The notes below the pieces were generated by a model, which saw only the letters and a list, made by a program, of their open reading frames with translations, was not told where the DNA came from and did not search any database. A DNA stretch of 64,000 nucleotides, from contig JAPKAD010000002.1 of the NCBI GenBank assembly GCA_028825445.1, forward strand, positions 1 to 64,000. Reading direction: 5' to 3'. The stretch comes from Octadecabacter sp. (GTDB lineage: Bacteria > Pseudomonadota > Alphaproteobacteria > Rhodobacterales > Rhodobacteraceae). The stretch's first letter is position 1. The number at the start of each line of letters is the position of its first letter. Positions 1-64,000 of the stretch are shown piece after piece. The position numbers and the translations under genes were made by a program.

Positions 1-271
1 CAACACTATTTTTTAAACCAGCGTCAATAACGCTAAAAAAAGTTTGGAATTCCAATGCGTTCATTTGATTGTGAATTAACCAATCTTTAAGAGAATAAAA
101 TATTTTAGGTTTAATTTATCGTAAAAGCTAATGACAGAAAGCCTAACAAAGGCTAATTCCCTATAATATATACATCAAAAAGATACCAAAGCGTCTTTCA
201 CTTTAAACTATTCTATCGACCGTTTTACCACAAAACCTCTCAACCTCAGTGACATGCCCTCCGAGGCTTCC
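1..271. other. AT-rich stretch without a recognisable gene
   Basis: No reading frame with recognisable protein similarity and no clear hairpin was seen here. It lies beyond the truncated end of the IS3 remnant, so it is either flanking host DNA or an eroded element end. Confidence 0.4.
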
Positions 272-1052
272 TCATTCAGAACGAGAGTTTACAATATCAA
301 TGTAATTCCAAGTCACATCGTTACCGCTTGCCCATTTCAGGGTCGCCCGACTGTTGAGCTCTGTACCGACATCGCTGAGAATGCAGGCGGGCTTTTTATC
401 GACACGCACAAGCGCATCCAGTTCTCGCGGCAAAAGTCATCATTCAAAGCCAGCATCCGGAACCCACATGATACACCAAACGTGTCAAACACAAAATCCA
501 AGAACCAACGTTCGCTAGCCAGAGAGCTACCGGCATCGGCGTTCTTGATCCACCCACTTTTTTGCAGCCCCTTCATCACTTCACGCCCAGTCTTTCCTCA
601 CAGCAGATGCTATGTAATTTCTTGTGGTTCATGATAATTTCCTTGCGCTCCAGCAGCACGCCAATCCGGCGGAAGCCGAGCCGACACCGAACAGCAGAAA
701 TCACCTTCATCTCTTTGCGAACTTCTGGATTATTGAGCGCATGATCACGTATTGCCTTGTGTGCTACAGCCCGTCGCACATTCGGTGTCGTCAGTTCTTT
801 CCCAGCAAATCCTTCATCAAAACATTGTCTAGCACCGTGTCTGCCAGCAGGAGCTTCAGTTTGCCGTTCCTATCTTAAAGTGATTTAAGGTGATTGGTCT
901 CAGAGACATTCATGCCGCCATATTTGAATTTAAACTCGTAAAGCGACGCTGGACTAAGGCCATGCCTGCGGCACACCTCGGCAGTCATCATCCCAGCTTC
1001 CTGCCTCGTAATCATCTTAATAATCTATACTTTAGAAAATTGGCTTTTTCGC
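272..1052 (-). pseudogene. Decayed IS3-family element, OrfA and OrfB remnants
   Basis: Read on the minus strand, the OrfA-like part starts at the ATG at 1052 (MRKSQFSKV) and contains TAEVCRRHGLSPASLYEFK and KYGGM, typical of the IS3 OrfA helix-turn-helix protein. It is interrupted by in-frame stops. The OrfB part is spread over at least three frames: about 779-576 (VRKEMKVISAVRCRLGFRRIG, NHKKLHSI), 579-420 (ERWFLDFVFDTFGV, FRMLALNDDFCREN) and 420-272 (LDALVRVDKKPACILSD). The last segment is where the family has the second catalytic aspartate in SDNG; here it reads SDVG. The C-terminal third, with the catalytic glutamate, is missing. With several frameshifts and stops this is dead. Family assignment is confident; the subgroup is not resolved. 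Confidence 0.85.
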
Positions 1053-1097
1053 ATCTATTTGCTCCGTCTAAAAATTAAACAAGCTCTACTTCAAAGT

Positions 1098-1120
1098 AAT
1101 GGAGGTTTCGGGGGCAGACC
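1098..1120 (-). repeat. Possible terminal inverted repeat of the IS3 remnant
   Basis: About 45 bases upstream of the OrfA start, the minus strand reads GGTCTGCCCCCGAAACCTCC, a GC-rich block in AT-rich DNA at the place where an IS3 left end would lie. It directly abuts the IS5-like remnant. No matching repeat was found at the other side, where the element is truncated, so this is a positional guess. Confidence 0.35.
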
Positions 1121-1136
1121 AATGGAATAGCTACTG

Positions 1137-1240
1137 ATAACGTGCACTGGCTTAAGCATAGTATGCTGAAGTCCAGCACCGCCCAATTGATTCCAACCAA
1201 TTCCAGCAGGCGTTCTACAAACCTAGTTGTCTGTTTGAAT
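1137..1240 (-). pseudogene. IS5-family transposase N-terminal fragment (copy 1)
   Basis: The minus strand encodes RFVERLLELVGINWAVLDFS, the degenerate counterpart of the IS5 N-terminal block found again at about 4964-5019 (FVQSLPRLVGLDWAVPDFS). Over 56 aligned positions (1178-1233 against 4964-5019) the two DNA segments match at 42 positions without gaps, counted by hand. The fragment is cut by the putative IS3 end on one side and runs into the GcvT-like fragment on the other. It is non-functional. Confidence 0.7.
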
Positions 1241-1594
1241 TGCAACCCGAACATTACTTTTTGGGTTGATCATCGGATGCACCCCGTGAAAGGGCCAAAC
1301 ACCTCATTCTGGAGCATTCAGAACCATAAAGAGGAAATTGGAAAAGTCACTTCAGCCATCTATTCGCCGCGTCTTGGGCAGAACATAGCTTTGGCAATGA
1401 TCTTGGCTAAACATGCCAATATCGGATCAGTGGTTGACGTTTTGACCAGGTCTGGCCCAGCCCACGCTACTCTCGTGGAGCGTCCGTTTTATGATCCAAA
1501 AAAAAGAAAATTGCTGTTGCTTGAGCGCAGAAGCCAATTAAAAGACCTCAAAAATGTCAATCCTTACTATCGAGTTGTACTAGAAGCACCTTAA
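1236..1594 (+). pseudogene. C-terminal fragment of a GcvT-family (DmdA-like) aminomethyltransferase
   Basis: This open segment reads IGKVTSAIYSPRLGQNIALA, then VERPFYDPKKR near its end. That is the C-terminal beta-barrel signature of the GcvT superfamily, which includes T-protein, sarcosine/dimethylglycine dehydrogenase tails and DMSP demethylase DmdA. The frame remains open back to 1142, but those upstream codons overlap the antisense IS5 remnant and are not part of the gene. The folate-binding N-terminal domains, about 250 residues, are missing, so it is a truncated relic. The DmdA assignment is suggested only by the YDPKK tail and by the nearby crotonase gene and betaine-type importer; other GcvT-like proteins are possible. 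Confidence 0.6.
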
Positions 1595-2026
1595 AACTGT
1601 TATATACACTGGCGATAGCTCCGCTAAACATACTGTCCAAATTAACAACAGCCAAGAGGTACAAACTGATATTGCCTCAGGTCATGTCAGAAAATTAAAA
1701 GAACATCACCTTCAAACAGCCGTACGAATCTGCCCTTGTCAAGCGGCCACCTGATAACGTTTCTCACAATAATTGCCAAAGCAATTTGGCCAATAGCAAT
1801 TTATCACGGCTGTGCAAAAAGCCTCTCTTGGTAAGAAAACCAAATGTCAGATGTCGGTGACCCACATTGACCTTCATGAAGTCGTGCGCTTTGTTGTTTG
1901 CTTTGCATTCGAGACAACTGAACTGGAGGATATGTAACGAGGCTCACATTACTATTGCTTTATCACAAACACACTTTCGCATAGCTTCAAAATCAAACTC
2001 TGTAGACCAAAGAAAGATCTAACCCC
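1595..2026. other. Noncoding stretch upstream of the crotonase gene
   Basis: No recognisable coding remnant, tRNA or strong terminator was seen. The segment just before 2027 must carry the promoter of the crotonase gene, but no convincing ribosome-binding site stands out. Confidence 0.4.
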
Positions 2027-2827
2027 ATGCAACAAAAAAATATTTTGTTACTCGAATTGAACATTGACGGCATCTTTCGTTTGACTCTGAATGACGTTGA
2101 TCGCCGAAATGCACTTTCCGAGGCAATGTTGACTGAGCTGTGCGCTGCCTTTGCTGAAGCCGAAGCTAATCCACTGGTGCGGGTCGTCATTTTGGCTGCA
2201 AACGGGCCAACTTTTTGTGCAGGACATGATCTGAAGGAAATAACAGCGGGCCGCACTAGGTGCGATGGCGGCAAAGACTACTTCACAGAGGTTATTTCTA
2301 GGTGTTCTAGCATCATGCAGTCAATTGTTAACTGTTCCAAACCTGTTATCGCTGAAGTCACAGGCGTAGCTACAGCGGCGGGCTGTCAGCTGGTGGCCAG
2401 TTGCGATCTAGCCATTGCCGCTGATACCGCACAATTTAGCACACCGGGTGTTCATATTGGTTTTTTCTGTTCTACCCCAATGGTTGCCTTGTCGCGCAAC
2501 GTAGCCAACAAACACGCGATGGAGATGCTGCTGACGGGCGATATGACAACCGCAACCCGCGCAGCAGAAATCGGACTCATCAATCGGGCCGTTGGTCCCA
2601 ATGTCTTACAAGAGACAACCCTGAAAATGGCTCAAAAGATTGCGTCCAAATCCAGCATGACACTCGCGAAAGGAAAGCATGCATTCTATGCCCAAAGCGA
2701 GATGAACCTTCCTGATGCCTATAATTACGCATCAGGCGTGATGATTGAAAGTATGCTATCCGACGACGCTAAAGAAGGCATCAGTGCATTCATTGAAAAA
2801 CGAGAACCCCAGTGGCAAAATTCGTGA
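2027..2827 (+). CDS. Enoyl-CoA hydratase/isomerase (crotonase) family protein
   Basis: A 266-residue protein of normal crotonase length. The oxyanion-hole segment FCAGHDLKEI is at about 65-74, and VTGVATAAGCQLVASCDLAIA is followed by FSTPGVHIGFFCSTPMVALS. In classical enoyl-CoA hydratases the two catalytic glutamates lie in GCELA and QPEI; here the corresponding residues appear to be Gln (GCQLV) and Gly (TPGV). This pattern resembles ECHDC3-like crotonases rather than true hydratases, so the reaction is uncertain. It probably acts on an acyl-CoA thioester in the cytoplasm. It stands alone between IS remnants, 3' of a GcvT/DmdA-like fragment, which makes a former link with DMSP demethylation (DmdD is a crotonase) possible but unproven. 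Confidence 0.85.
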   Translation: MQQKNILLLELNIDGIFRLTLNDVDRRNALSEAMLTELCAAFAEAEANPLVRVVILAANGPTFCAGHDLKEITAGRTRCDGGKDYFTEVISRCSSIMQSIVNCSKPVIAEVTGVATAAGCQLVASCDLAIAADTAQFSTPGVHIGFFCSTPMVALSRNVANKHAMEMLLTGDMTTATRAAEIGLINRAVGPNVLQETTLKMAQKIASKSSMTLAKGKHAFYAQSEMNLPDAYNYASGVMIESMLSDDAKEGISAFIEKREPQWQNS

Positions 2828-3118
2828 ACTTATTAACATAAACTACTTTTATAATGGGGTTAAACGGCTATCCAACGAACTATCAGCCCTTTACTTAATT
2901 GATATTTCTAAAGGAGCTGTTAGAATTTTCTAGAACATACTGCCATCCTTCACGGCACAATGCAGCGCACCTAATCCGGGTTTTATATGCGGTTGCGCAA
3001 ATCACTGTGGCTTGAGATCAGAACGGAATTGGCACTCATCATATTATGCAATGGGCGCTTGCTGAGACTATGCAGAACAAGTCTTCTGAAAGGCTAGTTT
3101 GCCCTTTCCACAATCAGA
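2828..3118. other. Noncoding remainder beside the IS5 remnant
   Basis: About 290 bases without a recognisable gene, probably including the eroded right end of the IS5 copy, whose transposase stop lies at 3119-3121 on the minus strand. No terminal repeat could be defined. Confidence 0.35.
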
Positions 3119-3690
3119 TTATTCTAATGCCTCCGCGACAGATATGCCAAGAGCGGTGTAGCTTTTAAGGACGGCTATACCGATTTCAATCTTCGCGACT
3201 TGCCGCTCTAAGTCTCTTGCCATGAGGCTCTAGCCCATCTGTTTATTGTTGCGTAGGTCCCTTCACAGACATCTTGGTACAGGGACCACTTGGTTGCAGG
3301 CTATCGCTTCAGAACTTTTAGGGTTTCAGGGCTTGGAGTTCCTAAGCGGCAGTATGATGACGTGGGCACCATACGCGGTAATTGCATTGTGATATTTTTT
3401 TACGTGTCATCAGTCCCGCCTGCGGTCACAGAATTGATGTCTTGATCGTTGAGGGTTGGGTTCAACAACTCAGGTAATATGGTTTTTTCATGCACGTTGT
3501 TGGTTATGATCTCGAGGGTCTGAATTTCCAGCGTTTCTTCGTCGATACCAATGTGTATTTTGCGCCATATGTACCGTTTTGGGCCACCCTTTGCCCAGTT
3601 ACACATACTTGAATGTTTAAAAGCAGTGCTTGCGGGCATTCCACTTCTTCTCACTAACTGAGCTAATACCGTTGTTGTCCATTGCCCAGC
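3119..3690 (-). pseudogene. IS5-family transposase, C-terminal half (copy 2)
   Basis: On the minus strand the segment begins MDNNGISS...KKWNARKH at about 3682 and shifts frame into RYIWRKIHIGIDEETLEIQT, the IS5 catalytic core. It continues through DQDINSVTAGGTDDT, where the family has SVTADGAYDT, so the catalytic aspartate block is altered. It ends with SLMARDLERQVAKIEIGIAV and YTALGISVAEALE before the stop at 3119. The N-terminal half of the same gene lies at 4876-5145; the two are separated by the IS110 element. Frameshifts and stops show that this copy was dead independently of the insertion. Confidence 0.85.
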
Positions 3691-3726
3691 AGTAGTTTTC
3701 TCACAAACTATGAGTATCCGTATTGG

Positions 3727-4662
3727 TCAAGCCGCGTTTTGCGCCCATTTTCTACGGTCCCGAAGCAGTGCGTTGGCCATGACGATCAGTTTTCGCATGA
3801 CGGCTGTGATGGCCAACTTTTTACATTTCCCTGTTGATATTACTTGTTCGTATTTTGCCTTCATGTCTGGATTGAAGCGTGTCGCAACAACAGCTGGTAA
3901 ATAGACTGCACGCCTGACGCTGGCTCGGCCGCCCTGGATGTGTTCTTTACCCCGCCATTTTCCTGATTGCCTTGATATTGGTGCAAGACCGGCCAACGCT
4001 GCTGCTTGCTTACCGCTCAGATGACCGAGCTCGGGCATCTCCGTCAGGATCGCACAGGCTGTTACTTTGGCGATGCCCGGAATGCTCATGAGTATTTCTG
4101 CGCGTGCTACGCGATTTTTGTCTGCTGCAACGATGCCGTCGATTGCCTCGGTAACTTGCGTCAAGTCACGTTCGATCTGCCTCAAGCGTCGCTTGACCTG
4201 CTGGGAAAGCAAGCAGTGCGTAGAGGTGGCAATCCTCGCTTTTGCAGCGATCCGGTCTTTGATTAATGCCAGCCTGGCGGTTACCAGCTGCTTGAGATCA
4301 TGAAGTGTTTTGCTTTTGGGTTGGCTGGCTTCCAATTCCAAAAGTGCGCCCATTTTGGCCAACATCTTAGCGTCCACTCGGTCGGTTTTAGCCAGTTGAC
4401 CGGTCCCTTCGCAGAACCTGCGCGCTTGACGTGGATTAACCCGCGCAAATAGAATGTTGTGCTTTGCGAAACACGTCTCAAGTAGCCGATGATATACCTC
4501 TGTAGCCTCGAATACGATAAGCAACGCCTTCGTCTGTCGTATCCAGCGGATGAGAGCACTCAGGCCCAGTTTGGTGTTGGCAAATTGTTTGTGCTTACAT
4601 TTCGAAAGCCAATACGCATCGAGTGTATCTTTCGAAATATCGATTCCCATGGTATCGTTCAT
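3727..4662 (-). CDS. IS110-family DEDD transposase/recombinase
   Basis: A 311-residue IS110 recombinase. The N-terminal RuvC-like DEDD domain has D8 (MGIDISKD), E52 (FEATEVYH) and D94/D97 (TDRVDAKM). A coiled region about 120-185 follows, then the C-terminal Transposase_20 domain with MSIPGIAKVTA, ALAGLAPIS and S248 in GGRASVRRA, the position of the catalytic serine in the family. The start at 4662 is chosen because AGG-rich ribosome-binding sequence (GTGAGGAAAAG) precedes it and because D8 is placed as in relatives; an open extension to 4797 has no homologous sequence. All known catalytic residues are present, so the enzyme may be active. IS110 recombinases act with an element-encoded bridge RNA. 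Confidence 0.92.
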   Translation of the reverse strand: MNDTMGIDISKDTLDAYWLSKCKHKQFANTKLGLSALIRWIRQTKALLIVFEATEVYHRLLETCFAKHNILFARVNPRQARRFCEGTGQLAKTDRVDAKMLAKMGALLELEASQPKSKTLHDLKQLVTARLALIKDRIAAKARIATSTHCLLSQQVKRRLRQIERDLTQVTEAIDGIVAADKNRVARAEILMSIPGIAKVTACAILTEMPELGHLSGKQAAALAGLAPISRQSGKWRGKEHIQGGRASVRRAVYLPAVVATRFNPDMKAKYEQVISTGKCKKLAITAVMRKLIVMANALLRDRRKWAQNAA

Positions 4663-4875
4663 TGTCTTTTCCTCACCTTGTCTTGTCATGCGGGCCCAAA
4701 GCCCACGTATCCGTTCACGTCGATAGAAAAGACGGAGCCGACCATACTCATAGGCGGTCCATGTTGACCAAGAAGGGAACGGTCCGACCTCCGCCACAGC
4801 ACGGCATAATTGCCGTGCCGGGCTGCTGTTCTAGCTTCGCACAGGAACTGCTCAAATCATAAGACAAGAGGGGAT
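4663..4875 (-). ncRNA. Candidate bridge RNA region of the IS110 element
   Basis: In the IS110 subgroup the guide (bridge) RNA is transcribed from the noncoding region 5' of the recombinase gene. Here that region is about 210 bases and contains a perfect hairpin at 4799-4818 (GCACGGCA, loop TAAT, TGCCGTGC). The ORF that stays open through it (up to 4797) shows no family similarity. The target-binding and donor-binding loops were not identified by eye. Confidence 0.5.
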
Positions 4876-5145
4876 CTGAAAGTGTAGTGGGCCAATGCCG
4901 CAACTTTATGGCAGGTTCAGGTTCATCGCCTTTTGGCGGCAACAAAGGGTGCTAAAATCGGGTACCGCCCAGTCCAGCCCAACCAACCGCGGCAGGCTTT
5001 GTACAAAACCAGTTATCTGACGCAAAGGTAACTAGAGCAATAGTTTCAAAGTCAGGCGAGTCTGAAGCGCGACGTCGCTAAAACTTTATTGCCGAGTGCG
5101 CTTGGTAGTTAGCTCTGGAACCCAAATCATCGCAAAAACAAAATA
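4876..5145 (-). pseudogene. IS5-family transposase, N-terminal half (copy 2)
   Basis: Reading leftward on the minus strand from about 5145: WVPELTTKRTRQ, a stop, SFSDVALQTRLTLKLLL, a stop, LPLRQITGFVQSLPRLVGL, DWAVPDFSTLCCRQKAMN, a stop, then GIGPLHFQI. These are the ordered N-terminal blocks of an IS5-group transposase, and the sequence should continue with LIDSTGIK, which is instead found at about 3682 beyond the IS110 element. Three in-frame stops show decay. Confidence 0.82.
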
Positions 5146-5715
5146 GGCTAAAAGAGATCAACATTACTTCAAGCTGTCATTATATCATAACCAGCCTGTG
5201 GTCTTGTACTTGAATAAGGCCCAGCTAAATATGCAAAATATTACCATTATGTTGGATACAAAAAGTTAATAATAACAGATAATTTTTGTAATAAAGTCGT
5301 TTAGCAAGATTAGTAATCATCAGCAGCAAGCCCTCAATACCACCGAGAATTAAAAATATAAGGTATTAAGCGCGCAAAAATTACCGTTATTTTTAATCTT
5401 TACAAAGCGTTACTTTTAAAAAAATCATGTATAAATATTTCCCAAACATGCAGTATTACTAATGTTATGTTTATATTTTTATTTAGTCGCAAGGATATTT
5501 AACCTTTCGCAGAAATAGTATTAGCCTCAAGTTTCTAAGGCAAAACCCTATGTTTTTATACTAAAAAATATTGATGAACTTTGGGCTCAAAAAACAAGTT
5601 GTTTGCTATCATCAAGTCGACATGAAAGGCAGGCACTACGTCTACGGGCGTTTCGTGGGTATGACAGCATCTGGTTGTTAGCCAAAAAATAAGAAACAAT
5701 AAGGAGAAATGTGAT
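5146..5715. other. AT-rich region upstream of proX
   Basis: About 570 bases with no recognisable coding sequence. It separates the IS graveyard from the importer operon and must contain its promoter. The AAGGAG ribosome-binding site of proX is at about 5700-5705. No defined operator palindrome was seen. Confidence 0.5.
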
Positions 5716-6687
5716 ATGAAACGCTTTATTTTAGGCGCTACACTTGCTGTAATGACCGCCCCAACGGCTATCTTCGCGCAGGAACAATGCGGTGATGTCA
5801 CAATCACCCAAATGAACTGGGACTCTTCCGCTATTGTTACTGCCGTTTCACAATTCCTAATGGAACAAGGCTATGGCTGTGAAGTTACAGTTGTCCCATC
5901 AGATACTACACCCGCGATTGCGTCGCTAGCTGAGAACAACGAACCCGATATCGTGACTGAGTTGTGGACAAATTCCACTGGTGACGTCTATAAAAAATTG
6001 AGAGCAGATGGAAACATCGTCGAATTGGCAAGCGTGCTTAATCCGGGCGGTGTTGAAGGTTGGTGGATTCCAACTTACCTGGTCGAAGAACATCCAGAAT
6101 TGGCGACAATCGAAGGCATAATGGCCAATCCAGATCTAGTTGGCGGCATGTTCAACAACTGTCCTGATGGCTGGGGCTGCCGTATTACTAACGATAACCT
6201 GATCCGGGCGTTCAACCTTGAGGATAGCGGCATTGAAGTCTTCAATCATGGGTCTGGCGAAACACTCACGACATCTATGGCTGCGGCCTATCGGAGCGAA
6301 GAAGCCTGGTTCGGTTACTACTGGGGACCTACAACGCCACTCGGGATGTTTGACATGACCAGTGTAGATCTTGGTGAATACAACCCCGAAGTTCACAGTG
6401 CTAACCAAAACGTCGGTACCTCCAACCCACAGGCATCTGCATTCCCAGCTGCACCAGTGCTGACAATCGTGACAAAAGACTTTATGGAGTCTCATCCTGA
6501 CATCGCATCTTTAATGGGAAATGTGACCTTTGAAACAGCTAAGATGAGCCAGATTTTAGCATGGAAAGAAGACAACAACGCGTCTAACGAAGAAGCGGCT
6601 GTTTATTTTCTAAAAAACAACCCTGACGTGTGGAGTGGTTGGATCAATACTGCTGCAACGGAAAACCTTTCTGGGCTGCTGCAATAA
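5716..6687 (+). CDS. proX: Glycine betaine/proline-type ABC transporter substrate-binding protein
   Basis: A 323-residue periplasmic protein with a Sec signal peptide (MKRFILGATLAVMTAPTAIFA, cleaved before QEQ) and an OpuAC-type domain from about 25 to 300. Aromatic-rich segments such as MNWDSS, TELWTN and GWWIPTYLV fit a tryptophan box for quaternary amines. Family members bind glycine betaine, choline, proline betaine or DMSP; the ligand cannot be read here. It is followed by proW and proV on the same strand with a strong hairpin in between, a common arrangement that gives more binding protein than membrane parts. Start ATG has AAGGAG upstream. Confidence 0.9.
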   Translation: MKRFILGATLAVMTAPTAIFAQEQCGDVTITQMNWDSSAIVTAVSQFLMEQGYGCEVTVVPSDTTPAIASLAENNEPDIVTELWTNSTGDVYKKLRADGNIVELASVLNPGGVEGWWIPTYLVEEHPELATIEGIMANPDLVGGMFNNCPDGWGCRITNDNLIRAFNLEDSGIEVFNHGSGETLTTSMAAAYRSEEAWFGYYWGPTTPLGMFDMTSVDLGEYNPEVHSANQNVGTSNPQASAFPAAPVLTIVTKDFMESHPDIASLMGNVTFETAKMSQILAWKEDNNASNEEAAVYFLKNNPDVWSGWINTAATENLSGLLQ

Positions 6688-6774
6688 GCTAGATTTGGGC
6701 AGCGCCTTTGGCGGTGTCCAATACCGGAAAAAGTGAACCGCTGAGGTACCCTCAACGGTAATAATAAGCTTACA

Positions 6775-6806
6775 GACAGGGCTAAATCATGTGATTTGGC
6801 CCTGTC
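6775..6806 (+). ncRNA. Intercistronic stem-loop between proX and proW
   Basis: GACAGGGC pairs with GCCCTGTC and, after one G-T pair, AAATCA with TGATTT, giving about 15 pairs around a tiny loop. There is no T-run downstream, so it is more likely an mRNA-stabilising or partial-termination element that protects the proX message than a full terminator. Confidence 0.6.
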
Positions 6807-6863
6807 ATTAATTCAGTAATATGAAAAATAGGGCCGCATTATTGGGTCCAGGTGAGGCTCATC

Positions 6864-7901
6864 ATGGCGACTTATGATTTCATTTTTAACAGACTAGGAT
6901 TACGCAACTGGTGCGGCGAAAGCGGCGACACTGGCGACGGCATGACATCCATGGCGCAGCTTCTTGCGGAAACATCAGGTGACGACGTTGAAATGTCAGC
7001 ATGGGAAACACCTTTCCCATCGATGGACGCGCTGCACGAAGCCTGCCCATCTTTTCCACAATCACGTGAGTTGACGAGCGGATTAGAAAGTGGATTCTTG
7101 GCGATCAAGGATACCTTGAAAGTTGTAGTTGACCCTTTGACACAGCCCCTAAGTTGGGCCTTGAACGAAGCCCTGTGGGTAATGCAGACAGTGCCATGGT
7201 TCATTATGATCCCGTTATTGATGCTCGTTTCTTGGGTCGTAAGCCGTCAAATGAAACTAGTGGCATTGGTAGCAATTTGTTTCGGGTTCCTAGGATTTGT
7301 CGATTATTATATCTACACCATGCAAACGCTAGCGATCATTTTTGTATGTGCGTTATCATGTGTGGTCTTCGGCGTGCCCATAGGCATCGCCATGTCGCGA
7401 AGCGATCGCGTGCAACGCACAATGATCCCCATTCTTGATATGCTCCAAACTCTGCCACCATTCGTATATCTAATACCGCTGATCTTCTTATTCTCGGTGA
7501 CTGAACCTAAATTATATGGTATTGCTATTATTTTATATGCAATCGTTCCAGTTGTACGGCTCACAGATCTTGGCATCCGGTTAGTCGACAAAGACGTTAT
7601 TGAAGCAGCAGACGCTTTTGGAATGAGCAAGCGGCAAAAGCTGTTCAACGTGCAGATCCCTTTAGCACTTCCCAATATAATGGCAGGCGTAAACCAGACT
7701 ATCATGATGAGCCTTGCGATGGTTGTTATCGCATCCCTCGTGTCAGCCCCAGGTCTGGGTGTACTAGTATTGCGCGGTATCCGATCACTAGAACTCGGAG
7801 TTGGTCTGCTATCCGGTCTGGGTATAGTCCTTCTTGCGATCATTCTGGATCGTGTGACCAAAGCGGCACTCGCCCGCATCAACGTAAGCCAGTCAAACTA
7901 A
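6864..7901 (+). CDS. proW: Glycine betaine-type ABC transporter permease
   Basis: A 345-residue integral membrane protein. A hydrophilic N-terminal stretch of about 100 residues is followed by several membrane segments and the MetI-like core with the EAA loop (EAADAFGMSKRQKLFNVQIP, then ALPNIMAG) that contacts the ATPase. An upstream in-frame GTG at 6852 exists, but the ATG at 6864 has AGGTGAGG six bases before it and is preferred. It lies between proX and proV and forms the membrane channel of the importer. Confidence 0.88.
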   Translation: MATYDFIFNRLGLRNWCGESGDTGDGMTSMAQLLAETSGDDVEMSAWETPFPSMDALHEACPSFPQSRELTSGLESGFLAIKDTLKVVVDPLTQPLSWALNEALWVMQTVPWFIMIPLLMLVSWVVSRQMKLVALVAICFGFLGFVDYYIYTMQTLAIIFVCALSCVVFGVPIGIAMSRSDRVQRTMIPILDMLQTLPPFVYLIPLIFLFSVTEPKLYGIAIILYAIVPVVRLTDLGIRLVDKDVIEAADAFGMSKRQKLFNVQIPLALPNIMAGVNQTIMMSLAMVVIASLVSAPGLGVLVLRGIRSLELGVGLLSGLGIVLLAIILDRVTKAALARINVSQSN

Positions 7902-7914
7902 GGGGGGCAGGAAC

Positions 7915-8982
7915 ATGAAAAATAAAGATATCAAAATCTCGATCCGCAATCTCTATAAAATTTTTGGGAGCGACCCTAAACGGGCCTTGCAATACGTCAA
8001 GGACGGTATGGGCAAGATAGAATTACTCGAAGAACACAAGCATGTACTTGGCCTAAAGGATATTAACGTCGAAGTACCTACCGGGAAGACGACGGTCATT
8101 ATGGGGCTATCAGGTTCAGGTAAATCAACCCTTATCCGGCATCTAAACCGGTTAATTGAACCCACAGCAGGCGAAGTCGAGGTCGCTGGAGACAATATAT
8201 TAGAATATAATGAGAAGGATCTGAGAGACCTGCGGCAGAATAAAATGTCTATGGTCTTCCAAAAATTTGCGTTGCTGCCACATCGTACAGTGTTGCAAAA
8301 CGCCGGGCTAGCGCCATCAATCGAAGGGCAAAGCGAACGAAATTATTCAGAAGAAGCACGTAAATGGCTCGATCGGGTCGGGCTTCAGGGACAAGCTGAT
8401 CAATATCCACATCAATTGTCAGGCGGAATGCAGCAACGTGTAGGCATTGCACGCGCACTGACTAGCAACTCTGACATAATGTTAATGGACGAGGCATTTT
8501 CTGCGCTTGACCCGTTGATTCGTACTGACATGCAGGATTTACTGAACGAGCTTCAGGCAGAGCTGCAGAAGACTATTGTATTCATCACGCACGATCTGGA
8601 CGAAGCATTGAAACTGGCAGATCATCTGGTTATTTTAAATGACGGCTCTGTTATTCAGCAGGGCGAGCCACAGCATATCTTACTCAATCCAGCAGACCCA
8701 TACATTGAGGATTTCGTGAGCGACATTAACCGCGCGCGAGTGCTACGTGTCAGGTCCGTAATGACTAGTCTTCCAGAAACTCAATTGGAACGGTCAGGCG
8801 AGATAGACCATGAAGACACTTTAGAATCTGTAATTGCGCTGTCCGAGGGAGACACGGCCCTCAGCTATCACGTAATGAAAGATGGAAAACCAGTTGGCGT
8901 ACTCGACATGCGCAAACTTGTCCGCGCTTTAGTCCCTTCAGAGCAATCTAAAGAACCCGAAAGTGCCCTCTTCGGCGGCTGA
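7915..8982 (+). CDS. proV: Glycine betaine-type ABC transporter ATP-binding protein
   Basis: A 355-residue ATPase with Walker A GLSGSGKST (about 64-72), signature LSGGMQQRVGIARAL, Walker B IMLMDEAFSALDP and the H-loop FITHDLDEA. Its C-terminal 90 residues correspond to the CBS-containing regulatory tail of ProV/OpuAA proteins, here short. The N-terminal sequence VRNLYKIFG-like (IRNLYKIFGSD) is typical of the quaternary-amine subfamily. It starts 13 bases after proW. Together the three genes form a complete importer, probably for an osmolyte or DMSP. Confidence 0.9.
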   Translation: MKNKDIKISIRNLYKIFGSDPKRALQYVKDGMGKIELLEEHKHVLGLKDINVEVPTGKTTVIMGLSGSGKSTLIRHLNRLIEPTAGEVEVAGDNILEYNEKDLRDLRQNKMSMVFQKFALLPHRTVLQNAGLAPSIEGQSERNYSEEARKWLDRVGLQGQADQYPHQLSGGMQQRVGIARALTSNSDIMLMDEAFSALDPLIRTDMQDLLNELQAELQKTIVFITHDLDEALKLADHLVILNDGSVIQQGEPQHILLNPADPYIEDFVSDINRARVLRVRSVMTSLPETQLERSGEIDHEDTLESVIALSEGDTALSYHVMKDGKPVGVLDMRKLVRALVPSEQSKEPESALFGG

Positions 8983-9164
8983 CGGAGTGCTGAACCTCTC
9001 TGCAAAGGTCGACAAAAATAATGGAGGTGCTTACTTAAATTGCATAATCGGTTTGGCAGATTTCTTACGTTGGGATTTAAAAATTCATTAAGGTAGCCTT
9101 TCGCACAAGGCAACGTCTTGCTCGGCAATAGTTTGTGTAAAACCTATGAGGACCCTTATTGATC
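8983..9164. other. Intergenic stretch downstream of proV
   Basis: No gene was recognised and no clear intrinsic terminator was seen directly after proV. The IS110 relic begins at about 9165. Confidence 0.35.
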
Positions 9165-9310
9165 AAACTGAGTTTTTATCCTTTTTCTGTAATCACAAAT
9201 TAGTGCGCTGGCTAAAGCGATCAACTTTCGTATGTTGGCAGTGACTCCCAACTTCTTGCAAATTTCAATTAAAATAAGTTACTCATATTTAGGATTCACG
9301 TTTGGGGTAG
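9165..9310 (-). pseudogene. Relic of a second IS110-family transposase, C-terminal end
   Basis: The minus strand reads NPKYE, a stop, then ICKKLGVTANIRKLIALAS and LICDYRK. This parallels the end of the intact IS110 transposase (NPDMKAKYE, GKCKKLAITAVMRKLIVMAN, LLRDRRKW). Only about 45 codons survive, with a stop. It is a different, older copy than the element at 3691-4875. Confidence 0.75.
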
Positions 9311-9456
9311 AGTGCCTTCCAATAAACTATAATAAATAAAATGGCGCCTAAGGCTGAATATTTCTTTGGTATTCGTTTTCTTCTTTACAGCAAGGGTTGA
9401 TCAAAAAAGATTGGGCCTAAAACCAATATCAGTTCAGCAAGAATACTAGACGTCTT

Positions 9457-9594
9457 ATGAGCATCGCTATTATGGTTCAGAAACGGCCTTCAAAAACAAA
9501 TTTAATTGGTGTGACGATCGCTATGTTTGTTACCCTGTTAATCTTAACGCCAGACAAATTCGAATTATTGTTTAACTGGATATGTGTAGATTAA
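9457..9594 (+). CDS. Possible small membrane protein
   Basis: A 45-codon frame beginning MSIAIMVQKRPSK has one predicted membrane segment (LIGVTIAMFVTLLILT) and a short C-terminus. There is no strong ribosome-binding site, and no family is recognised. It may be chance; it is listed because a basic N-terminus followed by one clean hydrophobic helix is typical of real small membrane proteins. Confidence 0.25.
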   Translation: MSIAIMVQKRPSKTNLIGVTIAMFVTLLILTPDKFELLFNWICVD

Positions 9595-9734
9595 GGATTT
9601 AAAAAGCTTAGTTAGGAACATCCAGATTAATCATTTTTGCCTTGGTACATAGAGAGACAGAGAGCTATTGCTACAGCAGTCTAGATTGTTGTCCATAAAT
9701 ATTTTATTAATCCATAAATAGATGAGGTTAATTT

Positions 9735-10022
9735 ATGCGCCGAAGTACATATACAGTTGTTTTACTTTTAATGCTCACAACGGGATGTGGAAATCTATCC
9801 ATTGATCGCACTATTGTTGAGAATACAGGGCCAGACGAGTTGCTGAAGTTGAGATCAGGCCCTGGGCTTGGTTATGGCGTAGTCTTAGGCTTGCCTGACG
9901 GAACCTTTTTAAATCGCCACAACTGCGTGACCGAAGTTGGCCAGCGTTGGTGCCGAGTATCCCTTAACGCCGCACCTCAGATCATAGGTTACGTCTCAAG
10001 TGACTACCTTTCAGCACCTTGA
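9735..10022 (+). CDS. Small SH3-domain lipoprotein
   Basis: A 95-residue protein with a lipoprotein signal peptide ending in the lipobox LTTGC (Cys at about 18) and a bacterial SH3-like domain from about 35 to 92: LKLRSGPGLGYGVVLGLPDG, then QRWCRVS and GYVSSDYLS. The pair Cys47-region/Cys-WC could form a disulfide. Such proteins are usually anchored in the envelope and bind peptidoglycan or other ligands. A GAGG lies about nine bases before the ATG. It is a single gene with its own terminator at 10114-10145. Confidence 0.8.
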   Translation: MRRSTYTVVLLLMLTTGCGNLSIDRTIVENTGPDELLKLRSGPGLGYGVVLGLPDGTFLNRHNCVTEVGQRWCRVSLNAAPQIIGYVSSDYLSAP

Positions 10023-10113
10023 TTTCAAACTGCTACCTCAAAGTACTGGTTTAGAAAAAAGAAATTTTGCCGATCTCAATAATGTCCAAAAGAGATGCAC
10101 TGTGGATCGACTA

Positions 10114-10145
10114 TCCAGATATTCCATTATTTCTGGACTTTTTTT
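10114..10145 (+). terminator. Intrinsic terminator after the SH3 lipoprotein gene
   Basis: TCCAGA (10114-10119) pairs with TCTGGA (10132-10137) and is followed by C and seven T (10139-10145). The stem is short and AT-containing, but the position about 90 bases after the stop and the T-run are right. Confidence 0.6.
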
Positions 10146-10351
10146 CACATAAGACAGAATTGGATATTTAGCAGTTTTGGTGCTGCCTTGCTAAAAGGCT
10201 AAAAGTCAGAAAGTCAGAAAGTTTAGTCTCGTCCAAGAGTTCCTTGCCAAAACCAATTTGCGCCTTGGCACGGGAAATCACTTTTACTTTGTTATACAAC
10301 TTGACACTTTTGCTTTCATCTCACCAAAGGATTTAAACTTTCTGCCAGTTC

Positions 10352-11632
10352 TCAATCAAGACGATTATGGATACGCCTTACGACAAGCCAAACCAGCAGC
10401 AACACCACTGGTGTGACGCCAGCTGCCAAAACTAACTTTGGCAAGCTCAGCAATGTTTCAAGTGGGGCGAGCATGTAAAGGGCTAGATTTACCGCGTAGT
10501 AGCTGATCGCAACGATCGATAGCCCTTCGACAGTATGTTGCAGACGAAGTTGCAGGCCTGCTCGGCGATCCATACTTTCCAACAAAGATTGATTTTGTAT
10601 AGACCGTTCAACATCTACCCGTGTGCGCAATAGATTGCCCACTCTCAGCGCCCGCTCCGACATGTTTGTCAGACGTTTTTGCGATGATTTGACAGTGCGC
10701 ATTGCCGGATCAAATCTTCGCATCATGAACTCTGAAAATGTCTGCATGCCTGAAAACCGTTCCTCGCGTAGAACCTTTATACGCTGGTTTACGATTGCCT
10801 CATAGGCTTCTGTAGCACCAAATCGGAATGACGACTGGGCAATTCTATTCTCCAACTCCTCCGACACTTCCAAAAGGTGTTCCAACATTTCGTCATGTTT
10901 AGCGTCAACACCGCGCATTTCAGAAGACAATTCATTAAGCGTTGTTTCAATTGCCCCCATGCCCGAACCGAGTTCTCGTGCCCTATCCAAGCCCAACATT
11001 GCCATAGATTTGTAAGTCTCAATCTCGCAAAGGCGTTGAACGACACGACCAACCCGGCGGTCGCCACAGCTTGCGCGGGGGAAAACCGCAAAGCGTGTAT
11101 GCCCATTGTGATCAATACGAAAGTCGCCTGCAATTACCAATTGATCGTCCAGCACTCTGCTAACGGCGAGGCTCTCTGGTACAAACCAATCTTTTGTTTT
11201 TTCAACAATTTTGTCATCATGTTCAAATATGTCGATGCGGATCAAAGCAGATGTTAGACGTGTGCCAGCAGCACCTTCCAACCAATCTTTAGGAAAAATG
11301 CCAAAGTTCTCTTCCTCAAATGGCTTTCCAGAATCGCCGTCTCCAAAAATAGTGTAAGTCACAAACTCCGTATGGCTCTCCCATTTCAGCTCATGGCGAC
11401 CAATTTGACCCGAATAATGCGTAGCGCCAACCTGCGGATGCTTTGCACCATAGCGATCCAGAAGAATTAAAAGTTGGGCCATATCAGCATCGCGGTCACG
11501 CCCTGCTGCGTTAGTTGCCGGTTTGATGGCCAAATATGATGCGTGACTCGGCGCCGTCACTATCGGGAAAGGCCGCGCATGTAATTCATTAGACATAGCA
11601 TAACGAAGAGGATGTTCGGTAATTGGTGACAT
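10352..11632 (-). CDS. DUF3422 family membrane-anchored protein
   Basis: A 426-residue protein with the DUF3422 N-terminus (HPLRYAMSNELHARPFP) and a long, largely helical middle containing coiled-coil-like segments (about 210-370). Two hydrophobic segments near the C-terminus (SIVAISYYAVNLALYMLAP and LVLAAGVTPVVLLLVWLVV) would anchor it to the inner membrane, ahead of a basic tail RRIHNRLD. The function of the family is unknown. The ATG at 11632 is preferred to an in-frame TTG nine bases earlier. It stands alone and converges with the lipoprotein gene. Confidence 0.88.
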   Translation of the reverse strand: MSPITEHPLRYAMSNELHARPFPIVTAPSHASYLAIKPATNAAGRDRDADMAQLLILLDRYGAKHPQVGATHYSGQIGRHELKWESHTEFVTYTIFGDGDSGKPFEEENFGIFPKDWLEGAAGTRLTSALIRIDIFEHDDKIVEKTKDWFVPESLAVSRVLDDQLVIAGDFRIDHNGHTRFAVFPRASCGDRRVGRVVQRLCEIETYKSMAMLGLDRARELGSGMGAIETTLNELSSEMRGVDAKHDEMLEHLLEVSEELENRIAQSSFRFGATEAYEAIVNQRIKVLREERFSGMQTFSEFMMRRFDPAMRTVKSSQKRLTNMSERALRVGNLLRTRVDVERSIQNQSLLESMDRRAGLQLRLQHTVEGLSIVAISYYAVNLALYMLAPLETLLSLPKLVLAAGVTPVVLLLVWLVVRRIHNRLD

Positions 11633-13593
11633 GAGATTCAAGCCTAATTCAATTTCATATATATCTATACGTTTTACACCACCTCAAACCGAAATGACTT
11701 TTTACATATACAGATACAGACATAACATTCAAATAGGCTAACGAGAACTTCTTTCCATCAGTAAAATGCCACACCCTTAAATTTTTTGATATAAATGCCC
11801 TCAAAAATACTGTCGAAAACTACAGATTTAGCCAAATCTATAGCTTGGATTACTTTAAAACCTATATGTCAGAACAGCCGTTAAAAACAACGAGCCCATC
11901 ATAAATTTTTGGATATTCATACTAATCAATATACAAAATTTGTCGTCTAATTTGACTAATACTGAGCAAAAAAAGCAAGCTGACTTTAGTTATCCTCCGA
12001 TTCCAAGGACAAGAAAAATACAAACGATCATGCATAGTCAAAATTGCCTCACGCCCTGGTGAGCAACCGCCCCACCACCTGTGAGTTTGTAGCTCATAGC
12101 GCACCGTGATAGTTAATGTTGGTCATTTTTGCCACTTCCAAAAAATCTAAATCATGTCCGATAGAACCGTAGAATACCCCCCCTTATTCCAACAGCGTTT
12201 CCACACAACGGGCAAGGCAGTGTCTTCAATCCGACACAGATGATCGCACCTGAATGTTATCATTTCCAACACGTCACTCGATGAATTCGTGGCCACTAAC
12301 TATAATTTAATTTCAATAGAAAACTACGGATACCTATTATAATAGAGTTGTCAGGATCGCATATGGTAATGTCATGTTTGACGTAATCTCTGACAGGCTG
12401 TCAATTATACGGCCTAACCAAAGGAATGGGCGACAAACTGGCCACCAAAAATAATGATTTGTTGGGTTCAAAGAAATGCAGCGCCCACATAACCGTGCCA
12501 ACCCACGATGCCACAGCCGTTCACAAAGAGCGTAAGGAGCGCGAATTCTTGCGGCTTCTTCATGCGTCCCAATTTTTCTTGATGACCTAAGCGGGCTGAA
12601 AACACAATCGGCCTAATCAGGTCTACGCATGCCATCGTATCAGGATTTCCCATGGGACGAGCGTGTATAGACATTAATTGCAAACACTTATTCACCAAGT
12701 AAGTTTTCGCAACACACAGCATAATACGTTTGAGAATGTCCGTTTCAAATACAAATAGAAATGCACCTTTCACGTGCGGTCCTTTTGCATATAATTAGGC
12801 ATTGTCGCCACATCGTGATTAGCAATCCTAACGCTTACGCACTTTACAATTGCCCCAAAATTTTCGGCCATTCGGCTTTTATAACAAACAACATCGCGAA
12901 TGCGGCGACCGCATTCATGTCCTTACAGTTCAGTACATCGGTAAAGATCACAACATGCGCGGTTTCATCTAAATAGATTAGGTGGCGGTATTTCAGCATC
13001 AGAGGGAAGGCAGCATCTGTCTTGATAAAGTCAGAGGCCACTTCGAGTGCAATGCTCCCAATTTCTGCAAATGGCATTAACTCAGACATCGTCTGATTGT
13101 TACCCTGGATGAGAGAATCTACCGTGAGCTCCACAAATGAACAAGCTGCGGTTGTGACAAGGCAGATCATAAGTTATATTATGATTTCTAAGAGCTATAT
13201 CAAAAGACACGACTTTCCACTCTCAACACCTCATCATAATTATCAATTGGGCGTCTTGCACCGCTTAAATGGCACTTTGAACCACTGCTCGGTGCCATTG
13301 CACTAGGCATGTATGTGGTTTGGACTCATTATGTCCATTTCAAGATAGGTGTTGGCGCAGGTGCTTAGCAACAGACCCTTAGGCCCCAGCTGAAAAGATC
13401 ACCCAGCACCGTAATCACCTCATCACAGACATTTGACAAACAACACGGCGCTGCGACCTACCCGCCAATCTCATTTTTGAAATCTGCTGCATTGTATTCT
13501 TATTTATTACACAACTTAAATTATGGTCCGCAGCCTCAAGGTTACATGCCAGCAGCGCATTCATCCTCCAAAGGCCTACAAAACTGACACGCC
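11633..13593. other. Gene-poor region of about 2 kb, probably decayed
   Basis: Only short frames occur: 12468-12773 and 12844-13170 on the minus strand, and a hydrophobic stretch reading LLGAIALGMYVVWTHYVHF on the plus strand at about 13276-13335. None could be assigned to a family. Base composition and scattered protein-like stretches suggest eroded genes. No tRNA, terminator or IS end was recognised. Confidence 0.45.
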
Positions 13594-15105
13594 TCAAGCC
13601 ACCTTTTCGATGGCAATCCCCGAAATGGCTTGAATGAGGTTATCTTCAGTCACTTCTTTGGATGTAAATGTTCTCATGATGCGGCCTGAATACATCGCTA
13701 TGATGCGGTCTGCAACGTACAAAACTTCTGGCATTTCAGAACTGATAACTATGACTGCATAACCTTGTGCTGCCAATTCCCGGATCAAGTTATGGATCTC
13801 AGACTTAGATCCCACATCGATGCCACGCGTGGGTTCGTCAACGATCAGAACGCTAGGATGCATTGATAGCCATTTTGCAATAACAATTTTTTGCTGGTTG
13901 CCACCAGACAAATTTCCTACGGTTTGTTTCCATCCCGGGGTGCGAATATCGAGACGCTCTTTATATTTATCAAAGATCACATTTTCTTCAGCATGGGCCA
14001 CAAAGGGACCAGATTTGAGTGTATCTACCTGCGGCAAGGTCATGTTGTCGCGGCAGTTCATTCCCAGTACAAGGCCCTGTTCCTTGCGGTCTTCAGGGAC
14101 CAACGAAATCCCATGCAAAATGGCTTCGATTGGTGAGCTAATCCGTGTCTCTTGCCCAGACACAAGAATTGATCCAGCACTCGGATCACGTAGGCCAAAC
14201 AACGTCTCGGCAATCTCAGTGCGGCCAGCCCCGACGAGCCCGTAAAATCCAATAACTTCTCCACGCCGGACACTAAAGTTGATGTCGTGAAAAAGATTCC
14301 CACAGGACAAACCACGCGCTTCCAGCGCGACCTGCCCCAATTCGTGATGAACCGCGTTACGCGACAGATCGAGCTTGCGCCCGATCATCATTTGAGTGAC
14401 CTGATCTTCATCGGTTTCAGCAGTGATCGAAGTACCAGTATACTGACCATCGCGCAGAACGCTGATGCGGTCAGTAATCTTGAAAATTTCTTCCATACGA
14501 TGGGAAATGTAGATGATTCCAACACCACGCGATTTAAGGTCAGCTATCACATCAAATAACACTACTTTTTCAGCGTCTGTAAGAGATGCCGTCGGTTCGT
14601 CAAAGATTACCGCCTTGGCATCCACAGTCAGCGCACGGGCAATTTCGACCATCTGTTGATTAGCAATCGACATCGTACCCACGATGGTCTTCGAGTTGAA
14701 CCCAACATTAAGGCGAGCCAAAATAGCATCTGTTTTTTCATAAAGCGTAGCCCAATCTATACGGCCAAACCGTTTCAGTGGCAGTTCACCCAAATAAACA
14801 TTTTCAGCCACGGAAAGTTCCTGCGCAAGACTGAGTTCTTGGTGAATAAATAAAATGCCCTTCGCCTTCGCCTCAAGGGGTGAGGTCATAACGGCAATAG
14901 TTTCATTGACGATGATTTCACCGCTGTCTGGCTGATAGATGCCACCAAGAATCTTCATAAGTGTCGATTTTCCAGCGCCATTTTCACCCATTAAAGCATG
15001 GACTTCACCAGGCATGACGTCGAATGACACGCCATCAAGGGCGCGCACACCGGGGAAAGTTTTGACTATTCCCTCAAGGCGCAAAGCGGGGATTTGGCCA
15101 TTCAT
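13594..15105 (-). CDS. Sugar-type (CUT2) ABC transporter ATP-binding protein, two ATPase domains
   Basis: A 503-residue RbsA/MglA-like tandem ATPase. Domain 1 (about 5-240) has Walker A GENGAGKST, a weak signature (MSIANQQMVEIARAL) and Walker B VIFDEPTASL. Domain 2 (about 255-500) has the degenerate Walker A GLVGAGRTE usual for this family, signature LSGGNQQKIVIAKWL and VDEPTRGIDVG. The start overlaps the upstream permease stop by four bases (ATGA), implying translational coupling. It is the last gene of the SBP-SDR-permease-permease-ATPase operon. The ligand is unknown; ribose, rhamnose or a polyol would all fit the family. Confidence 0.92.
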   Translation of the reverse strand: MNGQIPALRLEGIVKTFPGVRALDGVSFDVMPGEVHALMGENGAGKSTLMKILGGIYQPDSGEIIVNETIAVMTSPLEAKAKGILFIHQELSLAQELSVAENVYLGELPLKRFGRIDWATLYEKTDAILARLNVGFNSKTIVGTMSIANQQMVEIARALTVDAKAVIFDEPTASLTDAEKVVLFDVIADLKSRGVGIIYISHRMEEIFKITDRISVLRDGQYTGTSITAETDEDQVTQMMIGRKLDLSRNAVHHELGQVALEARGLSCGNLFHDINFSVRRGEVIGFYGLVGAGRTEIAETLFGLRDPSAGSILVSGQETRISSPIEAILHGISLVPEDRKEQGLVLGMNCRDNMTLPQVDTLKSGPFVAHAEENVIFDKYKERLDIRTPGWKQTVGNLSGGNQQKIVIAKWLSMHPSVLIVDEPTRGIDVGSKSEIHNLIRELAAQGYAVIVISSEMPEVLYVADRIIAMYSGRIMRTFTSKEVTEDNLIQAISGIAIEKVA

Positions 15106-16103
15106 ATCTTCAACTCCTCTTTGCCTTTGGCGTTCAACTGACGGTCAAGGATCAGCACAGCTATTAGGATAATACCAATCACGAGGTTCACCGTCGATGT
15201 ATCCGCTCCGATATGACCCAGCCCCTTGCGCAAAAGTTGGATGGCAATGACCCCACCAAAGGTAGAAATAATAGACCCTGCACCTCCCGTTAGCTTGGTG
15301 CCACCTAAAACCACGGCAGTGATCACCCAGAGTTCGTAAAGCTGGCCATCATTTGGGTTCACCGATCCACTTTCCGAATAAAATACCACCGCAGACAGTG
15401 CAGCAAGAAAGCCAATGATCATGAAATTAATCAACATATGCGGACCGACCCGGATGCCCGCGTTCACTGCAGCTTCTTTGTTGTCACCAATTGCATAGGC
15501 ATTTCGACCATGGACTGTGCGCGTCATGACGAACCAGATAATGACAGTAACAACTAGTAAGAACCACGTCGCTGTATGCAGTCCCAGAAATTCAAGTTCC
15601 GCGAAATCAACTAGTGTCCAGTTCAGATGCGATGTAGGATTTTCACCATTATACATGAACACCAGCCCACGAAAGCCTAACATCGCGCCAAGCGTCACAA
15701 TGAAAGCATCAACCCCAGTTTTCCACACAATCAAACCATTAATGAACCCTAGAGCGGTACCAGTTAGTAAAGCCAGCAACCAAGATACGGGAATTACCCA
15801 TTCTCCAAGGCCCACAAATATCAGCCATGTCATAGAATCAAGCAATATGATCCCCGACATAGCAAAGATCGCCCCAACGCTCAGGTCAATGTTACCGTTG
15901 ATCATGATAATCGTCATGCCTATTGCAATGATGCCGATGGGTGCTGATTGTTTTAATAACAATAGCATGTTGTCGACGTCCATGAACGCTTTCTCCGACG
16001 TCGATAGAAATTCACCTGCAATGGAAAAGAAGATCATTTCTAGCACGATAAAACCCCAAATGGCGCCTTTACTAAAATATTTTGAGAGTTTTTTAGCATT
16101 CAT
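15102..16103 (-). CDS. Sugar-type ABC transporter permease (second)
   Basis: A 333-residue BPD_transp_2 (RbsC-like) permease with about nine membrane segments. Family motifs include GNIDLSVGAIFAMSGI and, near the C-terminus, VVLGGTKLTGGAGSIISTF. It is 12 bases downstream of the first permease gene and overlaps the ATPase gene. Two different permeases in one operon point to a heterodimeric channel, as in Lsr or rhamnose importers. Confidence 0.9.
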   Translation of the reverse strand: MNAKKLSKYFSKGAIWGFIVLEMIFFSIAGEFLSTSEKAFMDVDNMLLLLKQSAPIGIIAIGMTIIMINGNIDLSVGAIFAMSGIILLDSMTWLIFVGLGEWVIPVSWLLALLTGTALGFINGLIVWKTGVDAFIVTLGAMLGFRGLVFMYNGENPTSHLNWTLVDFAELEFLGLHTATWFLLVVTVIIWFVMTRTVHGRNAYAIGDNKEAAVNAGIRVGPHMLINFMIIGFLAALSAVVFYSESGSVNPNDGQLYELWVITAVVLGGTKLTGGAGSIISTFGGVIAIQLLRKGLGHIGADTSTVNLVIGIILIAVLILDRQLNAKGKEELKI

Positions 16104-16115
16104 GTGTCCCGCCCC

Positions 16116-17090
16116 CTAAGCGATCGTTGACCAGAACTTGCCACGTTTGGCTGCAATATCGAGCCAAACTGCAAAGATTATAATGACCCACGTCACAACA
16201 AACTGGACATAAAATTGTAACCCCACGAGGAGCAAACCATTTTGGATAAATCCCAGAATCAACACTCCAATGAGTGTCTTGAAAATCGTACCAGACCCAC
16301 CGAGGAGAGACGCCCCACCAAGAATGACTGCGGCCAAAACTTCAAGTTCCAACCCCTGCCCCACTGTATTTTGTGACCCCATCGACCGGCTGGCTTGGAT
16401 CAAACCCGCTATTGCCACGCAGGCTGCAGAGATGACGTAGCAATAAAATACATTGCGCGCGCGCGGGATGCCCGAAAATGTTGCTGCCGTACCATTGCCT
16501 CCCACTGCGTAGACTTTGCGCCCAAACGGGGTCTTGGCCAGAAGCAATCCCAAGAAGGTGGCCACCAATAAAAAAATAACGATCGGTACCGGAATGCCCA
16601 TGGCCGTGCCCTGTCCAAAAATATTAAACCATGTTCCCTCTTTATCGGCGATGTCCATATTCTTGCCGCCGGAATACGTCAATGTCAGTCCGTGAATAGC
16701 CGACAACATACCAAGAGTTACGATAAGTGAATTAAGCTTTAGATAGCCAACAAGAAGCCCGATCAGCGCTCCAAGCGCGATGGTCATCGCAAACATTAAC
16801 GGTATGGCGAGGGCGGGGCCAACTTTGTCATGCAAATCCAGCACCACAATAGTGGAAAATGACATCATCGACCCAACAGAAAGGTCCAGATTGCCACTGA
16901 CAACTACAAACGTAACCCCTAACGCCATGACGCCTAAAATAGCAGAGGACCGCATGACGCTCAGTACGTTTTCAATACTCAGGAACTTTCCATTGGCGAG
17001 CGTGAAGCCGATAATAAACATCGCAAATGCAATTATAATACCTTGGCGCGCAATAATTCTGCCAATTTTTTCTTTTGACATCTCTACCAT
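16116..17090 (-). CDS. Sugar-type ABC transporter permease (first)
   Basis: A 324-residue RbsC-like permease with GNLDLSVGSMMSFSTI and AVILGGASLLGGSGTIFKTL, the same two family blocks as its neighbour, but otherwise clearly divergent from it. The start has AGAGGAA upstream. It is separated from the SDR gene by about 55 bases carrying two hairpins. Confidence 0.9.
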   Translation of the reverse strand: MVEMSKEKIGRIIARQGIIIAFAMFIIGFTLANGKFLSIENVLSVMRSSAILGVMALGVTFVVVSGNLDLSVGSMMSFSTIVVLDLHDKVGPALAIPLMFAMTIALGALIGLLVGYLKLNSLIVTLGMLSAIHGLTLTYSGGKNMDIADKEGTWFNIFGQGTAMGIPVPIVIFLLVATFLGLLLAKTPFGRKVYAVGGNGTAATFSGIPRARNVFYCYVISAACVAIAGLIQASRSMGSQNTVGQGLELEVLAAVILGGASLLGGSGTIFKTLIGVLILGFIQNGLLLVGLQFYVQFVVTWVIIIFAVWLDIAAKRGKFWSTIA

Positions 17091-17103
17091 TATTCCTCTC
17101 TTT

Positions 17104-17161
17104 CGTCTGCTTGGGCAGACCCCCTATCGGGTTTTTGCATGACGCTAAATCAGCGTCATGC
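17104..17161 (-). ncRNA. Two intercistronic hairpins between the SDR and permease genes
   Basis: GCATGACGCT (17137-17146) pairs perfectly with AGCGTCATGC (17152-17161) across the SDR stop codon. GTCTGC (17105-17110) pairs with GCAGAC (17115-17120). No T-run follows in the direction of transcription, so these are likely message-stabilising or partial-termination structures. Confidence 0.5.
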
Positions 17162-17942
17162 CTCCATCAATCATGATGATTTGGCCAGTCATATAGTCAC
17201 TATCTTTTGATGCTAAAAAAGTGGTTGTTCCTGTGATATCATGCGGTTTGGCCACGCGGCCCTTCAGGATATTGGTTGAAAATTCTTCTAACGCTTGACC
17301 AGGCCGTTCGGACGCACCAATTCCCATCAAGTCGAGGTCAACCTGATCCCACATTTCGGTCGCCACTACACCTGGCGCAAAGCCTGTGACCGTAATGTCA
17401 TGTTTTGCCAGATCGCGCGCGCCAGATTGAGTTAGTGACACTACAGCCCACTTACTAGCACAATACGAAGCCACGTTATCATAACCTTGACGGCTTGCCA
17501 CAGAGGCTGTGTTGATAATCTTACCACCATGCCCTTGGGCAATCATCTGGCGAGCGGCCTCTTGAGTACCGATAAGGACACCAAGACCGTTAGTGTCCAT
17601 GATGAACTTCCAATTTTCTTCGGTCACATCAAGAAAGTTCATAGGGCGATTTACGCCAGCATTATTGAATTTGACGTCCAGCTTGCCAAAGATTGACACG
17701 GCGTGGTCAATCATCTTGCGGACTTGATTTCGGTTGGTTACATCAACGGTGCATTGAGTAATTTTGGCACCAGCTTTAGCTGCTCGGGATGCATTGGCGT
17801 CAACTACATCATTCAACCTGTCCGCATTTATATCAGCGAAACAAACATCTGCACCTTCATCCAAAAGTGCTTCACCGATGGCACGTCCAATACCTTGTGC
17901 GGCCCCTGTGACTATACAGGATCTACCCGAAACACGCCCCAT
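17145..17942 (-). CDS. SDR-family NAD(P)-dependent dehydrogenase
   Basis: A 265-residue classical short-chain dehydrogenase. TGAAQGIG (nucleotide binding) is at about 12-19, NNAGVN near 90, catalytic Ser in NTASVASRQG and the YCASK Tyr/Lys pair near 158-162. The C-terminal MTGQIIMIDGG is also typical. Its closest look is to polyol or butanediol dehydrogenases such as meso-2,3-butanediol and sorbitol dehydrogenases. It is embedded between the binding-protein and permease genes of an importer operon, which argues that it oxidises the imported substrate. A second SDR of the same type lies in the divergent operon. Confidence 0.9.
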   Translation of the reverse strand: MGRVSGRSCIVTGAAQGIGRAIGEALLDEGADVCFADINADRLNDVVDANASRAAKAGAKITQCTVDVTNRNQVRKMIDHAVSIFGKLDVKFNNAGVNRPMNFLDVTEENWKFIMDTNGLGVLIGTQEAARQMIAQGHGGKIINTASVASRQGYDNVASYCASKWAVVSLTQSGARDLAKHDITVTGFAPGVVATEMWDQVDLDLMGIGASERPGQALEEFSTNILKGRVAKPHDITGTTTFLASKDSDYMTGQIIMIDGGMTLI

Positions 17943-17983
17943 AGCGACTTTCCCAGTTCAAAATTGTTATATAAATTGTGTAG

Positions 17984-18017
17984 TAATGCGCGAAGCGGGT
18001 GCCTGCCCCGCGCATTA
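17984..18017 (-). ncRNA. Intercistronic hairpin after the binding-protein gene
   Basis: TAATGCGCG (17984-17992) pairs with CGCGCATTA (18009-18017). It lies directly between the SBP and SDR genes and parallels the hairpins after the other binding-protein genes in this window. No T-run is seen. Confidence 0.5.
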
Positions 18018-18030
18018 AGTAAGCAGTGTT

Positions 18031-18984
18031 TTAAAATACAGGCTTCGTGTAATTGCCCATATTGTCCTGCGTGATCTTTGGTGTATCGAAATAGTTTAGG
18101 AACGGTAGCTCTTCGCCTGCAAGAAGGTCCATCGCTGTCTTCAATGCGGCTTCTGCATCATCAACTGGGGACTGATAGATCGAACCCCAATATTCGCCAC
18201 GGGCCATCGCCTCATATCCGACTGCGAAATTGGTTGCACCGACAAAAGTGATACCATCCGTACGGCCGGCTGCATTTGCAGCATTCAATGCGCCTACGCC
18301 CATGTTATCATCACCGGCATAGACACCGTCAATGTCATCATACTTAACAAGAAATGCTTCCATGACCTGCTGAGACTTTTCACGGTTCCAATCACCTGGC
18401 TGTGTTTCGACCAGTGTAACATTTGGGCAAACTTCAGGAAGGCGATCTTCAAAACCTTTAGCGCGTTCGATAGCTGTCGTGTAGCCGGGTTGACCAGAGA
18501 TCTGCACAACGCGTGCTTCGTTCTGAGTGCCTAGAGCTGTGAAGCGCTCGCACATAATTTCAGCTGAACGCGATCCTTGTGTAATGTTGTCAGGACCCGA
18601 GAATGACGATACGAATTCAAAGCCAGCTTGCGCAATGTTGGAATTCGTCACTACAACAGGAATACTGGCTTGAAACGCTTTGCGAACGGCTGGAATTACA
18701 GCTTCGCCATTGGTTGGCCAAATGATGATTGCGTCAACTTCTTGTTGGATCAGATCTTCCATTTGGGCAATTTGCCGAGCGACATCTCCACCTGCGTCCA
18801 AAACCACAACTTCAACGTCTGAGTTAGCTTCTGCGGCTGCAATGAACGCTTGCTCATAAGTAGTTTGGTAACTGTCAACACCAACATTGTTTTGCGTAAT
18901 GCCAACTGTCATCGTTTCTGCTGCGGCGGCAGTACCAAAAACTGCAACCGTACAGGCAAGTGCTGCTTTAATTCTGTATTTCAT
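18031..18984 (-). CDS. Sugar-type ABC transporter substrate-binding protein
   Basis: A 317-residue periplasmic binding protein of the RbsB/Peripla_BP_4 type. The signal peptide is MKYRIKAALACTVAVFGTAA and the mature part begins near AETMTVGITQ. The domain includes QMEDLIQQEVDAIIIWPTN and VDGVYAGDDNMGVGAL (written DIDGVYAGDDNMGVG), the typical hinge-region blocks. The start at 18984 has GGAGG seven bases upstream; an in-frame ATG at 19005 lies before that site and is rejected. It is the first gene of the importer operon and diverges from the SBP-fused regulator across a 200-base region with paired operators. Confidence 0.9.
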   Translation of the reverse strand: MKYRIKAALACTVAVFGTAAAAETMTVGITQNNVGVDSYQTTYEQAFIAAAEANSDVEVVVLDAGGDVARQIAQMEDLIQQEVDAIIIWPTNGEAVIPAVRKAFQASIPVVVTNSNIAQAGFEFVSSFSGPDNITQGSRSAEIMCERFTALGTQNEARVVQISGQPGYTTAIERAKGFEDRLPEVCPNVTLVETQPGDWNREKSQQVMEAFLVKYDDIDGVYAGDDNMGVGALNAANAAGRTDGITFVGATNFAVGYEAMARGEYWGSIYQSPVDDAEAALKTAMDLLAGEELPFLNYFDTPKITQDNMGNYTKPVF

Positions 18985-19103
18985 AACGGGTCCTCCAAGA
19001 CTCATAGGGTGTAAGCGGTTGCTACTGTCCTCCCAGCCCAGCGAATCATCTGGTGCAACCTACAGATCAACTTTGGGCATTTTGCGTGGTAGCGAACCAC
19101 ATA

Positions 19104-19147
19104 AACTTATCCATTATGAATAGTTTTATATCCATAATGGATAAGTT
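19104..19147. promoter_or_regulatory. Paired operator in the divergent promoter region
   Basis: A 15-base perfect inverted repeat, AACTTATCCATTATG at 19104-19118 and its complement at 19133-19147, is built from two palindromes. TATCCATAATGGATA (19129-19143) is perfect around a central A, and TATCCATTATGAATA (19108-19122) has one mismatch pair. Their centres (19115 and 19136) are 21 bases apart, two helical turns. It lies between the importer operon and the regulator gene and is the obvious binding site for that regulator. Confidence 0.75.
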
Positions 19148-19194
19148 CTCCATACTGACTTTAAGTCAAATTGGACAAACTAAGGGATATGCAA

Positions 19195-21021
19195 ATGGCT
19201 AAACCGATTCCCGCCACAATAAAAGCAAAGCGATCCAGCACCTTGAATATGGTAGTCGAAAATATTAACCAAAATGGATACCGTCCTGGTAACAAATCCT
19301 CAGATAGTGAATCTGCGGTAATGATCGCGTCGCTTAATCGGGTTGTGAGGTTTCTTGAAGATCTGATGACCGAGATCGACTGCAGTGCCGAACTTAGATC
19401 GCCTAACCCTTATCTTAACATGAGCCTTCATCTAATCCGTTGCCATTTAGAAGGGCGCATTGTGACGGCATCTTCGCTCGTCGACACCTCTGGTGTGCCT
19501 TATGCTACCGCGATGCGCAAACTTGCTGAACTTGAGAAGTCAGGATTGGTTGAGCAGCGCCCACGTACCAAATCTGGGAAAAGCTTTTCATTACATCCTA
19601 GCGCTAAACTAATTGCTAATTGGAGCCAGATGGCCGATCGGATCCATCGGCTTGGTGTTGGAGCCTTTGGTAATAAAAAGGAAGAAGCTGACAACGACGA
19701 CTATTATTTCGGTGGGTCTTACCAAAACGGCCAAGCGCTTATCGAGCCACCAAAAACATTACCTAACCCACTAAAACTTCATGGTGGGTTGCGTATCTTG
19801 GTACACGGCGACCCAACTTTTATGGTGATGGACAACCTGAAAAGGCAGTTCGAACAAAATATTGGTATCCAAATTCACCAACGCGCTTTTTCAATCGACC
19901 GCTTGCGTGAAGAAGCATTACTCAACGCCGCACGCTCCAACAGCCGTTATGATATAATTGCCGTTGACCTGCCTTGGATAGGTGAGTTTGTTAAACGTGG
20001 CGTACTGAGACCACTGAATGCAATTATGGATATCGAACGGCTAGATCCAAGTGATTTTCACACAGCAGGTTGGCAGGCAGCACACTGGAATGGCACCCCC
20101 TACGGCGTGCCAAGCCAGACCACCCCAGAATTGATGTTTTACCGTAAAGATTGGTTTGCCAGAGCCGGTTTGCCTCCCCCCACGACAGCCGAAGCGGTTT
20201 TGAAAGCAGCCAAGGAATTGCACAACACACGAAGTGGGCGCTACGGCGTCGCATGGAATGCCGCACGTGGAACCGCACTTGGTCATACATTCATGACTAC
20301 CTGCGCAGCATTTGGTCAACCAATCATTGCTCTGCCAAAAATTGCTGGTGGGTATGATGCAACAGGTCTTGACCACCCCGATATCCGTCCGACCATCGAC
20401 ACGCCACAAGGCCTTGAAGCTGCTGAATACCTAATGGCGCTGCTTGAATTTTCACCACCAGACATTCTTTCAATGTCTTGGTATGAAAGAGTGCGTCCAT
20501 ATGCAGCTGGCAAAGTGGCGATGGCTTATGGATATACATTGCTGGCGCCGTACTTTGAACTCGACACGAGCTCCCCAGCTTGTGGTAACACAGGCTACCT
20601 CCCACAACCCTACGGACCACAAGGCGCACCAATCGCACCTGTTGGTGGCTACGTTTTCGGAATTCCAACGAACTTACCAGAAGATCGCGTTGCTGATGCC
20701 GTTGAAGCGCTCATCGCATTCACGTCGCCCGAATCACAAAAGCTGTTCGTGCAAAATGGCAGCCGCACCGCGCCGCGCTATTCGGTAGGGGCAGATCCTG
20801 AAGTTCGACGCCTGTCCCCAATATTTGAAGCTGTGGATGCAATGTCTTGGCGTGACGAGTTACAATTTTGGCCCCGTCCACCAATTCCACAAATCTCGGA
20901 CATCATCCAGATTTGTGGCCAAGAATTTCACGACATGTTGCGCGGCGTTACCAGCCCGCATGACGCACTCAGTCGGGCTCAGTCTCGGGCTGAGGACGCA
21001 TTACAACAGCCGGTCTCATAA
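19195..21021 (+). CDS. Winged-helix regulator fused to an ABC solute-binding domain
   Basis: A protein of 608 residues. The first 150 or so contain a MarR/winged-helix-like DNA-binding domain: LIRCHLEGRIVTASSLVDTS, then GVPYATAMRKLAELEKSGLV and a wing RPRTKSGKSFSLHPS. From about 190 to 600 it is a type 1 extracellular solute-binding fold, with LRILVHGDPTFMVMDNLKRQ, RYDIIAVDLPWIGEFVKRG, YGVPSQTTPELMFYRKDWF and AFTSPESQKLF. There is no signal peptide or membrane segment, so the binding domain is cytoplasmic and should act as a ligand sensor. The ATG at 19195 has AGGG eight bases upstream; a TTG at 19171 is possible. It diverges from the importer and starts a catabolic operon. Confidence 0.85.
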   Translation: MAKPIPATIKAKRSSTLNMVVENINQNGYRPGNKSSDSESAVMIASLNRVVRFLEDLMTEIDCSAELRSPNPYLNMSLHLIRCHLEGRIVTASSLVDTSGVPYATAMRKLAELEKSGLVEQRPRTKSGKSFSLHPSAKLIANWSQMADRIHRLGVGAFGNKKEEADNDDYYFGGSYQNGQALIEPPKTLPNPLKLHGGLRILVHGDPTFMVMDNLKRQFEQNIGIQIHQRAFSIDRLREEALLNAARSNSRYDIIAVDLPWIGEFVKRGVLRPLNAIMDIERLDPSDFHTAGWQAAHWNGTPYGVPSQTTPELMFYRKDWFARAGLPPPTTAEAVLKAAKELHNTRSGRYGVAWNAARGTALGHTFMTTCAAFGQPIIALPKIAGGYDATGLDHPDIRPTIDTPQGLEAAEYLMALLEFSPPDILSMSWYERVRPYAAGKVAMAYGYTLLAPYFELDTSSPACGNTGYLPQPYGPQGAPIAPVGGYVFGIPTNLPEDRVADAVEALIAFTSPESQKLFVQNGSRTAPRYSVGADPEVRRLSPIFEAVDAMSWRDELQFWPRPPIPQISDIIQICGQEFHDMLRGVTSPHDALSRAQSRAEDALQQPVS

Positions 21022-21031
21022 GGAGGAAACC

Positions 21032-21841
21032 ATGGACCCCAATCGCTTAAACGGAAAAAATATCCTCATCACAGGTGCTGCACGCGGCATGGGTGAGGCA
21101 AACGCCATTAACTTTGCCGCTCAAGGCGCAAACGTTTGTATCGGCGATCTGGACTTCGATGAAGCCAAAAAAGTAGCTGATATCATTAACGCTGAGGGTA
21201 ATGGGCAATCAATTGCGGTCAAAATGGATGTGACAAAGCGTGAAGATAACAAAGCAGCAGTTGCAGCCACTGTTGCAGCTTTCGGCTCCATAAATATTGG
21301 TTTATTCAACGCCGGTCTGAACAAACCAAAATTCTTCATGGATATCGATGAGGACAATTGGGACATGATCATGAACGTTAATACCAAAGCCATGTGGCTT
21401 GGTATGCAGGAAACTGCTGCGCAAATGATTGCGCAAGGTCCCATGTCCGATCACCCATATAAACTAATCAATGTTGGGTCCATCGCATCGCGCAAACCAC
21501 TGATTGATGTAACTGTCTATTGCGCGTCCAAATACGGCTGTCTGGCCTTGACGCATTGTGGTGCAATTGCATTAGGAGAGCACAACATCACAGTTAATGG
21601 CTACGCGCCAGGGGTTGTTGTGACCCCACTTTGGGAACAGCTTGATAAAGACCTTGTTGAGATTGGGTTCAAAGAAAAAGCTGGTCAAGCCTATGAAGAC
21701 ATCTCTGAAAATGAGTTGGTCATTAAGCGGGTATCATATCCTAAGGACATCGTTGGCACAGCGTCTTTTCTGTGTTCCGACGATAGCGATTACATGACAG
21801 GTCAGATGATCCACATAGATGGCGGCTGGTGCATCCAGTAG
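21032..21841 (+). CDS. SDR-family NAD(P)-dependent dehydrogenase (second)
   Basis: A 269-residue classical SDR: TGAARGMGEAN for nucleotide binding, FNAGLN, Ser in NVGSIASRKP, YCASK catalytic Tyr/Lys, MTGQMIHIDGG at the end. It starts 10 bases after the regulator with a strong AGGAGG, so it is in the same operon; the frame stays open further upstream inside the regulator gene, but that is chance. It resembles the SDR of the divergent operon in motif details (DEDNWDMIMNVN here, TEENWKFIMDTN there). The two may oxidise neighbouring hydroxyls or act in sequence. Confidence 0.9.
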   Translation: MDPNRLNGKNILITGAARGMGEANAINFAAQGANVCIGDLDFDEAKKVADIINAEGNGQSIAVKMDVTKREDNKAAVAATVAAFGSINIGLFNAGLNKPKFFMDIDEDNWDMIMNVNTKAMWLGMQETAAQMIAQGPMSDHPYKLINVGSIASRKPLIDVTVYCASKYGCLALTHCGAIALGEHNITVNGYAPGVVVTPLWEQLDKDLVEIGFKEKAGQAYEDISENELVIKRVSYPKDIVGTASFLCSDDSDYMTGQMIHIDGGWCIQ

Positions 21842-21903
21842 TCAACAAAATTTAATCTAACTAAATTTTAATGGTTGGCCCACGCCACCTAAAGGAGGCA
21901 ACT

Positions 21904-23214
21904 ATGTCTGATCGTCCATCCAATGCGCTAATGCCGAACCTACTCACGCCACAGGATGTCGAACCCAATTGGCAGTGGGAAGGAAAAATTCCTGCTTGGG
22001 GTCATTCCTCCGTTGATTTTGAAAAAAGGGTCGATCATGACCGTTTGCGCCGCTACCGATTGGGTCGCACCCGTGAGGCTTTAAAAGCATCCGAATGCGG
22101 CACGTTACTACTATTCGACGTGAACAATATACGGTATGTATCCGCCACTAAGATTGGTGAGTGGGAACGAGATAAGATGTGCCGCTTCTGTCTGTTGACA
22201 GGGGATGACGCTCCATATGTTTGGGACTTTGGATCAGCGGCAATGCACCATAAAAAGCATTCTGATTGGTTGGTTCCGGACCACTGTCGAGCAGGTGTTG
22301 TCGGTATGCGCGGTACAATCCCACCGAGCTTTGGCCTGATGAAAAAATACGCTGAAGAAATTGCAGGCTTGATCGAAGATGCAGGCATGAAGGGAATGCC
22401 CGTTGGAGTGGATTATGCAGAAACTGCTATGTTCCACGCTTTACAAGAAGCAGGCTTGAACGTTGTGGATGGGCAGCAAACCATGTTGGCCGCACGTGAG
22501 ATCAAAAACTGGGATGAAATTCAGTTACTCACACAGGCTGCTGCTATGGTCGATGGGGTTTACCACATGATCTATGAGGAGCTGAAACCAGGCATCCGTG
22601 AAAACGATATTGTCGCGATGTCCAACAAGATGCTCTATGAAATGGGAAGTGACGATGTAGAGGCGATCAACGCCGTGTCAGGTGAGCGGTGCAATCCCCA
22701 TCCACACAACTTTACTGACCGTTATTTCCGGCCCGGCGATCAGGCCTTCTTTGATATTCTTCAGTCCTACCAGGGGTATCGAACCTGTTATTATCGGACG
22801 TTCAACATTGGCAAATCGACTCCTTCGCAACGTGACGCCTATGAAAAGGCACGTCATTGGTTAGATGCATCGATTGCGATGATCAAACCCGGTGTAACGA
22901 CAGATAAGGTCGCAGCAGTTTGGCCAACAGCCCAAAGCCTTGGATTTCCCGACGAATTATCTGCCTTTGGCCTTCAATTTGGTCATGGCCTTGGCCTTGC
23001 ATTGCACGAACGTCCAATAATCAGTCGTGCGGTTAGTTTCGAAAACCCCATGGAAATCAAAACTGGCATGGTCTTTGCACTAGAGACTTACTGTCCAGCT
23101 TCAGACGGTTATTCGGCTGCGCGAATCGAAGAAGAAGTCGTCGTGACTGACACAGGTTGCGAGGTCATTAGCCTTTTTCCTGCCGAAGAGCTGCCAATCG
23201 CCAATCGTTACTAA
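21904..23214 (+). CDS. M24-fold (creatinase/aminopeptidase-like) protein lacking one metal ligand
   Basis: A 436-residue protein with a creatinase N-terminal domain (about 40-190) and a pita-bread M24 domain (about 205-430). Expected ligands: first Asp present (FFDIL); second Asp replaced by Cys (GYRTCYYRTF where families have SDxxRT); His present (FGHGLGLALHERP); Glu present (VFALETY); Glu present (ARIEEEVVV). A changed metal site suggests a non-peptidase hydrolase or lyase, as with other M24-fold enzymes such as creatinase and DMSP lyase DddP. Start ATG at 21904 has AAAGGAGG. It sits in the operon between an SDR and the E1 genes, so a small-molecule substrate is more likely than peptides. 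Confidence 0.8.
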   Translation: MSDRPSNALMPNLLTPQDVEPNWQWEGKIPAWGHSSVDFEKRVDHDRLRRYRLGRTREALKASECGTLLLFDVNNIRYVSATKIGEWERDKMCRFCLLTGDDAPYVWDFGSAAMHHKKHSDWLVPDHCRAGVVGMRGTIPPSFGLMKKYAEEIAGLIEDAGMKGMPVGVDYAETAMFHALQEAGLNVVDGQQTMLAAREIKNWDEIQLLTQAAAMVDGVYHMIYEELKPGIRENDIVAMSNKMLYEMGSDDVEAINAVSGERCNPHPHNFTDRYFRPGDQAFFDILQSYQGYRTCYYRTFNIGKSTPSQRDAYEKARHWLDASIAMIKPGVTTDKVAAVWPTAQSLGFPDELSAFGLQFGHGLGLALHERPIISRAVSFENPMEIKTGMVFALETYCPASDGYSAARIEEEVVVTDTGCEVISLFPAEELPIANRY

Positions 23215-23226
23215 CCTCCCTAAACT

Positions 23227-23255
23227 GCCCGGCCTCTTATGGGTCGGGCCATTTT
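23227..23255 (+). terminator. Weak terminator-like hairpin between the M24 and E1alpha genes
   Basis: GCCCGGCC (23227-23234) pairs with GGTCGGGC (23242-23249) with one G-T pair, followed by CATTTT. The T-run is short, so partial termination or message processing within the operon is more likely than a full stop. Confidence 0.45.
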
Positions 23256-23267
23256 GCGAGCTACATT

Positions 23268-24272
23268 ATGAGCACAGAAACAAAAACGGCATCAAACACT
23301 GAAGACTATCTGCGGATGTACCGCCAGATGGTTCGTATCCGCACGTTTGAGGATAACGCGAACCAGCTTTACTTGTCCGCAAAAATGCCTGGACTGACGC
23401 ATATGTATTCTGGCCAAGAAGCTGTTGCCGTAGGCATCTGTGAAGCATTGAAAGTAAGCGATAAAATTACTTCGACCCACCGCGGGCACGGACACTGCGT
23501 TGCCAAGGGCGCAAACTTTAAAGAGATGTTCTGTGAGTTGTTGGGCAAAGAAGAGGGCTATTGTCGCGGCAAAGGCGGATCCATGCACATCGCAGATCAG
23601 TCCAACGGCAACCTTGGTGCAAATGCTATTGTTGGCGGGTCCATGGGCATCGCCACTGGATCGGCGTTCACGGCAAAAATGCTTGGTAAGGACGACGTCA
23701 CCGTCTGCTTCTTTGGTGATGGTGCGACGGCGCAAGGAATTATGTACGAAGTCATGAACATGGCCGCACTTTGGAACCTGCCTGTAATTTATGCATGCGA
23801 AAACAACGGCTACTCGGAATACACCAAGACTGAAGAAATCGCCGCAGGGTCGATCACCGCCCGCGCAGAGGCGTTTGGTATCGAAGCGTTTCAGGTTGAC
23901 GGGCAGGATGTCCTCGCCGTCAACACACTCGCAACCGATCTGGCTGCCCGCGCACGCAAAGGCGAAGGCCCATTTTTTATCGAATTGATGACATATCGCT
24001 ACCACGGTCACCACGTAGGCGACATCAATCGTGAATACTATCGCACTAAGGACGAAGAGAAAGATTGGAAAGAAAACCGTGATCCTATCATTCGTTTTCG
24101 CACCCATTTAGTTGTGGAAGGCCTCGCCACAGAGGAAGAATTGGATGCGTTCAATGCCGAAATCGCGAGTGATGCCGAAGCCGCAGTGGCCTACGCGCTC
24201 GATGCAAAATATCCCGATGTGTCAGAAGTCGACATGCATGTCTTTACCGATATTAAACATGCGTTGGCATAA
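23268..24272 (+). CDS. Thiamine-diphosphate dehydrogenase E1 alpha subunit (acetoin/pyruvate type)
   Basis: A 334-residue E1alpha. The ThDP motif starts GDGATAQGIMYEVMNMAALW and ends about 30 residues later in ENNGYSEYT. Upstream are SGQEAVAVGI and HRGHGHCVAKG, and the phosphorylation-loop region contains YRYHGHHVGD. Family members decarboxylate 2-oxo acids or cleave acetoin. The alpha2beta2 layout, the GHHVGD segment and the aldehyde dehydrogenase downstream resemble the acetoin dehydrogenase branch (AcoA) more than housekeeping PDH, but this is by eye. It begins an E1alpha-E1beta-lipoyl-ALDH-E2 series; no E3 (dihydrolipoyl dehydrogenase) gene is nearby. Confidence 0.88.
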   Translation: MSTETKTASNTEDYLRMYRQMVRIRTFEDNANQLYLSAKMPGLTHMYSGQEAVAVGICEALKVSDKITSTHRGHGHCVAKGANFKEMFCELLGKEEGYCRGKGGSMHIADQSNGNLGANAIVGGSMGIATGSAFTAKMLGKDDVTVCFFGDGATAQGIMYEVMNMAALWNLPVIYACENNGYSEYTKTEEIAAGSITARAEAFGIEAFQVDGQDVLAVNTLATDLAARARKGEGPFFIELMTYRYHGHHVGDINREYYRTKDEEKDWKENRDPIIRFRTHLVVEGLATEEELDAFNAEIASDAEAAVAYALDAKYPDVSEVDMHVFTDIKHALA

Positions 24273-24284
24273 GGAGAGACTGCA

Positions 24285-25280
24285 ATGAGAGAAATTACCC
24301 TATCCCAAGCTGTTAACGAAGCCTTGGCAGAAGAAATGCGGCGCGATCCGACCACATTTATCATCGGTGAAGACGTCGCCGAAGCTGGCACCCCGTTCAA
24401 AATCCTGTCCGGTTTGGTCGAAGAATTTGGTACTAAACGCGTTGTTGACACACCAATCTCTGAACCCGGTTTTGTAGGGCTCGCGGTTGGCGCTGCCATG
24501 ACGGGTACCCGCCCCATTGTAGACTTAATGTTCGGCGATTTCATCTTTTTGATCATGGATCAATTGTGCAATCAGGCAGCCAAAACCCATTACATGTCGG
24601 GGGGCAAAATGACCGCTCCGATGGTTTTGCGCACGAACCTTGGCGCAACACGCCGCTCTGGCGCGCAGCACTCACAATCCCTGCACGCGCTCGTCGCCCA
24701 TATTCCAGGACTGAAGGTCGCCATGCCGTCATCGGCTTATGAAGCAAAAGGCCTGCTAAAGACTGCTATTCGCGATAACAACCCTGTCGTGATCTTCGAA
24801 GACAAACTGATGTATCAAGACAAGGCCGGGGTACCTGAAAAAGAATATTTGATTCCCTTTGGTATTGCTAATGTCAAACGAACCGGGTCAGATATTACCC
24901 TGATCGGGACGTCATCGATGGTGCAGGTGGCCGAAGCCGCAGCAGATATCCTCGCACTTGAAGGCATCAGTGCCGAGGTTATTGACCCACGCACAATCGT
25001 GCCGTTGGACGAAGGTACACTAATTAAGTCTGTCAAGAAAACCAGCCGTGCCATTATTATTGATGAAGGCCATCAAAGCTACGGGATTACTGGAGAAATC
25101 GCGAGCCGTTTGAACGAAAAGGCATTCTATTATCTTGATGCGCCAGTACTGCGCATGGGCGCGATGGACGTGCCAATTCCGTTCTCACCCGCGCTTGAGG
25201 ATATTACTGTGCCGACGCCCGAAAGGGTGGCCGCCAATGCCCGCAAACTCTGCGCGGGGGAGATGATCCATGCAACGTGA
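24285..25280 (+). CDS. Thiamine-diphosphate dehydrogenase E1 beta subunit
   Basis: A 331-residue transketolase-like beta subunit: EDVAEAGTPFKILSGLVEEF and TPISEPGFVGLAVGAAM early, GAQHSQSLHALVAHIPGLKV in the middle, and the C-terminal transketolase domain with IDPRTIVPLDEGTLIKSV. It starts 12 bases after E1alpha with AAGGAG and overlaps the lipoyl-protein gene by 11 bases, implying tight co-expression. It completes the E1 heterotetramer. Confidence 0.9.
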   Translation: MREITLSQAVNEALAEEMRRDPTTFIIGEDVAEAGTPFKILSGLVEEFGTKRVVDTPISEPGFVGLAVGAAMTGTRPIVDLMFGDFIFLIMDQLCNQAAKTHYMSGGKMTAPMVLRTNLGATRRSGAQHSQSLHALVAHIPGLKVAMPSSAYEAKGLLKTAIRDNNPVVIFEDKLMYQDKAGVPEKEYLIPFGIANVKRTGSDITLIGTSSMVQVAEAAADILALEGISAEVIDPRTIVPLDEGTLIKSVKKTSRAIIIDEGHQSYGITGEIASRLNEKAFYYLDAPVLRMGAMDVPIPFSPALEDITVPTPERVAANARKLCAGEMIHAT

Positions 25281-26592
25281 CGTGATCATGCCCGCCTTAG
25301 GCATGGCTCAGGACACTGGCAAAATCACCAGTTGGCTTAAGGCCGAAGGTGATGCTGTGGCAACAGGGGACCCTTTATTTGAGGTCGAAACTGACAAGGC
25401 AACGATGGAGGTTGAGGCACAATCATCGGGATTTCTAACCAATATCATTGCTGCCGCTGGAGACGATGTTCCAGTGGGCAATGTCATCGCCTTAATTTCC
25501 GAAACAGCAATCGAGATAGCTGTGAGTGTTGCCACGTCCCCTGCCACTAACGAGCCAACTGACTTTCCTGACGACAATCAGCTCTCCAATGGTACCAATA
25601 TCATCATGCCCGTCCTTGGCATGGCGCAGGATTCTGGCAAACTGATATCTTGGAACAAAGCGCTCGGCGATGCCGTTGCCTCCGATGACGTGCTGTTCGA
25701 AGTTGAGACCGACAAAAGCACGATGGAAGTCCCCGCTGGCGCAGGTGGATACCTTGCAGCGATTATGGCGGATGTGGGCGAAGATGTGCCCACGGGACAA
25801 ACAATCGCAATTATCACTGACAGAAAGCCAGACAAGACGTACAGTCAAAGTGACATAAAAGCCAAATTTGTAACGCCAATAGTAGAATTGGCGACTGCAC
25901 CAAAAACTCAGGCATCAATGCCAGCGGCCCCAAAAACCGCCCCCACAACACCGCGCAGCGATGGGCGAATTCTTGCCTCGCCCAAGGCGCGCCGCTTGGC
26001 GTCCGCAGCTGGGTTGGACCTTGCCAAATTAGTCTCAGCCGGACATCCCCAACCTTATCATGCCGTCGATATCGACGTACTGCGCAATCTGCCCACAGAG
26101 TGCAGCAATGTGGTAAATTCAATTGTAATACCACGCCAGATCACCGCAAGTGCGCAACGCGCGGGGACAGAAGAATTTCTTATGTGGATGCTGGAGGAAG
26201 GGGGTGTCACAATAACGCCATCAACGCTCTGGGGCAGCTTTGCGTCGGGTGCAATGCGGGCAGCACAGCCCGACAGCCCAGACATCGCCGTTCAAATCAC
26301 CCCCTTGCAGGGCGACAGCACGACACTGCTTAACCCTGATCAATCCCGCCTGTCAAAGCTAATTGAAACGACCAACCCAGCCAGCATCATCCTGCGTGAT
26401 CTTACAGGCAGCCACATCACCAGCCTCAATCTTGGCCCCGCCGACGCGCCCACCATAACAATTGCGCGCGACGGCGACACCTTGCGTCTGTCTTTGGACT
26501 TTACGCCCGATCAGCTGAACGACGCAGCCGCCATTGCGCTAATCTCTGGCTTTGCCAACCGCCTTGTCGACCCCTTGTACCACCTGCTTTAA
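25270..26592 (+). CDS. Double-lipoyl E2-like protein with a degenerate acyltransferase domain
   Basis: A 440-residue protein. Lipoyl domain 1 is about 1-78 (K43 in VETDKATMEV) and lipoyl domain 2 about 108-184 (K149 in VETDKSTMEV), joined by linkers rich in Ala, Pro and Thr. A peripheral subunit-binding domain lies at 233-268 (ILASPKARRLASAAGLDLAK). Residues about 285-440 align loosely with an E2 catalytic domain (LSLDFTPDQLNDAAAIAL where active enzymes have a DHRVxDG-type motif), but the active-site His is missing and the domain is short. It should swing acyl groups between E1 and a partner, with catalysis supplied by the separate E2 gene at 28044. Confidence 0.82.
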   Translation: MQRDVIMPALGMAQDTGKITSWLKAEGDAVATGDPLFEVETDKATMEVEAQSSGFLTNIIAAAGDDVPVGNVIALISETAIEIAVSVATSPATNEPTDFPDDNQLSNGTNIIMPVLGMAQDSGKLISWNKALGDAVASDDVLFEVETDKSTMEVPAGAGGYLAAIMADVGEDVPTGQTIAIITDRKPDKTYSQSDIKAKFVTPIVELATAPKTQASMPAAPKTAPTTPRSDGRILASPKARRLASAAGLDLAKLVSAGHPQPYHAVDIDVLRNLPTECSNVVNSIVIPRQITASAQRAGTEEFLMWMLEEGGVTITPSTLWGSFASGAMRAAQPDSPDIAVQITPLQGDSTTLLNPDQSRLSKLIETTNPASIILRDLTGSHITSLNLGPADAPTITIARDGDTLRLSLDFTPDQLNDAAAIALISGFANRLVDPLYHLL

Positions 26593-26608
26593 ACCGATTG
26601 GACCTGAA

Positions 26609-28039
26609 ATGAAGCTTAATGATCTCTACATCAACGGCCAATGGAAACCTGGTAGCACCAACGCGCGTTTTGACGTGTTTAACCCAGCCACAGAAGAGTT
26701 GATTGAAACTGTGGCATCTGCCGAAATCACCGATGCAGATGCTGCATTGGATGCCGCAGAAGCCGCGATGAAAGACTGGTCTGCACGCACCCCGCGCGCG
26801 CGTTCCGAAGTGTTGCGCAAAGCCTGGGAATTGATGACAGCCCGTCTTGAAGAATTTGCACATCTCATCACACTAGAAAACGGCAAAGCCCATGCAGATG
26901 CTATTGGCGAAGCCACTTATGCCGCAGAATTCTTCCGTTGGTTTGCCGAAGAAGCTGTTCGCGCTGACGGCATGATAACCCATGCCCCCGCATCAGGTGC
27001 GCGCATCATTGTGCAGCACAAGCCCGCAGGGTTGGCGGTTTTGATCACACCATGGAACTACCCCGCGGCAATGGGAACCCGCAAAATCGCACCTGCGTTG
27101 GCCGCTGGTTGCGCCATGATCATCAAACCCGCGTCTGAAACACCTTTGACCATGCTGGCCTTGATGCCACTGCTTGAAGAAGCAGGCGTGCCTGCGGGGT
27201 TGGTGAACGTCCTACCTTCACGTCAAACAGGTGCGCTTGTTGATCACATGCTGCACGATCCGCGCGTTCGCGTCGTCAGCTTTACCGGATCAACTGGAGT
27301 GGGCCGCAAGCTACTACGCTCTGCCGCTGATCGCGTGTTAAAACCAGCGATGGAACTCGGTGGCAACGCGCCACTGATCGTTTTTGAAGACGCCGACCTA
27401 GATGTCGCGGTCGAGGGCGCAATGCTGGCCAAAATGCGTAACCTTGGCGAAGCCTGCACCGCCGCCAACCGCATTTATGTTCATGCAGATGTGGCCGACG
27501 CCTTTACGGCCAAATTCACAGCCGCAATGAGTGCTCTCAAAATGGGTAATGGCACCGATCCAACAGTCGATGTTGGCCCACTGGTCAACGCCGCCACCCG
27601 CGACCAAGTCGCAAAATTTGTGGCAGACGCCGTGGCCAAAGGTGCAAAGATCGAACTGGGTGGCATTACACCAGACGGGCGCGGATTTTTCTATCCGCCC
27701 ACCGTGTTGTCCAATGTGTCCGAGAACAGCGATTGTGTGCACGACGAAATCTTTGGGCCTGTTGCTGCGATTCAAACCTTCACCGACCAAGAAGACGTGA
27801 TCCGCCGCGCCAATGACACCGAATACGGTCTGGTCGCCTACGTGTTTTCTGAAGATATGAAGCGCGCGTTGCAGGTTTGCGAAAGGCTTGACTACGGCAT
27901 GGTTGGTCTGAACCGTGGCCTTGTGAGCGATCCCGCAGCACCGTTTGGTGGCACTAAACAGTCCGGTCTTGGCCGTGAAGGTGGCCATGAAGGCATGCTC
28001 GAATTTATGGAAACCCAATATATTTCAGCAAGTTGGTGA
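26609..28039 (+). CDS. NAD(P)-dependent aldehyde dehydrogenase (succinate-semialdehyde type)
   Basis: A 476-residue aldehyde dehydrogenase of normal length. WNYPAAMGTRKIAPALAAG leads the nucleotide fold, FTGSTGVGRKL is the cofactor loop, MELGGNAPLIVFEDAD has the catalytic Glu, and GEACTAANRIYV has the nucleophilic Cys. The C-terminus has FGGTKQSGLGREGGHEGMLE, typical of GabD-like enzymes. The ATG at 26609 is preferred to an earlier one overlapping the previous gene. In acetoin operons an aldehyde dehydrogenase oxidises the aldehyde released by the AcoAB complex; that role fits here, but the substrate is not known. Confidence 0.88.
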   Translation: MKLNDLYINGQWKPGSTNARFDVFNPATEELIETVASAEITDADAALDAAEAAMKDWSARTPRARSEVLRKAWELMTARLEEFAHLITLENGKAHADAIGEATYAAEFFRWFAEEAVRADGMITHAPASGARIIVQHKPAGLAVLITPWNYPAAMGTRKIAPALAAGCAMIIKPASETPLTMLALMPLLEEAGVPAGLVNVLPSRQTGALVDHMLHDPRVRVVSFTGSTGVGRKLLRSAADRVLKPAMELGGNAPLIVFEDADLDVAVEGAMLAKMRNLGEACTAANRIYVHADVADAFTAKFTAAMSALKMGNGTDPTVDVGPLVNAATRDQVAKFVADAVAKGAKIELGGITPDGRGFFYPPTVLSNVSENSDCVHDEIFGPVAAIQTFTDQEDVIRRANDTEYGLVAYVFSEDMKRALQVCERLDYGMVGLNRGLVSDPAAPFGGTKQSGLGREGGHEGMLEFMETQYISASW

Positions 28040-28043
28040 TGTG

Positions 28044-28928
28044 ATGTCAGACATTATCGCCAGCCCATCAGTGCGCAGGCTTGCAGGACAAAAAGGCTTG
28101 GACCTAGACCAGCTTGCCGACGATCTGGGCCGCCAAACGATCGCACGCGAAGACCTTGATGCGTCCACCAAACACGCGTCCCCGCGGACTGAACAGGGGC
28201 GCCAATATTGGGAAGTGGATCACACCCAATACGGACTAGTAACCGAAGAACCATTGAGCCGCTTTGCGCAGCTTACCGCGCACAACCTCGCGGCGGCGCA
28301 GGCCTTTATCCCTGCGGTAACACATCACGATCAAGCGGATATTTCTGCGATTGAAGCCTTTCGTGCATCTCTCAAGCCAGAGGCGGCGGCTCGTGGCATA
28401 AAACTCACCACATTAGCGTTTCACGTCAAAACGCTGGCTCGGTTATTGCACACATTCCCAAGGTTTAATGCGTCACTGTCCGTGAATGGCGAAACCCTCA
28501 TTTTCAAGAACTATGTCCATATTGCAATCGCTGTAGATACGGAATTCGGTCTAATGGTTCCTGTCATTCGTGACGTGGATCGCAAAGGATTGTGGCAAAT
28601 CGCTGCTGAAATTTCAGACATCGCCAAACGGGCTCAAAACCGGAAAATTCGCCCAGATGAAATGGGTGGAGCATCTATGACGATTACTAATTTAGGTGGT
28701 ATTGGCGGCACTGCTTTCACCCCCATCGTCAACCCGCCCGAGGTCGCCATACTCGGAATCACCCGCACTCAAATAGCGACCGTTTGGAACGGCAGCATCC
28801 CCGTTCCAAAACCAATGGCACCGCTGGATCTCAGTTACGATCACCGCGTGATAAACGGTGCGGAAGCTGCACGATTCATGGTTGAGCTTACAAGGCTTAT
28901 TGCCGATCCCCGCCGATTGCTCACTTAA
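28044..28928 (+). CDS. Stand-alone E2 acyltransferase without lipoyl domain
   Basis: A 294-residue protein with a peripheral subunit-binding domain first (about 5-40, ASPSVRRLAGQKGLDLDQLA) and then a complete CAT-like acyltransferase domain (about 65-292): TLAFHVKTLARLLHTFPRFN, VPVIRDVDRKGLWQIA, MTITNLGGIGGTAFTPIVNP and the active site SYDHRVINGAEAARF. The Asn in HRVING instead of Asp is also found in some active PDH E2 chains. No lipoyl domain is present, so lipoyl arms must come from the protein at 25270. The start follows the aldehyde dehydrogenase stop by four bases. Confidence 0.85.
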   Translation: MSDIIASPSVRRLAGQKGLDLDQLADDLGRQTIAREDLDASTKHASPRTEQGRQYWEVDHTQYGLVTEEPLSRFAQLTAHNLAAAQAFIPAVTHHDQADISAIEAFRASLKPEAAARGIKLTTLAFHVKTLARLLHTFPRFNASLSVNGETLIFKNYVHIAIAVDTEFGLMVPVIRDVDRKGLWQIAAEISDIAKRAQNRKIRPDEMGGASMTITNLGGIGGTAFTPIVNPPEVAILGITRTQIATVWNGSIPVPKPMAPLDLSYDHRVINGAEAARFMVELTRLIADPRRLLT

Positions 28929-28973
28929 AATCACTCAAACACGCTAAAAATTAAGACTTCTAAAAGTGGTACC

Positions 28974-29007
28974 CGAAAGCTTGAACCCACCAAGCCTCAA
29001 GCTTTCG
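28974..29007 (+). terminator. Hairpin at the end of the E1/E2 operon
   Basis: CGAAAGCTTGA (28974-28984) pairs perfectly with TCAAGCTTTCG (28997-29007) around a 12-base loop, about 45 bases after the last stop codon. Only a weak T-rich stretch follows, so it may be a terminator with help or a 3' stabiliser. Confidence 0.5.
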
Positions 29008-29714
29008 AGTGCCTTTATCTGCGACTAGCGTCGTTTAGTAGTGTTTTCGTCTCTTCTAATCACAGCATTCATACTAATACAGATCAAGTAGTCTGATTTG
29101 CATGCTAAAGGTATTAGTTTCAACTGATCGACGCACCAAACCTAGCGAACCTCTTGTACAGAAACGGTAATCCAGAAAGGTGAGCAGTCGTTCTTAGAGC
29201 AGCCTAACTTTACAGTTAGTTTTGATTGTAAATGGACCGACTATTCAAATCCGCCTAAAAGACATTCCCTAAGTAATAAGTTGATATTTTTGTTCTGCCC
29301 GCATTACAAAAGGACTGGGAATTAGAAGTAAATGTCGACCGCGACGTTAAGGCGGGGATTATCTATTTGATTTTACTACGTTCTTCATTGATTTTCACCT
29401 GCGGATCGCACAAAAATTTCACCTATTCGTGGCGCAATCATCTTGATAATTGATTTACCAAAGCTTGTTAACACAGCGTCGCTAGTGTTGCTTTCTTCCA
29501 CGATCACGCCCTTACCTGGCACTCTGCGCCTCAATTTGAAAGGCAAGGTCAAATTCCGCGCTTAATGCACTATTTGCAGCTGCAGCATTTACATTTTAAG
29601 TAAATACGAAAAATAAGCTTATTTTAAGCCTTTTTTCCTGCCACATGCCTACTGCTCAGGCGCCAGATCTCAAAATCTAAGTTTTTTGCAGTAAACATAG
29701 TTGAAAATCTGACA
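29008..29714. other. Intergenic region of about 700 bases
   Basis: No intact gene. A minus-strand stretch around 29395-29545 reads protein-like (VPGKGVIVEESNTSDAVL) but has no start or recognisable family, so it may be a gene relic. Nothing else was identified. Confidence 0.35.
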
Positions 29715-30188
29715 TTAACCAGCCAGTTGGGTACGCATCGCTTGGTAGATAACCGCTGTGGCCACATTAGCCAAATTAAGAGACCGGACAATCGGATTAC
29801 GCATCGGCAAATGAAAAACACGATCATCCAAACCATCTAATACCGTAGGAGGAAGACCTTTGGATTCGCACCCAAAAACTAAATAGGCGTCATACTGAAA
29901 ATCTGGCACATAAACGCTTTTCGCTCCGTGTTCTTCAAAGAAATACAAACTGTCACGCGGTGGATTTCGATCATCCAAAAAATCTTTCCAAGTGTCATAC
30001 TCGCTGAGCATAACGTGCTTCCAGTAATCTTGCCCAGCGCGCCTAACTGCCTTTTCATCAAGGGAAAACCCATAGGGTTTGATCAGGATCAGCTCCAGCT
30101 CTAACGCCACACAAGTCCGCCCAATCGCACCAGTATTGTAAGGAATTTCAGGCGTTACTAAGACCAGTTTCATGCGGGAATCAGACAT
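29715..30188 (-). CDS. trmL: tRNA (cytidine(34)-2'-O)-methyltransferase
   Basis: A 157-residue SPOUT-class methyltransferase of TrmL size. LVLVTPEIPYNTGAIGRTC lies at the N-terminus, LVFGCESKGLP is motif 2 and LPMRNPIVRSLNLANVATAV is the knot motif 3 that binds S-adenosylmethionine. TrmL methylates the ribose of the wobble base of tRNA-Leu species in the cytoplasm. The ATG at 30188 (MSDSRMKLV) is chosen; the frame is open further upstream without family similarity. It appears to be a core gene between accessory blocks. Confidence 0.92.
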   Translation of the reverse strand: MSDSRMKLVLVTPEIPYNTGAIGRTCVALELELILIKPYGFSLDEKAVRRAGQDYWKHVMLSEYDTWKDFLDDRNPPRDSLYFFEEHGAKSVYVPDFQYDAYLVFGCESKGLPPTVLDGLDDRVFHLPMRNPIVRSLNLANVATAVIYQAMRTQLAG

Positions 30189-30824
30189 AAGGTGTGCAGA
30201 CTTTCTAAATTTCAGGCGTAAGATCAGCCCGTTGTCAAATAATGTTATCCTGATCAAGGGATGCATAACACTGCCGATTTTTACATCCTCTGCACAATCA
30301 GTTTACCGCCAATCAAACAATGTTCAATTAGATAGATAAAACACTTAGGCGTAATTTTTAATCACTTATATTTAAGAAGTTTTACCAGAACGATCTCACA
30401 ACTCGTTATGTGACAAGCATTTATATTGAACTTCAGACAGTATAAAAACCGTCTAAATAAGGCTTCGGCAGCTTGAGTAGGCTCACGACTGCAGCCAAAT
30501 TTCCTATTATGTTATCTCAACTCTCAAGGTCAATTTATTCTACCGTTGCATCTCAACCATACTCTAATTCCAACAAAATGCTTGCGAATACACGAATCGC
30601 TGTAAAGCGACTAGCACGATAGAGTACACTCTATTCCCGCATGGTCTGCCTACCAAAACAATTGCCAAATAAAAAAACACATGCCAACCTATATTGCGCC
30701 AAATTAATGCTTGTCTCAAGGCGCCCCTTTGAACGTCAGATCCCCAACCACTAGACACTCATCCCGCAAGGCAACAACTCACTATAAAAATTAACCTTCG
30801 CAAAACTTTAATTAAAATTAAATT
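30189..30824. other. Intergenic region of about 640 bases
   Basis: No recognisable gene, tRNA or strong terminator. It lies upstream of trmL and downstream of the response regulator gene, both on the minus strand. Confidence 0.4.
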
Positions 30825-31517
30825 TTATATTTGCGCGGCTAACTCAACTTTATTGGGGTTACAAAAGTAAATATTATTAGCAAAAAAACCCAGCTTGTAT
30901 GCAAGAGTGACTGCATGCGCACGATTTTTAGCCCCTAGTTTTATACATATTGAACGCATATGCATTTTTACCGTCACTTCGACAACGTTAGTTTTCCAGC
31001 CGATTTCCTTGTTTGTCAAACCGTCGGAAACAAAATTGAGAATTGCCAATTCCTTTGGTGTCAGACGTCCAAGATTATTTTGTTTGGGTAGGCTATTAGC
31101 AATATTAACGTCAATGGGTACAAACACTTGGCCCATTGCGATTAGGTGAATTGCCGCAGCAAGCGAACTCAACGGCAATGTCTTTGGGATAAAGCCTCTC
31201 GCACCAAGCTTTAATGCCTGATTTGCGAAATCAAGAGCAGTAATGCCTGAAAAAACTACGACTGCCCCTTCAGCGTTCAAATCTACAATTTCCTTAACGC
31301 TTTTGAGACCGTCCATCCCAGGCATAACAATATCCAACAAAATAACGTCAATTTTCTCTAAACCCACAATTTGAGCCAGCACAGCATCATAATTTTCAGC
31401 TATTGTAACGTTTAAGCGCTTGTCAGTCACCAATGCTTGAGCCAATGCATCACGAACAAGTTGATGGTCATCCGCAATCAGAACGGAAATTTGATCAATT
31501 TCTAGTATTTTGTCCAT
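30825..31517 (-). CDS. NarL/LuxR-family response regulator
   Basis: A 230-residue protein with a receiver domain (about 10-130: acidic pair in LIADDHQLV, phospho-acceptor D62 in VILLDIVMPGMDG, Lys in FIPKTLP) and a LuxR-type helix-turn-helix (about 148-212: RLTPKELAILNFVSDGLTNK, then EIGWKTNVVEVTVKMHM). The spacing is normal, so phosphorylation by a histidine kinase is expected, but no kinase gene is adjacent; it is an orphan here. The C-terminal tail is slightly longer than usual. The target genes are unknown. Confidence 0.88.
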   Translation of the reverse strand: MDKILEIDQISVLIADDHQLVRDALAQALVTDKRLNVTIAENYDAVLAQIVGLEKIDVILLDIVMPGMDGLKSVKEIVDLNAEGAVVVFSGITALDFANQALKLGARGFIPKTLPLSSLAAAIHLIAMGQVFVPIDVNIANSLPKQNNLGRLTPKELAILNFVSDGLTNKEIGWKTNVVEVTVKMHMRSICIKLGAKNRAHAVTLAYKLGFFANNIYFCNPNKVELAAQI

Positions 31518-32250
31518 ACACAGTTTTTCTCACTTACTAAAATTTTAGTCGCCCTATTTAATTATAAATTTTTTTGAGTTCTAAATTTTTAATATCGTAC
31601 TTTATAACAACAAATAAAGGGTTTTTTGGTATAGTACTAGTTATCTAAAGTATAGGTATACATCTACAATTAGTGCTTCTGCACATATAGACTGGACGTC
31701 TAAAAACGGTCTCAATTCCAGAAAAAAACCAAAAAGTATATTTAAACTGATAATAAATTTACACGATATTAGGCCTTGTCATTTTAAACCGTTACGCGGC
31801 CGGTGTGCCGTCTTCGAGGGAAGTCACGATGCGGATCGGTTCTATCTGGTGCTTGATGGGTATATCCATTTTGAGCGGATCACAGCCACAAAAAATTAAT
31901 CATCGCAATGCACATCCCCAGCAGCTAATTGTTCGAAACTGCCTAAATGCTGGAGTGCGACACTACCCACACAACGGCCATGGAAACCACTGCACTATCT
32001 TGGCCAAGAAATCTGTGGAATAATTTTATCAGGCAATAAGAGGGCTTCGCAACTGAAATATATTACATTATTGGCACCGCACCATTGAACTGAACAACCG
32101 CATTGTCGAAATGTCCACTCAGCAGCGAAAACACTGCGCATACCACGTGCCTTGCTGCACTTAGTTAATCAGACAGGCCCAAAGATCGACAGTAGGATCA
32201 AAATTTTTCCTAAACACCCGTTAGGACATATCCGAAATTGTAAGCATGAC
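31518..32250. other. Gene-free region with degenerate sequence
   Basis: Very AT-rich up to about 31790, then more balanced sequence with short protein-like stretches on the minus strand (for example KHQIEPIRIVTSLEDGTPA at about 31800-31856) that could not be assigned. Probably relics of inserted DNA. No intact gene. Confidence 0.35.
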
Positions 32251-32292
32251 CCTGCACACCCTCAGCAAAATCCTGCACACTATCAGCAAAAT
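32251..32292 (+). repeat. Two tandem 21-base repeats
   Basis: Unit 1 at 32251-32271 and unit 2 at 32272-32292 share 19 of 21 bases (CCTGCACAC, two variable bases, TCAGCAAAAT). Short direct repeats of this kind occur at the ends of some insertion sequences, which would fit the degenerate surroundings, but no transposase gene is recognisable beside them. Confidence 0.55.
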
Positions 32293-32654
32293 AATGTGTG
32301 GTTAAAGAAAGCAAGAGTTTATCAAAAATTGACATAAATGAAAAACTGTGCGCGATCTCCACCAGATCGTTATTATGTCAGGTGCGAAAATCTGATGAAT
32401 GCCGCCTGTCCAACGAAGAAAGAAAACGAGAGTTCCCAGTACATATTAAATAAACAACACTGCATCTTATAGCGCACAAATAACCAGATTGTACTTGCCC
32501 AATGAGTTGTCAGCGCCCCAAGCGACAAGTCTGGAATATCAATGCAATCTATGCAATCGGTTAAGCTGGGCCAAAATTAGATCCACACATTGTAATGGAG
32601 CAAAAACAGATAAACTTAATCAGATTAAAAAATTATAATTAATAAATAATTAAT
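32293..32654. other. Intergenic stretch downstream of xylB
   Basis: No gene or clear terminator recognised; AT-rich directly after the xylB stop. Confidence 0.35.
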
Positions 32655-34088
32655 TCAAAGGTTTTTCAAAATATTATAAGCATGTTTGTATCGAGCATGG
32701 CCGTCTGCCATTGCGGCGATAAGGGAGCCTTCTGGTTCAACAGTTTTTGCAAGAGGTGGTTGTGTCGCAACCTCAATTCCTACCCCCGCACCCGCCATCA
32801 TACCAAGGCGTGCAGCGCCCAGAGCAGCGCCAAAATCACCAGATTTTGGAACGTCGAGTGGAATGTTAAGCGTGCTCGCTAGCATCAACAACCAATGGTC
32901 TGACTTCGCACCACCACCCATCGCCAAAGCTTGCATCAAAGTGGTACCCGTAGCCTCCAACGCATGCTTACAATCGGCAAAGGCAAAGCTGACGCCTTGC
33001 AACACAGCCCGTGCCGCCACCTTTACATCCGTCGCATGGTCTAAATGCAGAAACTGTCCCCGCATCTGCGCATTATTGTGCGGCGTACGTTCGCCACCCA
33101 GATATGGCAAAAACAATGTCTTATTCGGCGCAACAACACTACCTAAATCACTGGTCAAATCACTAACCGATTGTCCTGTCAGTTTTGCTAACCAGTTAAG
33201 CGCATCTGTAGCTGCCAGAATAACCCCCATCTGGTGCCATGTACCTGAAACAGCATGGCAGAAAGTGTGAACAGCCGTAGCCGGATCAGGTTTGTAACTT
33301 GCATTCGCAGCAAACAAAACACCCGATGTCCCAAGCGACAAAAACCCCGTTCCGTCCTTAACCACGCCTGCGCCAATCGCAGCAGCGGCATTGTCTCCCG
33401 CACCACCTGCAACAACAGCTTGCGGCAATCCCAATTCAGCCGCCAAATCTGCTCGCAACGTTCCCGACACATCCGATCCTTCGACCAAGGACGGCATCTG
33501 TTTGCGAGTCAAATGGCACGCTTTCAATAAATCATTCGACCAATTGCGTGCACCCGTATTCAACCAAGCCGTACCCGCAGCGTCCGACATTTCAGATATG
33601 TATTCACCCGTCAGGAATAGCCGCAAGTAATCCTTTGGAAGCAAAATCTTAGCAATCTTGGTAAAGATGTTTGGTTCATTCTTGCGCACCCAATCAACTT
33701 TCGGAGCAGTAAAACCGGGAAAGACTATATTTCCTGTGATAGCGCGGAACTGCGGATCACTGTCCATAACCGCAGCTTCAACATGGCTTCGCGTGTCATT
33801 CCACAACATGCATGGGCGCAACACGGCGTCATCGGCCCCAATCAACGTCGCGCCATGCATATGACCAGCCAGCCCAATGCCTTTAAGCCCCGAACAATCT
33901 GCCTGTGACACCAAAGCCTTTAGCGCCGTGACCACCGCAGCACACCACGACGCGGGGTCTTGTTCGGACCAGCCATCGTGCGGACGCTGAACAGTCAACG
34001 CCACCGAATGTTCAGCCAGAATATTCTGTGAGTCATCAATCAAGAGTGCCTTTAACGACGACGTCCCAAGATCAAGACCAATAAACAT
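32655..34088 (-). CDS. xylB: Xylulokinase
   Basis: A 477-residue FGGY-family kinase. The N-terminal phosphate loop FIGLDLGTSSLKALLID, the block GHMHGATLIG, the FGGY signature region with GAGDNAAAAIGAGVV and the C-terminal LAMGGGAKSDHWLLMLAS are all present. It phosphorylates D-xylulose to xylulose 5-phosphate. It is the last gene of the xylFHG-xylB operon and overlaps xylG by one base (TGATG). No xylA (xylose isomerase) is in the window, so isomerisation or an oxidative route must be encoded elsewhere. Confidence 0.9.
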   Translation of the reverse strand: MFIGLDLGTSSLKALLIDDSQNILAEHSVALTVQRPHDGWSEQDPASWCAAVVTALKALVSQADCSGLKGIGLAGHMHGATLIGADDAVLRPCMLWNDTRSHVEAAVMDSDPQFRAITGNIVFPGFTAPKVDWVRKNEPNIFTKIAKILLPKDYLRLFLTGEYISEMSDAAGTAWLNTGARNWSNDLLKACHLTRKQMPSLVEGSDVSGTLRADLAAELGLPQAVVAGGAGDNAAAAIGAGVVKDGTGFLSLGTSGVLFAANASYKPDPATAVHTFCHAVSGTWHQMGVILAATDALNWLAKLTGQSVSDLTSDLGSVVAPNKTLFLPYLGGERTPHNNAQMRGQFLHLDHATDVKVAARAVLQGVSFAFADCKHALEATGTTLMQALAMGGGAKSDHWLLMLASTLNIPLDVPKSGDFGAALGAARLGMMAGAGVGIEVATQPPLAKTVEPEGSLIAAMADGHARYKHAYNILKNL

Positions 34089-34837
34089 CAGGCAGCCACA
34101 GCTTTCGGGTTCTTTCCCAGAATGATCATCGACAGAATATCATCCTCGGTCACATCTTCCACACGTTCCATGCCGACCATACGGCCGTTCTTCATCACAG
34201 CCACGCGGTCACATAATTCCATCATCTCACGGGTGTCATGTGAAATTAGGAAAATACCAAGCCCTTGCTCCTTAAGCTCTTTGATCAGATCAGCAACCAT
34301 TTCAGTTTCATGCACACCCAAGGCCGCTGTCGGCTCATCCATTATTAAGATTTTAGCGTTAAAATATACTGCACGCGCAATCGCCACGGACTGACGTTGG
34401 CCACCGGACAGGGCTGAAACTGGGTCTTTCAACTTTTTAAAGTTCGGATTTAAACGGGACATAATCTTGCGAGTTTCTGCTTCCATCCGGTCATCATCCA
34501 CAAAACCTAGGCGGGTCGTCAACTCACGGCCCAAAAATAGATTGCTCGCTGCATCAAGGTTATCTGCTAGCGCAAGTGTCTGATAAATGGTTTCAATATT
34601 ATAATCACGGCTGTCACGCGGCGAATTAATCACCACCTTTTCACCCTCGATAAAAATCTTACCACTGTCCATTTTGTAGGCACCGGACAGCATCTTGATT
34701 AGTGTAGATTTACCTGCACCATTATGCCCCAAAAGGCCCACTACTTCGCCCGCTTCCAAAGTAATCGAACACTTGTCTACCGCCTGCACACCACCAAAAG
34801 CGATCGAGACGTCTATCATTTCTACCAAAGGTGCCAT
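34088..34837 (-). CDS. xylG: Xylose-type ABC transporter ATP-binding protein (single domain)
   Basis: A 249-residue ATPase with Walker A GHNGAGKST, signature LSGGQRQSVAIARA, Walker B ILIMDEPTAALG and H-loop LISHDTREM. It has only one nucleotide-binding domain, unlike the 500-residue E. coli XylG, so a homodimer is expected, as for FrcA-type importers. It overlaps xylH by one base (TAATG) and xylB by one base. The xylose assignment comes from the operon. Confidence 0.85.
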   Translation of the reverse strand: MAPLVEMIDVSIAFGGVQAVDKCSITLEAGEVVGLLGHNGAGKSTLIKMLSGAYKMDSGKIFIEGEKVVINSPRDSRDYNIETIYQTLALADNLDAASNLFLGRELTTRLGFVDDDRMEAETRKIMSRLNPNFKKLKDPVSALSGGQRQSVAIARAVYFNAKILIMDEPTAALGVHETEMVADLIKELKEQGLGIFLISHDTREMMELCDRVAVMKNGRMVGMERVEDVTEDDILSMIILGKNPKAVAA

Positions 34838-36186
34838 TATTTTGCTCCCGTCTTCTTACGATATTGAATGTCGACCCAGACGGCGAGAACGAGAACTGCA
34901 CCTACCACAATATTCTGATAAGGCGCATCAACGCCAACCATCGCCATACCTGACTGCAAAGATTGCATAATAAGTGCTCCGATGATCGCGCCATAGATCG
35001 TTCCAATCCCCCCCGCGAGCGCCGTGCCCCCGATGACCGCCGCAGCAATAACTCGCAATTCGTCGAGCGTGCCTATGTCATTAGTGTGATAAGTCTGACG
35101 AGCAGATGCAACTATAGCTGCAATAGCGCAAAGAACACCCATAATTGCGAAAATCTTGACAGTCAAAAGACGCGTATTTACGCCAGTCAGCTTAGTGGCA
35201 TCAGGGTTGCCCCCTGTCGCAAAAATGTAGCGTCCCAAGCGTGTGCGCTGTGCAATGACCGTCATAACGATTGCCACTACTAGCAGTACGATAACTGAGA
35301 TTGGCAAACCATAACTTGCCGAGCAGTTTTCGGCAGTTGCACAGCCATAGTCTGCAAAGTCCCGTTCGATCACTCGTATAGGAACTTCATAAGAGTTCAT
35401 AACTGCGATAAAGCCTAAAATGGATGCTACTACAATCGCACTGATCGCGATTTCGGCGCTAACAGGCTTAACAGGGAAGCCATGACTCACACGCGTACGT
35501 CGTGCGCTAAGCATTAGGAAAACAGCAGCTACAGATGCAAGACAGCCAATCAGCCAACTCCAGCTTTCGCCAAGGGTACCACTAATCCCACCAAATAACT
35601 GGAATGTTGGATCAAGCGGGCCAATGGTTGCGCCATCCGTCATAAACCAGCCCACGTTGCGCCAAACCAGAAATCCGCCCAGTGTAACTATGAACGCTGG
35701 GATTAGTTGATAGCCAATTAGCCAACCCTGAAAAGACCCAATTATTAAACCCACGATAAGACCTGCTAAAATCGCTATCCACGGTATCATTGGATGACCA
35801 AGCGGTAAATTAAACATATCCGGCAGTATCGAAGTCTGTGTCATTGCCATAACTGCTGAGCAAGTGCACAGCAACGCTCCCACCGACAAATCAATGTGGC
35901 GCATGACAATAATAAATACCATCCCCGTGGCCATGATCGCAACTGATGCAGTTTGGATCGACAAGTTAAACAGGTTGCGCGGCGTCAGAAATGTACCCTC
36001 CGTAAGCATTCCCAACGAAAAGCCAGCCCTACTAAAACCCGTGTAAAGATGAAATCCAACCGCGATTACAAAAAATGCTCCAATCATTCCAAGCAAACGG
36101 ATATCCAGCTCAAGAGCTTGAAGCACATTACGTTTGGGCGATGTCGATGACTGCACTTCGGGGGCTTGTGCCGTTTGATCGGACAT
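34837..36186 (-). CDS. xylH: Xylose-type ABC transporter permease
   Basis: A 449-residue BPD_transp_2 permease, longer than RbsC-like proteins, as is typical for XylH. Family blocks are MRHIDLSVGALLCTCSAV and, near the end, AVIGGTALAGGIGTIYGAII. A central loop of about 60 residues separates membrane segments (about 235-300). It follows xylF after 119 bases carrying a strong hairpin. Confidence 0.87.
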   Translation of the reverse strand: MSDQTAQAPEVQSSTSPKRNVLQALELDIRLLGMIGAFFVIAVGFHLYTGFSRAGFSLGMLTEGTFLTPRNLFNLSIQTASVAIMATGMVFIIVMRHIDLSVGALLCTCSAVMAMTQTSILPDMFNLPLGHPMIPWIAILAGLIVGLIIGSFQGWLIGYQLIPAFIVTLGGFLVWRNVGWFMTDGATIGPLDPTFQLFGGISGTLGESWSWLIGCLASVAAVFLMLSARRTRVSHGFPVKPVSAEIAISAIVVASILGFIAVMNSYEVPIRVIERDFADYGCATAENCSASYGLPISVIVLLVVAIVMTVIAQRTRLGRYIFATGGNPDATKLTGVNTRLLTVKIFAIMGVLCAIAAIVASARQTYHTNDIGTLDELRVIAAAVIGGTALAGGIGTIYGAIIGALIMQSLQSGMAMVGVDAPYQNIVVGAVLVLAVWVDIQYRKKTGAK

Positions 36187-36264
36187 AATGGGGCTCCTGC
36201 CGCTGCGTTGCCTGGTTAGGAAACAGCGAACAACGTTAACAAAAGTTTCAATAAACGCGGACTA

Positions 36265-36293
36265 TCCAGCCTTCTGTTCAACAGAGGGCTGGA
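36265..36293 (-). ncRNA. Intercistronic hairpin between xylF and xylH
   Basis: TCCAGCC and TCTGTT on one side pair with AACAGA and GGCTGGA on the other, with one G-T pair, giving about 14 pairs around a minimal loop. No T-run follows in the minus direction. Its position directly after the binding-protein gene suggests protection of the xylF message. Confidence 0.55.
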
Positions 36294-36305
36294 AATCTTT
36301 GGAGT

Positions 36306-37334
36306 TTAGCTACAAGGTGCTGGGCCGTCAGTCACGCCTTGGCAAAGCGACTCAACTTTGATCCAGCCTGCGTCAGTCACCACAGTCAAGTTGTCAGCAG
36401 TAATTGGCACAGGTGCCAAGAAAATCGCTGAAAGCGTAGTTCCACTTGGTGAAGTCCAATCAGCTGACCCGTCGATCATGGGCGCTTCATCAGACGCAAG
36501 AGCAACTGCGATCGTAGCTGCATTTCGGCCAAGCTCACGTGCATCTTTCCACACGGATACGGTCTGCGTTCCAAGTGCAACACGATTCAGCGCGGCGTGA
36601 TCACCATCCTGACCGGAAACTGCTATGCCTTCCATACCTTGCGCTGTCAGGGCTGCGACTGCTCCACCAGCGGTGCCGTCGTTGGATGCCACAACTGCGT
36701 CAACCATATTGTCGTTCGCTGTCAGAATTTGCTCCATATTTCGCTGCGCATTCGCAGGCAACCAACCGTCTGTGTAGGCTTCATCAACGATTGTGATGTC
36801 ACCAGCATCAATTGCAGCCTGCAAGATTTCCTGCTGACCACCGCGCAGAAAATCTGCGTTCGGGTCAGTCGGCGAGCCTTTTATCATTACATAGTTGCCA
36901 GTAGGCTGTGCCGCCAGAACTGCTCTTGCCTGCATGCGGCCAACTTCAACATTATCGAATGTAAGGTAAAATGCGCGCTCATCTTCGATCAGACGATCAT
37001 ATGCTACCACCGCAATGCCTTCGGCTGCGGCTGCATCAACAGCTGGGCCAATTGCTGCACTGTCTTGCGCAAGAATAATTAACGCGTCGACGCCCTGTGC
37101 GATCATACTTTCAACGTCTGACAACTGCTTTGCTGAAGATGACTGCGCGTCGGTCGAGATGTAAGTTGCTCCAGCTGCTTCGAGTGCTGCAACAATAGCA
37201 GCCTCATCTGTCTTCCAGCGCTCTTCTTGAAAATTAGACCAGCTAACGCCGACTGTAATGCCATGACCGTCTGCATATACGCTGGTGCCAAGTGCTGTGG
37301 CCGACAATGCTGCCGCCATAAACAATTTCTTCAT
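36306..37334 (-). CDS. xylF: D-xylose-type ABC transporter substrate-binding protein
   Basis: A 342-residue periplasmic binding protein. The signal peptide is MKKLFMAAALSATALGTSVYA, followed by DGHGITVGVSWSNFQEERWK, a XylF-like N-terminus. IAQGVDALIILAQDSAAIGP and VVASNDGTAGGAVAALTAQG are typical Peripla_BP_4 blocks. Two Cys residues lie near the C-terminus (SLCQGVTDGPAPCS) and could form a disulfide. It is the promoter-proximal gene of the xylose operon, divergent from the ROK regulator. Confidence 0.88.
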   Translation of the reverse strand: MKKLFMAAALSATALGTSVYADGHGITVGVSWSNFQEERWKTDEAAIVAALEAAGATYISTDAQSSSAKQLSDVESMIAQGVDALIILAQDSAAIGPAVDAAAAEGIAVVAYDRLIEDERAFYLTFDNVEVGRMQARAVLAAQPTGNYVMIKGSPTDPNADFLRGGQQEILQAAIDAGDITIVDEAYTDGWLPANAQRNMEQILTANDNMVDAVVASNDGTAGGAVAALTAQGMEGIAVSGQDGDHAALNRVALGTQTVSVWKDARELGRNAATIAVALASDEAPMIDGSADWTSPSGTTLSAIFLAPVPITADNLTVVTDAGWIKVESLCQGVTDGPAPCS

Positions 37335-37412
37335 TTTAATCCTCCCAGATTATCCCCAATCTTAGCGACAAGGGGCCGAGTCGTTTGACCGGATAATACA
37401 TATCTCGCGTAA

Positions 37413-37435
37413 TTTATTTTAGCTGTCAAAATAAA
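37413..37435. promoter_or_regulatory. Candidate ROK-regulator operator
   Basis: TTTATTTT (37413-37420) and AAAATAAA (37428-37435) form an inverted repeat with a 7-base spacer. This is close to the NagC/Mlc-type operator shape of ROK regulators (TTATTT and AAATAA arms). It lies between the divergent xylF and ROK genes. Confidence 0.6.
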
Positions 37436-37548
37436 AATCTAATGTTTCACTCTTTTTTATCGCCAAGACGAGATTTTGGCTCTACCATTATCTTTAATAT
37501 TGAAAAATAGTATCTAACACCATTCATATAATTTCAGGGACCGAAATA

Positions 37549-38814
37549 ATGTCAGACACCCTGCTTACTCTTCAAAACGACACCACAGAGGGGTGTGGTC
37601 CTCTACTCAGAAATACGCGAACGGCGGGTCGTTCTTTACGCCAAGAAATCTTTGAGTTTGTACGTGCCCGTGGACAAGCCGCCCGCACCGACGTGACTCA
37701 AGCACTGAACATCAGCGCTGGATCCGCAACCACATTGACTGCTGATTTGATTGCATCCGGCTTTTTAAGGGAGGTCGAACACTCAACCCGTGAAAGTGGC
37801 CGTGGCCGGCCCCGTGTTGCCCTCGAGGTTGTCCCTGAAGCGGGCTTTGTCATCGGTGTTAAACTTGCTTTTAAACGTCACATTGCCGTACTTCTCGATT
37901 TTGCTGGAAACCTGATAGCAGACGCAGATTTTCCATCATCTGATGTGGGTCGTCCAATTGAAAACCTAGTGGATGAAATTGAAAAAATCATCATTAAGTT
38001 ATTAAAAATTTCTGGTAAAAACCAATCAAGTGTGAAGGCCGTTGGCATTGGATTACCTGGCATTATTGATCACAACTCTGGCGTTGTTGTATGGTCTTCC
38101 ATGTTACAAACACGTGATGAGGACATTGGTGCTGCTTTTGCAATGCGCTTTAACATACCCATGGTCCTCGACAATGATGCCAACATGCTGACGTTAGCGG
38201 AGCTATGGTTCGGTCAAGGACGCGCCAAGGCGAATTTCGCTGTTGTCACCATCGAAAGCGGCGTCGGCATGGGACTCGTTCTCAACAATGAACTCTATCG
38301 CGGCGGCCATGGCATGGGGCTAGAATTAGGTCACACAAAAGTTCAACTTGACGGTGCACTTTGCCGCTGCGGACAGCGCGGTTGCCTTGAAGCCTATTTG
38401 GCCGACTACGCCCTAACACGCGAAGCAGCCACCGCGCTGGATCATTACCCAAAAATGTCAAAAAACCCTCAAGCCACTCTCGAAACACTCTACCAACAAG
38501 CAAAGTCTGGCCATAAAGTCGCCGAAACTATATTTCGCCGTGCGGGACGCTATTTGTCCCTTGGTTTATCTAATGTCGTGCAATTGTTTGATCCTGCGCT
38601 GATCATCCTGTCCGGCGAACGTATGCAATACGACTATCTTTATGCTGAGACCGTGCTGGAAGAGATGAAGAAAATGACACTAAATGAAGGACGCAAACCC
38701 TGTAAAGTGGCAATCCATGCGTGGGGAAACTTGGTATGGGCCCGCGGCGCTGCTGCGCTGGCATTGTCCAGCGTCACAGACACCCTGATTGGTGGAGAGG
38801 CGCGCAACTCATGA
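37549..38814 (+). CDS. xylR: ROK-family transcriptional regulator, probable xylose repressor
   Basis: A 421-residue ROK repressor. An N-terminal winged helix-turn-helix (about 25-85: RARGQAARTDVTQALNISAG, SATTLTADLIASGFLREVE) is followed by the ROK sugar-binding fold with AVGIGLPGIID, DNDANMLTLAE, and the zinc-type motif LGHTKVQLDGALCRCGQRGC (CxCGxxGC). The divergence from xylF and the ROK-like operator between them make it the likely xylose-responsive repressor. Its stop overlaps the start of the following secreted-protein gene (ATGA). Confidence 0.87.
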   Translation: MSDTLLTLQNDTTEGCGPLLRNTRTAGRSLRQEIFEFVRARGQAARTDVTQALNISAGSATTLTADLIASGFLREVEHSTRESGRGRPRVALEVVPEAGFVIGVKLAFKRHIAVLLDFAGNLIADADFPSSDVGRPIENLVDEIEKIIIKLLKISGKNQSSVKAVGIGLPGIIDHNSGVVVWSSMLQTRDEDIGAAFAMRFNIPMVLDNDANMLTLAELWFGQGRAKANFAVVTIESGVGMGLVLNNELYRGGHGMGLELGHTKVQLDGALCRCGQRGCLEAYLADYALTREAATALDHYPKMSKNPQATLETLYQQAKSGHKVAETIFRRAGRYLSLGLSNVVQLFDPALIILSGERMQYDYLYAETVLEEMKKMTLNEGRKPCKVAIHAWGNLVWARGAAALALSSVTDTLIGGEARNS

Positions 38815-40304
38815 AATGCCTTTTGGCCGCACTAATTTGTTTATGGCAAGTTGCGCCCAACATAACATGGGCAGACCCAATATTTGAAAATCACTCGAGC
38901 GCCCTGCCTAATCACATCTATGATGGTGACTGGACTCATTTTGTTGGGGGCGGTGTAGCAGTATTTGACTGCAATAATGATACCTTACCTGATATTTTTG
39001 CAGCAGGCGGTACAAACCTCGCCAAACTAATCATCAACGCTGGCGATTTTCGGTTTATCGATGCCGCCCTACCACCCCTAACCTCTGTCACCGGCGCTTA
39101 TCCAATCGACATCAATGCAGACGGCCACATCGATCTGTTCGTGATGCGGGCTGGCGCGAATGCCATATTACGAGGTCATGGTAATTGTATTTTCACAGAT
39201 GCAACAACCGATCTAGGTATTCCGCCTGACAAAGCTTGGACAACCGCGTTCACTGCATGGTGGGACGGTGACACGCGCCCAACCCTCGCCATCGGAAATT
39301 ACGTAGATCGCTCAGATCCCAATGGCCCGTTTGAAGCCTGCGATGAAAATTCAGTTATTATGCCAGCGAATATTGGATATACCGCACAGCCCCTCTCTCC
39401 CAGTTTCTGTCCACTCTCAATCCTTGCAGCAAATGACGCACGGGGCTTGCCCACACTGCGCCTGTCCAACGACCGACACTACTATGTCAAAGGCGGCTAT
39501 GAACAAATGTGGGACATCACAGAACGCCGTTTTCTTGGGACGGCTGACGGTTGGAATACCGTGTCCCTTTGGGGCATGGGCATCGCGAGCCGTGATCTGA
39601 CAGGCGACGGGCGTGACGAGGTTATGCTCACATCCATGGGCGATCAATTACTGCAAATCGCAGGCAAAAACGGACAGTATACTGCTGCTCCCTATAACAT
39701 CGGGTCCTATGCCCAACGTCCGCATGTCGGCGATGATGGACGACCATCAACTGGATGGCATGCCGAATTTGGTGATATCAATAACGATGGCCTAGCCGAC
39801 CTGTTCATTGCCAAAGGCAACGTTGACCAAATGCCTGGTATGGCAACGCGTGATCCCAACAATCTTTTGATGCAAACCGCAACCGGCACTTTTGTTGAAA
39901 CTGCCGCCACCGCAGGTGTGGCCACTACTGACCGATCACGCGGCGCAGCTCTCGCAGATTTCGACCAAGACGGTCGTCTTGATCTAATCGTGGTGAACCG
40001 CCGCGCACCACTTGAATTATACCGCAACACCACAAAAGATACGGGACATTGGCTGCGTGTGTCCTTACAGCAGACAGGTGGCAATCGCGACGCAATTGGC
40101 GCAACAATTCACTTAGAGACACCGCAAGGCATACAATCCATTCAAAATGTGATTGGCGGTGGTCACGCGGGCGGACAACTTTTACCACGCCACTTCGGGC
40201 TTGGAATAATTGAAAAAGCTACGATCATAGTAGATTGGCCTGACGGCACGCAAAGCCGCCAAACCGCGGGCGCCAATCAGACCGTTCTAATCATGAAGCC
40301 CTAA
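38811..40304 (+). CDS. CRTAC1-type secreted protein with FG-GAP/VCBS repeats and ASPIC/UnbV domain
   Basis: A 497-residue protein with a signal peptide (MKCLLAALICLWQVAPNITW, mature from about ADP). FG-GAP/VCBS beta-propeller repeats with calcium-type loops follow: DCNNDTLPDIF, DINADGHIDLF, DLTGDGRDEVM, DINNDGLADLF and DFDQDGRLDLI. The C-terminal ASPIC/UnbV domain begins near GHWLRVSLQQTGGNRDAIGA and ends VDWPDGTQSRQT. The true start is the ATG at 38811, which overlaps the ROK gene stop; an open extension upstream lies inside that gene. It is convergent with a MauG-type peroxidase gene. Its molecular role is unknown; export to the periplasm or outside is expected. Confidence 0.88.
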   Translation: MKCLLAALICLWQVAPNITWADPIFENHSSALPNHIYDGDWTHFVGGGVAVFDCNNDTLPDIFAAGGTNLAKLIINAGDFRFIDAALPPLTSVTGAYPIDINADGHIDLFVMRAGANAILRGHGNCIFTDATTDLGIPPDKAWTTAFTAWWDGDTRPTLAIGNYVDRSDPNGPFEACDENSVIMPANIGYTAQPLSPSFCPLSILAANDARGLPTLRLSNDRHYYVKGGYEQMWDITERRFLGTADGWNTVSLWGMGIASRDLTGDGRDEVMLTSMGDQLLQIAGKNGQYTAAPYNIGSYAQRPHVGDDGRPSTGWHAEFGDINNDGLADLFIAKGNVDQMPGMATRDPNNLLMQTATGTFVETAATAGVATTDRSRGAALADFDQDGRLDLIVVNRRAPLELYRNTTKDTGHWLRVSLQQTGGNRDAIGATIHLETPQGIQSIQNVIGGGHAGGQLLPRHFGLGIIEKATIIVDWPDGTQSRQTAGANQTVLIMKP

Positions 40305-41629
40305 GGCAATGGTAATCCACTTGGCACTGAGCTCGGAATTCCAAGCCGTCCTAATTTTAACACTGGATCAGTCAACGACTGCAAAAAAGCAACAATTTTT
40401 ATAACGTCACCTGCGGACAATATCACCGGATCAAACAGCACAGCGTCCGCAATGGCCGCAACCTGTGATGGGTCGTCCATGACAGAAAAATCTTCAACTT
40501 CAAACGCAGGCAAAACAACTTGAGTGCGATCAAACCGCGTCAAAGCCGCAACTGGATTTCCGTGATCAACAACAAATGCCATAAGGTCACTGTGCCCACC
40601 CGCATGACCATAAGGGCCTGTAAGTGCGACGTTGCGCAACGACGGAGTACGGAACGCATACAAGTCATCTGCGTTGCCAGTGACACGAAAACGCCCCTCA
40701 TCACGGTGATGATCTTCAAACGTTGCAGATTTTCCCGGCCCAATTTGCGGCACACCCATGACGTGAAAGTCGTGATCGGTCTGAAACGCCCCACTATGAC
40801 AAGCCACACATCCAGCGTCGCCATAAAACAAATCCATGCCCGCCAAAGCGGCACCTGTAAGATCCGTCTGACCGCGCAGGTGGGCATCAAATGGTGACGT
40901 ATCAGACCGCCATTCAAACGCCATAAACGCAGCCAAAGCATTTGAAATGTCGGTAAAAGCAATATCCTCTGGTACGTTGACATGCGGGTAAACTTCCGCA
41001 AACATTATCGCATAATCCGGCACAACAGCCACGCGGCGTGACAATAGATTCCACGCTCCATCAGTGCCTGCAATTCGCCCCTGCCTTACAGCCAAGGCAA
41101 TGTCGTTCTCTCGATAAGATCCCGCCATTTCATCACGACTAAGGACTGGAAACATGGTTTGTGCAGACAGCACCGTCGTAAAACCTTGCACCATATCCGC
41201 ATCCATCGGTGATCTTAACCCACTGGGATGGGCTGGGTCAGCCTCAAGCCGACCGTCATGAAACATGACGGTGAATTCACTCGCCCCAAGATTAAACAAC
41301 GCAGGTGCGTTTCGCGGGATGCGTTCCTTAGGTGGGTTATTAGGATCAACTACCCGGTTAACACCCAAGCCAATACCGCCATCCCCAATGGACAAAGACA
41401 CACCATCCGCTGTTCCCAGCGTCGGATGATGGCAAGTCGCGCAGCTGATGTTTTGATTGCCCGACAAAATCGCATCATAGAACAACAATTGACCCAATCG
41501 AACCTCTGCGGCGTCAGTCACGACGTAATCATCGTCCATCACCGCATTTGGCAATAATTGACCCATTACAGGCCCTACCAATGGCAAGGTAAACACACAC
41601 AAAACTGCACAGATTTGGCTTGTCTTCAT
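40301..41629 (-). CDS. MauG/cytochrome c peroxidase-family dihaem protein
   Basis: A 442-residue protein with a signal peptide (MKTSQICAVLCVFTLPLVGP) and two c-type haem sites, CATCHHP (about residue 63) and CVACHSG (about 275). FRTPSLRNVALTGPYGHAGG is the conserved C-terminal block of dihaem peroxidases, and FMVMFHDGRL (written FTVMFHDGRLE) is also typical. It is predicted to be periplasmic and to reduce peroxide or modify a partner protein, as MauG does. Its stop codon overlaps that of the CRTAC1-type gene (three bases shared between 40301 and 40304), so the two are tightly convergent. Confidence 0.9.
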   Translation of the reverse strand: MKTSQICAVLCVFTLPLVGPVMGQLLPNAVMDDDYVVTDAAEVRLGQLLFYDAILSGNQNISCATCHHPTLGTADGVSLSIGDGGIGLGVNRVVDPNNPPKERIPRNAPALFNLGASEFTVMFHDGRLEADPAHPSGLRSPMDADMVQGFTTVLSAQTMFPVLSRDEMAGSYRENDIALAVRQGRIAGTDGAWNLLSRRVAVVPDYAIMFAEVYPHVNVPEDIAFTDISNALAAFMAFEWRSDTSPFDAHLRGQTDLTGAALAGMDLFYGDAGCVACHSGAFQTDHDFHVMGVPQIGPGKSATFEDHHRDEGRFRVTGNADDLYAFRTPSLRNVALTGPYGHAGGHSDLMAFVVDHGNPVAALTRFDRTQVVLPAFEVEDFSVMDDPSQVAAIADAVLFDPVILSAGDVIKIVAFLQSLTDPVLKLGRLGIPSSVPSGLPLP

Positions 41630-41712
41630 CACTAATCCCATCGAGCTTCCAACTATTGTTGAACATAATGGCAGCTAAATACAATCACCAGATCGATGCT
41701 GAAAAAAGCCTC

Positions 41713-42492
41713 CTACACAGTTCCGCCAAGTGAACCTTCAAGCGCCGCCATCTCTTGACCACCCGCCATCATATCCTGTAATTCTTCCGGCGTGATTTCG
41801 CCCTTTAACGCAGTGCCCAACGTCTTGCCTCGGTTCAGTACGGTAAACCGGTCGCCCACCGCCATCGCATGGCGTACGTTGTGGGTGATAAATACAACCG
41901 CGATGCCCTGCTTGCGTACTTTGTCGATGGTTGCCAGTACGTTGGCCGTCTGTCGCACTCCTAACGCAGATGTAGGTTCATCCAAGATCAATACTTTAGC
42001 ACCAAAATGTACAGCGCGGGCAATCGCAACCGTCTGGCGTTCGCCACCCGATAATGTGCCAACAGCTTGATCAGGACTACGCAGATTAATGCCCATCTTA
42101 AGCATCTCAGCCATAGCGACGTCATTGGCATAATCATGATCAAACATCTTGATCGGTCCAAATTTTTTAATCGGCTCGTTACCCATAAAGAAGTTCCGGC
42201 TCACGCTCATCAGCGGGATCATCCCAAGGTGTTGGTGCACCGTCGCAATCCCCGCCGTGATAGCATCGCGCGGGTTGGCAAAATTCATTGCCTGACCCTC
42301 AAACACAATCATGCCTTTTGTTGGTTTATGCACACCCGACATAGTCTTGATGAAAGTCGATTTTCCAGCACCATTGTCACCCAATAAGCAATGGCACTCG
42401 CCCGCTTGGATATCAACCGATACCCCCGCCAAAGCAATTACACTACCAAAATACTTTTCGATGTTTTTCATCTGGATAATAATATTAGACAT
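41713..42492 (-). CDS. Inositol/sugar-type ABC transporter ATP-binding protein (single domain)
   Basis: A 259-residue ATPase with Walker [10 protein letters not shown], signature [14 protein letters not shown], Walker [13 protein letters not shown] and H-loop [11 protein letters not shown]. As with xylG it has one ATPase domain. It is one base pair away from the permease gene and closes the SBP-permease-ATPase operon. By context (LacI regulator and inositol operons sharing an operator) it probably powers inositol uptake, like IatA of Caulobacter. Confidence 0.85.
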
Positions 42493-42493
42493 C

Positions 42494-43606
42494 TTAGCGC
42501 TCCCCAGTGATGGTGCGGCGAATGTATGTGTTCAGGATTACCGCTGCGAGCAAAATAACACCCAAGAACACGCGAAACAGCGAGGATTCAACGTTTGCAA
42601 AAAACAATCCCTGCTGCACAACACCAAAAATCAACGCACCCAATGCCGCCCCAATCACAGACCCGTAGCCACCCGTGAGCAATGCGCCACCGATAACAAC
42701 AGCTATTATCGCCTCAAACTCTTTAAGTATTCCTCGATCCGCACCAGCAGACCCAAACTCCATCACCTGACAGACCGCAAAAACTGTCGCACAAAAGGCC
42801 GTAAACATGAACATCTTGATTTTGACCGCGTTCACTGGAACACCGGCATTGCGTGCGGCGTCAGCATCACCGCCAGCGGCGAAAACCCAGTTGCCAAATC
42901 GCGTACGAGTAAGAAGAAAATGTCCAATTATCACAAGACCCAGCGCCCAGACAATTAGCATCGGAATGCCGTTCACCACGGGTTCACCAGCACGATTGCC
43001 ACGTTCAAAAACATTGATGATGCCCCTGTCACCTAGCCAAACAAAAATTGGCTCACCAATTTCACCTCCAAAAATAGGTGCCAACCAGTCTCCTTCAGCT
43101 GCTTCGCGAATACCACCAATAATCGTTTTGCGTTCCAGCGTTTGAGGAATAAAAATTGTAAAGCCACGTAGGATGAACAGCGTCGCCAGTGTCACAATAA
43201 AACTTGGCAATCCTGTTGTTACGACGATGTAGCCGTTCAGGGCCCCAAACGCGACGCAGATAACAAAAGTTATCAAAATTGCAATCCACATCGGCCAGCC
43301 CAAGGTCACACCAAAAATGGCGATCATCATCCCCGCAAAGCCGATCATCGACCCAACAGATAAATCGAACTCACCTGCAATCATCAAAAGACACGCACCC
43401 ACGGCAATAATCATGAATTGGGCAGAAACCACAGACCAGTTCATCACGCCCTGTGAATTGAACATGCCACTATCGAATGCAAACAAACCAAAGAACACAA
43501 AGACCGCAACCGTGCCTACCATACCACCTAATTCAGGACGCATTAGGGCCTGTCGAAATTTCGACGTTGTTTTAATTCTTTCGTCACCATTTGAGACGTC
43601 AGACAT
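42494..43606 (-). CDS. Inositol/sugar-type ABC transporter permease
   Basis: A 370-residue RbsC-like permease with [18 protein letters not shown] and [20 protein letters not shown] as family blocks. A periplasmic-type loop of about 60 residues ([20 protein letters not shown] region) lies mid-protein. The ATG at 43606 has AAAGGA at good spacing; the frame is open further upstream across the terminator, which rules that extension out. Confidence 0.86.
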
Positions 43607-43640
43607 CGGAATTCCTTTATCAAAATTAAAAATACATAAT

Positions 43641-43671
43641 AAAAAAACGGCCGTAGCACATGCCACGGCCG
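43641..43671 (-). terminator. Intercistronic terminator between the binding-protein and permease genes
   Basis: On the minus strand CGGCCGT pairs with ACGGCCG (43648-43654 with 43665-43671) and is followed by seven T (43647-43641). This is a classical intrinsic terminator placed inside the operon, so read-through would give less permease and ATPase than binding protein. Confidence 0.75.
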
Positions 43672-43696
43672 CCCATTTTTTGGTTAGAAGGTTGGT

Positions 43697-44656
43697 CTAC
43701 CGATACTCGCCAGCAAACTTTTCTACCAACTCAAGACCATCAGCTGTTACGAAGCCTGGGCCAGAATTAATGTTGTTACCTGGCAGGACACCAAAGCGGT
43801 GATAGTTGGCCATCACAACAACCGGCAGGTAAGCTTGCAGGAACGGCTGTTGGTCGATTCCCCACTCAATCGTACCAGCCTTGATCCCAGACACTATGTT
43901 TTCGCCAAGGTCAAACGTGCCAAAGTAGATGTCACCAGCCATTCCATTTTCGTCCAGTGCCAATAGCGTCGGGTCAGCCGAGGTTGGGCCAAGCGTCAAG
44001 ATTGCGTCAGTTTCTGGATTCGCCGAAAGATAAGCCATAACACGGTTTTTAATCTCAGACGGGTCTTGGCCTGAATCAATCATCTGGTTGCCCAGCTCAA
44101 TGCCCAAACCGTCAGCGAAACCTTGGCAACGCTCTGTCGAAGACGGACTTGAAATGTAGTGGTTAACACACAAGAAAGACCCAACACCATCATCAGATGC
44201 CCGCTGACCAGCAGCAAAACCTGCATCATATTCAGGCTGACCAACATACATCAGTGCACCGACTTCACGTGCCTGCGCAGGCGAACCAGAATTCATGATG
44301 ATCACATCAACGCCACTATCAACAGCAGCCCTGATTGGCCCACTCAGAACATCATAATCGGCCAGCGTCGTGATGATACCGTTTGGCTGGGATGCCGCAG
44401 CTTGCTCGATAATACGAGCCATATCGGCCAAGTCACCTGTTGGTGGGTTGCGGTATTCAACGTTAACGTCCATCTGCTCACCCGCAAGAGCGATGCCGTT
44501 TTTGACGGTGTTCCACCAGCTGTCAGAATCAGGTGCATGGCTAACTAGAATGTATGTCAGATCATCGCCATGACCGTCCGCAATCACAGTTGTCGCCATA
44601 AATGGCGCTGCAAAGATCGCAGCCGTCGCGAAAAGCGTGGCTTTCGAAAATTTCAT
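43697..44656 (-). CDS. Inositol/sugar-type ABC transporter substrate-binding protein
   Basis: A 319-residue periplasmic binding protein: signal peptide MKFSKATLFATAAIFAAPFM, mature start near DGHGDD, then YILVSHAPDSDSWWNTVKNG, the ligand-contact N-terminus of RbsB/IbpA-like proteins. ADMARIIEQAAASQPNGIIT and ILTLGPTSADPTLLALDENG are hinge blocks. It is promoter-proximal and divergent from the LacI gene across a perfect operator palindrome that is repeated at the iol operons, which makes inositol the likeliest ligand. Confidence 0.86.
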   Translation of the reverse strand: MKFSKATLFATAAIFAAPFMATTVIADGHGDDLTYILVSHAPDSDSWWNTVKNGIALAGEQMDVNVEYRNPPTGDLADMARIIEQAAASQPNGIITTLADYDVLSGPIRAAVDSGVDVIIMNSGSPAQAREVGALMYVGQPEYDAGFAAGQRASDDGVGSFLCVNHYISSPSSTERCQGFADGLGIELGNQMIDSGQDPSEIKNRVMAYLSANPETDAILTLGPTSADPTLLALDENGMAGDIYFGTFDLGENIVSGIKAGTIEWGIDQQPFLQAYLPVVVMANYHRFGVLPGNNINSGPGFVTADGLELVEKFAGEYR

Positions 44657-44738
44657 ATTTTCCTCCCAAGGAATTCTACTTCAGAATTTTAAAGAGGGCT
44701 CAAACACCCGCTTCTGAATGGATTGAAGCATGAGTCGT

Positions 44739-44766
44739 TTCTTTTTGCAACCGGTTGCAAAAAGAA
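44739..44766. promoter_or_regulatory. LacI-type operator, 28-base perfect palindrome
   Basis: A perfect palindrome centred between 44752 and 44753 with the core TTGCAACCGGTTGCAA, extended by CTTTT/AAAAG-type arms. The central CG dyad is the hallmark of LacI-family operators. It lies between the binding-protein gene and the LacI gene. Confidence 0.85.
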
Positions 44767-44829
44767 GTTACAAAGTACGGGCTGCAATCCAACGAAAAGC
44801 TGGATAAAAACGTTTAACCGATTTCGGAA

Positions 44830-45873
44830 ATGGACCAAAAGCCAATGTCAATAACGTCAAGACCAGTCACATTGAAAGATGTCGCCAACCGCGCAGAGGT
44901 TTCAACCTCCGCAGTGTCTCGAACTTTCACGGATGGTGCATCAGTCTCGGAAAAAATGCGCCGCAAAGTTGAAAAAGCTGCGTCAGATTTAGGATATTCG
45001 CCAAACGCTTTGGCCTCATCCCTAACCACAGGACGCACCAAATTAATTGGGCTGGTGTCCAACAACTTTCACAACCCCATTTTCTTACAAGTTTTTGACC
45101 TATTCACGCGCAAGCTTCAGGATAAAGGCTTACGCCCCCTGTTGATGAACCTAAGCGATGAACAAGACGCCCTTACAGCCGTGCGCCGTCTACAAAAGTA
45201 TTCTGTCGATGGCGTCATCGTCGCATCCTCAACCCTACCGCCAGAATTCTCTAAAGCTTTCCGCGATGCAGGCGTGCCTGTTGTCAACAGCTTTGGACGC
45301 TTTTCAACCACGCCTGAAGTGCACATTGTTGGCGTCGACAACTCCGAATGTGGCCGAATGGCAGGACGCGAATTAGTATCACGCGGTTATTCATCCGTTG
45401 GGTTTATGGGTGGACCAGAAACTGCCACATCAACCCAAGATCGTTTTCGCGGCTTCTCGCAAGAACTCGCCAAACACCTAGAAGTTACACACTGCCACTC
45501 GTTTGCAACCGACTATTCTTTTGATGCGGGTCGCATTGAGATGCAGCGCCTCATAGCGAAAGGGCCCCTCGCAGACGCATATTTCTGCGGCGATGACGTC
45601 CTGTCCATTGGCGCACTCTCCGCACTGGCCGAAGCTGGCCTGAACGTACCGCGCGACATCGGGATTATCGGTTTCAATGACATGGAAATGGCCCGCTGGG
45701 AAAACATCAACCTGACTACAATCGGTCAGCCAATCGAACAAATTATCCATTCATCTGTCGAATTGATCGTTTCAATACTAGATGATCCCAACCGTTACCC
45801 CGAGGTCCGCCTGTTCCCCTGCAAAATGGTCGAACGGGGCACCTTACGCGCCGTTCCTACAACCGAAACATAG
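44830..45873 (+). CDS. LacI-family transcriptional regulator, probable inositol regulator
   Basis: A 347-residue LacI-type repressor. The helix-turn-helix is VTLKDVANRAEVSTSAVSRT (about 13-32), and the hinge region runs through DLGYSPNALASSLTTGRTKL. The ligand-binding core starts near IGLVSNNFHNPIFLQVFDLF and contains YFCGDDVLSIGALSALAEAG. It diverges from the importer, with a 28-base palindrome in between; a shorter copy of the same palindrome lies between the two inositol catabolic operons, so it probably represses both. Its end overlaps the convergent oxidoreductase gene by 17 bases. The start at 44830 has only a weak ribosome-binding site; ATG at 44845 is possible. Confidence 0.85.
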   Translation: MDQKPMSITSRPVTLKDVANRAEVSTSAVSRTFTDGASVSEKMRRKVEKAASDLGYSPNALASSLTTGRTKLIGLVSNNFHNPIFLQVFDLFTRKLQDKGLRPLLMNLSDEQDALTAVRRLQKYSVDGVIVASSTLPPEFSKAFRDAGVPVVNSFGRFSTTPEVHIVGVDNSECGRMAGRELVSRGYSSVGFMGGPETATSTQDRFRGFSQELAKHLEVTHCHSFATDYSFDAGRIEMQRLIAKGPLADAYFCGDDVLSIGALSALAEAGLNVPRDIGIIGFNDMEMARWENINLTTIGQPIEQIIHSSVELIVSILDDPNRYPEVRLFPCKMVERGTLRAVPTTET

Positions 45874-46993
45874 GAGGCCTCGCATCGACCCATGCGCCAT
45901 CCATTGATGCAGACGCCACAGCCTGATGCACCGCCGCCATTGAACGTAATCCGTCTTCAGCCATGGGCAATCCATCGCACACTTCACCACGGATAGAAGC
46001 AGCCAAATCAACATAGATATTGGCCACGGCCAGCGGAAATCCTTCGGGGTGCGCAATCGCTACACGCGACAGTCGTGAAGCCTCATCGGACAACCCATCC
46101 TCGCCCTTTTCCATTATCTGCGTGCGCCCTCCAACGGAGGTATAGTAAACCTGATTTGGCTGCTCGGACGCCCAGCGCATGCCGCCCGTTTCGCCAAACA
46201 CCTGAATGTCAAAACCATGCTGTCGGCCAATCGCCACCGAGCTTGTCCAAAGGCGCCCAACCGTACCGCCTTCAAGCCGGAAGTTCACCATCGCGTCATC
46301 TTCCAAAATACGACTGCCGATAGTGGATGCAAAATCTGCTGACAGCGTACGTACGTGGTCGCCTGCTATAAATGATGCCATATGGAGCGCATGGATGCCA
46401 CAATCTGCAAATTGACCCGACACCCCAGCCATGGCCGGATCATAACGCCACCTTACCCGCGGATTGTCTGCATCCGTGGCATCGCCATGGTGCCCATGGC
46501 TAAAGTTCGTCACGATCAATCGTATCTTGCCAACCTGACCCGAGCGCACCATCTCTCGCATTTCGCGCACCATCGGATAGGCAGAGTAACAATAGTTTAC
46601 AGCGCAAATTTTGCCAACTTTCGCAGCGACCTTGACGATCTCTTCGCCCTCCTCCACGGACATCGTCATTGGCTTTTCGCACAATACGTTGAACCCAGCC
46701 TCAAGAAACGTTTTGGTGATCTCAAAATGAGTTGAATTTGGCGTCGCGACGGTCACCAGATCAACGCGATCCTCTCGCACAGACTCCCCAGCCAACATTT
46801 CACGCCAATCACCATAGGCGCGGTCCGCAGCTATGCCCAAATATTGAGCATATGCACGACCTTTGTCGACGTCATGATCGAGCGCCCCTGCAGCCAGAAC
46901 AAAATTGCCATCTGCCTGTGCACCCAATCGGTGCGCGGGTCCAATCTGGCTGCCTTCGCCGCCGCCAATCATACCCCAATTTAAACGCTTCAT
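45857..46993 (-). CDS. Gfo/Idh/MocA-family oxidoreductase
   Basis: A 378-residue dehydrogenase with the Rossmann loop MIGGGEGSQIGPAHRLG, the EKP motif in NVLCEKPMTMSVEEGEEIVK and the C-terminal sheet domain including GVSGQFADCGIHALHMASFI. Members oxidise sugars and inositols with NAD(P). Its place directly downstream of iolE suggests an inositol isomer or derivative as substrate, possibly scyllo-inositol. Start 46993 has GAGGAG upstream; the frame extends further but without similarity. Confidence 0.87.
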   Translation of the reverse strand: MKRLNWGMIGGGEGSQIGPAHRLGAQADGNFVLAAGALDHDVDKGRAYAQYLGIAADRAYGDWREMLAGESVREDRVDLVTVATPNSTHFEITKTFLEAGFNVLCEKPMTMSVEEGEEIVKVAAKVGKICAVNYCYSAYPMVREMREMVRSGQVGKIRLIVTNFSHGHHGDATDADNPRVRWRYDPAMAGVSGQFADCGIHALHMASFIAGDHVRTLSADFASTIGSRILEDDAMVNFRLEGGTVGRLWTSSVAIGRQHGFDIQVFGETGGMRWASEQPNQVYYTSVGGRTQIMEKGEDGLSDEASRLSRVAIAHPEGFPLAVANIYVDLAASIRGEVCDGLPMAEDGLRSMAAVHQAVASASMDGAWVDARPPMFRL

Positions 46994-47003
46994 AGTTTTC
47001 TCC

Positions 47004-47891
47004 TCAGAATTCGATAGATTGCAGATACTCACGGTTGGCTTGCGCGTCTTCCATTGGCGTGCCGGGCAGCGACGGATCACAATCCTGTTCGACCGTGCAC
47101 CACCCCTCAAATCCACCATCAATTAACAGTCGGCGCACAGCTGGAAAGTCCACATCACCCTGACCTAGATTACAAAAGATGCCTTGACCGCAGGCAGTGT
47201 AGAAATCTGTGCGCTTAGCGACGACATCGGCTTTTACCGCAGGATCAATGTCCTTAAAGTGCATGTAGCTGATCCGATTCATATGGCGTTTCATAAAAGC
47301 GACTGGATCAAAGCCCGCGTAGGAATGATGGCCTGTGTCAAAACAGATTTTCAAGATAGAGTCATCGACCTCATCCAGTAGGCGTTCAAGTTCTGGTTCA
47401 AAATCCATAAAACCGGCAGCATGGGCGTGAATGCCCACCGTTAGCCCGTGATCGACACCTATCTTAGCACTTTCTTTAATGCGGTTGCGGTAGGCGGTCC
47501 ATTCTGCTTTATCCATTTGTTCAGCTTCGCCCACGCGGCCAGCCGTCGGGGCACGGCGCGAAGAGATTGAATCAATCAAAACAAGCTGTTTTGCACCATG
47601 TGCCGCTAATGCCTTGCATGTCCGAACAGTGCCATCTAGCACATCATTCCATGCATCTGGGTCATGATAGGGGCGAAAAACCACGCCACCAATTAGTTCA
47701 AGATCATGCTCAGCCAGACCCTCACCCAACTCGACAGGATCTTCAGGCATAAAGCCAACAGGCCCAAGTTCAATACCTTTGTATCCAGCTTCAGAACATT
47801 GCTTCAGCACAGATTTCCACGTGGGGTACGCGGGATCAGATGCGAATTCGATACCCCAAGAACACGGCGCATTACCGATACGGATTGTCAT
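47004..47891 (-). CDS. iolE: Inosose dehydratase-like sugar isomerase/epimerase
   Basis: A 295-residue AP-endonuclease-2-like TIM barrel. NAPCSWGIEFASD at the N-terminus is typical of 2-keto-myo-inositol (inosose) dehydratase, and metal-binding blocks GIHAHAAGFMDFEPELERLL, CFDTGHHSYAG, MHFKDIDP and CTVEQDCDPS follow. It would convert 2-keto-myo-inositol to the diketone that IolD hydrolyses. It lies between two Gfo/Idh/MocA genes and is 10 bases from the downstream one. Confidence 0.87.
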   Translation of the reverse strand: MTIRIGNAPCSWGIEFASDPAYPTWKSVLKQCSEAGYKGIELGPVGFMPEDPVELGEGLAEHDLELIGGVVFRPYHDPDAWNDVLDGTVRTCKALAAHGAKQLVLIDSISSRRAPTAGRVGEAEQMDKAEWTAYRNRIKESAKIGVDHGLTVGIHAHAAGFMDFEPELERLLDEVDDSILKICFDTGHHSYAGFDPVAFMKRHMNRISYMHFKDIDPAVKADVVAKRTDFYTACGQGIFCNLGQGDVDFPAVRRLLIDGGFEGWCTVEQDCDPSLPGTPMEDAQANREYLQSIEF

Positions 47892-47894
47892 ATT

Positions 47895-49010
47895 TTAGCC
47901 TTTCGTAACATCTAGCCATCTACGGGTCTGCGCAGAATGGAGTGCTGTATGAACAATGCGGGCTACATCGAGCCCGTCACGAAACGTCGGCCAAACAGGT
48001 TGGCCCGTATGAATAGCGTGCAGAAAGTCGCGCGCTTCGATAATAATCTGGTCTTGATAGCCCGTACCATGCCCAGGGCCTTGGCAAAACGATTCATAGT
48101 CAGGATGCGCAGGTCCGGTCAGAATCTTTCGAAAGCCGCGCTCTGCCTCAGCATCATCCATCTTATAAAGCCAGATCACGTTCTGGTCTTCTTGATCAAA
48201 CTTAATCGCACCTTTTGTGCCAGTGATTTCATAAGCGTAGCCCATTTTTCGACCGGTCGCAATACGGCTAAAAAACATGTGACCCATGGTACCACCGGCA
48301 AATCGGCACATGATTTGGGCATGATCATCGTTGCTAACCTCCCCACCAGGGCGGTTCTTGTGAATAGTCTCAACCTCAGCAATAAGACTGTCAATCGGGC
48401 CGATCAGCGCCAATGCCGCGTTGATCATATGCGGCGCAAGATCGCCCATAGTGCCGTTCGCTATTCCAGTCGTGCGCCACGTTGCCTGCGCATCGGGGTC
48501 AGCCAAAAAATCTTCGACATGTTCTCCGCGGAACCAAGTTATATTGCCAATAACGCCATCTGCGATCAGCTTCCGGGCATACTGTGACGCTGGCGTACGA
48601 ATGTAATTATAAGCGACCATATTGGCCACGCCACTTCTTTCGGCGGCAGCGACCATCACCGTGGCGTCAGCAAGATCTGCGCCCATTGGTTTTTCACATA
48701 GGACTGGCTTGCCCAAAGCAAATGCAGCCTCAGCAATTTCGCGGTGGGTCGATTGTGGCGTCGCAATCACAATCGCCTCAACACGCGGATCTTCGACCAA
48801 CACGCGCCAGTCGTGCGTCGCCCGCGCGAAACCGAATGCAGAGCGGTAGCGTTCTGCGGATGCAGGCGTAGAGGCGCAGATTATTTCCAATCGTGGCCGC
48901 AGCACCGTGTTAAAAACTGCGCCAACGGATGCCATCGCGACTGAATGGGCCTTGCCCATATAGCCACCACCCAAAATTCCAATGCCGATTTCTGTCCTTG
49001 GCTCAGTCAC
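47895..49010 (-). CDS. Gfo/Idh/MocA-family oxidoreductase (second)
   Basis: A 371-residue dehydrogenase with GILGGGYMGKAHSVAMASVG as the nucleotide loop, PVLCEKPMGADLADA as the EKP motif and GDLAPHMINAALALIGPIDS in the sheet domain. The start is ambiguous: GTG at 49010 has AAAAGGA six bases upstream, while ATG at 49016 touches it. It is the first gene of the minus-strand part of the inositol regulon, with the operator at 49035-49052 just upstream. The substrate is probably an inositol or inosose isomer. Confidence 0.86.
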   Translation of the reverse strand: MTEPRTEIGIGILGGGYMGKAHSVAMASVGAVFNTVLRPRLEIICASTPASAERYRSAFGFARATHDWRVLVEDPRVEAIVIATPQSTHREIAEAAFALGKPVLCEKPMGADLADATVMVAAAERSGVANMVAYNYIRTPASQYARKLIADGVIGNITWFRGEHVEDFLADPDAQATWRTTGIANGTMGDLAPHMINAALALIGPIDSLIAEVETIHKNRPGGEVSNDDHAQIMCRFAGGTMGHMFFSRIATGRKMGYAYEITGTKGAIKFDQEDQNVIWLYKMDDAEAERGFRKILTGPAHPDYESFCQGPGHGTGYQDQIIIEARDFLHAIHTGQPVWPTFRDGLDVARIVHTALHSAQTRRWLDVTKG

Positions 49011-49034
49011 GACCATTCCTTTTCTGAAAACCAG

Positions 49035-49052
49035 TTTGCAACCGGTTGCAAA
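49035..49052. promoter_or_regulatory. LacI-type operator between the divergent inositol operons
   Basis: The 18-base perfect palindrome TTTGCAACCGGTTGCAAA shares its 18 central bases with the operator at 44739-44766. It lies between the divergent starts at 49010 and 49125, well placed to block both promoters. Confidence 0.85.
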
Positions 49053-49124
49053 ACGGTTATCGTCTGAGTCTGTAACCTTCAAGTCGTAATCGATGCCATG
49101 AACTATTCTAAGGAACACACCAGC

Positions 49125-50990
49125 ATGACCAACGCGACCATCCGCCTGACCACAGCGCAAGCGATAATTCGCTATCTCGATAATCAATTCATTGAAATTG
49201 ATGGTGAAGAATTGCGCGTTTGCGGCGGTGGGTTTGGCATTTTCGGCCATGGCAATGTCACCTGTCTGGGTGAGGCCCTGTATGGCGTGCAAGACACTCT
49301 ACCGCTCTATCGTGGGCAAAACGAACAAGGCATGGGGTTCGCAGCTGCAGCCTATTCCAAACAGTGGCTACGTCAGCGTTTCATGTTTTGCACGGCTTCT
49401 GCTGGTCCTGGCACGGCGAATCTGTTGACCAGTGCCGCGCTAGCCCATGCCAACCGATTGCCAATGTTGATGTTGTGCGGTGATACGTTTCTGACCCGCC
49501 TGCCGGATCCAGTACTGCAGCAACTTGAACACTTCGGGAATCCGACATTAGGCGTTAACGATGCCTTTAAATCGGTAAGTCGATATTGGGATCGTATCAC
49601 CCATCCAGCACAGATTATTCAATCCCTGCCGAACGCATTGGCGACGATGCTGGATCCCACTGATTGCGGGCCAGCGTTCATCGGTCTACCGCAAGACGTA
49701 CAGGGCTGGGCCTACGATTATCCCTCACCATTTTTTGCCAAACGCGTTCATAAAATTCGTCGCCAACGCCCCTGTACGGACGAGATCACAGCGGCACGAG
49801 CAATCATCATGTCTGCTAAACGTCCAGTGATTATCGCTGGTGGCGGCGTGCAGTATTCACGGGCAGTTAAGGAACTTACTAATTTAGCTGAACATTTTAA
49901 AATTCCCGTGATCGAAACCATCGCAGGTCGTGCAAATATGTTGGCCGATCATCCGCTAAACATCGGACCGGTTGGCGTCACCGGATCGAACAGCGGCAAT
50001 ACAGTGGCAGCAAAGGCCGACGTGATTATTGCCGTAGGAACCCGCTTACAGGACTTCACGACAGGATCATGGACTGCATTTGCCAAAGACGCCAAGATTG
50101 TCGGCGTAAACGTCGGGCGCCATGACGCAATGAAACACATGTCCGCACCCATTGTAGGCGACGCCAAGGTCACTTTAACAGAGCTGCAACAGGCATTGAA
50201 TAACTTTGCAGTCGACACATCATGGACCGAATTTGCACAATTTGAACGCATCAAATGGGACAATTACGTAGCTAAAAACGTTGCATCAGGAAACCGTGTG
50301 AATTCCTATGCCCAAGCAATCGGCGTAGTGAACGACCTGTGTGATCCTCGTGACCGTGTGGTCGCCGCGGCGGGTGGTTTGCCTGCCGAAGTCACCGCCA
50401 ACTGGCGCACCAAAGATATTGGCACTGTAGACGTTGAATTCGGCTTCTCCTGTATGGGCTACGAAATTGGTGGCGGCTGGGGCGCGCGCATCGCGCAAAG
50501 CCAGCGCGAACCAGATAAAGACACAATAGTGTTTTGCGGTGACGGATCGTACATGCTGATGAACAGCGACATTTATTCGTCCATCCTAACCCGTAAAAAA
50601 CTGATTATACTTGTGCTGGACAACGGTGGTTTCGCCGTCATTAATAAGCTGCAAAACAACACCGGTAACAAAAGCTTCAACAACCTGATCGCAGACACAC
50701 CGACTGCTATCGATCAATTCACAGTAAATTTCGAAACACATGCCGCATCGATGGGCGCAAACGCTGAAACAGTTGCCAACCCCGCAGAATTGGCTGAGGC
50801 ATTCAAACGCGCCAAGGCCGCCAACAAGACCAGCGTCATCGTCATGAAAGTCGACCCTTACGATGGTTGGACAAATGAAGGCCACACTTGGTGGGAGGTA
50901 GGCACGCCAGAAGTGTCCAACAGCACATCAGTTTTGGAAAAACATACCGAGGTCGAAGCGCTTCGCATCAAACAACGCCACGGAATATAA
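49125..50990 (+). CDS. iolD: 3D-(3,5/4)-trihydroxycyclohexane-1,2-dione acylhydrolase
   Basis: A 621-residue thiamine-diphosphate enzyme. The N-terminal Pyr domain has the catalytic-Glu segment YRGQNEQGMGFAAAAYSKQ, the middle domain RPVIIAGGGVQYSRAVKELT, and the PP domain GDGSYMLMNSDIYSSILT with LDNGGFAVINKLQNNTG. The length and GCGGGF-type N-terminus fit IolD, which opens the ring of the inositol-derived diketone to 5-deoxyglucuronate. AAGGA precedes ATG at 49125. It is the first gene of the plus-strand inositol operon, directly downstream of the LacI-type operator. Confidence 0.93.
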   Translation: MTNATIRLTTAQAIIRYLDNQFIEIDGEELRVCGGGFGIFGHGNVTCLGEALYGVQDTLPLYRGQNEQGMGFAAAAYSKQWLRQRFMFCTASAGPGTANLLTSAALAHANRLPMLMLCGDTFLTRLPDPVLQQLEHFGNPTLGVNDAFKSVSRYWDRITHPAQIIQSLPNALATMLDPTDCGPAFIGLPQDVQGWAYDYPSPFFAKRVHKIRRQRPCTDEITAARAIIMSAKRPVIIAGGGVQYSRAVKELTNLAEHFKIPVIETIAGRANMLADHPLNIGPVGVTGSNSGNTVAAKADVIIAVGTRLQDFTTGSWTAFAKDAKIVGVNVGRHDAMKHMSAPIVGDAKVTLTELQQALNNFAVDTSWTEFAQFERIKWDNYVAKNVASGNRVNSYAQAIGVVNDLCDPRDRVVAAAGGLPAEVTANWRTKDIGTVDVEFGFSCMGYEIGGGWGARIAQSQREPDKDTIVFCGDGSYMLMNSDIYSSILTRKKLIILVLDNGGFAVINKLQNNTGNKSFNNLIADTPTAIDQFTVNFETHAASMGANAETVANPAELAEAFKRAKAANKTSVIVMKVDPYDGWTNEGHTWWEVGTPEVSNSTSVLEKHTEVEALRIKQRHGI

Positions 50991-51002
50991 AAGGGGCATC
51001 TG

Positions 51003-51848
51003 ATGAAAAGCTACACCGCCAAAACCGCGACACTGGATGCTATCGTTGACGAGTTTTTCAACGGCGGCGGTACTGTAAAAGTCAGGGGGTTGTTTACGCT
51101 CAAACAGATCAGCAAAGCACGTACGATTATTACGGAGCGCTTTGATCAGCTGTCAGAAAAGGTCATGCATTTTCACGAGGAAGCCAAACAGAGTGTTAAG
51201 ATCCATCTGCAATGCCGCATAAGAAAACTAATGGACAGAGTGTATGTATTTTTTAAAATAAAAACGCATCCGGTCTTGATGAGTATTCTATACAAATTTC
51301 TTGGTACAGAATACATCATAGGATCCGTCGCCACAAACCGCATTTTGTCCAGTATACTTGGGCAGGATCGGCACTTAGACTACCCATACTTGTGCGATTT
51401 TAAGCCAAAATCGCACACTATCAGGTTCAACAGGTCGCTTCCAATCAACGACCAAGGACCCACTATTCTTAACCCTTTTATGGTTGAAAGCCATATGAAC
51501 AACTACATGCAAGGCAGTCAGACAGAATTGCGACACCCAACCGCAGAGGGCAATTTTTTCAAAAAATTTTCACAAATACAGATAATACTCAAAACAGTCG
51601 ATTTAATGTTATTTCATGGTGCTTCGTGGAATTGTGCATTGCCCAACAAATCTGACCATGATCACGACGCTGTTCGGATCCAATATTTGCCTAAATGGAT
51701 AAAGCGGATGAAGAAAATACCCACCACATTGCCACAATCGTTCATCGACCGAATAAGTCCAGATATCTACCAGTTTCTGGGCTTAAATTGCCCTTACCCC
51801 AAAGTTTCAGACACCGCCAAATTCGATAATACGATAGGTCGCACATGA
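51003..51848 (+). CDS. Phytanoyl-CoA dioxygenase (PhyH)-like protein inside the inositol operon
   Basis: A 281-residue protein with a PhyH-type double-stranded beta-helix. The proximal Fe motif H124-x-D126 is seen in GQDRHLDYPYLCD, and the distal region reads LMLFHGASWNCALPNKSD with Arg in AVRIQY. In typical relatives the distal ligand is the His of WHxxxPN; here it appears to be Asn210 (WNCALPN), so either H205 replaces it or the iron site is lost. It lies 12 bases after iolD and overlaps iolC by four bases (ATGA), so it is co-translated with the pathway. The role is unknown; it is not a standard inositol gene, and its base use looks more AT-rich than its neighbours. Confidence 0.7.
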   Translation: MKSYTAKTATLDAIVDEFFNGGGTVKVRGLFTLKQISKARTIITERFDQLSEKVMHFHEEAKQSVKIHLQCRIRKLMDRVYVFFKIKTHPVLMSILYKFLGTEYIIGSVATNRILSSILGQDRHLDYPYLCDFKPKSHTIRFNRSLPINDQGPTILNPFMVESHMNNYMQGSQTELRHPTAEGNFFKKFSQIQIILKTVDLMLFHGASWNCALPNKSDHDHDAVRIQYLPKWIKRMKKIPTTLPQSFIDRISPDIYQFLGLNCPYPKVSDTAKFDNTIGRT

Positions 51849-52816
51849 ACGCCATAGACGGTATAAAAGCAGGGCGTTTTATCGTCGTTGGACGAGTTGG
51901 AATGGACCTATCACCAACCTGTCGTGGACGCGTAGAAGACGCTGTTGAAATGGCCGTAGCAATGGGGGGATCATCCGCAAATATAGCCGTTGGCTTGGTT
52001 AAACTTGGGCTGTCAGCTGACCTTCTCACTTGCGTATCCGACGATGCAGTGGGGCGTTACTGCTTAAACCAATTGGAAAATTACGGCGTTGGCCGTAGCC
52101 ATGTGCGCACCATCCAAGGCGAAGAACGAACATCTCTCGCCGTGTATGAAACCCGCGTCCAAGACCACCAATCGGTGATCTACCGTAACAACGCCGCTGA
52201 TTTTCAGATGACGGTGGCTGACGTTGAAGCCGTAGATTATAGTCAATTTTCTGCACTCATTACAGCTGGTACAGTGTTCGCCGCAGAACCTTCCCGAACA
52301 GCTGCCTTTCGCGCGTTTAAATTGGCCAAGGCCGCTGGTATCCCAATAATTTTTGACGTTGATTATCGCCCCTATTCGTGGCCCTCACCTGCGGTTGCCG
52401 CTGACGTGTTGTCACGTGCAGGCGCATTATCGGACGTAATCGTCGCCAATGACGAAGAATTCGGCTTTATGGCAGGCCACATCGACAAAGGATTGGACAA
52501 AGCCCGCGAGTTGGCTGCGAGCAGCGCACAAATTGTCGTTTACAAGATGGGTCAGCACGGGGCAGTCACCTTTGCCGATAGCAAAGAAATTCATACCGGA
52601 ATTTATGCAGTTGACGCAGTCAAACCGACCGGTGCAGGCGACAGTTTTATGGCGGGATTTTTGGCAGCGCTGGCACAAGGTCGCAACATGCGTGACGCTA
52701 TTTTGCGCGGCTCAGCCTGTGCATCAATCGTTGTCGCACAAACTGGCTGCGCACCCGCGATGCCCAATACCGACCAACTTGAAATGTTCCTCCTCGACCA
52801 TCCTGGACAAACCTAA
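51845..52816 (+). CDS. iolC: 5-dehydro-2-deoxygluconokinase
   Basis: A 323-residue PfkB-family kinase with VGRVGMDLSP and GGSSANIAVGLVKLG near the start and the catalytic PTGAGDSFMAGFLAAL near the end. In many alphaproteobacteria IolC is fused to a C-terminal aldolase-like (DUF2090) domain; here that domain is absent, and the aldolase step can be done by the separate class II aldolase gene two positions downstream. Confidence 0.92.
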   Translation: MNAIDGIKAGRFIVVGRVGMDLSPTCRGRVEDAVEMAVAMGGSSANIAVGLVKLGLSADLLTCVSDDAVGRYCLNQLENYGVGRSHVRTIQGEERTSLAVYETRVQDHQSVIYRNNAADFQMTVADVEAVDYSQFSALITAGTVFAAEPSRTAAFRAFKLAKAAGIPIIFDVDYRPYSWPSPAVAADVLSRAGALSDVIVANDEEFGFMAGHIDKGLDKARELAASSAQIVVYKMGQHGAVTFADSKEIHTGIYAVDAVKPTGAGDSFMAGFLAALAQGRNMRDAILRGSACASIVVAQTGCAPAMPNTDQLEMFLLDHPGQT

Positions 52817-52831
52817 TTAAGGACCACTCCT

Positions 52832-53686
52832 ATGCACATCGCCCCCCATGATAACCAAAATAAGCCAATCGTTGATGCGGATGATCCGACAGTGCCCCTG
52901 AACTATTTCAACATTGTTAAGCTGAAGCCGGGTGAAGCGTTTGAATACCAAGTACCAAGGTATGAAACCTGCGTCGTCCCCGCCACTGGCACCGTGCATG
53001 TGGACGTCGAAGGTGTACACTTCGAATCAATTGGTAATCGCGGCACTGATGTTTGGGACGGTGAGCCAGAAGGCGTATATGCTCCCGTCGGTGCAAATGT
53101 CACAATTGTGGCCGTGAACGACACAGAAATCTTCATTGCAGGTGCGCGCTATGACAAGGTTCTTGATCCGTTCGATGTGCGTGTTGGCGGGATTGATAAA
53201 GTGCAATACGGGTCTGATGACACCAAAACTCACCGTAAAATCAAACACATCCTTGGCCAGCAGCAACATGACAAGGTTGGCCGTTTGCTGGTGTCTGAAC
53301 TATTCACCGTCGGTCAAGGCGGCTGGTCGGGTTTCCCAGCACACAAGCATGACACTGACCGCAAAGACAACGCGGGCAACATTATTGAGACCCGCCACGA
53401 CGAGACGTATAATTTTCGTTTTCACCCTGACCACGGATCCGGCGTGCAGATTTTACAACGGGAAGAGGGCAAAACGGGTGATGCCTATCAACTGATGGAT
53501 CGCTCCACAATTTGCATCGACAATGGCTACCACCCCTGCGCCGTAATGCCCGGATACGAAATGTATTATTTCACCATTCTTGGCGGGTTGTCGCAACGTT
53601 CTCTGGTACAATTTTTCCAACCAACCCACGCCTATCAGGTCGAAACTATTCCCGGCATCAAAGACATGGTAGCGAAATTTAAATGA
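52832..53686 (+). CDS. iolB: 5-deoxy-glucuronate isomerase
   Basis: A 284-residue bicupin of the KduI/IolB family, slightly longer than usual. Metal-site residues are seen in SGFPAHKHDTDRKDNAG, ETYNFRFHPDHGSG and ICIDNGYHPCAVMPGYEMYY. It isomerises 5-deoxy-D-glucuronate to 2-deoxy-5-keto-D-gluconate. It is 15 bases from iolC and overlaps the aldolase gene by four bases. Confidence 0.92.
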   Translation: MHIAPHDNQNKPIVDADDPTVPLNYFNIVKLKPGEAFEYQVPRYETCVVPATGTVHVDVEGVHFESIGNRGTDVWDGEPEGVYAPVGANVTIVAVNDTEIFIAGARYDKVLDPFDVRVGGIDKVQYGSDDTKTHRKIKHILGQQQHDKVGRLLVSELFTVGQGGWSGFPAHKHDTDRKDNAGNIIETRHDETYNFRFHPDHGSGVQILQREEGKTGDAYQLMDRSTICIDNGYHPCAVMPGYEMYYFTILGGLSQRSLVQFFQPTHAYQVETIPGIKDMVAKFK

Positions 53687-54519
53687 CGCTGGTAACACTC
53701 AAAGACGTACTTCAACCCGCTATGAAGGGCTGCTATGCCGTTGCAGGTCTAGTGACGCTCGGCTGGGAAGACATGCGTGCCTACGTCGCTGCAGCTGAGG
53801 CGGAGAACTGTCCAGTAATATTACAGGCCGGCCCAGGATGTCGTGAACATACCCCACTGCCAATATTGGGCAAGATGATGCGCCATCTAGCAGACCACGC
53901 ATCGGTGCCCGTCGTCGCACATTTGGACCATGGATATACATTTGATGAATGCAGCGAAGCGCTGGACTCAGGATTTACATCCCTGATGTTCGACGGGTCA
54001 CGTAAGTCGTTGCAGCAAAATATTGATGAAACAGCAGCAATTGCTGAAATGGCCCACGCAGCAGGCATTTCATGCGAAGGTGAGATTGGTTTTGTCGGCT
54101 ATTCTGGTGGTGAAAATTCGGCGGGGACCGACCCTGCAGAAGCAGCGAAATTCGCCATTGAAACTGGTGTGGATGCCATGGCGATTTCTGTCGGTAACGT
54201 GCATTTGCAAACAGACAAAGATGGTAGACTGGATGAACCACGTATCTGCACAATCGAAGCCATCACAGATATCCCACTGGTTATTCACGGCGGATCAGGT
54301 GTTCCAATCTCCCAACGCACCGCCCTCGCTCGTGGATCAAATGTGTGCAAATTTAACATCGGAACCGAATTGCGCATGGCATTCGGTGCAGCCTTGCGCA
54401 TGTCTGTGAACAGTAATGCGGATCGCTTCGACCGTGTGCAAATACTCAAAGACACGCACGACCCGCTAGTCGCCGCAACACGAACAGTGCTACGGGCATT
54501 TATGGCAAAGGGCGTCTAA
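53683..54519 (+). CDS. iolJ: Class II ketose-bisphosphate-type aldolase, probable IolJ
   Basis: A 278-residue zinc-dependent class II aldolase: HLDHGYTFDECSEALDSGFT (zinc His), SLMFDGSRKS, EGEIGFVGYSGG, and VIHGGSGVPISQRTALARG (zinc His and phosphate loop) are the family blocks in order. In this context it should cleave 2-deoxy-5-keto-D-gluconate 6-phosphate to dihydroxyacetone phosphate and malonate semialdehyde. It is translationally coupled to iolB (ATGA) and immediately precedes iolG. The downstream enzyme iolA/mmsA is not in the window. Confidence 0.87.
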   Translation: MTLVTLKDVLQPAMKGCYAVAGLVTLGWEDMRAYVAAAEAENCPVILQAGPGCREHTPLPILGKMMRHLADHASVPVVAHLDHGYTFDECSEALDSGFTSLMFDGSRKSLQQNIDETAAIAEMAHAAGISCEGEIGFVGYSGGENSAGTDPAEAAKFAIETGVDAMAISVGNVHLQTDKDGRLDEPRICTIEAITDIPLVIHGGSGVPISQRTALARGSNVCKFNIGTELRMAFGAALRMSVNSNADRFDRVQILKDTHDPLVAATRTVLRAFMAKGV

Positions 54520-54520
54520 T

Positions 54521-55513
54521 ATGATACGAATTGGAATATTGGGCTGTGGCCGGATCGGGCAAGTCCATGCAGGCACATTGAACGGCATGGACAATGCAAA
54601 AGTAGTGACTGTCTCAGACTTCATGCCCGCTGCTGCTGATAAATTGGCAAAAACATGCAATGCAGATGTGCGCACAACAGATGAAATCATTGCTTGTCAC
54701 GACATCGACGCAGTGGTCATCGGTACGCCAACAGACACCCATTTCGATATTATCAAAGCAGCCGCACAAGCTGGTAAAGCGATCTTCTGCGAAAAGCCTG
54801 TGGATATGTCAGCAAACAATATCCGCCAGCTGATTGGCGTTGTGAAATCATCAGGCGTTGCGTTCTTCACGGCATTTAACCGCCGTTTCGACCCCAATTT
54901 TGCCAATGTACAAAAGCGTATAATTGCAGGTGAAATTGGCAGTGTTGAAATTGTAACAATCCTGTCTCGTGACCCATCACCGCCACCAATCAGCTATATC
55001 AAATCGTCTGGTGGGATATTCCGCGACATGATGATCCATGATTTTGACATGGCACGTTTTATGCTTGGCGAAGACCCGATCAGCATCTTTGCTGTCGGAT
55101 CAGCCTTGGTTGACCCTGCAATCGGGGAGGCTGGCGATGTTGACACCGCTGCAGTCACACTGACCACGGCATCAGGCAAGATCTGCCAGATCAGCAATTC
55201 GCGTCGCGCAACGTATGGGTATGACCAACGCGTCGAGGTGCATGGGTCAGGCGGCATGTTAAGGGCCGCAAATATTTTGGAAAACAGTGTAGATATAGCA
55301 ACAGCAGATGGCTTTTGCGCCGCGCCTACAATGAATTTTTTCCTTGAACGCTACAAGGCCGCCTACCGCATCGAAATGCAAACCTTTGTCGCCCATCTGA
55401 GTGACAAATCAATCTCAATCCCCAGTATCGATGATGGGCTTCGTGCACAGATAATGGCAGATGGCGCTGCAAAATCACTTGAAACTGGTCTGCCCGTACA
55501 CCTCGACTTCTAG
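54521..55513 (+). CDS. iolG: myo-Inositol 2-dehydrogenase
   Basis: A 330-residue Gfo/Idh/MocA dehydrogenase with IGILGCGRIGQVHAGTLNGM, FCEKPVDMSANNIRQLIGVV and the catalytic-region FRDMMIHDFDMARFMLGEDP, which includes the His/Asp pair typical of inositol dehydrogenases. It oxidises myo-inositol to 2-keto-myo-inositol with NAD, the first step of the pathway. It starts one base after the aldolase stop and is the last inositol gene of the operon. Confidence 0.9.
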   Translation: MIRIGILGCGRIGQVHAGTLNGMDNAKVVTVSDFMPAAADKLAKTCNADVRTTDEIIACHDIDAVVIGTPTDTHFDIIKAAAQAGKAIFCEKPVDMSANNIRQLIGVVKSSGVAFFTAFNRRFDPNFANVQKRIIAGEIGSVEIVTILSRDPSPPPISYIKSSGGIFRDMMIHDFDMARFMLGEDPISIFAVGSALVDPAIGEAGDVDTAAVTLTTASGKICQISNSRRATYGYDQRVEVHGSGGMLRAANILENSVDIATADGFCAAPTMNFFLERYKAAYRIEMQTFVAHLSDKSISIPSIDDGLRAQIMADGAAKSLETGLPVHLDF

Positions 55514-55552
55514 CCTACCGATCAATCACCCAGGCGGCTAAGGATTACTCTT

Positions 55553-57187
55553 ATGAAGATCCTCTACATCATGTTTGACCAACTGCGGTTCGACTATCTT
55601 GGCTGTGCTGGGCATCCGACGTTGAAGACGCCAAACATCGACCGGATCGCCGCCATGGGCGTGCGGTTCACTAATGCTTACACACAATCGCCCGTTTGCG
55701 GTGCCGCGCGGATGTCAGCCTATACGGGCCGTTATGTCAGCAGCCACGGCGCGCAATGGAACGGTCATCCGTTGCGCGTTGGCGAACCCACACTAGGCGA
55801 TCATCTGCGCGAAATAGATGTGGGCTGCTGGCTGATCGGCAAGACCCACATGCACGCAGACGCAGAAGGCATGGCAAGGCTAGGATTGGCGCCTGACAGC
55901 ATTATTGGTGCGCGTCAGGCGGAATGCGGATTTGATGTCTGGTGTCGCGATGACGGACTTTGGGCGCAAGGACCAGACGGATTTTATGACCACAAGCGCA
56001 GCCCGTATAATGAATTTCTCAAATCCAAAGGCTACGGTGGCGACAACCCGTGGGCAGATTTTGCCAATGCCGGATCAGAGGGTGATAACGTAGCCAGTGG
56101 CTGGTTCATGCGCAATGCCCGCAAGCCAGCCAATATTGCCGAACAAGACAGCGAAACACCGTGGCTGACTAACCAAGCAATTGAATTTATGCAACAAGCC
56201 ACAGGAAACTGGTGCGCCCATATCAGCTATATCAAACCCCATTGGCCCTACATCGTGCCCGCGCCTTATAACGATATGTATGGCATCGCTGACATCAAAC
56301 CTGTGGTGCGCAGCGACAATGAACGAACGAATCCACACCCAATTTACGATGCGTTCATGCAAGGCCGCGTCGGTAAAACCTTTAGCCGACACGACGTGCG
56401 CGACACAGTCGTGCCCGCCTACATGGGACTGATAAAACAATGCGACGATCAGATCGGGCGCTTGCTGGCATATCTAGAAGACACTGGCGCTTTGGAAGAC
56501 ACGATGATCATCCTCACCTCCGATCATGGTGATTATCTGGGCGATCATTGGATGGGTGAAAAGGACCTATTTCATGCCCCGTCCGTGAAGGTCCCGTTGA
56601 TAATCTACGACCCAGGTAAAAATGCAAACAGCACTCGCGGAACCATATGCGATGCCTTGGTCGAAGCGATCGACGTCACAGCGACCATCATCGATGCATC
56701 CGGTGGTGTGGTTCCGGAACACATCGTTGAAGGGCGCACTTTGCTGCACTATATTAAAGGTCACTTGCCTAACAAGCCACGCAGCTTTGCAATCAGCGAA
56801 TACGACTATTCCAACCATCCGGTATGCACCGTATTAGGGACCGCACCACGCGATGCGCGTCTATTCATGGTCGCAACCATTGAGTGGAAACTGATCCATG
56901 CAGAAGGCGGTTTTCCGCCAATGCTTTTTGACCTTGCGAACGACCCTGACGAGCTATGTGATCTTGGCCGCGATCCGGCCTACGTCACAAAACGCATCGA
57001 ACTTTACAAACATCTTCACAGCTGGGGCCTGCGTATGTCTCAGCGCATCACGATCTCAGATGCTGAGATCGTCGATCAACGCGAACATAGTAGCGGCACG
57101 GGCGTCATCTTGGGAGTTTACAGCGAAGATGACATAACTGCGTACGAGGTCGCAAATTACGTGGGGAAGATCCCACCTCACCGTTAA
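55553..57187 (+). CDS. Sulfatase / phosphonate monoester hydrolase-family protein
   Basis: A 544-residue alkaline-phosphatase-fold hydrolase. Metal residues D9-Q10 (MFDQLRFDYLG) and the formylglycine site C49 in SPVCGAARMSAYTGRY match CxAxR, and the second metal site is LTSDHGDYLGDHWMGEKDLF. The blocks WNGHPLRVGEPTLGDHL and LIGKTHMHAD are typical of phosphonate monoester hydrolase/arylsulfatase PehA-like enzymes. No signal peptide is seen, so it is cytoplasmic. A formylglycine-generating enzyme must be encoded elsewhere. It is 40 bases after iolG on the same strand and convergent with kynureninase, with overlapping stops. Confidence 0.87.
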   Translation: MKILYIMFDQLRFDYLGCAGHPTLKTPNIDRIAAMGVRFTNAYTQSPVCGAARMSAYTGRYVSSHGAQWNGHPLRVGEPTLGDHLREIDVGCWLIGKTHMHADAEGMARLGLAPDSIIGARQAECGFDVWCRDDGLWAQGPDGFYDHKRSPYNEFLKSKGYGGDNPWADFANAGSEGDNVASGWFMRNARKPANIAEQDSETPWLTNQAIEFMQQATGNWCAHISYIKPHWPYIVPAPYNDMYGIADIKPVVRSDNERTNPHPIYDAFMQGRVGKTFSRHDVRDTVVPAYMGLIKQCDDQIGRLLAYLEDTGALEDTMIILTSDHGDYLGDHWMGEKDLFHAPSVKVPLIIYDPGKNANSTRGTICDALVEAIDVTATIIDASGGVVPEHIVEGRTLLHYIKGHLPNKPRSFAISEYDYSNHPVCTVLGTAPRDARLFMVATIEWKLIHAEGGFPPMLFDLANDPDELCDLGRDPAYVTKRIELYKHLHSWGLRMSQRITISDAEIVDQREHSSGTGVILGVYSEDDITAYEVANYVGKIPPHR

Positions 57188-58380
57188 GTGACGCGGCCTT
57201 TAGCATGGTATTTTGGATCGTCCCAAAGTCGATTATCCAGCACATCCGCCAGAATATCCACCGCACCAATCACATCGCTTTCATCAATATAAAGCGGTGT
57301 AAACCCGAACCTAATTAAGTTTGGCGCGCGGAAATCACCAATGATGTCACGGGCAATCAACGCTTGCATAACAGCATAACCGTTGTCAGACGCAAAAGAC
57401 ACTTGACTGCCACGCTCTGCCCCGTTGCGTGGCGAAAATAATGTGAGCGATGGACAGCGCTTTTCAACCTGTGCTATGAATAAATCAGTTAATCGGATTG
57501 ACGCTGCTCGGATGTCAGCCATGTTCACACCGTTCCAGACAGCTAGCGCAGATTCTAGCGCCGTCAGCTGCAAGACAGGCGGCGTTCCAACTCGCATCCG
57601 TTCAATCCCCATGGCAGGTCGATAGCCTTGTTCAAACGCAAACGGCGCGTCATGGCCAAGCCAGCCTGACAACGCTGGTTTAATGGCTTCAACCACATCA
57701 GGGCGCACGTAAATAAATGCCGGAGCACCCGGCCCGCCATTTAGGTATTTGTAGGTGCAACCTACTGCAAATTCACACTTAATGTCTGCCAGATCAACAG
57801 GAACTGCTCCAGCAGAATGGGCCAAGTCCCATATCATAACTGCGCCTGCTTCATGAGCTTTGGTGGTCATCTTCATCATATCATGCATCCGACCTGATCG
57901 GTAATCCACCTGCGTGATCATCACCACAGCGACGTCATCTGTTATGGCGTCCATCACGTCCAGCGGATCAACAATACGCAATTCATGACCTTGATCAAGC
58001 TGCGCAATCAGCCCCTGCGCCATGTACAAATCTGATGGAAAATTACCACTATCAGATAGAATCACTTTACGGTCTGGGCGCATCTGCAAGGCTGCAGACA
58101 ACGCCTGGTAGACCTTGACTGACAGGGTGTCGCCCATCGTGACTGAATTTTTGGCCGCACCAACAAGATTACCCACCAAATTACCCACGCGCATCGGCTG
58201 GCCCATCCAATCATCGACGTTCCACCCTTTGATCAGATGCGCCCCCCACTGGTCTATGACCATAGATGAAAGAGCCACGTGCACTGATTTTGGTAGTGGC
58301 CCCAGTGAATTACCATCGAGGTAGATCATACCCTTGGGCAAATCGAAAAGCTCTTTACGGGGCAATGTCACGTTGGTCAT
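57184..58380 (-). CDS. kynU: Kynureninase
   Basis: A 398-residue PLP-dependent fold-type I enzyme. IYLDGNSLGPLPKSVHVAL at the start, VDYRSGRMHDMMKMT, MIWDLAHSAGAVPVDL (PLP Asp) and GCTYKYLNGGPGAPAFIYV (PLP Lys) are diagnostic for kynureninase, which cleaves kynurenine to anthranilate and alanine. The other kynurenine-pathway genes (kynA, kynB) are not adjacent. Its stop overlaps that of the sulfatase gene by four bases. Confidence 0.93.
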   Translation of the reverse strand: MTNVTLPRKELFDLPKGMIYLDGNSLGPLPKSVHVALSSMVIDQWGAHLIKGWNVDDWMGQPMRVGNLVGNLVGAAKNSVTMGDTLSVKVYQALSAALQMRPDRKVILSDSGNFPSDLYMAQGLIAQLDQGHELRIVDPLDVMDAITDDVAVVMITQVDYRSGRMHDMMKMTTKAHEAGAVMIWDLAHSAGAVPVDLADIKCEFAVGCTYKYLNGGPGAPAFIYVRPDVVEAIKPALSGWLGHDAPFAFEQGYRPAMGIERMRVGTPPVLQLTALESALAVWNGVNMADIRAASIRLTDLFIAQVEKRCPSLTLFSPRNGAERGSQVSFASDNGYAVMQALIARDIIGDFRAPNLIRFGFTPLYIDESDVIGAVDILADVLDNRLWDDPKYHAKGRVT

Positions 58381-58626
58381 TTATTGGGTATCCTTTGATA
58401 TGTTGGGAAGTCTCAACCTCAATTTCGCATACGCGAGTAGTGCAGATCGTAGAAGGCTGAGCGCAATGATTTTTTTCACAACATTGGTAACGCTGAAGTC
58501 AAGTTCGAGGAAATTTTCCACTCATACAAGTTTCGAAACCACAAAAATATAGGCAAAGTTAATCCGTGTACGGTGGCCATAACCATCCTAGACAGTAATG
58601 CCTACCACCATACTGTCAAACATAAC

Positions 58627-59121
58627 CTACGAATTATCATTTGTAGGCGCACTGTCATAATCTACGTGCATCGTAACAAAACACTTCACTGATGTTGTAC
58701 TATATAACAACGCGTCACGTTCGCTGAAATCCAGTTTCACAACGATTACAAAACGATCAAGAACCGTCTTAAACGGATCAAATTCTGTCAGAATGTCCAA
58801 TTTATAATACAGAAGCCTTTTTTTCAGGCACATTGTGTCAACAACGGCTCCACCCAAAAACCTTATTAAACAAGTGTTTCTAGTGTCGTGCACGACGTCA
58901 TAAATGGCGAACAACGACGCCTTGGGCACGTGAGTGTCATAGGAAAATTCACTAGAAAAGCTAACGCCCGTGACAGTCGCAGGCGCAAATCCAATTAAAT
59001 ATTCATACAGCGATAGCCACGGGAACAACCTGGCAGACCAATACCAAACCTGATTAAGGGTATAGGGTGCTGAATAATGCTCATTTAGGTTAAATTGGGC
59101 GCAAAAAATGCATGTGCACAC
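58627..59121 (-). CDS. Hypothetical protein, 164 residues
   Basis: No family was recognised. The protein has aromatic-rich stretches (QVWYWSARLFPWLSLYEYLI), a central beta-type segment (LIRFLGGAVVDTMCLKKRLL) and a C-terminal region ALLYSTTSVKCFVTMHVDYD. Overall the shape could fit a small hot-dog or lipocalin-like acyl-binding fold, but this is not supported by a motif. There is no signal peptide. It lies alone between kynU and the uronate dehydrogenase-like gene; no good ribosome-binding site is seen, so even its coding status is uncertain. Confidence 0.4.
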   Translation of the reverse strand: MCTCIFCAQFNLNEHYSAPYTLNQVWYWSARLFPWLSLYEYLIGFAPATVTGVSFSSEFSYDTHVPKASLFAIYDVVHDTRNTCLIRFLGGAVVDTMCLKKRLLYYKLDILTEFDPFKTVLDRFVIVVKLDFSERDALLYSTTSVKCFVTMHVDYDSAPTNDNS

Positions 59122-59286
59122 GCAAAGATCAGTTCGGCAGACACCCTAACCACGCATAAATCCGCTGATTTTCCCCAGTGGCAAAGCGACATAATCTGCG
59201 AGGCGTTCAATATCCTGGCCTAACCAACCCTTGACGTTTACTCGCCAAGAGACGAACTTATATTTCGAAAATTGAAGGTCCAAGTT

Positions 59287-60183
59287 ATGGCTAAACTGCA
59301 CAAAAAAATTGTCCTCACAGGGGCCTGTGGAACCCTAGGAATGGAGATTCGGACGACTCTTGCCGCTCTCACTGAGCAATTGGTATCAGTCGACATCGTG
59401 AACGCACCAAAGACACTAATTGAAAATGAGACATTTGTGCAGGCTGATTGTGCAAAATTTGAGGAAGTTCTACCACTGATGGAAGGTGCTAATATGGCAG
59501 TGCACTTTGCATCCATCCCTGATGAACGTCCATTCGAAGACCTGCTCGGTCCAAATTTCTTATCTTCCTACAACGTCTGGGAAGCAAGCCATCGTCACGG
59601 TGTTCAGCGGGTCATTTACGCTTCGTCCGTGCATGCAGTTGGCATGCACGAGAACGCTGCTGGCATCGATACAGATGCAGATCATGCGCCAGATACATTT
59701 TATGGGTTGGCCAAATGTTTCGCCGAAGACCTCGGCAAATTGTATTGGGCCAAACGTAGAATAGAATCTGTGCATCTACGTATTTTTTCTTGTACTAAAG
59801 TGCCCCAAAACGCCCGCGCATTGCGCACATGGCTGAGCTACGACGACCTCCGCCATTTGGTCGACCGCGCTGTGACGTCAACTACAACAGGCTTCACAGT
59901 TGTGTTTGGTATTTCGAATAATGACCGCTCGCCAGTGAACAACGCTAAAGCAACTTTTTTAGGCTTCAGACCGAAAGACAACGCCGAAAATTGGGCCCAA
60001 AGCCTTATGGCAGCTGCACCACCTGCCAACCCGTTAGATCGCGCACAATTGTATCTTGGCGGACCATTCGCAACCGTGCCGTTGGGTGAAAGCGGCGTGG
60101 CAGGCATTAAAGCAATGACAAATCCCGCAAAAGCGGCATCCAATATAAGTACAGGCGTTAATCCAAACGTAAAAGGACTGTAG
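59287..60183 (+). CDS. Uronate dehydrogenase-like NAD-dependent epimerase/dehydratase-family protein
   Basis: A 298-residue extended-SDR protein: VLTGACGTLGMEIRTTL (nucleotide loop), SVDIVNAP, AVHFASIPDERPFEDLLGPN, SSVHAVGMH (Ser) and FYGLAKCFAEDLGKLYW (YxxxK). The order and spacing resemble uronate dehydrogenase, which oxidises glucuronate or galacturonate to aldarolactone. The chain is about 30 residues longer at the C-terminus than typical Udh. A GGTC-rich leader precedes ATG 59287. It converges with the epimerase gene. Confidence 0.8.
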   Translation: MAKLHKKIVLTGACGTLGMEIRTTLAALTEQLVSVDIVNAPKTLIENETFVQADCAKFEEVLPLMEGANMAVHFASIPDERPFEDLLGPNFLSSYNVWEASHRHGVQRVIYASSVHAVGMHENAAGIDTDADHAPDTFYGLAKCFAEDLGKLYWAKRRIESVHLRIFSCTKVPQNARALRTWLSYDDLRHLVDRAVTSTTTGFTVVFGISNNDRSPVNNAKATFLGFRPKDNAENWAQSLMAAAPPANPLDRAQLYLGGPFATVPLGESGVAGIKAMTNPAKAASNISTGVNPNVKGL

Positions 60184-60248
60184 TCGATTCTGACCAGAAA
60201 AAGTAAAAATCTTTGGGATTTCTGCGCCCCGCAAATACTTTATCTGCC

Positions 60249-60938
60249 CTAACTGGCGCTCTGTGCCGCTCTACGGATTGCTCGGATGTTATCACCATAA
60301 ATGTTTGGCTGTTCGACAGACCCACCACGAAATACTGCTGAACCTGCAACCAAAACGTTGGCTCCGGCCTTAGCAACAAGAGGAGCTGTCGTTAGATCAA
60401 TGCCACCGTCGACCTGAATATGAATGGGTCGCTCACCAATCATTACGCGGCAACGGGCCACTTTATCGATCATCGCATGAGTAAATTTTTGCCCGCCAAA
60501 ACCAGGATTGATGGTCATGATCAAAATCATGTCGATGTCATCCAGAATATCTGACAGAGTATCCAGCGGTGTTGTCATATTAAGTGCGACACCAGTCATT
60601 TTACCCTCAGCACGAACTGATTGAAGCGAACGGTGCAAATGCGATCCTGCTTCAGCATGAACTGTAATCATATCGCTGCCAGCTTTCGCGAACGCAGAAA
60701 TGTAGGGATCAGCTGGGGAGATCATCAAATGTACGTCCATGAATGTGGTTACATGAGGGCGAATGGCCGCCACGACGTTTGGCCCAATCGTCAGGTTTGG
60801 CACGAAATGCCCATCCATCGGGTCAACATGAATCCAATCCGCGCCTTGCGCCTCAATGGCCTGAATTTCAGCGCCTAGATTGGCGAAATCTGCCGAAAGA
60901 ATGGACGGCGCAATTTTTATTGAACGGTCAAATGGCAT
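60249..60938 (-). CDS. Ribulose-phosphate 3-epimerase family protein
   Basis: A 229-residue TIM barrel with APSILSADFANLGAEIQAIE, IHVDPMDGHFVPNLTIGPNV, MDVHLMISPADPYI, MTINPGFGGQKFTHAMIDKV and IQVDGGIDLTTAPLVAKAGA. These carry the metal-binding His/Asp residues and phosphate-binding loops of Rpe. VDPMDG replaces the usual VDVMDG. An additional housekeeping rpe probably exists elsewhere, so this may be a paralogue for another ketose phosphate such as allulose 6-phosphate. The ATG at 60938 is chosen by similarity. Confidence 0.87.
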   Translation of the reverse strand: MPFDRSIKIAPSILSADFANLGAEIQAIEAQGADWIHVDPMDGHFVPNLTIGPNVVAAIRPHVTTFMDVHLMISPADPYISAFAKAGSDMITVHAEAGSHLHRSLQSVRAEGKMTGVALNMTTPLDTLSDILDDIDMILIMTINPGFGGQKFTHAMIDKVARCRVMIGERPIHIQVDGGIDLTTAPLVAKAGANVLVAGSAVFRGGSVEQPNIYGDNIRAIRRAAQSAS

Positions 60939-61076
60939 GTCTACACCTCGTTGCTTTGAACATTTACTATCGCGCAGTGCGGGCTTTGTCACTGGTCAGA
61001 TTTACCCTCAGTGACCCATATTTTGCCAAATGCAATCTACCGTGCAACTCACGAAATAAAATGGTAAATTGACATT

Positions 61077-61949
61077 ATGGAATATATCGCTCTTTCCACC
61101 AATGCATCGTTTGGCCCCAAAGATGCCTTTGCGCTTAGACGCGCTGAACTTGACATCCGCAGCCCACCACTATTGCACAGCCAGGATTTTTACGAATTAG
61201 TTTGGGTACAGAATGGCACTGTGCGCTTGTACATAAATGGTAACAGGCGCAACCTCACTGAGTGCGATCTAATGTTTATTTCGCCAAATCAATTACACGG
61301 CCTGCAAGGCCGTCAGCCCAAAAAGGTATCAGAACACACTGAACCCGCAATGGTGGTCTCACTGGCCATTTGACCAAATGTAATCACGTCGATTGGAAGT
61401 CGCCACGAAGAATTGCTTGGCATCGCATTTTTGGGTAACGAAGACAGCCCACTGATCGCTCACCACGATATACGCCAACTTGCGGTGTTAAACCATGCAG
61501 CTTTGCAATTAGAATACAGCCCACTTCGACAGCTGTATCTTGAGGCGTTTTTGATACCCCTTTTGGTGGCATTAGATCGCCCACCAGAAGGAGTGTCGCA
61601 AGATGCGCCTGCTTGGTTGATCGCAGCCTGTGCCTCCGCCCAAAACGTTAAAGTCTTTCGCAAAGGTGCCGCTGGTTTTGTGGCCGCCACGGGGCGCGCG
61701 CACCCGCATGTGTCACGCTGCATGCGACGGTTTCTTGGTGTGACGCCATCAGGTTATATCAATACGCAACGGATGGGTTACGCCGCATGCCGTCTAATTG
61801 GCACATCAGACCCACTCGCTGAAATCGCGGCGGATTGCGGGCTTTTAAACTTGTCACACTTTCATAAACTGTTTCTTGCAGCACATGGAGAAGCACCCTT
61901 GCGCTATCGCCTTGCACGCCAACAAAATTTAATCCAACCGAGATCTTAG
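61077..61949 (+). pseudogene. AraC-family regulator interrupted by an in-frame TGA
   Basis: The frame encodes a cupin-like sensor (about 1-90: FYELVWVQNGTVRLYINGN, LMFISPNQLHGLQG) and a C-terminal AraC helix-turn-helix (about 190-285: HPHVSRCMRRFLGVTPSGYI, LAEIAADCGLLNLSHFHKLF). A TGA at 61371-61373 splits it at codon 99 without changing frame: VVSLAI, stop, then PNVITSIGSRHEELLGIAFL. Everything else is intact at normal length (290 codons). Either the gene is recently inactivated, or the stop is read through or is a sequence error; re-initiation at the TTG at 61413 would give only a sensor-less fragment. Confidence 0.85.
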
Positions 61950-62027
61950 CGCATCATTACACTTCGTCCCCGCTTGCCAATGCCCCAGTCGCGTGGCAAT
62001 GTTTTTATTCCTAACCCGGTGCGAACG

Positions 62028-63014
62028 ATGCAAACTGTCGACCCAACAATCACCCGTCCTCCAATAATTCAAGCACCGCGTAACAACGGAATTCCTCTGG
62101 ATTTATCTTGGGTTAAGTCAGTTCAGGCGAACAAGTCCGCAATTGAACGTCGTGCTGCAACCCTGCCCGGGCGACGGTCCGTTAAAAAAGACTATCAGGC
62201 AGCGTGGTTGTGTAAGGCCATAAGCTTGATGGATCTCACGACGTTGTCGGGCGATGACACCGAAGGTCGGGTGCGCAGGCTATGCGCCAAAGCTCGACAA
62301 CCCGTTCGCCCAGATCTGCTTGCGACCCTCGGAATGGAAGGTCTGACAGCTGGCGCCATCTGCGTTTACCATGACATGGTCGAAACAGCAGTGGACGCAT
62401 TGCGTGGCACTAATATCCCCGTTGCAGCTGTGTCCACGGGATTTCCAGCTGGCCTATCGCCCTTTAAACTCCGCATTGCTGAAATCGGAGAAAGTGTAAA
62501 TGCTGGCGCAGATGAGATCGACATCGTTATTACCCGCCGCCACGTTTTACAGGGCAACTGGCAAGCGCTTTATGATGAGATGTCTGAAATGCGTGCCACT
62601 TGTGGGCAGGCCCATGTCAAGGCGATCCTAGCAACAGGTGAACTCGGTTCGCTGCGCAATGTCGCCCGCGCATCCGTAGTCTGCATGATGGCTGGTGCAG
62701 ATTTCATCAAAACATCAACAGGCAAGGAAAACGTCAACGCAACACTACCCGTTACCCTGGTCATGATCCGGGCAATACGCGAATATCATGAACGAACAGG
62801 AATTCTCATCGGCTATAAACCTGCGGGCGGCATCAGCAAGGCCAAGGACGCATTGGTATATCTGTCAATGATCAAGGATGAACTTGGCACCCGATGGCTG
62901 CAACCGGATTTGTTTCGATTTGGTGCGTCGTCCTTGCTGGGCGACATTGAACGACAACTCGAACATCACGTCACCAACGGCTATTCCGCAGGCTGGCGTC
63001 ATGCGATTGGATAA
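62028..63014 (+). CDS. deoC: Deoxyribose-phosphate aldolase
   Basis: A 328-residue DeoC of the longer alphaproteobacterial type. Family blocks are SLMDLTTLSGDDTEGRVRRL, AAVSTGFPAGLSPFKLRIAE, the Schiff-base Lys in GADFIKTSTGKENVNA and the second Lys in GYKPAGGISKAKDA. It splits 2-deoxyribose 5-phosphate into glyceraldehyde 3-phosphate and acetaldehyde. The start is set by similarity at ATG 62028; earlier in-frame starts (61974 TTG, 61980 ATG) are possible. The following aldehyde dehydrogenase starts four bases after the stop and probably oxidises the acetaldehyde. Confidence 0.9.
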   Translation: MQTVDPTITRPPIIQAPRNNGIPLDLSWVKSVQANKSAIERRAATLPGRRSVKKDYQAAWLCKAISLMDLTTLSGDDTEGRVRRLCAKARQPVRPDLLATLGMEGLTAGAICVYHDMVETAVDALRGTNIPVAAVSTGFPAGLSPFKLRIAEIGESVNAGADEIDIVITRRHVLQGNWQALYDEMSEMRATCGQAHVKAILATGELGSLRNVARASVVCMMAGADFIKTSTGKENVNATLPVTLVMIRAIREYHERTGILIGYKPAGGISKAKDALVYLSMIKDELGTRWLQPDLFRFGASSLLGDIERQLEHHVTNGYSAGWRHAIG

Positions 63015-63018
63015 CGAC

Positions 63019-64000
63019 ATGACAATCAAAGATATCTTTGGAACCATGGATTACGGTCCCTCACCCGAAAGCGCGACTGAGGCGCTGGCATGGTTGGCCG
63101 ATCGAGGCGGTATTGCAGGCCATTTCATAAATGGCAAATGGGACGTGCTTAGGGATGATTTCCCATCTAAAAATCCTACAACGGGAGAAAAACTGGCAGG
63201 CGTCACCAAGGGTACCACAGAAGAAGTGTCTAAAGCAGTGGCAGCCGCCCGCAAAGCCCAGCCCAAATGGGCAAAAGATGGCGCCATGCGTGCCCGCGTA
63301 CTTTACGGTATTGCGCGCCAGATGCAAAAGAATGCCCGGATCTTAGCGGTTATCGAAACCCTCGACAACGGCAAACCGATCCGCGAAAGCCGCGACATCG
63401 ATATCCCGTTAGCAATCCGCCATTTTTACCACCACGCTGGATTTGCACAATTGATGGATGATGAAATGCCCGATACCGAGCCATTAGGCGTGTGCGGACA
63501 AATCATCCCATGGAATTTCCCACTTCTGATGCTAGCATGGAAAATTGCACCGGCGCTGGCCATGGGCAACACGGTTGTGTTGAAACCAGCCGAATACACA
63601 TCATTGTCCGCGATGTTTTTCTGCGAGATTTGCACAGCTGCAGGCGTCCCCCCTGGGGTTGTCAACATAATTACTGGTGACGGTGAAACTGGAGCAGCCC
63701 TAGTCAACGCCGACGTTGATAAAATTGCCTTCACAGGCTCTACCGCCGTTGGCCGTATAATTCGCGAACAAACAGCTGGAACAGGCAAGTCGCTGTCATT
63801 GGAACTGGGCGGAAAATCTCCCTACATCGTATTTGAAGACGCCGACATTGATTCAGCTGTTGAAGGATTGGTTGACGCAATCTGGTTAAACAGCGGCCAA
63901 GTCTGCTGCGCAGGATCCCGCCTGTTAGTTCAAGAGGGGATCGCTTATCAATTTTATGCCAAACTAAGAACACGCATGGATGGGCTGCGCATTGGTGATC
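63019..64000 (+). CDS. Aldehyde dehydrogenase, truncated by the window end
   Basis: The first 327 codons of an aldehyde dehydrogenase: MTIKDIFGTMDYGPSPESA, a short extra N-terminal region before HFINGKWDV, then IIPWNFPLLMLAWKIAPALA, FTGSTAVGRIIRE, LELGGKSPYIVFEDADIDSA (catalytic Glu) and NSGQVCCAGSRLLVQEG (catalytic Cys). The frame continues beyond 64000. It is four bases downstream of deoC, an arrangement that fits oxidation of the acetaldehyde made by the aldolase. Confidence 0.9.
   Translation, partial: MTIKDIFGTMDYGPSPESATEALAWLADRGGIAGHFINGKWDVLRDDFPSKNPTTGEKLAGVTKGTTEEVSKAVAAARKAQPKWAKDGAMRARVLYGIARQMQKNARILAVIETLDNGKPIRESRDIDIPLAIRHFYHHAGFAQLMDDEMPDTEPLGVCGQIIPWNFPLLMLAWKIAPALAMGNTVVLKPAEYTSLSAMFFCEICTAAGVPPGVVNIITGDGETGAALVNADVDKIAFTGSTAVGRIIREQTAGTGKSLSLELGGKSPYIVFEDADIDSAVEGLVDAIWLNSGQVCCAGSRLLVQEGIAYQFYAKLRTRMDGLRIGD

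Follow-up and report, generated by a model that had tools for sequence, protein, structure and literature searches.

In acetoin catabolism a ThDP complex splits an alpha-hydroxyketone into acyl-CoA and an aldehyde. A bona fide acetoin dehydrogenase is encoded on an Acinetobacter plasmid, with acetoin reductase and 2,3-butanediol dehydrogenase next to it. For another described enzyme, the M24-fold DMSP lyase DddP, six metal ligands have been published (Asp295, Asp297, Asp307, His371, Glu406 and Glu421; PMC4108388). Genes related to both systems are found in one cluster of the window, i.e. the whole stretch of 64,000 nucleotides of Octadecabacter sp. analysed here. The original prediction had considered this gene combination to match no described pathway, which agrees with our searches of an open-access library, in whose listings no paper on the cluster appeared.

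The cluster consists of an importer operon on the minus strand (13594-18984) and a divergent, regulator-led operon on the plus strand (19189-28928). All 13 genes are open frames, and the divergent operons and genes named beforehand were each recovered on the strand claimed. The importer operon encodes a CUT2 ATPase (13594-15105, profile match), two CUT2 permeases (15102-16103 and 16116-17090, both assigned by eye and from the neighbourhood), SDR_A (17145-17942) and a periplasmic solute-binding protein (SBP) of the CUT2 type (18031-18984). The divergent operon comprises the regulator (19189-21021), SDR_B (21032-21841), a protein of the DddP/prolidase fold, here called M24-Cys (21904-23214), ThDP E1 alpha (23268-24272, E1_dh) and E1 beta (24285-25280, Transket_pyr/C), a two-lipoyl protein (25270-26592), an SSADH-like aldehyde dehydrogenase (ALDH, 26609-28039; Aldedh, 545 bits, subfamily cut-off 646) and an E2 acyltransferase core with the DHR motif and without a lipoyl domain (28044-28928, 2-oxoacid_dh). 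The probable starts of the regulator, SDR_B, M24-Cys, ALDH and E2 genes (19189, 21032, 21904, 26609 and 28044) are internal to the longest ORFs. In the two-lipoyl protein the lipoyl domains are accompanied by a subunit-binding-like segment and a C-terminal domain without assignment; a decayed E2 core was rejected for the latter, the match being weak only (probability 8%, E 0.0045).

Two gene relics on the minus strand, each in pieces in two frames, adjoin the ATPase gene, one of a ThuA-domain gene (12079-12741) and one of a HIBADH-family, tartronate-semialdehyde-reductase-like gene (12895-13520). Relatives carry intact copies at the same place; a relative of the ThuA relic is present in 33 and one of the HIBADH-family relic in 37 of 99 loci. 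Because of these adjoining relics we conclude on sequence grounds that the cluster formerly extended further, beyond the ATPase gene. Since both genes, present with the cluster in many relatives, are relics here, the pathway may be altered locally. In Phaeobacter inhibens P92 the cluster is carried by plasmid pP92_e and is accompanied by E3, ThuA and HIBADH genes.

The cluster holds as a unit. Every family was present in 51 of 99 fetched M24-centred loci (at least one SDR being required), two SDRs were detected in 60 of them, and 46 of the 77 loci whose called genes reach past 19 kb were complete. In the remaining loci the layout differs, the contig is cut or genes were missed in the calling. 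Genes were called there by a simple codon-usage script, so that a gene missing close to the end of a contig does not count as truly absent, and the two SDRs form one protein cluster in this set. Among 195 genomes drawn as relatives, 20 (the own genome counted) possess an M24-Cys orthologue with at least 54% identity; the next full-length match has 31%, and one more genome contains an 81% piece of 52 residues. In a species-level genome collection, M24 relatives are encoded by 587 of the 596 pattern-matching stretches among the matches listed. The loci kept from this collection are the best 80 of at least 587, which favours close relatives; most of them are alphaproteobacterial by title and many belong to what we take to be marine genera. 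In view of this wide distribution the imported compound is probably a common nutrient among these alphaproteobacteria. We give about an even chance to the reading that the cluster is a module for the regulated catabolism of a small compound with several hydroxyls, be it a polyol, a cyclitol or a rare or deoxy sugar. The CUT2 importer would bring the compound in, and SDR_A and SDR_B would oxidise its hydroxyls to carbonyls.

The M24-Cys protein belongs to the M24 pita-bread fold (Pfam Peptidase_M24, 129 bits, cut-off 23). A model from a wider alignment reached a pLDDT of 91 (59 in an earlier model from a narrow alignment), and 238 PDB matches were obtained at E<=0.001; the fold matches include DMSP lyase, creatine amidinohydrolase and ectoine hydrolase. 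Among PDB entries the family profile matched DddP best (95 bits over nearly the full length), and DddP was also the top match by predicted fold (TM 0.78, 23% identity), whereas the single sequence scored slightly higher with a dipeptidase (74 bits) than with DddP (70 bits). Membership in the DddP family of DMSP lyases was rejected, the protein reaching 111 bits against NF043017 (cut-off 600) and two metal ligands being gone. In an alignment with the DddP ligands, four of the six are kept (Asp284, His361, Glu394, Glu409), DddP Asp307 is replaced by Cys295, and DddP Asp297 is without a counterpart.

Cysteine in place of the second metal Asp was present in all 116 M24 sequences of at least 50% identity, a set that includes the window's own sequence and a few identical ones, 40 further relatives used for the model being left out. 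His266 and His268 are likewise found in 116 and His368 in 111 of these 116 sequences, whereas ten Asp-type relatives carry Trp and other residues at the positions of His266 and His268. By comparison with M24 peptidases we took the three histidines as hydrolase-like. M24-Cys, the central enzyme of the cluster, belongs to an unstudied branch of the M24 fold, marked by the Cys at the second metal Asp, and this subfamily may bring new chemistry to the fold. M24-Cys is most likely a hydrolase whose metal site is altered and contains Cys, and it would convert the keto compound to an alpha-keto acid or an acyloin.

The E1 genes adjoined by M24 fall into three clades of the E1 tree (support 100 each; for locus L133 the E1 alpha row has no more than 226 residues). 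A Sphingobium homologue stands between clades B and C where these join, at supports of 74 and 50. A housekeeping PDH was rejected for the cluster E1, which in the tree forms a separate clade (support 100) apart from a BCKDH reference and from the genome's own PDH. The latter (C106) groups with PDH references (support 100) and stands, by eye, in a pgk-fba-pdhA-pdhB-pdhC row; the genome carries two further E1 alpha genes. Against the NCBIfam PDH and BCKDH models E1 alpha stayed below the cut-offs (346 of 394). E1 beta was below the equivalog cut-off (394 of 454) but, which speaks against the separation, above that of the PDH E1 beta subfamily (NF006667, 387, cut-off 321), although this model may not tell the kinds of E1 beta apart. 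The original prediction had named two findings that would speak against it, lack of conservation as a unit, or an E1 of the housekeeping PDH or BCKDH kind in a genome without another copy. As the cluster is conserved as a unit and its E1 clade lies apart from the own PDH, neither applies.

In the window, the ThDP complex would turn the alpha-keto acid or acyloin into acyl-CoA, and ALDH would oxidise an aldehyde. The acyloin route of the original prediction, in which the SDRs make an alpha-hydroxyketone that the complex splits as in acetoin catabolism and ALDH takes the aldehyde, would account for the presence of ALDH in the same operon. Both SDRs are of the acetoin-reductase/L-iditol-dehydrogenase type and scored best with the acetoin reductase model, below the cut-off (SDR_A, TIGR02415, 256 bits, cut-off 304; SDR_B, 195 bits with each of the two types, below both cut-offs). 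The cluster E1 joins the Acinetobacter plasmid acetoin dehydrogenase and a Klebsiella homologue; since the support is 76 only, acyloin cleavage by the E1/E2 complex is rated as possible. However, this route gives M24-Cys no role, and 13 loci, together with their genomes, share the importer, the SDRs and M24 while being without the ThDP complex, so that we consider it rather doubtful.

In these 13 of 119 rows of the M24 tree, SDR and FMN-dehydrogenase genes stand in place of the E1/E2 genes (trio loci), importer, SDRs and M24 being the same; one such locus is L101 of Kangsaoukella pontilimi. Ten of them show c5, a KduD-like SDR (316 bits, cut-off 339), c8, and c7, an L-lactate-dehydrogenase-like FMN enzyme (297 bits, cut-off 376); L082 shows c5 and c7, and L091 and L114 end before all could be seen. 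A diketo-deoxyaldonate-hydrolase-like (acylpyruvase-like) gene, c14 (2,4-didehydro-3-deoxy-L-rhamnonate hydrolase model, 408 bits, cut-off 500), is present in seven of the 13, and all seven c14 loci are trio loci. E1 alpha was detected in 80 of the 99 loci and in none of the 12 containing c7 or c8. At genome level E1 alpha (E<=1e-100) was found in 0 of 13 trio genomes, which were reached through their loci and whose completeness is not stated, and in both controls. A c7 match of at least 77% occurred in both trio genomes searched (one being the source of the query) and in none of nine E1-type genomes. c5 is not exclusive to trio loci, as it also follows the E1/E2 genes in eight E1-type loci. 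In L044, the sole trio locus compared, the importer, SDR and M24 proteins share 79-87% identity with those of the window; the values for the E1-type locus L041 are 78-88%.

On the M24 tree the 13 trio rows require 12 changes, of which starred branches force at least six, and are clustered no more than in shuffles (184 of 500 as low). Thus two enzyme sets seem to have replaced one another repeatedly in the last steps of the pathway. The number of swaps is uncertain, because the tree is a quick one with long end branches, warnings and poorly resolved parts, and because the cluster genes have differing histories within the genus. Since the ThDP complex is replaced in 13 loci, the chemistry common to all is that of the preceding enzymes SDR_A, SDR_B and M24-Cys. 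The original prediction of polyol or acyloin catabolism therefore stands in so far as the catabolic unit is conserved, its importer is of the sugar type and its ThDP complex is not a housekeeping one, but not as to ThDP cleavage as a necessary step. Mutually exclusive downstream sets provide a comparative handle on the intermediate, which should be a substrate for both. In the sister loci the same intermediate would be handled by the KduD-like SDR, a second SDR and the lactate-dehydrogenase-like FMN enzyme, with a diketo-deoxyaldonate hydrolase added in roughly every second locus; if the enzymes act like the families they are named after, this would give pyruvate and a hydroxy acid.

It might also be that M24-Cys acts as a lyase (dehydratase) whose beta-elimination, akin to the release of DMS by DddP, yields a 2-keto-3-deoxy acid; the trio genes would then form an L-fucose/L-rhamnose-type oxidative branch and E1/E2 a 2-oxo acid dehydrogenase. 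The resemblance of c14, c5 and c7 to 2,4-didehydro-3-deoxy-L-rhamnonate hydrolase, KduD and L-lactate dehydrogenase (all below cut-offs), the confinement of c14 to trio loci and the lyase DddP as nearest fold fit this idea. We nevertheless regard it as unlikely, as M24-Cys is without two of the DddP ligands and has histidines that DddP lacks; furthermore, the cluster contains no recognised lactonase or aldolase, and ALDH has no clear place. With somewhat less than even probability, M24-Cys may have a new activity, neither peptidase nor DMSP lyase, with a Cys-substituted metal site. It would make the branch-point metabolite of a widespread carbon pathway which is finished by either of two non-homologous, freely exchanged enzyme sets, the ThDP complex or an SDR/FMN route with acylpyruvase.

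The importer is of the CUT2 type, with a sugar-type ATPase over both halves (best NCBIfam match RbsA, 561 bits, cut-off 745), a Peripla_BP_4 SBP and the two permeases. A named sugar specificity was not found: none of the equivalogs listed, the 25 best of 190 with the ATPase and all 17 with the SBP, reached its cut-off. The best match of the SBP was the sugar-binding protein 2ioy (114 bits), followed among the best by the polyol-type 5hko/4rs3 (106 bits), which presumably bind xylitol or sorbitol, and at nearly the same score by the galactofuranose-type YtfQ (104 bits). By eye, the Asp-Arg pair of ribose-type SBPs is replaced both here and in the 5hko/4rs3 type. As the best solved relatives, of ribose, polyol and galactofuranose type, score alike, naming a substrate from the SBP was rejected and only a leaning to polyols remains.

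A cyclitol in particular, with an inositol-like ring being oxidised by the SDRs to a diketone and then opened hydrolytically by M24-Cys, is suggested by genome G148, where the M24-E1-ALDH genes lie among iolE (above cut-off), iolC- and iolB-like genes (below cut-offs) and a class II aldolase gene, and by inositol-type genes including IolD at 45.9-55.5 kb of the window. In the window, however, 17 kb separate them from the cluster, and IolD is present in both genomes. Beyond the G148-type loci L051 and L158, the window's inositol genes matched only IolG-like oxidoreductases (L113, L132) in the neighbourhoods compared (plasmid loci excluded). The link to inositol is weak, and this route seems distinctly improbable.

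M24 is also found outside the standard cluster. It occurs without E1 beside it in L048, L050, L162 and a Rhodococcus plasmid stretch, and near genes for LIV-type importers, RidA, amidase and flavin reductase, neighbours that fit a plain polyol substrate less well. Three importer types occur in the 99 loci, TRAP and TctABC neighbours were seen by eye, and on actinobacterial plasmids M24 neighbours RidA, amidase, a LIV-type importer or an LLM monooxygenase. This might indicate that M24-Cys and E1/E2 are a portable unit for a common metabolite, used in unrelated catabolic clusters including those for nitrogen compounds in actinobacteria. Yet one importer is common to 76 of the 99 loci, although the sampling favours close relatives, and a portable unit does not seem likely to us.

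Control of one catabolic module is consistent with the intergenic region, which contains a predicted operator (19104-19147, no strand) of two TCCAnnnTGGA-like palindromes 21 bp apart within a 19-bp inverted repeat. With up to one mismatch the palindrome was detected in 72 of 76 divergent intergenic stretches (shuffle mean 6.5) and paired in 42 (shuffle mean 0.01), in E1-type and trio loci alike; mononucleotide shuffles and related loci were used. The tandem palindrome (up to two mismatches) lies at the cluster in nine of 12 genomes and is absent there in G014, G024 and G067. It was rejected as a pointer to further regulon members, since other sites have one (G117) or two mismatches and were taken as chance; in the reversed-pattern control, G073 and G117 had one match each. 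The exception is G006, whose exact second site belongs to a recent duplicate of the importer half. The regulator, which has an SBP_bac_1 domain (residues 235-518) and an N-terminal region without a Pfam match, would bind the tandem palindrome and sense its ligand in the cytoplasm.

Compared with the pyruvate dehydrogenase complex, the cluster shares the E1/E2 folds, and E1 beta exceeds the PDH subfamily cut-off, whereas the genome's own PDH is separate, with the PDH references. The trio enzyme set can, in our view, be likened to the L-rhamnose/L-fucose oxidative pathway by its KduD-like SDR, lactate-dehydrogenase-like FMN enzyme and diketo-deoxyaldonate-hydrolase-like gene. These genes, however, are found only in sister loci and not in the window, all three remain below curated cut-offs, and M24 stands in the middle. 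Like acetoin dehydrogenase of the AcoABC type, the cluster combines E1 alpha and beta with E2 and has acetoin-reductase-like SDRs nearby, E1 alpha and E1 beta each being 47% identical to the Acinetobacter enzyme. In contrast to that type, it has its own E1 clade and a split E2 with a two-lipoyl partner, and adds M24, ALDH and the CUT2 importer.

All 13 genes of the original prediction were confirmed at their positions (13594-28928) with open reading frames, some starts being shifted inward, and their labels were borne out by family searches. These place a CUT2 importer operon on the minus strand, with its SBP (18031-18984) and an internal SDR gene (SDR_A, 17145-17942), divergent to a second operon encoding in this order a regulator (19189-21021), an SDR (SDR_B, 21032-21841), a protein of M24 fold (21904-23214), E1 alpha, E1 beta, a two-lipoyl protein (25270-26592), an aldehyde dehydrogenase and an E2 core. 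The E2 core has no lipoyl domain and two lipoyl domains are encoded by a separate gene; the acyltransferase is therefore split. At its C-terminal end, the two-lipoyl protein has a domain that gave no match in the family search and weakly resembles an E2 core, with the DHR motif missing. No dihydrolipoyl dehydrogenase gene is adjacent in the window; one is present in 9 of the 99 fetched loci.

An M24 orthologue (54-100% identity) was found in 20 of 195 genomes drawn as relatives, the own genome counted, the next full-length match there showing 31% identity. Just 3 of 18 other genomes of the genus carry it, and the cluster is therefore accessory. At E<=1e-60, the M24 protein has matches in 16 of 385 class members (two of them with a 35%-identical group only) and, across the phylum, in 6 of 398 genomes, the own genome included in both. 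In a collection of named species at least 587 stretches encode an M24 relative (587 of 596 pattern-matching stretches listed). The best 80 of these at least 587 stretches and 19 from the relatives search make up the 99 loci analysed. Every gene family is present in 51 of them; individually, the regulator occurs in 84, E1 alpha in 80, E1 beta in 79, the SBP in 77, the ATPase in 75, the aldehyde dehydrogenase in 73, the two-lipoyl protein in 71 and E2 in 64. The same CUT2 importer is encoded in 76 loci, another CUT2 importer in 6 and a LIV-type importer in 6, with none of these within the stretch in 11. Furthermore, M24 genes of 86-89% identity are present on 18 plasmid records (from Phaeobacter, Tritonibacter and Marinovum, among others); pP92_e, the one plasmid inspected, contains the whole cluster.

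In 13 loci, M24 is followed by a KduD-like SDR (c5) instead of E1. It is accompanied by a second SDR (c8) and an L-lactate-dehydrogenase-like FMN dehydrogenase (c7) in ten of these trio loci and by c7 in L082; two of the 13 stretches end before all three genes are covered. A 2,4-didehydro-3-deoxy-L-rhamnonate-hydrolase-like gene occupies the place of the HIBADH and ThuA genes of other loci in 7 of the 13. The genes c7 or c8 occur in 12 of the 99 loci, none of which has E1; c5 alone is not exclusive, being also located after E1/E2 genes in eight E1-type loci. At genome level, E1 alpha (E<=1e-100) was absent from all 13 trio genomes, 12 of them without stated completeness, and present in both controls. 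A c7 match of at least 77% was obtained in both trio genomes searched, one being the query's own, and in none of nine E1-type genomes (best match 44%; L054 left out). On the M24 tree the trio/E1 label changes 12 times, at least six changes being forced by starred branches, and the labels cluster no tighter than shuffled ones (184 of 500 shuffles as low), which could in part be due to a poorly resolved tree or to M24 itself having recombined. Importer, SDRs and M24 of L044, the sole trio locus in this comparison, are 79-87% identical to those of the window, comparable to the E1-type locus L041 (78-88%). Most simply, the two enzyme sets can be read as finishing the same intermediate, the product of SDR_A, SDR_B and M24.

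The divergent promoter of 204 bp contains a 19-bp inverted repeat, inside which two TCCAnnnTGGA-like palindromes are spaced 21 bp apart. When one mismatch at most is allowed, 72 of the 76 divergent intergenic stretches between SBP and regulator genes, that of the window among them, carry the palindrome, against a mean of 6.5 and a maximum of 12 in mononucleotide shuffles; 42 of the 76 carry a pair at 16-24 bp spacing, against a mean of 0.01 and a maximum of 1. Trio loci, e.g. L073, L082 and L085, have the pair, too. The cluster's regulator is predicted to bind these palindromes. In genome G006, the importer half including the palindrome is duplicated elsewhere on the same contig (L274, 9741-15578; 5.8 kb, 99.95% identical).

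In a tree of concatenated E1 alpha and beta (27 rows), the E1 of the window and nine orthologues, one of them from outside the class (G621), form one clade (support 100), which joins the Acinetobacter acetoin dehydrogenase and a Klebsiella homologue at a support of only 76, leaving it a possible acetoin dehydrogenase. Grouping with housekeeping enzymes, named at the outset as evidence against an acyloin-type complex, was not observed, the clade lying apart from the own PDH and a BCKDH reference. Two other E1 clades, each with support 100, are also located beside M24: G148, G326 and G221 make up the first, and in the second, from G058, Streptomyces and Paenarthrobacter, alpha and beta are fused. 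A single inherited operon is therefore probably not the basis of the M24-E1 association. It is not universal, M24 being without adjacent E1 in L048, L050, L162 and a Rhodococcus stretch. A further E1 alpha/beta and E2 set that is not of PDH type was seen by eye with transaldolase-like and transketolase genes in L203 (G000:C118).

The best PDB match of the M24 family profile is the DMSP lyase DddP; in a single-sequence search a dipeptidase ranked slightly above DddP, whose match spans most of the protein. The predicted fold (pLDDT 91) is closest to DddP as well (TM 0.78, 23% identity). Six metal ligands are described for DddP (PMC4108388). Four have counterparts in the M24 protein (Asp284, His361, Glu394, Glu409), whereas Asp307 of DddP corresponds to Cys295 and Asp297 has no counterpart. 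Membership in the DddP family was rejected on the two sequence features tested, neither of which was found. Cys295 is present in all 116 M24 sequences of at least 50% identity, window included, with His266 and His268 invariant and His368 in 111; more distant sequences have Cys in 5 of 15 and Asp in the other 10. From these residues we read M24-Cys as a putative separate subfamily, more hydrolase-like than DddP. A distant group from alphaproteobacteria and Halorussus (L164-L167, L190; 35-36% identity) keeps the Cys and lacks the two-histidine pair. On Paenarthrobacter plasmids (L187, L188, L191, L192) M24-Cys genes occur with RidA and HIBADH-like genes, and near one Paenarthrobacter copy is a flavin reductase with the annotation SulR.

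The copy in the window appears mixed in origin. Its M24 is 98% identical to that of G014 and G017, whose two-lipoyl protein is just 43-44% identical, and its E1 beta is 96% identical to that of G006, whose M24 reaches 82%. Compared with L034, L035 and L047, the region 21904-26592 shows mosaic identity (two-lipoyl protein 43-78%). These mixed histories suggest that the locus is recombining inside the cluster; it may also be changing function. Relics of ThuA and HIBADH genes adjoin the importer (12079-13520); of the 99 loci, 33 have a relative of the former and 37 a relative of the latter. Further along are two more CUT2-type importers with a xylulokinase-like gene (32.7-44.7 kb, by eye) and inositol-type genes (45857-55513), comprising IolD (49143-50978, over the curated cut-off) and IolC-, IolB- and aldolase-like genes matching L051.

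Regarding substrate, step order and the M24 reaction, we infer that a compound would be imported, oxidised by the two SDRs and then converted by M24-Cys, import and the functions of the domains being predicted from family membership. In E1-type loci the ThDP complex would form acyl-CoA, with aldehyde oxidation, and in trio loci an alternative enzyme route would replace it. Alternatively, the pathway might proceed by acyloin cleavage, as originally predicted, or take a 2-keto-3-deoxy acid or a cyclitol route. Against all of these stand actinobacterial plasmids that have M24 in the vicinity of genes for RidA, an amidase and a LIV-type importer or, in another case, of an LLM monooxygenase and a flavin reductase; given such neighbours, the M24-E1 pair may be there for a common metabolite instead of a single nutrient. 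Among the papers listed in searches of an open-access library (subscription papers lie mostly outside) we found no report of the enzyme-set swap, nor of the gene combination, in agreement with the original remark that the latter was not recognised from a described pathway. In the pathway we propose, the cluster would work like known clusters that import, oxidise and cleave sugars or acetoin.
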